Positions 1 to 31,603 of a stretch of DNA of 31,603 nt are shown here, piece by piece. The notes under the pieces were generated by a model that saw only the letters and a list, made by a program, of their open reading frames with translations, ran no database searches and was not told the DNA's origin. The stretch covers positions 1 through 31,603 of IMG/VR virus record IMGVR_UViG_3300030329_000822; one strand, written 5' to 3'. How positions within the stretch are numbered: position 1 is the first letter of the stretch; the number at the start of each line of letters is the position of its first letter. This DNA is from a virus. The position numbers were made by a program, and so were the translations under genes.

Positions 1-98
1 CCACAGAATCTATAATTGAATCTACAGCTACATCAACTTCTAAAAAAATAGGTAGTAACATTCATATAGGACGTTCTAAGGACACTTTAGCTATTGGT
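1..98. repeat. Terminal direct repeat, left copy
   Basis: Bases 1-98 are identical to 31503-31600, and the match continues to base 101 with one mismatch at position 99 (t here, a at 31601). Both copies lie in the same reading frame of one fibre gene, so joining the ends restores a continuous gene. The simplest reading is that a circular or circularly permuted genome was assembled with overlapping ends. A physical 98 bp terminal repeat inside a coding sequence would be unusual. Confidence 0.95.
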
Positions 99-677
99 TC
101 GGATCATGTGTTATCAGAAAATAGAAACGTCTTAATTTCGGGTAATAAACACATAATAGATAATAAAATAACTAATGCTACAATATTAGGAAAATACGGA
201 AACGCAACACACACAGGAGAATTGGTAATTGGCAGTGGTGGTGGAAGCGGTGCAATTGCGGGAACAAAACAAACTAGCGTTATACAATTAACAGGGGAAA
301 CGACAGGGAATGATATTAATTTATACGTTCAAAACGAATCTAGTGAGGAAATAACACTTCCTATAAATTCAATTGTATTATATGAAATCTTTATAACAGG
401 ACTAGTCACAGGGGGAACATCAGGAACATTAGGACATTATCAAGTTAGAAAATTATCCGGAAGTTTATTATGTTATAATGACGGAACATTTTTGCATGAC
501 GCTCATAGCAATGAAAACATTACAACAGTAGGATCAACAGGAACAATAAATTTGGTTACTTCAACAGCAAATACTTTCGAGATTAATATTGCTGGAGCTG
601 CAAATGTAAATGCAGAATGGAACGCTCATGTAAATTTATATATTAATCATACAAATAGAGTTGAAATAGAACCTTAA
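1..677 (+). CDS. Tail fibre or appendage protein, 3' part of a gene spanning the ends
   Basis: This is the C-terminal part of a 279-residue protein that starts at 31340 and runs through the end junction. The reading frame is open from base 3, so the internal ATG at 108 is not the true start. Around the junction the protein has short repeats of the type IGSNIHIGRS / LAIGSDHVL / VLISGNKHI / ATILGKYGN. These resemble the left-handed beta-roll of trimeric adhesin heads. A Gly-rich hinge (GSGGGSG) and a beta-rich C-terminal domain follow. It sits between the tail hub and the tape measure, so a role in host contact is likely. The fibre assignment is inferred from context and repeat pattern, not from a known family match. 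Confidence 0.6.
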   Translation, partial: TESIIESTATSTSKKIGSNIHIGRSKDTLAIGSDHVLSENRNVLISGNKHIIDNKITNATILGKYGNATHTGELVIGSGGGSGAIAGTKQTSVIQLTGETTGNDINLYVQNESSEEITLPINSIVLYEIFITGLVTGGTSGTLGHYQVRKLSGSLLCYNDGTFLHDAHSNENITTVGSTGTINLVTSTANTFEINIAGAANVNAEWNAHVNLYINHTNRVEIEP

Positions 678-681
678 TAAT

Positions 682-2844
682 ATGGCAAAAAAGAAAGGAA
701 AATTAGACTTAAAATTTACAGTTGATACAAGTAAACCTGTAAAGAATATAGATGAGTTAAACAAACGTATTGAAAAGTTAAGAGATACGATTGAAGGTGC
801 TCCATTAGGATCCGAGGAATTTGATAGACTAACTGCTCAATTACAGAATGCAAGTAGTGAAATGAAAGTCCTAGAAAAAAATATGGAAGGACTAGAGCCA
901 CAACAAAAAGCTGAAGCCTTTCTAAAAATGGGAGAAGGTATTGCCGGTGGTTTTGCAGTAGCACAGGGGGCTATGGGGTTGATGGGTATTGAAAGTGAGA
1001 ACATGGAAAAAATACAGGTTAAAGTGCAATCTGCAATAGCTATAGCAACAGGTATAAGAATGATGAGTGAAGCAGCTCTTATGGCAGCGACTGCAAAAAG
1101 AGTTGCGGTAGAGAAATTGGGGATCATTCAAACAAAGATTGGTATTGGACTATCAAAAGCTATGGCAATTGGTAACGCAGCTTGGGCTGTTGGTCAAGGT
1201 GTTTTGACTGGAAGTGTAGCAGCAACGACAGTTGGATTGCACGCTTTAAGGGCAGCGATAGCAGCGACAGGTATTGGAGCTCTAGCATTATTAATTATCG
1301 GATTGGTAGCAGCGGTATTTTCTTACGCTTCATCTACTGATAAATCTACAGCAGCACAAGAAAGACATGCAGCAGCTACAAGGGCAACTAGAGACGCTTT
1401 GTTAGAGAAGACAAACGCAATGCTTGCTTTAGGAGAATCTTATAAATCTCAAAAACAACACGAGTATGATTTACAAGACGCAGAAACCGAATCAGAAAAA
1501 ACTCTTTTGAAAAAACAAAGGAAGTTGGAGTCGATGGAAGCTACTCTTGAAAGTTTTTTAGAAACCCAAAGAAGTAACAATGAGTTACTAGCAGAACACG
1601 GACATGACGAAGCTTGGTTAAAAAGAAATCAAGCTACTATTGATGGATTGAATGAAAAAATTCGTGTGCAGGTTGAGTATAATAAAGCTCAAATGGACTC
1701 TATTCGTGCCACTGAACTACAAATTAAATCAGAAGAACAAGCAGAAGAAAAAAGAAAGACATACAGAAGCAGAAGAAAAGAAAGACAAAAACAAGACGCA
1801 ACAGAATTAGAGAGTTTAAGAAAATTACAAAACGAATTATTCTTATTGGAGATAGAAGATGACGATGAAAGAGAACAATCTAAGATTGAACAACAAAGAC
1901 AGGAAGCTTTAAGGGCTGCTGAGAGTATAAGAAAGGAATCAACAAGATTAGAAACGATCAATGAGATAAATAAAAAGTTTGATATTTTAGAAAAAAACAG
2001 ACTTCAAAAAATACAAGACGAGAAAGATAAAATACAAGAAGACGCAGATAAAGAAGCGAAAAAGAAAGCAGAAGAACATCAAGCAGCATTAGATAAAAGT
2101 ACAGATGAATATTTAGAAGAAATTAGACGTAAGAATTTAGATGATCAACAAAGAGAGTTAGAAGATATAAAATCTCATTACCAAAACATGTTGTTGGCAA
2201 AAGATCTAACAGATGAAGAAAAACTAAAACTTCATGAAGATTATAAAGCAAGAGAGAAAGAAATCAATGACAGATACCAATCAGAACAAGACACTAAGGA
2301 TCAGGAATCTAGGGATGCTCAAATTGAAGCAGGACAACAATTATTAGACGCTTTCTCAGCTAATATAGACGCAAGAGGTGCAGAGTTAGACAGGAGACAA
2401 GCAAAAGAACTTGCGGTAGAGGGTTTAACAGAAGAACAAAAAGAAAAAATTAATGCTAAATTTCAAAAGAAAAAAGATAGGTTAGCAAAAAGACAAAAAG
2501 CAATACAAGCAGCACAAGCAGCTATCAACACGTTTGTAGGAGCAACACGAGCTATAGCAGATTTAGGTCCTATAGCTGGACCAATTGCTGCAAGTGCAAT
2601 TATACTTGGTGGACTAGCTTCAATAAGACAAATATATGCACAAGATGTTGGAGACGGTGGAGGTGGTGGTGGAGTGGATGTTGAAGACACGACTGAATCA
2701 GGAGAAGAATCAACACCTAAAACAGGATCCTTTACATTAGGTGGTGGAGAACAACAAGAACCTATGAGAGCTTATGTGGTTACTGATGACGTAACGGACT
2801 CTCAATCTCAATTAGAGGATATAAGACAAGAATCAACAATATAA
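682..2844 (+). CDS. Tape measure protein
   Basis: The 720-residue product sets tail length and is threaded through the tail tube before DNA ejection. It begins with a Lys-rich segment and a coiled coil, followed by Ala/Gly-rich hydrophobic stretches (about residues 85-130 and 160-215). A long charged coiled coil covers about 225-580. Another hydrophobic stretch (about 600-650) ends in a poly-Gly linker and an acidic tail. This order of coiled coil and hydrophobic segments is typical of tape measures. By the usual rule of about 0.15 nm per residue the tail would be roughly 105 nm. The gene begins four bases after the fibre stop. No lytic transglycosylase or peptidase motif was seen inside it. 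Confidence 0.85.
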   Translation: MAKKKGKLDLKFTVDTSKPVKNIDELNKRIEKLRDTIEGAPLGSEEFDRLTAQLQNASSEMKVLEKNMEGLEPQQKAEAFLKMGEGIAGGFAVAQGAMGLMGIESENMEKIQVKVQSAIAIATGIRMMSEAALMAATAKRVAVEKLGIIQTKIGIGLSKAMAIGNAAWAVGQGVLTGSVAATTVGLHALRAAIAATGIGALALLIIGLVAAVFSYASSTDKSTAAQERHAAATRATRDALLEKTNAMLALGESYKSQKQHEYDLQDAETESEKTLLKKQRKLESMEATLESFLETQRSNNELLAEHGHDEAWLKRNQATIDGLNEKIRVQVEYNKAQMDSIRATELQIKSEEQAEEKRKTYRSRRKERQKQDATELESLRKLQNELFLLEIEDDDEREQSKIEQQRQEALRAAESIRKESTRLETINEINKKFDILEKNRLQKIQDEKDKIQEDADKEAKKKAEEHQAALDKSTDEYLEEIRRKNLDDQQRELEDIKSHYQNMLLAKDLTDEEKLKLHEDYKAREKEINDRYQSEQDTKDQESRDAQIEAGQQLLDAFSANIDARGAELDRRQAKELAVEGLTEEQKEKINAKFQKKKDRLAKRQKAIQAAQAAINTFVGATRAIADLGPIAGPIAASAIILGGLASIRQIYAQDVGDGGGGGGVDVEDTTESGEESTPKTGSFTLGGGEQQEPMRAYVVTDDVTDSQSQLEDIRQESTI

Positions 2845-2910
2845 TGATTGATATCAAAATAATATAAAACGCTCTTAAAACGAATAAAACAGACCTTAAA
2901 ACTTAAAATA

Positions 2911-3540
2911 ATGGCAAAAAAGAAAAAGAAGAAGAAAAAATCATATAAAATCACAGAATTGGTCATATCAGACGAGAATGAAGAGTTAGCAATTGACGCA
3001 ATTAGTCTTGTTTCGGATCCAGCTATCGAAGTTGATTTCATTTATTTCAATAAAAGTAAAAATAATTTGACTCTTGCAAAGTTAGATGAAGAAAAAAGAA
3101 TGTTAGTTAGTCCCGCTTTGATACCGAACAAAAATATATACAGATACGACGCTTCTACCGACCAAGATTATTACGTTTACTTCTCAAAAGAGACGGTACG
3201 TAAAGCTTCAGAGATGTATTTGAAACATAATAATCATCACAAAGCTACATATCAACACGAAAGTAGAGTATCTGGTGTATTAACTATTGAATCTTGGATC
3301 AAAGAAGATGACAAATATGACAAGTCAAACGCTTATGGATTTGATTTACCTATCGGAACATGGTTTGTAAAGATGAAAATTAATAACAACGAAATGTGGG
3401 AACGTATAAAGTCGGGTGAATTACGTGGATTATCTATTGAAGGATATTTTGTAGATAGATTAGAACAAATGGGATTGAACACCAAAATAAAAGAAGAAGA
3501 CATATTAGAAGTTTTAGCAGAAATTTTGAAAATCAAATAA
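2911..3540 (+). CDS. XkdF-type prohead serine protease
   Basis: The 209-residue protein resembles the XkdF family of phage serine proteases, which process scaffold and capsid proteins during head maturation. Visible family features are the N-terminal segment ISLVSDPAIE, the core KRMLVSPALIP, the region YQHESRVSGVLTIESWI with a candidate catalytic His and Ser, and the closing block GELRGLSIEGYF. It starts with an unusual run of eight lysines after MAK, encoded by an A/G tract, which may interact with DNA or scaffold. The next genes are a scaffold-like protein and the major capsid protein, as expected for a protease. Exact catalytic residues are not certain from sequence alone. Confidence 0.75.
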   Translation: MAKKKKKKKKSYKITELVISDENEELAIDAISLVSDPAIEVDFIYFNKSKNNLTLAKLDEEKRMLVSPALIPNKNIYRYDASTDQDYYVYFSKETVRKASEMYLKHNNHHKATYQHESRVSGVLTIESWIKEDDKYDKSNAYGFDLPIGTWFVKMKINNNEMWERIKSGELRGLSIEGYFVDRLEQMGLNTKIKEEDILEVLAEILKIK

Positions 3541-3599
3541 GATAATTTTATTTCTATTACATAATAACAATATTGTAAAACACTAAATTCAAAAAAACC

Positions 3600-4316
3600 A
3601 TGGATATAAAAAAACAAATTTTATCAGCTTTAGGTCTTGATGAAGAAATCAATCTAGAGTACCAAGCTAAATTAGAAGATGGCACAATTATAGTATCAAG
3701 TGCAGATTCATTGGAAGCGGGTGTTGATATTTCTATCATGACAGAAGATGGATCCACAATGCCAATGCCTCCAGGAGATTATACAACGGAAGACGGAACG
3801 TCATTTACAGTTGAAACAGAAGGAACTGTAAAAAGTGTTGGTAGTGAAGAAGAAGAACCAGCAGAAGAAGAAACTGCAAAAGAAGAAAAATACGAAGAAG
3901 AAGATAAAGACAAAATGGAAGAACCAGCAGCTGAAGAAGTAAAGTCAGTTATCACTGATGAGGTAGCAGCAGCACAAGATGAAATTGCTATAGCTATTGA
4001 CGAAGCAACAGGAGATGAAGTAACACCTGAAGTTGCTGAAGCGGCAGCTGAAATAGCGGTTGCAATCGTTGAAGAAAAAGTTGAAGAAGTAGCAATGAAT
4101 AAACAATTGAAAGAATTAACAGAGATATTAAAGACAGAATTAGAATCTATGAAAGATAAGATAAAAGAAATAGAAAATACGTCTGGTGGGGATCCTGTTA
4201 AATTTAACAAGTTTACTGGAGAAACTTCAGTTTTACAAGAGTTAAGTGCGGCAGAATACAGAAAATTGCCTTCAAGAGAAAGATTCTTTTATAATTTACA
4301 AAAAAGAAAAAAATAA
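3600..4316 (+). CDS. Acidic capsid scaffold protein
   Basis: The 238-residue protein has a small N-terminal domain (about residues 1-80) and a very acidic Glu/Ala-rich middle (about 80-160). A coiled coil (about 165-195) and a basic C-terminal end (LPSRERFFYNLQKRKK) follow. Acidic, helical proteins between protease and major capsid protein are usually scaffolds that shape the procapsid and are then cut out. The basic C-terminus could contact the capsid protein. The 59 bp gap upstream holds TTCTATTACATA at 3552-3563, one base from the 12-mer found before other phage genes. The function is inferred from composition and position. Confidence 0.65.
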   Translation: MDIKKQILSALGLDEEINLEYQAKLEDGTIIVSSADSLEAGVDISIMTEDGSTMPMPPGDYTTEDGTSFTVETEGTVKSVGSEEEEPAEEETAKEEKYEEEDKDKMEEPAAEEVKSVITDEVAAAQDEIAIAIDEATGDEVTPEVAEAAAEIAVAIVEEKVEEVAMNKQLKELTEILKTELESMKDKIKEIENTSGGDPVKFNKFTGETSVLQELSAAEYRKLPSRERFFYNLQKRKK

Positions 4317-4343
4317 GTATAAACCAAAAAAAATAATAAGAAA

Positions 4344-5246
4344 ATGGGATATTCGATTACAAGTAATTACGCTGGGGAACATGCTGGACAGTATATAGCG
4401 GCAGCATTAAATTCAGCAAAATCATTAGAGTATTTGACAGTATTAGAAAATGTTAAATACAAAAGAAACATAACTAAAGTAGCTAATTCAGGAATGATTG
4501 TAGATGCAACATGTGATTTCACAGACGCAGGAACACTTACACTTACTGAAAGAGTTTTAAACCCAAAGGAACTACAAATCAATGTAGATCTTTGTAAGAA
4601 GGACTTACTAGCTGACTGGCAAGCAGCTCAAATGAGTGCTGGAGCTCACAATAGAGACATGAGTGGAGATTTTGCAGCTTTTGTTATAAGTCATTTATCT
4701 GATACTATTGCGGATCATGTTGAAACTAACATATGGGATGGGAATGGAGCTAACCCTGGGCAATTTGATGGAATGAATTTAAACTTTAATGGAGATGCTC
4801 CAACGGAGTCAGATAACTCTGGTGGTGCAGGAACTGCTTATACATCTTCTAATATAGATGAGAATTTAGGAATCATATCAGCAGCTATACCAGCAGCAGT
4901 ATGGGGGAAAGAAGATTTATATATTTACTTAGGAACAGCAGCTTATAGATTATATATTGAGAATCAAGCAAACGCAGGATTCCAAAACTTATACTCTATG
5001 AACGATCAGTTTACTCCTATGTATAATGGAATTAAATTAGCAGTTTGCCCAGGCATACCAGCTGACCAGATGCATGCAGCACAAAAGAGTAATTTATTTT
5101 TCGGCACGGACCTAGTTTCGGATACTACGGAAATTCGTATGCTAGACATGTCGGCTCTTGACGGGAGTGATAACGTACGTGTCGTGGCTAAATTCACTGG
5201 AGGCACACAACATGCTCAAGCAGGAGATATTGTAAGAATGAACTAA
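4344..5246 (+). CDS. Major capsid protein
   Basis: This 300-residue protein follows the protease and scaffold genes and is followed by the probable tail tube gene, the standard place of the major capsid protein. It has the size, mixed alpha/beta composition and Ala/Gly/Asn richness of HK97-fold capsid proteins. Blocks such as VLNPKELQINVDLCKKDLL and SDTIADHVETNIWDG resemble capsid proteins of Bacteroidota phages, as far as I recall. Its last part, from about 5085, uses noticeably more G/C-ending codons (TTC GGC ACG GAC CTA), which fits a highly expressed gene. The start ATG follows an A-rich tract. Confidence 0.8.
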   Translation: MGYSITSNYAGEHAGQYIAAALNSAKSLEYLTVLENVKYKRNITKVANSGMIVDATCDFTDAGTLTLTERVLNPKELQINVDLCKKDLLADWQAAQMSAGAHNRDMSGDFAAFVISHLSDTIADHVETNIWDGNGANPGQFDGMNLNFNGDAPTESDNSGGAGTAYTSSNIDENLGIISAAIPAAVWGKEDLYIYLGTAAYRLYIENQANAGFQNLYSMNDQFTPMYNGIKLAVCPGIPADQMHAAQKSNLFFGTDLVSDTTEIRMLDMSALDGSDNVRVVAKFTGGTQHAQAGDIVRMN

Positions 5247-5273
5247 TTTAATAACCTAAAAAAACTATATTAT

Positions 5274-5825
5274 ATGGCATGTGAATTAACAAGAGGTAGA
5301 GGGCTCGACTGTAAGGACATCATGGCTGGAGTGCGTAACATTTATTTCGCACAACATGGAGATCTTACCGTTACAACGGCAAACGGAGCTGTCACTCAAT
5401 TAGCAGGTGCAGGAGGATATAGTGCTGGTTATTACAAATACAGAATACCTAAAGGACAGGCGAGTATGGTTGAGACGATCAATGCGTCGGTTGAAAATGG
5501 AACTGTATTTTATGACGGTGCTATTAACTTAAAATTGCACAAACTAACTTTAGACGATAGAAACGAAATAAAGTTATTGGCTCAAAATAGATTAATTATT
5601 TTTGTAGAATTATATCAAACTACAAACAATAAAAATGATATTTGGGCATTTGGTATTCAAAATGGATGTGAATTAACCGCTGGAACATCGAACTCGGGTG
5701 CGGCCTTTGGAGATATGAATGGCTACGATTTGACCTTCTCTTCGAGTGAGCCAGAGCCGTGTCAGAGATTAACTCAATACACTTCTACACCATTTGATCA
5801 CTTTACTTTAACTACAATAGTTTAA
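5274..5825 (+). CDS. Probable major tail (tube) protein
   Basis: The 183-residue product begins MACELTRGRGLDCKD and contains the blocks GVRNIYFAQ, DDRNEIKLLAQNRLIIFVE and FGIQNGCELTAG. I recognise this as a protein commonly encoded right after the major capsid protein in Bacteroidota phages. Its beta-rich pattern and position suggest the tail tube subunit that polymerises around the tape measure. It is the last gene before a strong terminator, so it would be co-transcribed with protease, scaffold and capsid. A head decoration or other abundant virion protein is the main alternative. Confidence 0.5.
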   Translation: MACELTRGRGLDCKDIMAGVRNIYFAQHGDLTVTTANGAVTQLAGAGGYSAGYYKYRIPKGQASMVETINASVENGTVFYDGAINLKLHKLTLDDRNEIKLLAQNRLIIFVELYQTTNNKNDIWAFGIQNGCELTAGTSNSGAAFGDMNGYDLTFSSSEPEPCQRLTQYTSTPFDHFTLTTIV

Positions 5826-5850
5826 GTAAAATTGATTTATTTATATATTC

Positions 5851-5889
5851 AAAAAAGGAGAGAGCTATCAATGTTCTCTCTTTTTTTTT
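5851..5889. terminator. Strong Rho-independent terminator after the capsid operon
   Basis: Left arm AAAAAAGGAGAGA (5851-5863) pairs with right arm TCTCTCTTTTTTT (5875-5887) around an 11-base loop, with one G-T wobble, and a run of nine T follows. The A-tract on the left also makes it work in the opposite direction. It lies 26 bases after the tail tube stop codon and probably ends transcription of the capsid operon. Confidence 0.85.
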
Positions 5890-5913
5890 ACTAACTTTGA
5901 AAATTAAAAAATT

Positions 5914-6060
5914 ATGTATAAATTAAAAAAAAGATACAAAGGACATGTAGTTTCAACAGGTGGTAATGCCATCGATTTGGACTCGGTAAAATCATCACAA
6001 GTTGAGATTTTAGGATTGCAAGACTATTTTGAAAAGGAGAAAAAAGACAAAAAATCTTAA
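5914..6060 (+). CDS. 48-residue protein between two hairpins
   Basis: The ATG at 5914 follows an A-rich tract like those before other genes here and opens a 48-codon frame beginning MYKLKKRYKGHVV and ending in a Lys/Glu-rich tail. No domain is recognised. The composition (basic N-terminus, a small beta-like core NAIDLDSVKSSQVEILGL, charged C-terminus) looks coding and not random. It lies alone between the terminator at 5851 and the hairpin at 6069, so it is either read through at low level or has its own promoter. A small virion protein or regulator are both possible. Confidence 0.5.
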   Translation: MYKLKKRYKGHVVSTGGNAIDLDSVKSSQVEILGLQDYFEKEKKDKKS

Positions 6061-6068
6061 TCTAGTAA

Positions 6069-6098
6069 TTTTGTTCTAATCGAAGAACAAAAGTTTTT
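6069..6098 (+). terminator. Second terminator-like hairpin
   Basis: TTTTGTTCT (6069-6077) and AGAACAAAA (6084-6092) form a perfect 9 bp stem with a 6-base loop, followed by five T. It begins 8 bases after the 48-residue gene. The stem is AT-rich, so it may be a weak terminator or an attenuator. Confidence 0.55.
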
Positions 6099-6119
6099 AA
6101 TGTAAGTATTGTCCAACTA

Positions 6120-6151
6120 TACGAAAGTCTCGTAGAACCGTTCTTTTCGGT
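6120..6151 (+). other. Two small tandem hairpins in a leader region
   Basis: TACGA/TCGTA (6120-6124 with 6130-6134) and ACCG/CGGT (6137-6140 with 6148-6151) form two adjacent short stems. They lie in the 148-base gap 6061-6208, which holds no gene. Together with the hairpin at 6069 this gap carries three stem-loops in 90 bases, richer in G/C than most spacers here. It may be a structured leader or a small RNA; no known family was recognised. Confidence 0.3.
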
Positions 6152-6194
6152 GTTAAAACGTAAATTAAGAGAAATACAAATAATTAAGAGTTTT

Positions 6195-6206
6195 TTCTAT
6201 TATATA
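6195..6206 (+). promoter_or_regulatory. Repeated 12-mer TTCTATTATATA before a start codon
   Basis: The exact 12-mer occurs also at 18869 and 24486, each time in a gap just before a gene. Here it ends two bases before the ATG at 6209. It could be a promoter -10 region for the phage sigma-like factor, giving an almost leaderless transcript, or a translation-initiation element. Confidence 0.4.
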
Positions 6207-6208
6207 GT

Positions 6209-6682
6209 ATGATACATGCAATATATGGACAGACAATAACCAGTTATTTGAGCTTATTAGAAAGTAAAATTCACACAAGTGTTTCTAATAATAATTTAAG
6301 ATATCTTTTCAAATTTACTAATGACATGACAAAGACAGTTAAATATGCTTATGGAACTATTGTCAAAAAAAATGATAGGTATGTTAAACAAACTATTGAT
6401 CATAACACAACTGAAAATATTTTTAGTGGGAGAGTAAATTTCAAACCTTATGGATATTGGAGTTATGAAGTTTATGAAGTGTCTTGGATTGGAACGGTAG
6501 GCGTAAATGATACAAACGCTCCTAATAGTGAAACAGAAGTATTAACAGTAAACAACAACAATGGAGTAGTTAAGGGTAAAGTGCATGAGGGTAAATTATA
6601 TGTTACGGAAACAGTAGGATCCGAACAAATACAATATACAACACATACAGAAACAACAACAAATTATTTATATTCAAATTAA
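6209..6682 (+). CDS. Beta-rich virion protein
   Basis: The 157-residue protein has a conserved-looking core RYLFKFTNDMTKTVKYAYG and later VNFKPYGYWSYEVYEV, a pattern I associate with small structural proteins of Bacteroidota phages. It is predicted to be mostly beta strand, ending in a Thr-rich tail. It opens the second head/tail operon, after two terminator-like hairpins and the repeated 12-mer. It is followed six bases later by another small beta-rich gene. A tail-tip or adsorption accessory role is plausible, but no function can be assigned. Confidence 0.55.
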   Translation: MIHAIYGQTITSYLSLLESKIHTSVSNNNLRYLFKFTNDMTKTVKYAYGTIVKKNDRYVKQTIDHNTTENIFSGRVNFKPYGYWSYEVYEVSWIGTVGVNDTNAPNSETEVLTVNNNNGVVKGKVHEGKLYVTETVGSEQIQYTTHTETTTNYLYSN

Positions 6683-6688
6683 AAAAAT

Positions 6689-6976
6689 ATGGGAAATTCA
6701 ACAGTAGAATTATTAGGTGAACAACTAGGAAAAGGATCTGTAACAATTATTGAGGATACGGACTCAATTGGAGCGGCGACAGGCGTTGATTATTATGCAG
6801 TACACTTTCCGGTAGAAACTACAATAGCATCAATAACAACAGGATCCAATGTTACAGGAGATGACGCAGATTTGCATAGAACGTATGCTGCTGGAACTAC
6901 ATTATTCCTTAACTTTACAGCAATAACTTTATCAGGAACAGGATTAGCTTTAGTTTATAAGAATGATACTTTATAA
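6689..6976 (+). CDS. Small beta-rich virion protein
   Basis: The 95-residue protein is Thr/Gly/Ser-rich with alternating hydrophobic residues (VDYYAVHFPVETTIASITTGS), suggesting a single beta domain. It starts after an A-rich tract and its stop overlaps the next start in TAATG, so the two are translationally coupled. Being between two virion-like genes, it is probably a minor structural protein. No known family was recognised. Confidence 0.5.
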   Translation: MGNSTVELLGEQLGKGSVTIIEDTDSIGAATGVDYYAVHFPVETTIASITTGSNVTGDDADLHRTYAAGTTLFLNFTAITLSGTGLALVYKNDTL

Positions 6977-7710
6977 TGAAATTAGGATTATCTAATACAG
7001 TAAGAAGTCAAGTATCAGGTGAATGGACTCCAGCTAGATTTGGTAGTGATCTAAAACTTTGGTTGCGTAAAGATACAGGATTACAAGAAAGTGATGGATC
7101 TACACCGGAAGATACCGATCAAATTACACAATGGACAGATCAAAGTGGTTCAGGTAATAATATGGTAGCTCCAAATAATTACTTTACATACGACGCAGCT
7201 ACCGGCGGAGCAGAAAGTGGAGATGGTACAAATAGTAAATTCTATTTAGCAACTGACGGGTCAAAAGATGTTACATTTACTGGCGGTTTTGCTTGCTATG
7301 CTAGATTATCATTATCTACTGTTAGTAGTAGTGGAGGTACTGATTTATTTATCTATGATAGTAGCTCTAGTGGTAGTGACTTTTTTAGATTTCAATCAAC
7401 CACAGAATTGAGAGGTAAAATAGACAATTCAACTAAATTTGCTTGGAGTTATACTAATCCATCATTAGATTCTTTTAATAATTGGGGGCTAGAAAGAGAT
7501 GGATCAAATATTCTATCTGCTTATTTAAACGGTAGCGCTCAATCTAGAACTTCGGGATCTGGATATGATAGTGGAGCAATTAGCGGTGATTTTGTTTTAG
7601 ACGCAATAGGTGGATTATGGGATGGAATTTTTGTAGAAATTATATGGGTGAATAGAGGATTAACTGCTTCGGAGAGAACATCATTAAACACATACTTAAA
7701 TAGCTTATAA
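6976..7710 (+). CDS. LamG/concanavalin A-like lectin-domain protein
   Basis: The 244-residue protein has the hallmarks of a LamG-like jelly roll: DLKLWLRKDTG near the start, then QITQWTDQSGSGNN, then alternating strands with WGLERDGSNI, and a closing IIWVNRGLTASERTSLNTYL. Such domains bind sugars and are common in phage proteins that touch the host surface. The domain fills the whole protein, so it probably acts as a small virion-attached receptor-binding or decoration protein. It overlaps both neighbours by one base (TAATG), including the portal gene, which is an odd place for an adsorption protein. Confidence 0.65.
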   Translation: MKLGLSNTVRSQVSGEWTPARFGSDLKLWLRKDTGLQESDGSTPEDTDQITQWTDQSGSGNNMVAPNNYFTYDAATGGAESGDGTNSKFYLATDGSKDVTFTGGFACYARLSLSTVSSSGGTDLFIYDSSSSGSDFFRFQSTTELRGKIDNSTKFAWSYTNPSLDSFNNWGLERDGSNILSAYLNGSAQSRTSGSGYDSGAISGDFVLDAIGGLWDGIFVEIIWVNRGLTASERTSLNTYLNSL

Positions 7711-9749
7711 TGGAAAACATACTAAGTATAAATTTAGAAACACAAACCGCACCAAAGGTATCTGAACAACAGAATAAAGATTGGATTGAGTACGGAACAA
7801 ATGATTGGGCAAACCTCTATCCACAGTTTCTAATTGATTTATATTACAACAGCTCGACACATGCTGCAATTATTAACGCAACAAGAGATATGATTGCTGG
7901 TGAAGGGTTGAATATCGAAGAGACAGAAGATAACGAAACCTTTATCAAATTAACAAGTTTTGTAAACAACGTAAATGGTAGAGAATCATTACATGATGTT
8001 ATTAAAAAAGTAGCATTTGATTATAAGTTACAAGGAGGTTTTGCTCTTAACGTTATTTGGAATAAAACACGAACGGAGATTTCAGAGATTCATCACGTTC
8101 CAGTTGAAAGAATTAGAGCGGGTAAACCAAATGAATACGGTGTTGTAGATACTTATTGGGTATCAAGTGATTGGAGTGATACAAGAAAACATAAACCAAC
8201 ACCTATACCAGCTTTTAATATGAACGATAGAACATCACCAAGTCAAATAATATATGACGGTGATTATTCTCCTAATATGGATATCTATTTTACACCAGAT
8301 TATTCAGCAGGATGTAACTGGGCACTCGTTGATCAGATGGTGGCTGAATTTCACCTCAGCAACATAGCTCAAGGATTCTCGGGATCGTACTTTGTGAATT
8401 TTGCAAATGGTGTTCCGACACAGAAAGAGAGAATTGAAATAGAGAATAGTCTTATAAATAAATTCAGTGGTGCAAAAGCTAGTGGGAAGATTGTATTAAC
8501 ATTCTCAGACGACGCAACAAAAGTACCACAGATTACACCTATAGCTGTTTCAAACGCAGACAAACAGTACCTCGCCTTGCAAGAATTGCTCGTTCAGAAC
8601 ATTCTTACCGCCCATCGTGTTACGAGTCCAATGTTAATGGGAATTAAAAACGAAACCGGTCTAGGATCCAATGTTGATGAATTAAACTCTGCATTTGAAG
8701 TATATCTCAATACGATAGTAAAACCATATCAACACAAAATAATGAGGTGTATTCAAAAGATACTTACAATCAATAAGATTAATATACCTATCGAATTTAT
8801 ACAAAACAAACCTATTACTACACAATTCACAATTGATGATATGAAGTCGGTTATGACACAAGATGAGATACGTGAAGAATTAGGATTACCACCATTAGAA
8901 TCAGACGAACAAGTTGAAGAAGATGAGTTTTCAAAATTTAATATTTCCGATTGGGTAAACAATATAGACGGATATCCTGTTTTTGAAACTGAAATTGAAG
9001 CAGAAGAAAAGGCAAAAGAGATGGGATGTGAAGGATCACATAAACATGAAGACGAAAACGGAAAAGTGTGGTATATGCCTTGTAAAGACCATTCTACTGT
9101 TACAGCATTACATTCCAACGAAAGTCTCTTAAACTTCATTAAAACGTACGGAGAAGACGTACCTGGAGACGATTGGGAATTAATAAGTAATGAAATTGTA
9201 ACAGATGAACATGAGGACTTTGATTTTGAGAATGAATTAAATAAATTACACAGACAAGAGTTTTCTACAAAACGAAGCTCTGCTGCTATTGTTTCAGATT
9301 CTGGTGTAGATGAATTGGATCCAGAACAAGACGGAGAAGATAGAGAAAGTAATTTATATAAAGTTAGATACAGATATTCAACAGCAATATCAAGTGGAAA
9401 CTCTAGACAGTTTTGTACTAATATGTTAAACAATAATAGAATATATAGAAAGGAACATATAAAATCTATGAATAGTGAAACATACAATCCAGGTTTTGGT
9501 CCAAATGGTAACGAGCCGTATTCAATCTGGCTTTACAAAGGAGGACCTCAATGTGGTCATTACTGGAGACGTGAGATCTATTTTTATAAATTAGGAGAAG
9601 CAGACGGAACAAATATAGAAGACGCAACAAGAATAATAACAACAACAGAGGCAAGGGCAAATGGGTTCTATCCAGAAGCAAATGATTCAAGAGTTAGTAG
9701 GGCTCCAAAGAACATGCCGAATAGTGGATATAAGAACCCAAGAAAATAA
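7710..9749 (+). CDS. Portal protein with a C-terminal extension
   Basis: The 679-residue protein forms the dodecameric ring through which DNA enters and leaves the head. Residues about 1-400 look like a portal: LYPQFLIDLYYNSSTHAAIINATRDMIAGEGLNI, the stem region ending in KQYLALQELLVQNILTAHRV, then TGLGSNVDELNSAFEVYL, and QDEIREELGLPPLE. A linker domain with GYPVFETEIEAEEKAKEMG and conserved Cys/His follows. The last 140 residues contain FCTNMLNNNRIYRKEHI, FGPNGNEPYSIWLYKGGPQCGHYW. Similar tails are known to me from Bacteroidota phage head proteins. The extension makes it longer than most portals (400-550). It lies far from terminase, which is unusual. Confidence 0.8.
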   Translation: MENILSINLETQTAPKVSEQQNKDWIEYGTNDWANLYPQFLIDLYYNSSTHAAIINATRDMIAGEGLNIEETEDNETFIKLTSFVNNVNGRESLHDVIKKVAFDYKLQGGFALNVIWNKTRTEISEIHHVPVERIRAGKPNEYGVVDTYWVSSDWSDTRKHKPTPIPAFNMNDRTSPSQIIYDGDYSPNMDIYFTPDYSAGCNWALVDQMVAEFHLSNIAQGFSGSYFVNFANGVPTQKERIEIENSLINKFSGAKASGKIVLTFSDDATKVPQITPIAVSNADKQYLALQELLVQNILTAHRVTSPMLMGIKNETGLGSNVDELNSAFEVYLNTIVKPYQHKIMRCIQKILTINKINIPIEFIQNKPITTQFTIDDMKSVMTQDEIREELGLPPLESDEQVEEDEFSKFNISDWVNNIDGYPVFETEIEAEEKAKEMGCEGSHKHEDENGKVWYMPCKDHSTVTALHSNESLLNFIKTYGEDVPGDDWELISNEIVTDEHEDFDFENELNKLHRQEFSTKRSSAAIVSDSGVDELDPEQDGEDRESNLYKVRYRYSTAISSGNSRQFCTNMLNNNRIYRKEHIKSMNSETYNPGFGPNGNEPYSIWLYKGGPQCGHYWRREIYFYKLGEADGTNIEDATRIITTTEARANGFYPEANDSRVSRAPKNMPNSGYKNPRK

Positions 9750-9756
9750 ATAAATT

Positions 9757-10308
9757 ATGAGAACAAAAGAAAAATTTTACGAGAACCTAAATAAGAAGCA
9801 TGTAAGTCTTGAAAAGAGACAAGAAAGATTTGAATTTCAAGATGTAAAAACATTAGATGCCTTAACAAAACAAGTTGAAAATTTGACTTCAAATTTCAAA
9901 AAAGCTTATGATAAATATCTTGATATGTATATGGAAAACGAGGACGCACAAACTTTAGCTCAAGAGGCTTTTATGGATTGGGAAGAGGAGAAAGAAAAAT
10001 TGGAAGAAATATCTAAAGAAAACTATAAAAGAGAACAAAAACAAGAAGCTAATATTGAAAAGAAACGAAGTATTTATAACAAATTAGAAGATAAATCTGA
10101 TAAAGTAGAAAATAATTATCTTAAAGCTGAGCAAAATGCAAGGTCAATGAAATCACAAGGAGAGTCGTTAGTAGATAAAATGAAGTCTGCAATCAAAAGT
10201 TTTGAAAGTTCAGCAAAAGCTTTAGGTGTAGATGTTTCAAGTGAAATATCAAAATATCAATCAGCAGTAAATAAATTAGACGCAGCAACATTGAAAATGA
10301 AAAAATAG
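9757..10308 (+). CDS. Coiled-coil protein, probably virion-associated
   Basis: The 183-residue protein is almost entirely charged alpha helix with heptad-like spacing from residue 1 to about 150. A short, less charged end (SSEISKYQSAVNKLDAATLKMKK) follows. It lies between portal and the head-tail connector and shares their strand and spacing. Its stop codon TAG is directly followed by the connector's ATG. Possible roles are a second scaffold, an internal head protein or a neck component. No family was recognised. Confidence 0.5.
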   Translation: MRTKEKFYENLNKKHVSLEKRQERFEFQDVKTLDALTKQVENLTSNFKKAYDKYLDMYMENEDAQTLAQEAFMDWEEEKEKLEEISKENYKREQKQEANIEKKRSIYNKLEDKSDKVENNYLKAEQNARSMKSQGESLVDKMKSAIKSFESSAKALGVDVSSEISKYQSAVNKLDAATLKMKK

Positions 10309-10878
10309 ATGGCAAATTACGTATTATTTATTTCAGAGAACAAGATTAAGGACTCAACGGCACTGGGAGGTAACATCGATAATGATTTCATATTACCATA
10401 CCTAAAGATTGCACAACGTAAGTATATAGAAAGTAAGCTTGGTACAGATTTGTTTGAAGCTTTACAAACTAAAATTACTGCAGGATCATTAACGGGTGTA
10501 TATCAAACACTAGTCGATGACTATATTCAAGATTCTTTAGTACACTGGGGTTTTTATGAGTGTCTTCCATTCTTGAGAGTAAGAGTTTCAAATAACGGTA
10601 TTGGTGTAAAAGTATCTGAAACGACTGAAAGTATGACACAAGAGGAGATGAGTAGTCTAAGAGAAGAAATACGTAACACCGCTGAATTTTATACTGAACG
10701 AATGATTGACTATTTAAGACACAATAGCTCTAGTTATCCAGAATATTCAACATCGAGTGGTTCAGACGTATCACCAGACACCAATGCATTCTACTCGGGT
10801 ATGAATCTTGAAAGAGAAAAACATAGAGGAGGTAGAATAACATTAGATGATTTTTTAACACCTGATTTGAATCCATAA
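10309..10878 (+). CDS. Head-tail connector (DUF6712-like)
   Basis: The 189-residue protein resembles the connector proteins that bind under the portal, of the kind annotated DUF6712 in Bacteroidota phages. The N-terminal part ILPYLKIAQRKYIESKLGTDLFEALQ and the middle VDDYIQDSLVHWGFYECLPFL are typical. The long helix TQEEMSSLREEIRNTAEFYTERMIDYL and a flexible Ser-rich tail also fit. It starts directly after the coiled-coil gene and overlaps the next small frame by one base. Confidence 0.7.
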   Translation: MANYVLFISENKIKDSTALGGNIDNDFILPYLKIAQRKYIESKLGTDLFEALQTKITAGSLTGVYQTLVDDYIQDSLVHWGFYECLPFLRVRVSNNGIGVKVSETTESMTQEEMSSLREEIRNTAEFYTERMIDYLRHNSSSYPEYSTSSGSDVSPDTNAFYSGMNLEREKHRGGRITLDDFLTPDLNP

Positions 10879-10994
10879 TGAGAAATAATTATAAACCAAA
10901 AGCTAAAAACGAAATAGCTTTGAAAACATACATTAAACATGCCACTAAAAAAAGTATCACAGGACATAAGCGAGGTAGTAACAGTAAACGCTAG
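10878..10994 (+). CDS. 38-residue basic peptide (doubtful)
   Basis: A 38-codon frame starts with the TAATG overlap used throughout this genome and gives a Lys/Arg/Asn-rich product ending GHKRGSNSKR. Its last 56 bases overlap, in another frame, the better supported membrane protein at 10939. The start context is good but the product has no recognisable feature. It may serve mainly to couple translation to the holin-like gene. Confidence 0.35.
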   Translation: MRNNYKPKAKNEIALKTYIKHATKKSITGHKRGSNSKR

Positions 10995-11115
10995 TGTCAT
11001 AGGCGTAACAACTTTTGCCGATTTTGAATTAATATTAAAAATATTATTACTATTATTGTCAATCGGTTATACTATCTCAAGGTGGCGAACACATTGTAGA
11101 AATAACAAAAAGTGA
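10939..11115 (+). CDS. Holin-like single-helix membrane protein
   Basis: The 58-residue product has a short N-terminal region, one strongly hydrophobic helix (about residues 28-46, LILKILLLLLSIGYTI), and a basic C-terminus ending RNNKK. Its stop overlaps the GTG start of the endolysin-like gene (GTGA), a classic holin-endolysin arrangement. Holins of this size and topology make membrane holes that release the lysin. It was chosen over the overlapping 38-residue frame because of the membrane helix and context. Confidence 0.55.
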   Translation: MPLKKVSQDISEVVTVNASVIGVTTFADFELILKILLLLLSIGYTISRWRTHCRNNKK

Positions 11116-11498
11116 AAGAGTACAAAAATTTCAAAAGTAAGGAATTTGATTCTCCTGATTTACCAGGATCCGGAGATAACATGAAAGACGAGTTTATGGA
11201 GTTACTTCAAAAGGCTCGTGAGATAGCGGATACACCGTTCCGTATTACATCTGGATTCAGAACAGAAGCTTATCAGTTAGATTTGAAAAGGAGAGGGTAT
11301 AAAACAGCTAAGAATAAAAGTCCTCATCAAGAAGGTTATGCGTGTGATATCGCATGTACAGATAGTAAGACAAGATACTTAATTATAGGATCCTTAATGT
11401 TGGCTGGGTTTAATAGATTTGGAATAGGAGCTAGTTTCATACACGTGGACAATAGTCCTAATTATACACCAAATAGGGTGTGGACATATAAATATTAA
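11112..11498 (+). CDS. Endolysin, M15-family peptidase
   Basis: The 128-residue protein is a single Peptidase_M15_3-type domain, a zinc carboxy/endopeptidase acting on peptidoglycan stem peptides. The zinc motif S-P-H-Q-E-G-Y-A-C-D gives His72 and Asp79, and the second motif HVD gives His111. The segment FRITSGFRTEAYQ is the usual upstream strand. There is no signal peptide, so release would depend on a holin, and holin-like genes lie on both sides. It starts with GTG at 11112, overlapping the previous stop by four bases. Confidence 0.85.
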   Translation: MKEYKNFKSKEFDSPDLPGSGDNMKDEFMELLQKAREIADTPFRITSGFRTEAYQLDLKRRGYKTAKNKSPHQEGYACDIACTDSKTRYLIIGSLMLAGFNRFGIGASFIHVDNSPNYTPNRVWTYKY

Positions 11499-11514
11499 TC
11501 AAAAATAAATTAAA

Positions 11515-11694
11515 ATGAAAGATTGGCTAATCAAACAAATGTTTTCAAGTAAGAAGTTTTGGTACGCTGTAGCTTCGGTAGTTGTACCAGCTATTGTATC
11601 GTATCTTGGCGTTTCTGAAGACGCAGCACAAGAAATTTTCTATGCATGTTTGACGCTTATTGTAGGGCAAGGAATTGCTGATATAAATAAGTAA
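11515..11694 (+). CDS. Second holin-like membrane protein
   Basis: The 59-residue product has a basic N-terminus (MKDWLIKQMFSSKKFW) and two hydrophobic segments (about residues 16-32 and 41-53) separated by SEDAAQ. This fits a small two-helix holin. It follows the M15 peptidase by 16 bases and precedes the phosphoesterase by one. With the single-helix protein at 10939 it may form a holin/antiholin or holin/pinholin pair. Which one opens the membrane cannot be told from sequence. Confidence 0.55.
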   Translation: MKDWLIKQMFSSKKFWYAVASVVVPAIVSYLGVSEDAAQEIFYACLTLIVGQGIADINK

Positions 11695-11695
11695 G

Positions 11696-12415
11696 ATGAG
11701 AGACAACCGTTACAGGTTGAAACCTCATGAGATTAAGTTAATAAAAAGGGTTCGTAAACAAGAGGGTAAAACAGTCCTAGTCATCGGGGATCTGCATGAG
11801 CCCTTTTGTTTAGAATCTTACAGAGATTGGTGTGTAGAACAATATCATAAACATTCATGTAATCAAGTCATATTCATAGGTGATTTAATCGACAACCATT
11901 ATTCGAGTTATCATGAGACAAATCCGGATGGGATGTCGGGAGGTACTGAATTGGAACTAGCTATTAAAAAAATATCACTCTGGTATAAAAATTTTCCAAA
12001 AGCTACATGTATTATTGGCAACCACGATAGAATGGTTATGCGTAAAGGACAAACTGCAAACATACCTAAGAAATGGATCAAGAGTTACAAAGAAGTATTA
12101 GAGGTTCCTGGTTGGAATTTTGTAGAAAGATTTGTTCAAGACGGTGTGCAATATATCCACGGCGAGGGTGGAACTGCTCGGACAAAATGTAGAGCTGATA
12201 TGATGAATACTATACAAGGACATTTACATACTCAATGTTATACAGAACATTACGTAGGACAGAATTATAGAGTATATGGCACACAGACCGGCTGTGGCAT
12301 AAATCATGAATCTTATGCAATGGCGTACGCAAAGTATGGAAAGAAACCTGCAATTGGATGTGTAGTTGTAAAAGAAAACGGAAAACTACCAATTAATCTT
12401 TTAATGGAATTATGA
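11696..12415 (+). CDS. Calcineurin-like metallophosphoesterase
   Basis: The 239-residue enzyme has all the metal-binding motifs of the family: GDLH (31-34), GDLID (62-66), GNHD (108-111), HGEGG (155-159) and GHLH (175-178). It would hydrolyse phosphomonoesters or phosphodiesters with two metal ions in the cytoplasm. Such enzymes are frequent in phages and may act on nucleotides, RNA ends or DNA; the substrate cannot be told here. It is the last sizable gene of the late block and ends four bases into a tiny membrane-protein frame. Confidence 0.8.
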   Translation: MRDNRYRLKPHEIKLIKRVRKQEGKTVLVIGDLHEPFCLESYRDWCVEQYHKHSCNQVIFIGDLIDNHYSSYHETNPDGMSGGTELELAIKKISLWYKNFPKATCIIGNHDRMVMRKGQTANIPKKWIKSYKEVLEVPGWNFVERFVQDGVQYIHGEGGTARTKCRADMMNTIQGHLHTQCYTEHYVGQNYRVYGTQTGCGINHESYAMAYAKYGKKPAIGCVVVKENGKLPINLLMEL

Positions 12416-12495
12416 GAAAACATACACCAACAACAATTAAACTAACAATATTCTATTTCATTCTTATTATTATAATACTATATTTTAGTGTTTAG
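12412..12495 (+). CDS. 27-residue single-helix membrane peptide
   Basis: The frame starts in the ATGA overlap with the phosphoesterase stop and encodes MRKHTPTT, then a hydrophobic helix rich in Ile and Phe, then YFSV. The basic N-terminus suggests it faces the cytoplasm. It resembles in size three other single-helix microproteins at 15242, 15364 and 16027. It is the last coding frame before the early promoter region. Confidence 0.4.
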   Translation: MRKHTPTTIKLTIFYFILIIIILYFSV

Positions 12496-12660
12496 AGGAC
12501 TTCTAAGACACTTTCTCAATAAAACAATACAAATACCTCATATAGTTACAAAACGTCTTAAAACAATGAATTAAAAATGTTTCATAACTTTTGAGTAATT
12601 GTTGTATAGTTTGAATATTATTTGTAATTTTACCACATTATTAATCAATATTAAAAAACG
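12496..12660 (+). promoter_or_regulatory. Intergenic region with likely early promoter
   Basis: This 165-base gap separates the late genes from the early block and is the longest spacer with no open frame. It contains TTG (12602-12604), a 20-base spacer and TAATTTTA (12625-12632). This nearly matches the Bacteroidota sigma-A promoter pattern TTG-N(19-23)-TAnnTTTG. Transcription would start some 20 bases before the ATG at 12661. No hairpin terminator was seen at its left end. Confidence 0.45.
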
Positions 12661-13041
12661 ATGACAAACGAAAGATTTTCTGAATATCAAGCGGAAATAA
12701 AAAAACTTGAAAAAATTGATAACAGTAATACCGATATGATAGACCGAAAGGAATCTATGAAAGAAGTATTCAACGGTATTGAATCACTTGACGCAGACTT
12801 AGTATATGACACATTAAATATGGCTGCTACCGTTAATGAAAGAATTTGTAAAAAATGGTATGAGTTAGAAGTTTCAGCAAAATGTAACGGTGATACAAAA
12901 GGTGCTGAATTTTGGAATATTATTGCAAAAGAAAAAGAATCAGCAGCAAAAGAACTTAGACAAATTCTAACACATTTATTTAGAATGCAAAAAGGTAATA
13001 ACAAAGTATATAATCTTAAAAAACAAATGGGCGATGAATAA
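12661..13041 (+). CDS. Early protein of unknown function, helical
   Basis: The 126-residue product is the first gene after the predicted early promoter. It is highly helical and charged, with a hydrophobic-patterned middle (ADLVYDTLNMAATVNERICKKWYELE) and a basic C-terminal part (THLFRMQKGNNKVYNLKKQMG). No domain was recognised. First early genes often encode host take-over or anti-defence factors, but nothing in the sequence shows this. It overlaps the next gene by eight bases. Confidence 0.55.
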   Translation: MTNERFSEYQAEIKKLEKIDNSNTDMIDRKESMKEVFNGIESLDADLVYDTLNMAATVNERICKKWYELEVSAKCNGDTKGAEFWNIIAKEKESAAKELRQILTHLFRMQKGNNKVYNLKKQMGDE

Positions 13042-13327
13042 AATAGAATTTGATCTAGATATAATGGGAAGCTTAGACATACAATCTATGCATAAAGTTA
13101 TAGACGCTTATCGTCAATTAGATAATAATGAGTGGATCATGGAAGGTGGAACAGGATTTAATACTAATAGTGGATATGTATATATAGCTCTTGAAAATGG
13201 TATATCAATTTGTTCTTGTTTCGGACAATCAGTAGATTATTTAGTAACAGATTATGAAACTGGAGAAGAAGAATTTTTTGATACTTATGAAGAAGCAGAA
13301 GAACAATTAAAAACTATAAACAAATGA
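13034..13327 (+). CDS. Small acidic early protein, unknown function
   Basis: The 97-residue product has an alternating pattern suggesting a small alpha/beta fold: helix IQSMHKVIDAYRQLD, strands SGYVYIALENGISICSCFG and VDYLVTDYETGEEE, then an acidic helix. The C-terminal half (YETGEEEFFDTYEEAEEQL) looks like a small domain seen in phage accessory proteins. Start and stop overlap both neighbours (ATGA-type), so it belongs to a coupled operon. No function can be assigned. Confidence 0.5.
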   Translation: MNKIEFDLDIMGSLDIQSMHKVIDAYRQLDNNEWIMEGGTGFNTNSGYVYIALENGISICSCFGQSVDYLVTDYETGEEEFFDTYEEAEEQLKTINK

Positions 13328-13587
13328 TAAAGACATTAGTTATAGGAGGTCAATACGAGGATCCTACAGAATGGAATGGTAACAATCCAACATGTGAATT
13401 GTGTGATAAAGAAGCGGAACACATGGATGAATATTGTGAAGACCATCAACGATGTTATTATTGTGGTGATAGAGACAATCAATGTGATTGTTCTGAACTA
13501 TCAGATTGTTGTGGTAAAAAGTTTATTCCTGAAACCATGAGATGTAGTGATTGTTTAGATAATTCAACTAATTATTATAAAAAATAA
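13324..13587 (+). CDS. Cys-rich zinc-binding small protein
   Basis: The 87-residue protein holds about ten cysteines and several histidines in paired motifs: CELC, YCEDH, CYYCG, CDC, DCCG and CSDC. This suggests two or three treble-clef or ribbon-type zinc sites. Such phage proteins often bind nucleic acids or host proteins. The later segment DCCGKKFIPETMRCSDC is the most motif-like. It overlaps the previous gene by four bases. Confidence 0.55.
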   Translation: MIKTLVIGGQYEDPTEWNGNNPTCELCDKEAEHMDEYCEDHQRCYYCGDRDNQCDCSELSDCCGKKFIPETMRCSDCLDNSTNYYKK

Positions 13588-13591
13588 AACG

Positions 13592-13885
13592 ATGAAAAAA
13601 ACAAAAGAGGATATTCTTTGGGAATATATAAGCGAAAAAGATATCAAAGAAATAGAGGAAAGGTTTGAAGAGTTAGATAACGAAACAGAATACAGACACA
13701 TTTGGGATATGCATACGTTTCAATGTGTTGAAAATGAAGTGTATATGGGAGGTGTATATTTTATTGATGGAATAAAAAAAGATATAACACTTGTATTTCA
13801 AACCTCTCAATTTTTAGAGTGGTTAAATGGTAACACCGAGTATATGAAAGAACAATTAATTAAATATATAAATCAAATCAATTAA
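13592..13885 (+). CDS. Small acidic early protein, unknown function
   Basis: The 97-residue protein is acidic, with a helical N-terminus (EDILWEYISEKDIKEIEERFEEL) and a central strand pair (NEVYMGGVYFIDGIKKDITLVFQT). A C-terminal helix completes it. It has no cysteine cluster or membrane segment. It lies in the early block with four-base spacing on both sides. No family was recognised; a DNA mimic or inhibitor would fit the acidity but is speculation. Confidence 0.45.
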   Translation: MKKTKEDILWEYISEKDIKEIEERFEELDNETEYRHIWDMHTFQCVENEVYMGGVYFIDGIKKDITLVFQTSQFLEWLNGNTEYMKEQLIKYINQIN

Positions 13886-13889
13886 AATT

Positions 13890-14288
13890 ATGAAAAAAAG
13901 TAAAGTAACAAACGTGCAAGCGTCAGGTAACTTCAAAGAACTATTTGTATTTGAAGTGGAATTTGAAAACGGAGATGTAGGAAAACTATATCGTAAGTCC
14001 GAGGAACACAAATTAGATATCGGACAAGAGTTAGAATACACTCTAAATGATAGAGGTAGTATTAAAATTCAACAACCAGCTTATACAGGTGGTGGAGGTA
14101 AAAAATACGATCCTGAAGCAGAGAATAAAAAACAAATATTAATCAGTCGTCAATCATCTGTTAAAGCAGCTGTAGATTTTTGTAGAAATCAAGATTGTAG
14201 TATTGATATTGTATTGGAAAATGCAGCTATCATACACGAATGGCAAATGACAGGTAAAATTATTGATGTACCAAAAATGCCTTTCTAA
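13890..14288 (+). CDS. Putative OB-fold single-stranded DNA-binding protein
   Basis: The 132-residue product starts with a beta-rich domain (VTNVQASGNFKELFVFEVEFENGDVGKLYRK, then LEYTLNDRGSIKIQ) that has the strand pattern of an OB fold. A flexible Gly-rich linker and a helical C-terminal part (RQSSVKAAVDFCRN) follow. It ends in VPKMPF, resembling the last residues of SSB tails (IPF) that recruit partners, though the tail is not acidic. It is next to replication genes, which supports a DNA-binding role. The assignment is by pattern only. Confidence 0.45.
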   Translation: MKKSKVTNVQASGNFKELFVFEVEFENGDVGKLYRKSEEHKLDIGQELEYTLNDRGSIKIQQPAYTGGGGKKYDPEAENKKQILISRQSSVKAAVDFCRNQDCSIDIVLENAAIIHEWQMTGKIIDVPKMPF

Positions 14289-14620
14289 TGATAAAAGTAA
14301 ATTATTCAGATAAAAAAGAGATGGAAGATTTATTAGATATGGCAACACAGGTATGTGGTTTACGTAAAGGATCCTTAACAACAAATAATAGAAGGTCTGA
14401 AACTGTTTTACCACGTGCAGTTGTTTCAGTAATAGCTTTGAAAGAATTAGGAATACATCACAATTTAATTTCTAAGGTTATAAATAGAGATAGAACAACT
14501 GTTTATGCTTATGAACGAAACCATGAATCTAATTTATTAGGGTGGAAAAATTATAGACAAACATTTGAAAAAATATATAATGTATTTCAAAAGATAAAGA
14601 ATGAAAAGTCTATTAAGTAG
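14288..14620 (+). CDS. DnaA domain IV-like DNA-binding protein
   Basis: The 110-residue protein matches the C-terminal DNA-binding domain of DnaA. It has basic residues in GLRKGSLTTNNRRSE, then PRAVVSVIALKELGIHHNLISKVI as helices, and the signature-like RDRTTVYAYERNH in place of the DnaA RDHTTVLxAxRK. It lacks the AAA+ ATPase domain. It could bind DnaA boxes in the phage origin or mimic/compete with host DnaA. It directly precedes and overlaps the initiator-like gene by 20 bases, which fits replication control. Confidence 0.6.
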   Translation: MIKVNYSDKKEMEDLLDMATQVCGLRKGSLTTNNRRSETVLPRAVVSVIALKELGIHHNLISKVINRDRTTVYAYERNHESNLLGWKNYRQTFEKIYNVFQKIKNEKSIK

Positions 14621-15245
14621 TAGTGCGTTTTTAATAGTTAATAAAAGGTTATCACAGGCGGTAGGACTGAAGGCTAGTGTCCTACTCGCCGACCTCATAA
14701 GTAAAGAAGAATATTTCATTCAACACGGATCCTTAATTGACGGATATTTTTTTAACACAGAAGAGAATATACAACGTGATACTACATTGACACCATACGA
14801 ACAGAGAAACGCTCTTAAAACACTTAAAAACCATAAAATACTGGAAGTTAAACGTATGGGAATGCCAGCTAAACAACATTTCAAGATAAATGATGATACA
14901 GTTATGAAGTTTCTTGACAACAAGTCCTTAAAAAAACCAAACACTATTAATAAGAAGAAATATAATAAGAAAGATATTTCTATAAGAGAAAAAGAATTTA
15001 GTGAAGAGGTATTTCAATATGGGGAATATGAAACAGAAATGTGTCAAGAGTTTGTTGATTATTGGACTGAATCAGATAAACGTGGTGTTATGAAATTTGA
15101 GAAAGAAAAAACATGGAGCACATCTCGCAGGTTATCCAGATGGAAAAAAATGTCAAGTAAATTCAATCAAGTAACACTACAAAAACCAAAAGGAATTGAA
15201 TCACAAATAGATATTATGCAACAAGTATTAAATAAAATTAAATGA
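14601..15245 (+). CDS. Replication initiator / replisome organiser-like protein
   Basis: The 214-residue product has an N-terminal winged-helix-like region (about 1-100). This includes the pattern ADLISKEEYF, FFNTEENIQRDTTLTPYEQRNALKTLKNHKILEV, typical of phage DnaD/replication initiation proteins. A basic linker (about 115-135) follows. The C-terminal block FVDYWTESDKRGVMKFEKEKTWSTSRRLSRW is one I recall from Bacteroidota phage replication proteins. It likely binds the origin and helps load a host helicase; no phage helicase or polymerase gene is present. A GC-rich stem-loop lies within its 5' part. Confidence 0.6.
   Translation: MKSLLSSSAFLIVNKRLSQAVGLKASVLLADLISKEEYFIQHGSLIDGYFFNTEENIQRDTTLTPYEQRNALKTLKNHKILEVKRMGMPAKQHFKINDDTVMKFLDNKSLKKPNTINKKKYNKKDISIREKEFSEEVFQYGEYETEMCQEFVDYWTESDKRGVMKFEKEKTWSTSRRLSRWKKMSSKFNQVTLQKPKGIESQIDIMQQVLNKIK
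14657..14690. other. GC-rich stem-loop inside the initiator gene (origin candidate)
   Basis: GGCGGTAGGAC (14657-14667) can pair with GTCCTACTCGCC (14679-14690) around an 11-base loop, with a single bulged T. The core GTAGGAC/GTCCTAC is perfect. The codons used here (GCG, CTG, GTC, CTC, GCC, GAC, CTC) are rare in this AT-rich genome, suggesting selection on the DNA or RNA shape. Phage origins often lie inside initiator genes. An mRNA regulatory hairpin is the alternative. Confidence 0.4.
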
Positions 15246-15367
15246 TAGAATTTTTTAGACACGCATTAGGAATATGTGGTGAACCACATCCAAGTTTATT
15301 AACCTTATTAATTGGTACACCTATATTAGGATATATTATTTACAACATTAAAAAACGAATCAAATGA
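15242..15367 (+). CDS. 41-residue single-helix membrane protein
   Basis: The frame begins in the ATGA overlap with the initiator stop. It encodes an N-terminal part with two Cys/His-containing turns (LGICGEPHPS), a hydrophobic helix (about residues 19-34, LLTLLIGTPILGYIIY) and a basic end (KKRIK). The basic C-terminus suggests a cytoplasmic tail. It is coupled to the next microprotein by another ATGA overlap. Function is unknown; membrane anchoring or superinfection exclusion are possibilities. Confidence 0.45.
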   Translation: MIEFFRHALGICGEPHPSLLTLLIGTPILGYIIYNIKKRIK

Positions 15368-15489
15368 ATCTAAAAGAATATAACAAGCAAAGAAGAATCG
15401 AAAACCGTATTAGTATTATACTTTCAATATTAATGTTTATAGCAATCGGTTATGTAATATCAGTATTAGGAGAAATGTATCTATGGTAA
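15364..15489 (+). CDS. 41-residue single-helix membrane protein
   Basis: The product has a charged, basic N-terminus (MNLKEYNKQRRIENR) followed by one hydrophobic helix (about 16-36, ISIILSILMFIAIGYVISVL) and a short end. It overlaps the previous gene by four bases and the next by seven. No family is recognised. It probably sits in the inner membrane with the basic part inside. Confidence 0.45.
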   Translation: MNLKEYNKQRRIENRISIILSILMFIAIGYVISVLGEMYLW

Positions 15490-15872
15490 TAAAAGAAATA
15501 AAGGATCCTGAATTATTACAATTCTGTACAATGTTATTAACTAAAACATTAATCGAATTGAATCAGAATAAGAACTCACAATGGTTAGAAACATTTGCAA
15601 ATAGTTTGAAAAGAGATTTACAAAATGATTTCAAAAATTTAGATGTGAGAGATATAGAGCTTGCATTTCATAACGGTATAAGAAACCAAACTGAAAACAA
15701 AACTATTGTATTGAATGTTCCAACTTATTACAATTGGATAAAAGACCAAAGAAATCTAATATGGAAAGAACAATCAAAAGAACCTGAAAGACGTGATAAA
15801 AGGATCCAATACAGAAGTCGTAATGGTACTGGTATGATATCAATTAGTAATAAAATAAAACAGTTAAAATGA
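15483..15872 (+). CDS. Replication-region protein of unknown function
   Basis: The 129-residue product is helical, with a central block DIELAFHNGIRNQTENKTIVLNVPTYYNWIKDQ that looks conserved, and a basic C-terminal third (ERRDKRIQYRSRNG). I recall similar small proteins next to initiator genes of Bacteroidota phages but no proven function. Its place after the initiator suggests a helper in replication, for example helicase loading. It starts seven bases inside the upstream membrane-protein gene. Confidence 0.5.
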   Translation: MVIKEIKDPELLQFCTMLLTKTLIELNQNKNSQWLETFANSLKRDLQNDFKNLDVRDIELAFHNGIRNQTENKTIVLNVPTYYNWIKDQRNLIWKEQSKEPERRDKRIQYRSRNGTGMISISNKIKQLK

Positions 15873-16036
15873 GAAAGAAAGTAAAAAAATATGACGATCT
15901 ATCACCTATAACAAAAGGATGGATATTTTCAAGATTAAAACACGATGAAACAATACCACAAATAGCAAAACATTTCAACGTGAGTATCGATACAGTAAAC
16001 AAAGTTATAGAAGAAAAAGTAAAAACATGGAAGTAG
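15869..16036 (+). CDS. 55-residue helix-turn-helix protein
   Basis: The small basic protein carries a clear helix-turn-helix: TIPQIAKHFNVSIDTVNKVIEEK (about residues 28-50), preceded by the basic MRKKVKKYDDLSP. It would bind DNA as a small regulator, or act as a subunit of a larger complex. Start (ATGA) and end overlap the neighbours. It is too short for a sensor domain. Confidence 0.55.
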   Translation: MRKKVKKYDDLSPITKGWIFSRLKHDETIPQIAKHFNVSIDTVNKVIEEKVKTWK

Positions 16037-16128
16037 TAATATGTTTAACAATATTTATCATTGGAATAGCTGTAGGTATTTATGCCTCTTCACAAATAAA
16101 TGATGATATAAATAAAAGAATTAAATGA
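16027..16128 (+). CDS. 33-residue single-helix membrane peptide
   Basis: The product is a hydrophobic helix (about residues 3-20, VVICLTIFIIGIAVGIYA) followed by a short charged tail ending NKRIK. It overlaps the helix-turn-helix gene by ten bases and the next gene by four. Its tail resembles that of the microprotein at 15242 (KKRIK). No function can be assigned. Confidence 0.4.
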   Translation: MEVVICLTIFIIGIAVGIYASSQINDDINKRIK

Positions 16129-16322
16129 GAGATTATAATATAGAACAAATGGCTTGTAATCCTGTTGGTAAGGTAAGAGTGATTGTTGATATGATGACAA
16201 AAGATCAAAAGAAAGCTAATAAGATTATGTCAGTAATGACTTTTGAATTAACAGGTAATGAAATAAATGAGTTTTACGATGAACTTAAAAATAAAAGTAA
16301 CCAATTAAAATTATTATTATGA
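16125..16322 (+). CDS. 65-residue early protein, unknown function
   Basis: The product has a strand-helix-strand-like start (GKVRVIVDMMTKDQKKANKIMSVMTFELTG) and ends with a helix (EINEFYDELKNKSNQLKLLL). It has no zinc or membrane motif. It is coupled to both neighbours by four-base overlaps, which supports real translation. No family was recognised. Confidence 0.45.
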   Translation: MRDYNIEQMACNPVGKVRVIVDMMTKDQKKANKIMSVMTFELTGNEINEFYDELKNKSNQLKLLL

Positions 16323-16666
16323 AAACAAAACATTATTTCAACTCAAACAGAGTAGATGAAATCACAGAGAGATTAGAAGCTAAAAAGAATTTAAGACAAG
16401 AAGACATGTTGTATTATATTTTTGTGGATCACAAGAAATTAACAGCGTCAGAAGCTTGGACTAAATTTAGAAAACCTGTACCTCTTACAAGTATAAGAAG
16501 AGGTATGAGTAATTTACAAAGAGAAGGGATCCTATTAAAAACAAATGAAACCAAAAAAGGAATGTATGGGAAACCGGAACACTTTTATAAATTATCTCAA
16601 ATTAAAATAGAACACCCAGATGATAAAGCAATAAGAAAAATAGACGAAGCTATATCTAAATTATGA
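16319..16666 (+). CDS. Winged-helix DNA-binding protein
   Basis: The 115-residue product has a winged-helix pattern. It runs from RQEDMLYYIFVDHKKLTASEAWTKF (helices 1-2) through TSIRRGMSNLQREGIL (recognition helix and following strand) to the wing KTNETKKGMYGKPEHFYKLS. This resembles small phage regulators that bind operator sites. It overlaps the ninG-like gene by four bases. Its target is unknown; the repeated 12-mer and the early promoter would be natural candidates. Confidence 0.55.
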   Translation: MKTKHYFNSNRVDEITERLEAKKNLRQEDMLYYIFVDHKKLTASEAWTKFRKPVPLTSIRRGMSNLQREGILLKTNETKKGMYGKPEHFYKLSQIKIEHPDDKAIRKIDEAISKL

Positions 16667-17067
16667 AAAAGAAATCACTACCAAAGCTTAAAAAAGATTT
16701 AGACACATGGTTCAGTAGATTCATTCGATTAAGGAACGCAGATAAAAACGGTAATACACAATGTGTAACATGTGGCAAAGTGGATCACTGGAAAAACTTA
16801 CAATGTGGTCATTTCATGAGTCGTAGATACTTAGCAACTAGATTTCACGAGGTCAATTGTTTTCCGCAGTGTGTAGGCTGCAACATCTTTAAATCTGGTG
16901 AACAATGGAAGTTTGGACAATTTATTGATAAGAATTTAGGAGAGGGAACGTCTGAACAATTAGCTATGATAGCTCACAGTACCGTTAAAATATCACGTCA
17001 AGAATATTTAGATAAAATTGAAGAATATAAAACAAAAGTAAAGAAGTTAAAAACGAAGTGTGAATAA
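16663..17067 (+). CDS. ninG: NinG/Rap-like recombination endonuclease
   Basis: The 134-residue protein matches lambda NinG (Rap), a Holliday-junction endonuclease used in phage recombination. The signature region is present: NTQCVTCGKVDHWKNLQCGH, FMSRRYLATRFHEVNCFPQCVGCN, with CxxC, Cys-Gly-His and CxxC elements that bind zinc in an HNH-like fold. The C-terminal third is helical and basic. It starts in a four-base overlap with the winged-helix gene. Loss of any listed Cys would be needed to doubt activity; all are present. Confidence 0.8.
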   Translation: MKKKSLPKLKKDLDTWFSRFIRLRNADKNGNTQCVTCGKVDHWKNLQCGHFMSRRYLATRFHEVNCFPQCVGCNIFKSGEQWKFGQFIDKNLGEGTSEQLAMIAHSTVKISRQEYLDKIEEYKTKVKKLKTKCE

Positions 17068-17098
17068 CTTTTTATTACTGGATCCATAAATAAAACAA

Positions 17099-17110
17099 TT
17101 TTATTATATA
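17099..17110 (+). promoter_or_regulatory. Near copy of the repeated 12-mer
   Basis: TTTTATTATATA differs by one base from the 12-mer at 6195, 18869 and 24486. It lies in the 53-base gap after ninG and ends ten bases before the ATG at 17121. The same gap holds the only intergenic GGATCC (17080). Confidence 0.3.
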
Positions 17111-17120
17111 ATTGGGGTAC

Positions 17121-17477
17121 ATGAAACCTATATACCTCAACAAGAATCACGAAGTAATTATAGAAACATATCTCAATGCAGTTTATGATAGTATAAATGA
17201 ACTAGTAATTGATAAAAGTAAGTATTCAGATTTCAAAGACATTTGCAATGTTATTATTGAATATCATAATGAATACAGTAACGACAAATATCCAGGTAAT
17301 TATCATGACTTTCTAATGATAATACCAACAAATTTCTCAACAATGGTAGCAGGTTTTCTTTGTGGATTGGAAACAAAAGATAACGCAGCAATGATACGAT
17401 TACACAGACATGTGTTAGGATCCTACTCAATGAAAGTTATGGAAGATTTACGAAACATTCAACCAATCAATGAATAA
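17121..17477 (+). CDS. Early protein of unknown function
   Basis: The 118-residue product is mostly helical with aromatic-rich segments (YHNEYSNDKYPGNYHDFLMIIP). It ends in a helix (MIRLHRHVLGSYSMKVMEDLRNI). The ATG at 17121 was preferred to an in-frame TTG at 17112 because it fits the start usage of the other genes. It overlaps the sigma-like gene by eight bases. No family was recognised. Confidence 0.5.
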   Translation: MKPIYLNKNHEVIIETYLNAVYDSINELVIDKSKYSDFKDICNVIIEYHNEYSNDKYPGNYHDFLMIIPTNFSTMVAGFLCGLETKDNAAMIRLHRHVLGSYSMKVMEDLRNIQPINE

Positions 17478-17994
17478 AATATATAAAATAATTGGTTCGT
17501 TGAGAAGTGTATTTATGGGTATAGCTAGTCAATATACAAACAAGAAGTATGAATCAGAAGACGCTGTGCAAATGTGTCTATTATATTTTTTACAAATGAA
17601 TCCAGATACATTAAAAAAAGTATATGAAAAAGACGGTAAGAAAGGATTGATTAAATATGGTGCAATTATATTGAGAAGATCCTTTACAAGTCCACGTTCT
17701 GAATATTATTATACATACAAAAAATGTTATGAAAAAGAATGGTCAAAAGCAGATAAATTTGATACAGTAATATACGAAGAAGATAATAACTCAACATGGG
17801 AATATTTTGAAAAGATTGATATGGAATTAGATAAGTTATATTGGTATGATAAAGAAATATACAAACTATATTACAATGTAGAGGGTGAAACATTAGACGG
17901 ACTAGCAAAGAAAACAAAAATAAGTAGGAACAGTTTATTTACAACAATAGACAATGTACGAAAACATTTGAAGAAAGTGTTAAAAGATGAGTAG
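17470..17994 (+). CDS. Sigma-70-like RNA polymerase factor
   Basis: The 174-residue protein looks like a small sigma factor. Residues about 27-45 (YESEDAVQMCLLYFLQMNP) resemble region 2, which contacts core polymerase and melts the -10 element. The C-terminal 45 residues (EIYKLYYNVEGETLDGLAKKTKISRNSLFTTIDNVRKHLKK) form a region 4-like helix-turn-helix. The middle is aromatic and acidic. It would redirect host polymerase to phage promoters, with the repeated 12-mer as one candidate target. The assignment is by pattern; the family is divergent. Confidence 0.6.
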   Translation: MNKIYKIIGSLRSVFMGIASQYTNKKYESEDAVQMCLLYFLQMNPDTLKKVYEKDGKKGLIKYGAIILRRSFTSPRSEYYYTYKKCYEKEWSKADKFDTVIYEEDNNSTWEYFEKIDMELDKLYWYDKEIYKLYYNVEGETLDGLAKKTKISRNSLFTTIDNVRKHLKKVLKDE

Positions 17995-18382
17995 TTTTTT
18001 TGTAGATAAAAAAGTATATAAACAAAGATTAGAAATATGTAGAGATTGTGATAGTTATTTCAAACCAACAGGAACATGTAAAGTATGTGGTTGTTTTATG
18101 AGAATTAAAGCTTCAATTGGTGTAATGGAATGTCCAGAGTTATATTGGAGAAAAACAACAGAAGTAAAAAGATTAGAAGAAATACCAAAACATTTAATAG
18201 ATGAAGCTCACAATGTTTGGGAAGGAATAAAAACAGGTAAAGCGATAAATATAGAAACAAAAAAAAGAGCAATAACATTATATAATACAATACACGGAAC
18301 AGGATACCGGACAACGACAAATTGTTCATCTTGTTTACGAGCAGTAAGAGATGGAATACAAAAGATAGTAAATGAAACATAA
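17987..18382 (+). CDS. Zinc-finger protein
   Basis: The 131-residue product starts with a zinc-binding region: RLEICRDCDSYF, GTCKVCGCFM, CPELYW, giving two CxxC-type pairs and a further Cys. I recall this CKxCGCFM...CP...W pattern from small proteins of T4-like and cyanophages. The C-terminal part has another pair (NCSSCLRAV) in a helix. It overlaps the sigma-like gene by eight bases, so a role in transcription is plausible but unproven. Confidence 0.55.
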   Translation: MSSFFVDKKVYKQRLEICRDCDSYFKPTGTCKVCGCFMRIKASIGVMECPELYWRKTTEVKRLEEIPKHLIDEAHNVWEGIKTGKAINIETKKRAITLYNTIHGTGYRTTTNCSSCLRAVRDGIQKIVNET

Positions 18383-18623
18383 TAAATATTATTACGAACT
18401 CGATAGGAACAGAAGTTATGGGGATCCTATAAAAATAAAAGATATGAAATATACAAGTATAAAAAAGATATTGAAAGGTCAAATAGAAAACAATGTAAAA
18501 GCGTTATGGACTCACGATGAAGAGAATAACGAGTTTACCATGATATATGAACACTATGACGATGACGCTAAAATATATACACCACAACAATTATTAAACA
18601 AACTGAATGAGATTCAAGTGTGA
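18372..18623 (+). CDS. Small protein of unknown function
   Basis: The 83-residue product is rich in Tyr, Lys and Asp. Its strand-like middle (NVKALWTHDEENNEFTMIYEHY) is followed by a C-terminal helix (TPQQLLNKLNEI). It overlaps the upstream zinc-finger gene by 11 bases and the following zinc-ribbon gene by 17. No domain was recognised. Confidence 0.45.
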   Translation: MKHNKYYYELDRNRSYGDPIKIKDMKYTSIKKILKGQIENNVKALWTHDEENNEFTMIYEHYDDDAKIYTPQQLLNKLNEIQV

Positions 18624-18867
18624 TATATGTGGTAACGAAATGAACCTGTATAAAGTTAAATTCACTGCGGGCAGTAGTGGATTGGTTTGTAAAGACGCAA
18701 TGTGTTGTAATGAATATATGAAACAAGTTATAACAGATGAATATGAAGGTATGCCAGAAATTAAAAGAAATGAACCAATACATAGTATTCCAAATGGAGA
18801 TGATTTATGGTTAGCTGCAAAAAAGAAATTAGCAAGTGGAGAACCACCAAAAAATAAAAACAAATAG
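18607..18867 (+). CDS. Zinc-ribbon protein
   Basis: The 86-residue protein opens with a zinc ribbon: FKCDICGNEM, then GLVCKDAMCCNEYM, giving CxxC and CxxxxCC knuckles. A charged linker and a helical tail (DDLWLAAKKKLASGEPPKN) complete it. It is the last gene before the deazaguanine cassette. Zinc ribbons of this size often bind nucleic acid or partner proteins. Confidence 0.5.
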   Translation: MRFKCDICGNEMNLYKVKFTAGSSGLVCKDAMCCNEYMKQVITDEYEGMPEIKRNEPIHSIPNGDDLWLAAKKKLASGEPPKNKNK

Positions 18868-18868
18868 A

Positions 18869-18880
18869 TTCTATTATATA
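18869..18880 (+). promoter_or_regulatory. Repeated 12-mer TTCTATTATATA before the que cassette
   Basis: This is an exact copy of the 12-mer at 6195 and 24486. It lies in the 30-base gap between the zinc-ribbon gene and queD and ends 17 bases before the queD ATG. It may be the promoter of the deazaguanine operon. The gap is too short to hold a preQ1 riboswitch. Confidence 0.4.
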
Positions 18881-18897
18881 TTGAAAAACAAACAGTT

Positions 18898-19299
18898 ATG
18901 AAAATACAAAAAAAATATCACTTTTATGCTGGACATAGAAATAAAGAAGCAGGTGAGAAATGTGGAAGATTACATGGACATACTTACGATGTAGAATGTA
19001 TATTTGAATTTAATAATCTTGACAATGGTATAACAATGTTGTTTAGTGATATTGATATTATTGTTGAACCAATCATTAAACAATACGACCACTATTTTTT
19101 ATTGTATGAAAAGGATCCTATGTGTGAGGTGTTAGACTTAGCAAATGAACCTTACATTAGTTTACCTTTTGAAACATCAGCAGAGAACATGGCAATATGG
19201 ATATTCAATCAAATTAAGAGAGAGTTACCAATTGTTGAAATTAGATTAGCAGAAACGAAAACAAGTAAAATAATATATAATGAAAGAATTAAGAGTTAG
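18898..19299 (+). CDS. queD: 6-carboxytetrahydropterin synthase QueD
   Basis: The 133-residue enzyme turns dihydroneopterin triphosphate into 6-carboxy-5,6,7,8-tetrahydropterin, the second step of preQ0 synthesis. Zinc ligands are visible as His13 (AGH) and His26/His28 in CGRLHGHTY, with catalytic Cys22. The family pair Asp63-His64 and the ETKTS motif near the C-terminus are also present. Length equals that of bacterial QueD (about 120-140). It is the first gene of the cassette and overlaps queE by 20 bases. It carries a GGATCC site, unlike folE, queC and dpdA. Confidence 0.9.
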   Translation: MKIQKKYHFYAGHRNKEAGEKCGRLHGHTYDVECIFEFNNLDNGITMLFSDIDIIVEPIIKQYDHYFLLYEKDPMCEVLDLANEPYISLPFETSAENMAIWIFNQIKRELPIVEIRLAETKTSKIIYNERIKS

Positions 19300-19975
19300 T
19301 GAATGGTTTTATTCCATTCAAGGAGAAGGTAAAACAATGGGAATACCGTCTTTATTTATAAGACTACAAGCTTGTAATATAGTGTGTGATGGTGAATGGA
19401 CATGTGATACAATAGAAGTATGGAAACATGGAGATAAAATATCACATGAAGATTTCTTAGATGAACTGGATCCATATATCTACAATCTGTATTCTGGTGC
19501 ACATTTAGTATTCACAGGTGGTGAGCCTTTAATACAAAAAAAAGGTATTATACAATTTATAGAAACCTTTAAGAAAAGACACAAATTTATACCATTTATT
19601 GAAATAGAAACAAACGGAACAAAATCACCAAAAGGGTTGGAAGAGTATATTGATTTATGGAATTGTAGTTTCAAGTTGGCAAACAGTGGTGTAGAATTAA
19701 GAAGAAGAATTGTGCCAAAATGTTTACAAGAAATCAACAAATTAAATTCAATATTCAAAATAGTAATTGGAAAAGAAGAGGACTGGAAAGAAGCAGAATT
19801 AATTATATTAGGTAACGACTTAGACAACAAAAAAATATATTTAATGCCATCAGCAGAAGATATGAATCAACTAACTAAAAACAATCAACTGGTTGCAGAG
19901 ATATGTAAAAAACACACATTAAAATATTCATCAAGATTACAAATAACATTATGGAACAAAACAACAGGAGTATAA
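19280..19975 (+). CDS. queE: 7-carboxy-7-deazaguanine synthase QueE
   Basis: The 231-residue radical SAM enzyme contracts the ring of carboxytetrahydropterin to 7-carboxy-7-deazaguanine. Typical blocks are EWFYSIQGEG (8-17), the cluster cysteines, TGGEP (79-83) for SAM binding and EIETNGT (108-114). The cluster motif is Cys32-X3-Cys36-X5-Cys42, slightly wider than the classical CX3CX2C; QueE families are known to vary here. It overlaps queD by 20 bases and the folE fusion by 25, so the cassette is one operon. Confidence 0.9.
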   Translation: MKELRVSEWFYSIQGEGKTMGIPSLFIRLQACNIVCDGEWTCDTIEVWKHGDKISHEDFLDELDPYIYNLYSGAHLVFTGGEPLIQKKGIIQFIETFKKRHKFIPFIEIETNGTKSPKGLEEYIDLWNCSFKLANSGVELRRRIVPKCLQEINKLNSIFKIVIGKEEDWKEAELIILGNDLDNKKIYLMPSAEDMNQLTKNNQLVAEICKKHTLKYSSRLQITLWNKTTGV

Positions 19976-20781
19976 TAACATGGGAAGAAATATACAAAAG
20001 AATCAAAACATTACCAAAAGGGAAATGTTATGGTGTACCAAGAGGTGGACAAGTAGTAGCGGGTCTTACAGGTAACGCAGTTGATACACCAGATGAGGCA
20101 GATTATATATTAGACGACTTAATAGACAGTGGACGTACAGCAATGAAATGGAAAGAGAAATATCCTGACAAACCTTTCTTAGCTTTATGGAATAAGATAG
20201 AAGAAAAGAATCTAGGTTGGTTAGAATTTCCGTGGGAAGAAAATGGAGAGAGAGACGCAGAAGATAGTGTAGCTAGATTATTACAAGCGTTCGGTGAAGA
20301 CACAAACAGAGAAGGACTAAAAGATACACCAAAAAGATATGTAAAATTCTTTAAGGAATTTTTATCACCACCTGAATGGAATTGCACTACATTTGAAAGT
20401 GAAGGGTATGACGAAATGATTGTGCAAACTAATATACCATTTCATTCATTATGTGAACACCATATTGCACCATTCTTTGGAGTTGGTCATATTGCATATA
20501 TACCAGGAGAAAGAATAGTAGGGTTAAGTAAATTAGCTAGAACCTTAGAAACTTTTAGCAGGAGATTACAAAACCAAGAAAGAATAACAAATCAGGTAGC
20601 AGAATTTTTACAAGAACAGTTACAACCAAAAGGAGTAGCGGTAGTATTAACTGCTAAACACATGTGTATGGAAATGAGAGGTGTTAAAAAACATAATACT
20701 CATACAACAACATCTAAAATGATTGGAGTATTCAAAGATGACTTAAATTGTAGAAACGAATTTCTAAACTTAATAAAATGA
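19951..20781 (+). CDS. folE: Phosphoribosyltransferase-like domain fused to GTP cyclohydrolase I
   Basis: The 276-residue protein has two parts. Residues about 10-90 look like a small phosphoribosyltransferase: GKCYGVPRGGQVVAGL and the PRPP-loop-like ILDDLIDSGRTA (53-64). Residues about 100-276 are GTP cyclohydrolase I, which opens GTP to dihydroneopterin triphosphate, the first step of preQ0 synthesis. Visible motifs are SLCEHHIAPFFG with zinc ligand Cys168 and a His, ERIVGLSKLAR, and KHMCMEMRGV with the second Cys. The extra domain might salvage guanine or a base released by DNA modification and feed the cyclohydrolase; this is inference. It overlaps queE and queC. Confidence 0.9.
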   Translation: MEQNNRSIITWEEIYKRIKTLPKGKCYGVPRGGQVVAGLTGNAVDTPDEADYILDDLIDSGRTAMKWKEKYPDKPFLALWNKIEEKNLGWLEFPWEENGERDAEDSVARLLQAFGEDTNREGLKDTPKRYVKFFKEFLSPPEWNCTTFESEGYDEMIVQTNIPFHSLCEHHIAPFFGVGHIAYIPGERIVGLSKLARTLETFSRRLQNQERITNQVAEFLQEQLQPKGVAVVLTAKHMCMEMRGVKKHNTHTTTSKMIGVFKDDLNCRNEFLNLIK

Positions 20782-21446
20782 AAGCAGTAGTAATATTCAG
20801 TGGCGGACAAGATTCTACCACCTGCCTATATTGGGCATTAAAACAAAAATACAGATTTGATGAAGTTGAAGCAATTACTTTTGATTATGGTCAAAAACAT
20901 TCAATTGAAATAGAACAATCTAAAATTATATGTAAAAAAGAAAATATCAAACAAACAATAATTGATATAAGTTTTTTAGATACAATAGTTGAATCTGCTT
21001 TAACATCAAATGGAAATGTAAATCAATTAAACGAAAAAGGACTCCCCGCTTCTTTCGTTCCTAACAGGAATCAATTATTCATTACAATGGCTCATTCTTA
21101 TGCTCAAAAGGTTGGAGCTAAAGTTTTAGTTGGAGGAATGTGTGAAACAGATTTTTCTGGATATCCCGATTGTCGTAGAGAGTTTATTGATTCAATTCAA
21201 TTATCTTCAAACATTGGAAGTGATTCAGATATTAAAATTGAAACACCTTTAATGTATTTAGATAAAGCAGAAACATTTAAGATGGCTAACGATATAGGAC
21301 ACTTGAAAGAAATTATAGAACTATCGCATACTTGTTACAATGGAGATAGAACAATGAATGAATGGGGAGCGGGTTGTGGAAATTGTCCAGCTTGTGAATT
21401 AAGAAAAAAGGGATACTACGAAGCAAAAGAAAAAGGTTGGTTATGA
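20778..21446 (+). CDS. queC: 7-cyano-7-deazaguanine synthase QueC
   Basis: The 222-residue ATP-dependent enzyme converts 7-carboxy-7-deazaguanine and ammonia to preQ0 (7-cyano-7-deazaguanine). The PP-loop SGGQDSTT is at 8-15, followed by FDYGQKH and FVPNRNQLF. Zinc cysteines are Cys186, Cys200, Cys203 and Cys206 (CGNCPAC), all present. Its length equals bacterial QueC (about 220-230). It overlaps folE and dpdA by four bases each. No amidotransferase or QueF follows, so preQ0 is the likely end product. Confidence 0.93.
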   Translation: MKAVVIFSGGQDSTTCLYWALKQKYRFDEVEAITFDYGQKHSIEIEQSKIICKKENIKQTIIDISFLDTIVESALTSNGNVNQLNEKGLPASFVPNRNQLFITMAHSYAQKVGAKVLVGGMCETDFSGYPDCRREFIDSIQLSSNIGSDSDIKIETPLMYLDKAETFKMANDIGHLKEIIELSHTCYNGDRTMNEWGAGCGNCPACELRKKGYYEAKEKGWL

Positions 21447-22183
21447 AAATATATTTTGCAGGGTATTATACATCAAAAGAATTATTAGAAATCAAAGAAG
21501 ATTTCGGTGTATTAACCTCTTATGTTGAAGTAAAAAACAAAGGAATTGAAGTAATATCTAAACCTCTAATATTAGATTCAGGAGCTTTCTCAATTGCATC
21601 AGGGAAGTCAAAACATACTCTTGATGATTATATAAAATTCGTATATGAGAACAAAGATAAATGTGAGTGGTATGCAAATTTAGATGTAATAGGGAGTGCT
21701 GAAAAGACTTGGGCAAATCAAAAAGAAATGGAAAGACAAGGATTAAAACCTGTTCCAACATTTCACTATGGAAGCGATTATAAATTTTTGAACAAATACA
21801 AAGAGCAATACGATTTTTTAGGATTAGGTGGGTTAGTTCCTTACGCAAAACAAAAGAAAAAGTTATATTTACATTTAGATAAATGTTTTTCAATAATCAA
21901 AGACGAGGTAAGAACACATGGTTGGGGGATGACTGGAGGTCAAACATTAAGGAGATATCCTTTTTATTCTGTTGATTCAACCGCTTGGCTTTATGGTGGT
22001 AAGATGAGAAAGAGGAACGATTATAGTTTTAAGAGTATGACAGGTTGTGATTACTTAGCAAAGATTATGGATTATCACGAATTGAATATACATAACGCAA
22101 AACAATATTTATTATTAACTAAAGAAGTAACAAAATTATGGAAGGAAAAAGGAATAAATTGGGATTCACAGAAGTCTCAATAG
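21443..22183 (+). CDS. dpdA: Compact DpdA-like DNA transglycosylase
   Basis: The 246-residue protein looks like a short member of the TGT/DpdA superfamily, which swaps guanine for a 7-deazaguanine base. LDSGAFS (Asp45) matches the DSGGFQ motif of tRNA-guanine transglycosylase, GLGGLV (127-132) the VGGL base-binding loop, and YSVDSTAW (Asp178) the catalytic Asp motif. The zinc site of tRNA enzymes is missing, as expected for DNA-acting DpdA. The ATG at 21443 overlaps the queC stop; the longer TTG start at 21437 is unlikely. Directly after queC, it should insert preQ0 into phage DNA. A tRNA target is less likely because host Tgt already does this. Confidence 0.75.
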   Translation: MKIYFAGYYTSKELLEIKEDFGVLTSYVEVKNKGIEVISKPLILDSGAFSIASGKSKHTLDDYIKFVYENKDKCEWYANLDVIGSAEKTWANQKEMERQGLKPVPTFHYGSDYKFLNKYKEQYDFLGLGGLVPYAKQKKKLYLHLDKCFSIIKDEVRTHGWGMTGGQTLRRYPFYSVDSTAWLYGGKMRKRNDYSFKSMTGCDYLAKIMDYHELNIHNAKQYLLLTKEVTKLWKEKGINWDSQKSQ

Positions 22184-22791
22184 ATAAATTAATTAAAGCA
22201 GACTGGAATTATAAGACAGAAGATTTACAAAAATCTAAGAAACTAAAAGAAAACATTAAAAGAAACGGACAGGTTGAAAATATACTTATTAGGGAATTGG
22301 AGACAGGAGACTTTGAAGTAGTCAATGGTAATCACAGGTTAGATGTATTCAGAGATTTAGGAATAAAAAAAGTAATGGGATACAATTTTGGAATTATTTC
22401 TCAACAGCAAGCAATGAGAATAGCAATAGAAACAAATGAAACTAAATTTGATAGTGATAGTATTGTGTTAGCTGAAAGAATAAAAGAACTAACAGAAGAA
22501 TTTAATTTAGATGATTTGGTTTCTACACTACCATATAATGAAAATGAGATATTAAATTTCAAAACATTAACTGACTTTGACTGGTCTCAATATGATTCAG
22601 ATGAGGTTGATACCTTTGGAGATACAGAGTATGATAAAGAAATTAAATTCAAAGTAACAGAAGAAACTTTTCAAAGATGGCAAGAACTAAAAGATAGATT
22701 TCAAACTATAATAGGTTATGAAAATGAAAGTAAAGTATTTGAATTTGCAATTATAGAAGCATTGAATATGCCAATAGAGAGTATTAAATAA
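22138..22791 (+). CDS. ParB-like nuclease-domain protein
   Basis: The 217-residue product has a ParB/Srx-type N-terminal domain: FTEVSIDKLIKADWN, then KLKENIKRNGQVENILIREL, and the core VVNGNHRLDVFRDLG (about 61-75). This fold binds and hydrolyses nucleotides, classically CTP in ParB. Residues after 110 form a helical middle and an acidic linker (DYDSDEVDTFGDTEYD) before a helical end. Its first 46 bases overlap the dpdA gene, so both are made together. It may load, guide or assist DpdA on DNA, or act in packaging with the terminase that follows. Confidence 0.75.
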   Translation: MEGKRNKLGFTEVSIDKLIKADWNYKTEDLQKSKKLKENIKRNGQVENILIRELETGDFEVVNGNHRLDVFRDLGIKKVMGYNFGIISQQQAMRIAIETNETKFDSDSIVLAERIKELTEEFNLDDLVSTLPYNENEILNFKTLTDFDWSQYDSDEVDTFGDTEYDKEIKFKVTEETFQRWQELKDRFQTIIGYENESKVFEFAIIEALNMPIESIK

Positions 22792-22815
22792 TACACATTA
22801 TTACACGTATAAAAA

Positions 22816-23169
22816 ATGGCAAATAAAAATAGATATACAGAAGAACAAATAAAAGATTCATTAATCAAAGCAGGTGGGTTTGTATCAATAGCTTGTAAGA
22901 GTTTGAAATGTACTCGTAAAACAATATATAATTATATAGACAAATATCCACAACTCAAAGACGTTGTAAAAGATATAAGAGAACAATATTTAGATGTAGC
23001 AGAAGCTGCACTAATAAAGAATGTAAAAGACGGTAAGACAACTGATATTATATTCTACTTAAAGACACAAGGAAAGAAAAGAGGTTATGTAGAGAAGTCT
23101 GAATTAGATATTACAAGTGGTGATGAACCAATTAAGATTAATATCAATATAGATGGAACTCAATATTGA
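22816..23169 (+). CDS. terS: Small terminase subunit-like protein
   Basis: The 117-residue protein has an N-terminal helix-turn-helix (YTEEQIKDSLIKAGGFVSIACKSLKCTRKTIYNYIDKYP) followed by two helices (LKDVVKDIREQYLDVAEAALIKNVKDG). A further segment TTDIIFYLKTQGKKRGYVEK is typical of small terminases. It recognises the packaging site and hands DNA to the large subunit. It overlaps the large terminase gene by 17 bases, the usual arrangement. Confidence 0.75.
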   Translation: MANKNRYTEEQIKDSLIKAGGFVSIACKSLKCTRKTIYNYIDKYPQLKDVVKDIREQYLDVAEAALIKNVKDGKTTDIIFYLKTQGKKRGYVEKSELDITSGDEPIKININIDGTQY

Positions 23170-24469
23170 TCCTAAATACACGAGTACACAAAGTAGAGCA
23201 TTCAAGTATTTATTTGATAATGAGACAAATGATATATTGTTTGGTGGAGCTGCAGGTGGTGGTAAAAGTTTCATGGGATGTAGTTGGCTAATAATACTAT
23301 GTATTAAATATCCTGGTACTAGATATTTGATGGGAAGAAGTAAACTCGATAATCTTAAAAAGACAACATTAAATACGTTTTTCGAGGTATGTAATCAATG
23401 GGGTATAAAATCAGGAACACATTTCAATTTTAATGCAGGTAGTAATATTATAACATTCTATAATGGAAGTGAGATATATTTGAAAGATTTATTCCACTAT
23501 CCTGCAGATCCAAATTATGACAGTCTAGGATCCTTAGAAATAACAGGTGCATTTATTGATGAAGCAAATCAAATAACAGAGAAGGCTAAGAACATAGTGA
23601 ACTCTAGGATCCGTTATAAGTTAGATGAATACAATATTATACCAAAGATATTACTCACTTGTAATCCGTCTAAGAATTGGACATATACACAATATTACAG
23701 ACCAGCAAAAGAAGGTAAGATTGAACCACATAAAAAGTTTGTGCAGAGTTTGGTTGATGACAATCCTTATATATCAAAACACTATAAAGGACAATTAGAG
23801 AAGTTAGATGAAATATCAAAACAGAGGTTGTTATATGGTAATTGGGAGTATAATGCAGGTGAAGATAATCTATGTAATTATGACTCTATTGTAAATCTAT
23901 TTAATCAAAAAGGTATTGAAGGTGAAAAATACATAACCTGTGATGTTGCAAGATTCGGTAATGATAAAACGGTTATAATGTATTGGGAAGGTCTTACCAT
24001 TAAAAATATAATATCGTACGGCAAATCGACGATAACACAGGTTAGTGAAGAGATTAAAAGGATCCAACAAACAGAGGGTATTAATCTTAGAAATATAATT
24101 GTAGATTCTGATGGGGTTGGAGGTGGTGTTCAAGACATATTAAATTGTAAGGGGTTTCAAAATAACGGAAGACCAATTAATAAAGAGAACTATCAAAACA
24201 TTAAAACACAATGTTACTACAAATTAGCTGATATGATTAACAAAGCACAAATAGGTATAGAAACAAACGACATAACAATAAAGAATCATATCATTGAAGA
24301 GTTAGAACAGATACGATCAAAAGATATGGACAAAGACAATAAATTACAAATACTACCAAAAGAAGTTATCAGAGGTATTATAGGACGTTCACCTGATTAT
24401 TCAGACACTATAATGATGAGAATGTATTATGAGATAGATAAGAACTACGGTAGGTATTTTGTTCAATAA
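23153..24469 (+). CDS. terL: Large terminase subunit
   Basis: The 438-residue packaging motor has an ATPase domain with Walker A GGAAGGGKS (31-39) and Walker B AFIDEAN (about 133-139). Its RNase H-like nuclease domain contains ITCDVARFGNDKTV (about 261-274), IIVDSDGVGGG (about 314-324) and SPDYSDTIMM (about 414-423), supplying the metal-binding acidic residues. Length is that of typical large terminases. It is followed not by a portal gene but by tail assembly genes; the portal lies about 15 kb further on in the circular genome. Confidence 0.93.
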   Translation: MELNIDPKYTSTQSRAFKYLFDNETNDILFGGAAGGGKSFMGCSWLIILCIKYPGTRYLMGRSKLDNLKKTTLNTFFEVCNQWGIKSGTHFNFNAGSNIITFYNGSEIYLKDLFHYPADPNYDSLGSLEITGAFIDEANQITEKAKNIVNSRIRYKLDEYNIIPKILLTCNPSKNWTYTQYYRPAKEGKIEPHKKFVQSLVDDNPYISKHYKGQLEKLDEISKQRLLYGNWEYNAGEDNLCNYDSIVNLFNQKGIEGEKYITCDVARFGNDKTVIMYWEGLTIKNIISYGKSTITQVSEEIKRIQQTEGINLRNIIVDSDGVGGGVQDILNCKGFQNNGRPINKENYQNIKTQCYYKLADMINKAQIGIETNDITIKNHIIEELEQIRSKDMDKDNKLQILPKEVIRGIIGRSPDYSDTIMMRMYYEIDKNYGRYFVQ

Positions 24470-24485
24470 ACTAATTATTAATAAT

Positions 24486-24497
24486 TTCTATTATATA
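24486..24497 (+). promoter_or_regulatory. Repeated 12-mer TTCTATTATATA before the tail chaperone
   Basis: This is an exact copy of the 12-mer at 6195 and 18869. It ends two bases before the ATG at 24500, just as the copy at 6195 does before the ATG at 6209. It may drive the tail operon. Confidence 0.4.
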
Positions 24498-24499
24498 TT

Positions 24500-25132
24500 A
24501 TGAATGTTACAATAGTAAAAGACGGAAAACAAATTAAAAGAAAATTACCTACTCATTGGGATAATATAACATTGAAACAATACATGAGTGTTATGAAAAT
24601 AATCTCGAATAAAGAGTTGAAATCACTATCACGAATAGTTAAGGTTATTGGAGCACTGACAGATATAGATGAAGAGGACATTGTTAGACTACCAGTAAAA
24701 AATATTAACACTTTAGGTAGTGTAATGAATAAGTTTTTACAAACCAAACCAAATGAAGATCTAAATCATATAGTAAAATTAGATGGTGTTGAATATGGTT
24801 TTCATCCTAAATTATCAAACATTACTTTTGGTGAATGGGTTGATATAGATAGTTACATAACAGAGGGAGTGAATGACACATTACACAAAATAATGGCTAT
24901 ATTATACAGGCCAATTATAGCAAAAAAAGATGGTAAGTATAGGATCCAGGAATATGAACCAAATGAAGAATCACAGGATCTAATGTTGAATCATTTAACT
25001 GTGGGAGATTTTTATGGGGTCTCGGTTTTTTTTTCCGATTTAGGCAAAGAACTCTTGAATCATTCGGCTCAGTCTTCAATTCGGGAATTGATAGCGGAGC
25101 ACAAGATGGACAAACATCAACAGGAAATCTAA
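24500..25132 (+). CDS. Tail assembly chaperone, unshifted form
   Basis: The 210-residue protein looks like a tail assembly chaperone of Bacteroidota phages: KLPTHWDNITLKQYMSVM near the start, a helical middle, ILYRPIIAKKDGKYRIQEYEP, and the closing HLTVGDFYGVSVFFSDLGKELLN. Such proteins bind the tape measure during tail assembly and are made in a short and a frameshifted long form, as with lambda G and G-T. A nine-T slippery run at 25026-25034 and an open -1 frame to 25296 support this. The C-terminal 33 codons use atypical G/C-rich codons, as expected for a region read in two frames. Confidence 0.65.
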   Translation: MNVTIVKDGKQIKRKLPTHWDNITLKQYMSVMKIISNKELKSLSRIVKVIGALTDIDEEDIVRLPVKNINTLGSVMNKFLQTKPNEDLNHIVKLDGVEYGFHPKLSNITFGEWVDIDSYITEGVNDTLHKIMAILYRPIIAKKDGKYRIQEYEPNEESQDLMLNHLTVGDFYGVSVFFSDLGKELLNHSAQSSIRELIAEHKMDKHQQEI

Positions 25133-25296
25133 TTAATAAGAAGTGGGGTTGGTATGACGTATTGTATCATTTAGCAGGAGAGAAATTATATAGAATGAAT
25201 GAAGTAACAAAAATGAAAATAACAGAATGTCTAACATTCTTAGCTTATAAACAAGATGTAGCACAAGTGGAAAGTACTAAAAACGAACAAATATAA
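25026..25296 (+). CDS. -1 frameshift extension of the tail assembly chaperone
   Basis: Nine T (25026-25034) read as GTT TTT TTT TCC form a slippery site. A slip of -1 gives a 265-residue product ending at the TAA at 25294-25296, which overlaps the next ATG. The -1 frame is open all along and encodes a Gly/Ser linker (SGIDSGAQDGQTSTGN), then KKWGWYDVLYHLAGEKLYRM and KITECLTFLAYKQDV. This is the sort of Trp-containing helical domain found in long chaperone forms. The extension also explains the otherwise empty 163 bases from 25133. Confidence 0.6.
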
Positions 25297-25802
25297 TGGC
25301 AGAATCAATTAGGTATAAAACGTATAACAACGTCTTAAATACAATGAAATGTATAGGCGAACAACATCTTGAAATACAGACAGTTACAACAGGAGATTTA
25401 ATGGATATTGATTTGGAGAAGAACACAATGTTTCCTTTATATCATATTGACATTACAACCGTAGATATATCATTACAAGAAAAGACGTTTAATTGTCAAA
25501 TATTTGTCATGGATATAGTTGATGAAGACCAAAGTAACGAACAAACAGTATTAAGTGATACATTACAAATAACAACGGATATTATAGGAATATTAAAACA
25601 TGGAGAGATTATGAATGTTTATGAAGCAGACCACGGTCAAGAACATAGATATTACATTGAAGATGACTTTACATGTGAACCATTTACAGAACGATTTGAT
25701 AACGCTGTTTCGGGGTGGGTTGTAGATATAGCAGTTACAGTCGAAAATGAATTAAACACTTGTGATATACCAATAGATTACTCAACACAATGCGTGAAAT
25801 AA
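25296..25802 (+). CDS. Tail terminator-like protein
   Basis: The 168-residue protein has the pattern I associate with a conserved tail-completion or neck protein of Bacteroidota phages: ITTGDLMDIDLEKNTMFPLYHID-like start, FNCQIFVMDIVDED, LSDTLQITTDIIGIL, and EPFTERFDNAVSGWVVDIAVTVENELNTCDIPI. An alpha/beta fold like lambda gpU, which caps the tail tube, would fit. It overlaps the frameshift extension by one base. The function is inferred from context. Confidence 0.55.
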   Translation: MAESIRYKTYNNVLNTMKCIGEQHLEIQTVTTGDLMDIDLEKNTMFPLYHIDITTVDISLQEKTFNCQIFVMDIVDEDQSNEQTVLSDTLQITTDIIGILKHGEIMNVYEADHGQEHRYYIEDDFTCEPFTERFDNAVSGWVVDIAVTVENELNTCDIPIDYSTQCVK

Positions 25803-25933
25803 TAGAAGAATTAAAATGTATTTGGATTAAAGCAACTTATCCAAGAATCTACAAAGTAGGAAAATATATATTGAAAGTTGCACCGTTTTCAATAACAATA
25901 TTAAAAAATCATAAAATAGAAAAAAGAAAATAA
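25790..25933 (+). CDS. 47-residue basic protein
   Basis: The frame starts 13 bases before the end of the tail-terminator gene and encodes a Lys/Ile-rich product with a weakly hydrophobic centre (GKYILKVAPFSITIL) and a basic end (HKIEKRK). It fills the gap before the next virion gene exactly, with its TAA one base before that gene's ATG. No family was recognised. Confidence 0.45.
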   Translation: MREIIEELKCIWIKATYPRIYKVGKYILKVAPFSITILKNHKIEKRK

Positions 25934-25934
25934 T

Positions 25935-26405
25935 ATGGCAGATTTAACAACAACAATTACAGAAAGCGTAATTATTAACGGATCTAATAGAGGATCTACA
26001 AATACACTAACAATAACAGGAATAGAACATACTTTTGAAAGAGTGGTAACAGTGCCTTCGGGAGCAGATACAACAGTGTTAGTAAATAAAAATACTGTAG
26101 CTGGAGCAGACGGAGCGGTTGATATACAAGATACCAAATACATAAGAATAACAAATTTAGATACAACGAATAATGTTAATTTATCTTTACAAATTGATTC
26201 TGGAAATGACGACAGCGCAGCAGATGAAAGCGCAACAATATCATTACCAGCTGGACATTCTTTTATAATGGGAACACCACATGACGCAGTAGCTGTATCA
26301 GACGCTAACGCAACTATAGTTACAGCTATGCACGATCTTGAAAGTATAATTGTTGATAGTGCTACAGAAGATGTAAAGGTAGAAGTATTTGTAGCTGGTG
26401 CATAA
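25935..26405 (+). CDS. Beta-rich virion protein
   Basis: The 156-residue protein is Thr/Ala/Asp-rich and predicted all-beta: ESVIINGSNRGSTNTLTI, then ERVVTVPSGADTTVLV, KYIRITNLDTTNNVNLSLQI and a C-terminal strand VEVFVAGA. This looks like a small jelly-roll domain found in Bacteroidota phage virion modules, possibly a head decoration or tail protein. It overlaps the next gene by one base (TAATG). Confidence 0.5.
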   Translation: MADLTTTITESVIINGSNRGSTNTLTITGIEHTFERVVTVPSGADTTVLVNKNTVAGADGAVDIQDTKYIRITNLDTTNNVNLSLQIDSGNDDSAADESATISLPAGHSFIMGTPHDAVAVSDANATIVTAMHDLESIIVDSATEDVKVEVFVAGA

Positions 26406-27004
26406 TGAAATATAAACAAGCACAGAAGTTATTACACAAGTATGGTAAGTCTATAACTAGACAAGCTAAAAAAATTATTAAATCAAAGAAAAAAAAATCT
26501 TCTGGTGCTCTTATTAAATCAATTAAATACAAGGTTAAAAAAAGTCGTAAAGGGTTTGACATAGAGTTTTTAAAAACACCTTACGGAGAATTTATAGACA
26601 AAGGGGTTAGAGGTGTCGGAAGATCTATATTACCAGCTGGATCTACAACAGGTCAACACGGTACCAAAATGAAACCTAATAGAACTTATATTGATGAACT
26701 CACAGGTAAGAGAAAAAGAAGTCCATATTCGTTTAGAAAGAACGCTAGAAAAAAATCAGGATCCTTTTATAGGTCGTTAGATAAATGGATAATAAAAAAA
26801 GGAATTGCACCAAGAGATAAAGACGGAAAATTCATAAGCAGAAAGAGTATGAAATATATAGTAGCAAGAGGTATTAAAGCAAAAGGTATAGAGGGTATCA
26901 GTTTCTATTCTCAACCATTAGCTGCTAGTCGTAAAAACTTTAGAAAGAATTTAATGGGTGCATTACAAGAAGATGTATTAAATAATTTACGTATAGTCAA
27001 ATGA
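26405..27004 (+). CDS. HK97 gp10-like head-tail joining protein
   Basis: The 199-residue, strongly basic protein resembles the HK97 gp10 family of neck or tail-completion proteins. An N-terminal helix is followed by SIKYKVKKSRKGFDIEFLKTPYGEFIDKGVRG, a basic insert, and GIAPRDKDGKFISRKSMKYIVARGIKAKGIEG. The YGEFIDKGVRG and IARGI-like blocks are the recognisable parts. It overlaps the downstream gene by four bases. The order after the tail-terminator-like gene fits a tail-completion role. Confidence 0.6.
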   Translation: MKYKQAQKLLHKYGKSITRQAKKIIKSKKKKSSGALIKSIKYKVKKSRKGFDIEFLKTPYGEFIDKGVRGVGRSILPAGSTTGQHGTKMKPNRTYIDELTGKRKRSPYSFRKNARKKSGSFYRSLDKWIIKKGIAPRDKDGKFISRKSMKYIVARGIKAKGIEGISFYSQPLAASRKNFRKNLMGALQEDVLNNLRIVK

Positions 27005-28431
27005 TAATAAAACAAAAACCGTTATACAAACTAATGCCGACAGGTGAAAAAATAATATTTGCAGTTGAAGATAATACAGCAATAGTAAATGTAAAATCTA
27101 AATATATTGCCAAAGTTTATATTTCAGATAGTATTTCAACAATATTAACAACCGACACAACAGCAACATTAAAAGTCAATCCAAACGCAAAAGGAGTAGG
27201 AATATTTGACCTATCTACAGTTTTAGATAATTATGTTAATGTAGATTATTTAGGAGGGGGTATAGGTTTGTCAGGAAGTAGTAATACATCTTCATTCAAA
27301 GGAACAGATTATTCAGATAATAAACCACACGACATACATTTAATAGACGATTGGAGTTGTAATCAAAATGCGGTTAGATATTTTACGGTAGAATTTTACA
27401 CAGAATATGCAGATACTATTTCAGATCCTGTAGTTGTAGATGAAAGCATGAAATTAAGGTCTGCGGACTACATTATATTTAATGGTTATTTAGATCATTC
27501 AGATACTCTTAATTATCATGGTGCTGATTTTGGTTATAATTTAGACGGAGTAAATTTAATTAATCAAAATACAAACGATTCATTATTAACAAACGCTCCA
27601 GTCAAACAATATGCTAGGCTAAATGATTATATGACAATAGCAATGTTTAACAATATAAGAGAAGATAACAGTAGTTTTGATATGGCATTATCAGGAAGCT
27701 TCCAGTCAGTTAGCACTATTCATATTCAATTTTATTACAATCAATCTACAGCAGGATCTGCTTTAATTTATTCTAATACTGGATCCAATGGTGGTTATTA
27801 TGGACATAATGGTTTGAGTAAAACACATATAATATACAGGGGAATAGGTCCAGCAAATTTAACTAACACTGGAGTCACTTTACCTGCTAATTGGGATCAC
27901 TACGAATTTTATATCAGAGACAGCGCGGGTAATCAAATTTCTAAGAAATATGTAATACACCAACAATTTGATGATTGTAAAGGGTTTGAAACTATAAGGC
28001 TATGTTGGGTAAATAAATGGGGAACTTGGGATTACTATAATTTTACAAAGAAATCTACAAGAACATTAGACAAAAAACCAAGCACATACCACCAAAATTA
28101 TGGAACGTGGAACGAAAAAACATATAGAGCTTTTGGTCATAAAGGGGGTACTAAAATTGTTCAAAGCGCTTCAACAGAAACCATTACATTGAATACAGAT
28201 TATATAACAGAAGAAGAAGCAACGTGGTTGCAAGAATTATTTTTAACACATGACGTATATATATTAAATCAAGACAGCGCTGACGATATTATGGGCTACG
28301 GCAGAAAGTATGTAGAACCTGTTACAATAACATCAACACAATACGTTAAAAAAACCAAAGCTAATGATAAGCTTATACAGTATTCAATAGAAATAGAAAA
28401 ATCAAAACCTAAACGTGCACATAGATCATAA
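27001..28431 (+). CDS. Tail-tip or distal tail structural protein
   Basis: The 476-residue protein is mostly beta strand with many Tyr, Asn and Thr. Its C-terminal third contains CKGFETIRLCWVNKWGTWDYYNFTKKS, a block I recall from large virion proteins of Bacteroidota phages. A closing region (EEEATWLQELFLTHDVYIL) follows. The N-terminal 70 residues look like a separate small domain. It precedes and overlaps the tail hub gene by one base. A distal tail or baseplate-hub partner role fits the context. Confidence 0.5.
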   Translation: MIIKQKPLYKLMPTGEKIIFAVEDNTAIVNVKSKYIAKVYISDSISTILTTDTTATLKVNPNAKGVGIFDLSTVLDNYVNVDYLGGGIGLSGSSNTSSFKGTDYSDNKPHDIHLIDDWSCNQNAVRYFTVEFYTEYADTISDPVVVDESMKLRSADYIIFNGYLDHSDTLNYHGADFGYNLDGVNLINQNTNDSLLTNAPVKQYARLNDYMTIAMFNNIREDNSSFDMALSGSFQSVSTIHIQFYYNQSTAGSALIYSNTGSNGGYYGHNGLSKTHIIYRGIGPANLTNTGVTLPANWDHYEFYIRDSAGNQISKKYVIHQQFDDCKGFETIRLCWVNKWGTWDYYNFTKKSTRTLDKKPSTYHQNYGTWNEKTYRAFGHKGGTKIVQSASTETITLNTDYITEEEATWLQELFLTHDVYILNQDSADDIMGYGRKYVEPVTITSTQYVKKTKANDKLIQYSIEIEKSKPKRAHRS

Positions 28432-31340
28432 TGGCATTACAATTATCAATATATCCACAATATAATACTACAGGACAATTTAGTTATGTATCAACACCTG
28501 TTGCTCCTAATTTAGTAAATGATCCAAATTTCTTTTTAACCGCTTTGTTTAGCGGATCTAGTTTTGGAACATCTTATCCAATTAGTGGTAATCAACCATC
28601 TTTTTCTGCGGTAAGTCAATATTTACCTAATGGGTTATGGCAAGCGTTTCATACCAACGGAGTCGGTAATACAGCGACCACAAAACCTACATTTCAGAAT
28701 ATAGGAAACTTAAATGTTGCCTTAGTATTACAAGGAGTAGGAGGATCTTCAACAGGAGTTTATCAAATGATAGACGGACTAACAGTAGGTCATGATTATA
28801 CGGTATCAGTTAAGCTTCATAATACAGGCACAGGTTATTTTTATATTGGTAACATTTATAATTTTGGAACGTTTAATTCAGGTGGAACAAATTATTGGCA
28901 CATACCAGAGAATGCCGTTGCAGCTTGGACAAGCGTTGATATTACAGGACTTTTAACTTATACCTTTACTGCGCAAAACACAGAGGAGTATTTATTGTTA
29001 GATTATCATGCAGCAGATACGCAAGACTTAAAAATCACAGAAGTATCTGTAAGGGAATCAGAAGAAACTGCACCAGAATTATTAAGCAGAGTGCATGACG
29101 GACAAGTTTTAGTTGATTTAATGGACGCTAATTCAGTGCCTGTTACATTATCAATAGATAATTTCAAAAACGTAGGGGAGAAACCACAATCATACTCTAA
29201 AGCTTTTAATTTACCTTCAACAAAAAACAACAATATAATATTTAGCACTTTATTTGATGTAACAAGATCGGTAAAAGAAGACGGCTTTGCTTTCAACCCA
29301 TATAAAATGACGAAAGCTATTTTGAAAGAAGATAGTTTAACAATATTTGACGGTTATCTAAAATTAATTGCAGTAAAAGAGAAAGACGGAATTGTATCTT
29401 ATAATGTAAATTTATTTAGTGATGTCGTTTCGTTAAAAAAAATATTATCTAAAAAGACGTTAAATGATTTTGACGGTGGTCAATTTGGGGGTGGTCATGG
29501 TTTATCAGAATTAGAACATCCATATAATAAAAATTCAATTAAAGATTCTTGGGATGGATCTTTAGAAATAACACCACCGACATCTGGTTATACAGGGTCT
29601 TTAACATATACAGTATTTCCAACTGAAACTACTACAAATGTATTAAAATATCCATTTTGCCGTTGGAGCCCAGACATATATCAGTCAGACGGAAGCTCTG
29701 GACCTTTACTTGCTCCTGTTATTAGTGAATTACCAGACGCTTTTAGACCTTGGATACAAATTAAATACCTGTGGGATAGAATATTTTCAGAAGCGGGCTT
29801 TAGTTATCAAAGCGATTTTATTAATACAGCTCAATTTAAGAGGTTGTTTATGGACTTTAATTGGGGTAAAGAAACAAAGCCGTTAAGGGCGGAAGACAAT
29901 GTAGACGCATATTATTGGTATGACGCTAGCGCGGTAAATACTATAGGATCTTCATACACAAATCTTAAAATGAACAGCACAAGTGTTAGTGGTGCAAACG
30001 TGCCGCAAGCTTTAACAGATTTAGGGTGGAGCACAGTTCATAGTAAATTCACATGCACAACGACAACGACTACTTACGTTATAAATGGAGATTTTTTAAT
30101 TGGAAATACAAGCGGTAGTAATGCAACTATTACTTGTCGTATTGTGCATAAAGACTCAACTGGAGCTATTGTGAATCAATACACACAAACACTTACCGCT
30201 CAAAATAATCTTTATGCAGCTTTTAATGTAGGTGTTGTTTGGAATTTAGATGCAAATGATACAATAGAAATACAAGCTAAAACAACTTCATCAAATGTAT
30301 ATCAAGGCTATCTAACTTACGGCACAACATTTCCAGGAGCTACTGTTATTGTAGCGGTGCAAACTACACCAAATATAACTTCTAGTATTTTATTAAGCAA
30401 AAGAGGAAAAATTAAACAGTGGGATCTAATTAAAGACATTATGACAATGTTTAATTTAGTAACACTACAGGATCCTAAAAACGCTAATAATTTAATCATT
30501 GAACCATACGAAGATGTTTTCATAACAGGATCTAGTTCATATATAGATATTGCGGAACATGATTGGACAGGCAAAGTAGATGTTGGTCAAATGCAAATTA
30601 AACCTCTAAAATTAAAAGAAACTGTAACATTTGATTATAAGAAGCCAAAAGATTATGCGAACAAAGTATATACATCTTCTACAGGTTTGACGTTAGGAAG
30701 CTTCAAAATTGAAGCTGGAGATTTTGCGATGGCAACAGGCACGCAAAAAATACAATTAAAAGTTTTTAGTCCTACTATGATGGTGCCGGTGTTAGATGAC
30801 TTTAATCAAGTATTAACAGTGCCGCATATATGTAATGGAAGCTTAGAAGAAGGAGTAACCGATTCTATAGACAACAATCCACGAATACTTTATGACGCTA
30901 CATTTTCATCTGATCCAACAGGAACAGGGGGAAGAATATCAGTTGCCCCAGATACATATAGAATACCTGGAGCAAATGGTTTGTTTGGTGAAGACCAATC
31001 CACATTTGGTTTATTCTCAACTTTACAAGGACACCCAGCAGCAGTAACAGATTTAGATTTGAATTTTGGCACACACCAAATGATTGGACATTGCATTGCT
31101 CCACCGAGTTTGGGAGTACCAACGCATAATTTATTTAATACATATTGGAGTCCTTATTATGACGAAGTTTATCATCCAGACACAAGAATAGTTACAGTGC
31201 ATGTTAATCTAACTTCAAGAGAATTAAATACTTTTAACTTTAATGATAAGATAACAATTAAAAACAGGTTATATAGGGCTAACAAAATAGATTACAAACC
31301 TGGTAAATTAAGTAAAGTAGAATTAATATTATTACCATAA
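28431..31340 (+). CDS. Large tail hub protein with inserted carbohydrate-binding-like domain
   Basis: The 969-residue protein is the largest in the genome. After a short start (MALQLSIYPQY), residues about 25-210 form a jelly-roll-like domain (NLVNDPNFF, QMIDGLTVGHDYTVSVKLHN, EYLLLDYHAAD, ITEVSVRES) of the type used to bind sugars. From about 220 the hub-like part begins: VTLSIDNFKNVGEKPQSYSKAFNLPSTKNN, FNPYKMTKAILKEDS, GYLKLIAVKEKDGIVSYNVNLFSDVVSLKKIL. I associate this with central tail hubs in Bacteroidota phages. The sugar-binding-like domain may touch host polysaccharide. It overlaps both neighbours by one base. Confidence 0.6.
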   Translation: MALQLSIYPQYNTTGQFSYVSTPVAPNLVNDPNFFLTALFSGSSFGTSYPISGNQPSFSAVSQYLPNGLWQAFHTNGVGNTATTKPTFQNIGNLNVALVLQGVGGSSTGVYQMIDGLTVGHDYTVSVKLHNTGTGYFYIGNIYNFGTFNSGGTNYWHIPENAVAAWTSVDITGLLTYTFTAQNTEEYLLLDYHAADTQDLKITEVSVRESEETAPELLSRVHDGQVLVDLMDANSVPVTLSIDNFKNVGEKPQSYSKAFNLPSTKNNNIIFSTLFDVTRSVKEDGFAFNPYKMTKAILKEDSLTIFDGYLKLIAVKEKDGIVSYNVNLFSDVVSLKKILSKKTLNDFDGGQFGGGHGLSELEHPYNKNSIKDSWDGSLEITPPTSGYTGSLTYTVFPTETTTNVLKYPFCRWSPDIYQSDGSSGPLLAPVISELPDAFRPWIQIKYLWDRIFSEAGFSYQSDFINTAQFKRLFMDFNWGKETKPLRAEDNVDAYYWYDASAVNTIGSSYTNLKMNSTSVSGANVPQALTDLGWSTVHSKFTCTTTTTTYVINGDFLIGNTSGSNATITCRIVHKDSTGAIVNQYTQTLTAQNNLYAAFNVGVVWNLDANDTIEIQAKTTSSNVYQGYLTYGTTFPGATVIVAVQTTPNITSSILLSKRGKIKQWDLIKDIMTMFNLVTLQDPKNANNLIIEPYEDVFITGSSSYIDIAEHDWTGKVDVGQMQIKPLKLKETVTFDYKKPKDYANKVYTSSTGLTLGSFKIEAGDFAMATGTQKIQLKVFSPTMMVPVLDDFNQVLTVPHICNGSLEEGVTDSIDNNPRILYDATFSSDPTGTGGRISVAPDTYRIPGANGLFGEDQSTFGLFSTLQGHPAAVTDLDLNFGTHQMIGHCIAPPSLGVPTHNLFNTYWSPYYDEVYHPDTRIVTVHVNLTSRELNTFNFNDKITIKNRLYRANKIDYKPGKLSKVELILLP

Positions 31341-31603
31341 TGTATAAAAGAGGATATAAAATAAAACCATACACAACATTAAGATCTGGAGTAGTGTTAT
31401 TTACAGACGGAACAAATAATAATATTGCGGCTAATCAACAAACATGCGAGGCTTACGGATACACTTACGACAATCAAACAGGATCGTGCAGAGCATTTAC
31501 TTCCACAGAATCTATAATTGAATCTACAGCTACATCAACTTCTAAAAAAATAGGTAGTAACATTCATATAGGACGTTCTAAGGACACTTTAGCTATTGGT
31601 ACG
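31340..31603 (+). CDS. Tail fibre or appendage protein, 5' part (continues at base 1)
   Basis: The ATG at 31340 shares its A with the tail hub stop codon. The frame stays open to the window end (88 codons) and continues through the end junction to 677, giving 279 residues in the closed genome. The N-terminal part (MYKRGYKIKPYTTLRSGVVLFTDG, then TCEAYGYTYDNQTGSCRAF) contains two cysteines and may anchor the protein to the tail tip. The beta-roll repeats and C-terminal domain are described under the 3' part. Confidence 0.6.
   Translation, partial: MYKRGYKIKPYTTLRSGVVLFTDGTNNNIAANQQTCEAYGYTYDNQTGSCRAFTSTESIIESTATSTSKKIGSNIHIGRSKDTLAIGT
31503..31600. repeat. Terminal direct repeat, right copy
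   Basis: This copy is identical to bases 1-98. The next base (31601, a) differs from base 99 (t), which may be a sequencing error at the contig edge or real population variation. Confidence 0.95.

Follow-up and report, generated by a model that had tools for sequence, protein, structure and literature searches.

The highly iterated palindromes (HIPs) of cyanobacteria, HIP1 (GCGATCGC) and its alternates, occur at densities of about 0.5–2 per kb, and one alternate, GGGATCCC, is found in two Synechococcus, JA-3-3Ab and JA-2-3B (PMC4390886). Where HIP sequences occur, a methyltransferase that can act on them is present too, and it is still debated whether selection produces them or whether they arise as a side effect of methyl-directed mismatch repair (PMC4390886). 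Why one restriction-like palindrome should accumulate in some genomes has been a standing question since HIP1 was described in cyanobacteria. In phages, the described behaviour of the same class of words, 6 bp palindromes including the site of BamHI, is avoidance (PMC6286503). A second phage system touching on that site is 7-deazaguanine modification by DpdA, which can make DNA resistant to BamHI (PMC6884629).

The window, meaning the whole stretch of DNA analysed, is the entire IMG/VR virus record IMGVR_UViG_3300030329_000822 (31,603 bases). A preliminary description had listed 29 copies of GGATCC in it; all positions proved exact, with none missing and none extra, and the same distribution over reading frames was obtained (14 Gly-Ser, 9 x-Asp-Pro, 5 x-Ile-x and 1 intergenic). 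Its expectation of about 2 copies is borne out by Markov models of order 1 (1.79) and order 2 (2.45), and its count of seven GATCC lacking the leading G was also recovered (3 with A, 1 with C and 3 with T in its place). The GC content is low, as it had said, at 32% rather than the 30% or so given there. The sites, none with a strand assigned, are listed below, and rest on the sequence count and frame assignment except for the three in TerL, which rest on the count and alignment.

808–813, GGATCC site, Gly-Ser frame
2725–2730, GGATCC site, Gly-Ser frame
3015–3020, GGATCC site, x-Asp-Pro frame
3750–3755, GGATCC site, Gly-Ser frame
4190–4195, GGATCC site, x-Asp-Pro frame
6617–6622, GGATCC site, Gly-Ser frame
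6842–6847, GGATCC site, Gly-Ser frame
8664–8669, GGATCC site, Gly-Ser frame
9317–9322, GGATCC site, x-Asp-Pro frame
11166–11171, GGATCC site, Gly-Ser frame
11388–11393, GGATCC site, Gly-Ser frame
13359–13364, GGATCC site, x-Asp-Pro frame
14369–14374, GGATCC site, Gly-Ser frame
14727–14732, GGATCC site, Gly-Ser frame
15503–15508, GGATCC site, x-Asp-Pro frame
15802–15807, GGATCC site, x-Ile-x frame
16527–16532, GGATCC site, x-Ile-x frame
17080–17085, GGATCC site, intergenic
17418–17423, GGATCC site, Gly-Ser frame
18422–18427, GGATCC site, x-Asp-Pro frame
19113–19118, GGATCC site in QueD, x-Asp-Pro frame
19468–19473, GGATCC site in QueE, x-Asp-Pro frame
23528–23533, GGATCC site in TerL, Gly-Ser frame; the closest relative, G001, has GGATCA
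23607–23612, GGATCC site in TerL, x-Ile-x frame; also in G001, other relatives having synonymous codons that do not form GGATCC
24060–24065, GGATCC site in TerL, x-Ile-x frame; also in G001
24942–24947, GGATCC site, x-Ile-x frame
26759–26764, GGATCC site, Gly-Ser frame
27781–27786, GGATCC site, Gly-Ser frame
30470–30475, GGATCC site, x-Asp-Pro frame

When codons were permuted among synonymous positions genome-wide, a null model that keeps both the proteins and the codon usage, 2.25 ± 1.43 coding sites were expected against the 28 observed, so that GGATCC stands about twelve times above what the phage's proteins and codon usage predict. The maximum over 1000 shuffles was 8, and none came to 20 or more. 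No unrelated 6-mer shows an equal excess: AGGATC is also over-represented but overlaps GGATCC, and the next unrelated word, GACGCA, has a z of 6.3. Across 64 palindromes in 177 phage stretches (each at least 11 kb, overlapping pieces of relatives counted in), GGATCC in the window is an extreme outlier, with a z of 15.4 where the next case has 6.8. The Markov models, the codon null and the 6-mer comparison together rule out chance or codon usage as the source of the excess. An artefact of any kind, including joins made during assembly at BamHI sites or adaptors, can practically be discounted, as the genes are intact across the sites (three of them within TerL) and two of the TerL sites recur in a separate contig, that of G001. 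This relative, with a TerL 95% identical, has no additional sites of its own; it gives weak independent support because both sites are shared by descent.

The full palindrome is what counts, since variants altered on one side are neutral under the codon null (AGATCC/GGATCT, 18 against 14.8 expected; GGATCA/TGATCC, 16 against 16.4). For the same reason GGATCC is not a by-product of a favoured half-site, GGATC. The related word AGATCA is depleted (6 against 17.7 under the codon null), and many other palindromes are scarce in the window, such as TTTAAA (5 against 39.9) and GAATTC (0 against 10.8), so the usual loss of palindromes by phages, invoked in the preliminary description, is seen here for other words. 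One-mismatch neighbours of GGATCC number 54 where 66.6 are expected, which is no clear depletion, and a simple conversion process is therefore not visible. Another idea is that a mutational or repair bias alone, for example very-short-patch repair turning T:G into C:G, makes GGATCC without benefit to the phage. Such a drive could fill permitted positions with no gain in fitness, but the precursors that carry T show no depletion (GGATCT, 18 against 15.2; GGATTC, 7 against 8.9), several sites needed multiple changes, judging from the aligned relatives, and the known effects of very-short-patch repair are far below twelvefold. We regard this explanation as quite improbable.

Relatives were gathered by searches with the terminase, capsid, DpdA, QueC, ParB, tail, mini-HTH and portal proteins, giving about 250 phage stretches; the window's terminase is 52% identical to that of Flavobacterium phage 11b. 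The first relatives gathered (1.74 Mb) carry 16 GGATCC where 64 are expected, and dozens have none or almost none, so the excess is not a property of the family. Overall GATC content varies widely among close relatives, from 0 to 2.3 times expectation, as it would if the rules were dictated by hosts and the hosts changed. GATC is absent from G009 (0 of 58 expected) and L143 (0 of 52), while in G005, G006 and G011 it reaches roughly 2.2 times expectation, yet with no GGATCC. Total loss of GATC was also noted in L141, L011–L013, L291, L292 and L310, as in G009 and L143, with an approximately twofold excess in close relatives.

Every position at which the protein sequence would allow GGATCC was counted in all three frames, and 28 of the 93 (about 30%) are filled. 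Use differs by frame, being 14 of 59 for Gly-Ser, 5 of 20 around Ile and 9 of 14 before Asp-Pro, and by region, the early genes having filled 8 of 15 and the right structural genes 4 of 27 (on a slightly different gene list). Just 24 TCC codons occur in the genome and 14 lie inside GGATCC, which agrees with an earlier remark that the sites force rare codons. The sites arose largely by synonymous change; an Arg-Ile-Arg in the aligned codons, read by eye, is AGG ATT AGA in relatives and AGG ATC CGT in the window. In the two frames other than Gly-Ser, permitted positions are commoner in the window (34) than in six relatives (14–22), which hints at some amino-acid changes toward GGATCC as well. 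Spacing between sites is random (CV 0.87, compared with 0.95 ± 0.16) and the sites are distributed along genes with no preferred position, contradicting a regular-spacing or gene-position signal. The 4 kb gap at 19.5–23.5 kb might be taken as the sign of a recently acquired preQ0 cassette, but is uninformative because the region from FolE to TerS has only 3 permitted positions.

The excess thus persists under a null that preserves the proteins, in all frames and with random spacing, while relatives are near zero. It follows, as first proposed, that the force is exerted on DNA and not on protein; it is also strong and limited to this lineage. GGATCC is thus read by something, whether of the phage or of its host. 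Where the flanks are synonymously free, an A on the 5′ side and a T on the 3′ side are favoured (17 of 23, 10.5 expected, P 0.002), so the word actually read may be AGGATCCT. This preference fits an 8 bp protein contact, and GGATCC, perhaps so extended, could be bound genome-wide by a DNA-binding protein of phage or host origin, for instance one that serves in packaging, replication or compaction. Methyltransferases too have flank preferences, however, and the random spacing and the distribution of the candidate proteins make such a role doubtful. The recognition helix of TerS is identical in G028 and G031, neither of which has a clear excess, and this weakens the packaging signal suggested before; relatives of the winged-helix protein, another suggested reader, occur in seven phages that each have 0 or 1 site; and the mini-HTH protein has homologues in phages lacking a clear excess.

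The best parallel for these properties is the cyanobacterial HIPs. Like them, GGATCC is palindromic, GC-rich relative to its genome, in strong excess over compositional nulls, lineage-specific and indifferent to frame and gene position; its density (29 in 31.6 kb, or 0.92 per kb) lies within the HIP range, and its GATC core is shared with some HIPs. Unlike HIPs, it has fewer sites in total and lies in a virus record in which no cognate methyltransferase was found, the phage being related to those of Flavobacterium and Cellulophaga and not to cyanophages. Membership of the HIP family is not claimed for a sequence whose setting is neither chromosomal nor cyanobacterial. The comparison with restriction-site avoidance (PMC6286503) holds for the other palindromes of the window, which are avoided, but for GGATCC the sign is opposite.

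The window also shares with the DpdA phages (PMC6884629) a full preQ0 pathway and a DpdA-like enzyme, encoded side by side with a ParB-like protein:

18898–21446, + strand, preQ0 biosynthesis genes QueD, QueE, FolE and QueC (Pfam hits), a candidate source of modified guanine
21437–22183, + strand, DpdA-like guanine transglycosylase (phrog_887, E 3e-46), a candidate modifier with a putative link to GGATCC
22138–22791, + strand, ParB-like protein (homology, neighbourhood), a candidate DpdA partner whose close relatives are mostly beside DpdA

In Cellulophaga phage phi38:2 a ParB-like gene likewise adjoins the DpdA gene. GGATCC could then be the target of this machinery, its guanine being replaced by preQ0 or a derivative, and sites would be selected because protection rises with the number modified. 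The adjoining genes favour such a role, as does G031, whose DpdA is 66% identical; alone among the long relatives it has several GGATCC (4, against 2.1 expected), with no AGATCT (7.6 expected) or TGATCA (8.6 expected). However, GATC is entirely missing from the examined stretches of L291 and L292, the other nearest DpdA carriers (68% identity), phages with related DpdA (G028, G053 and G037) have no GGATCC, and four DpdA phages sampled from other groups are without an excess (one has 0 where 16 are expected). Nor would a rare hexamer target explain the broad restriction resistance that known DpdA modifications confer (PMC6884629), and a literature search found no published DpdA target or excess at GGATCC. 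The suggestion of a DpdA target thus stands as to the enzymes and fails as to an excess in phages with related DpdA, and we consider it unlikely. The ParB-like protein, also put forward as a reader, has relatives of 56–79% identity in other phages, and no clear excess is seen in any of these phages.

Searches of the window for methyltransferases (PF02086, PF01555 and PF00145) found none, so a methylase target, another early suggestion, would require an enzyme of the host. We favour this explanation, a host-encoded GGATCC-specific enzyme as the driver of the excess, with a probability of roughly 40%. GGATCC behaves here like a highly iterated palindrome, pushed by a force on DNA to a density near one per kb. 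The source of the force would be an enzyme present in the host population, a DNA methyltransferase being the likeliest. The more marked sites a phage copy had, the better its survival or repair would be, either through protection against another nuclease or through mark-directed mismatch repair of the kind proposed for cyanobacterial HIP sites (PMC4390886), and sites would have accumulated until the protein sequence began to limit them. It counts in favour of a host enzyme that the tested phage-encoded readers do not track the excess, their homologues occurring in phages without a clear one. Three points count against it: phages normally lose rather than gain the sites of host type II enzymes, the one-mismatch neighbours are not clearly depleted, and no GGATCC-rich genome was found among 754 distinct Flavobacteriaceae/Flavobacteriales genomes, in which the densest has 0.50 GGATCC per kb. 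The sampled DNA of the densest genomes was mostly GC-rich (0.43–0.56) and without GGATCC excess; one of these genomes, the Flavobacteriaceae bin G243, is fragmented and was sampled in part. A terminase search for a prophage or host link returned distant prophages only.

A weaker excess of another palindrome, TCCGGA, occurs in the relatives L335 (18, against 3.7 expected), G033 (15, against 3.1) and G003 (7, against 1.2). Among the enriched relatives the modification modules are of three kinds (TET/JBP, Mom and PAPS-reductase-like), and this makes the phage's own module less likely as the driver. A TCCGGA excess was noted for G056 and L007 too. The broader proposition, that about a third of the permitted positions have come to hold a palindrome which the phage's own modification machinery or the host treats as a beneficial mark, comes fairly near an even chance. 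If true, a virus would carry a HIP-like signal and would do the opposite of avoiding restriction sites, showing a restriction palindrome strongly favoured there against the usual rule, and a 31 kb phage behaving in this way would be a small, fast-evolving system for identifying the driver.

Two further word excesses were seen. L161 (19.2 kb) has 35 CAGCTG where the codon null gives 13.3, and neither CCGG nor GATC. Small contigs of 23% GC in bin G243 (L244, L254–L259), possibly contaminating organelle DNA, contain 33 GGCGCC where 1.8 are expected.

Most relatives examined have a swappable DNA-modification module directly upstream of TerS, usually with a ParB-like protein. Module types are preQ0/DpdA, a Tet_JBP oxygenase with a TET-associated glycosyltransferase, Mom, PAPS-reductase-like, and N6/N4 methyltransferase. 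The locus is 18898–22791 in the window and occupies the same place in G001, G003–G006, G008–G010, G014, G019, G024, G027, G028 and G031–G034. Within it, FolE (19951–20781) is matched only at residues 104–275; its first 100 or so residues resemble a phosphoribosyltransferase fragment (ADYILDDLIDSGRT), which suggests that the window's FolE is a fusion. FolE of G028 is 175 aa long.
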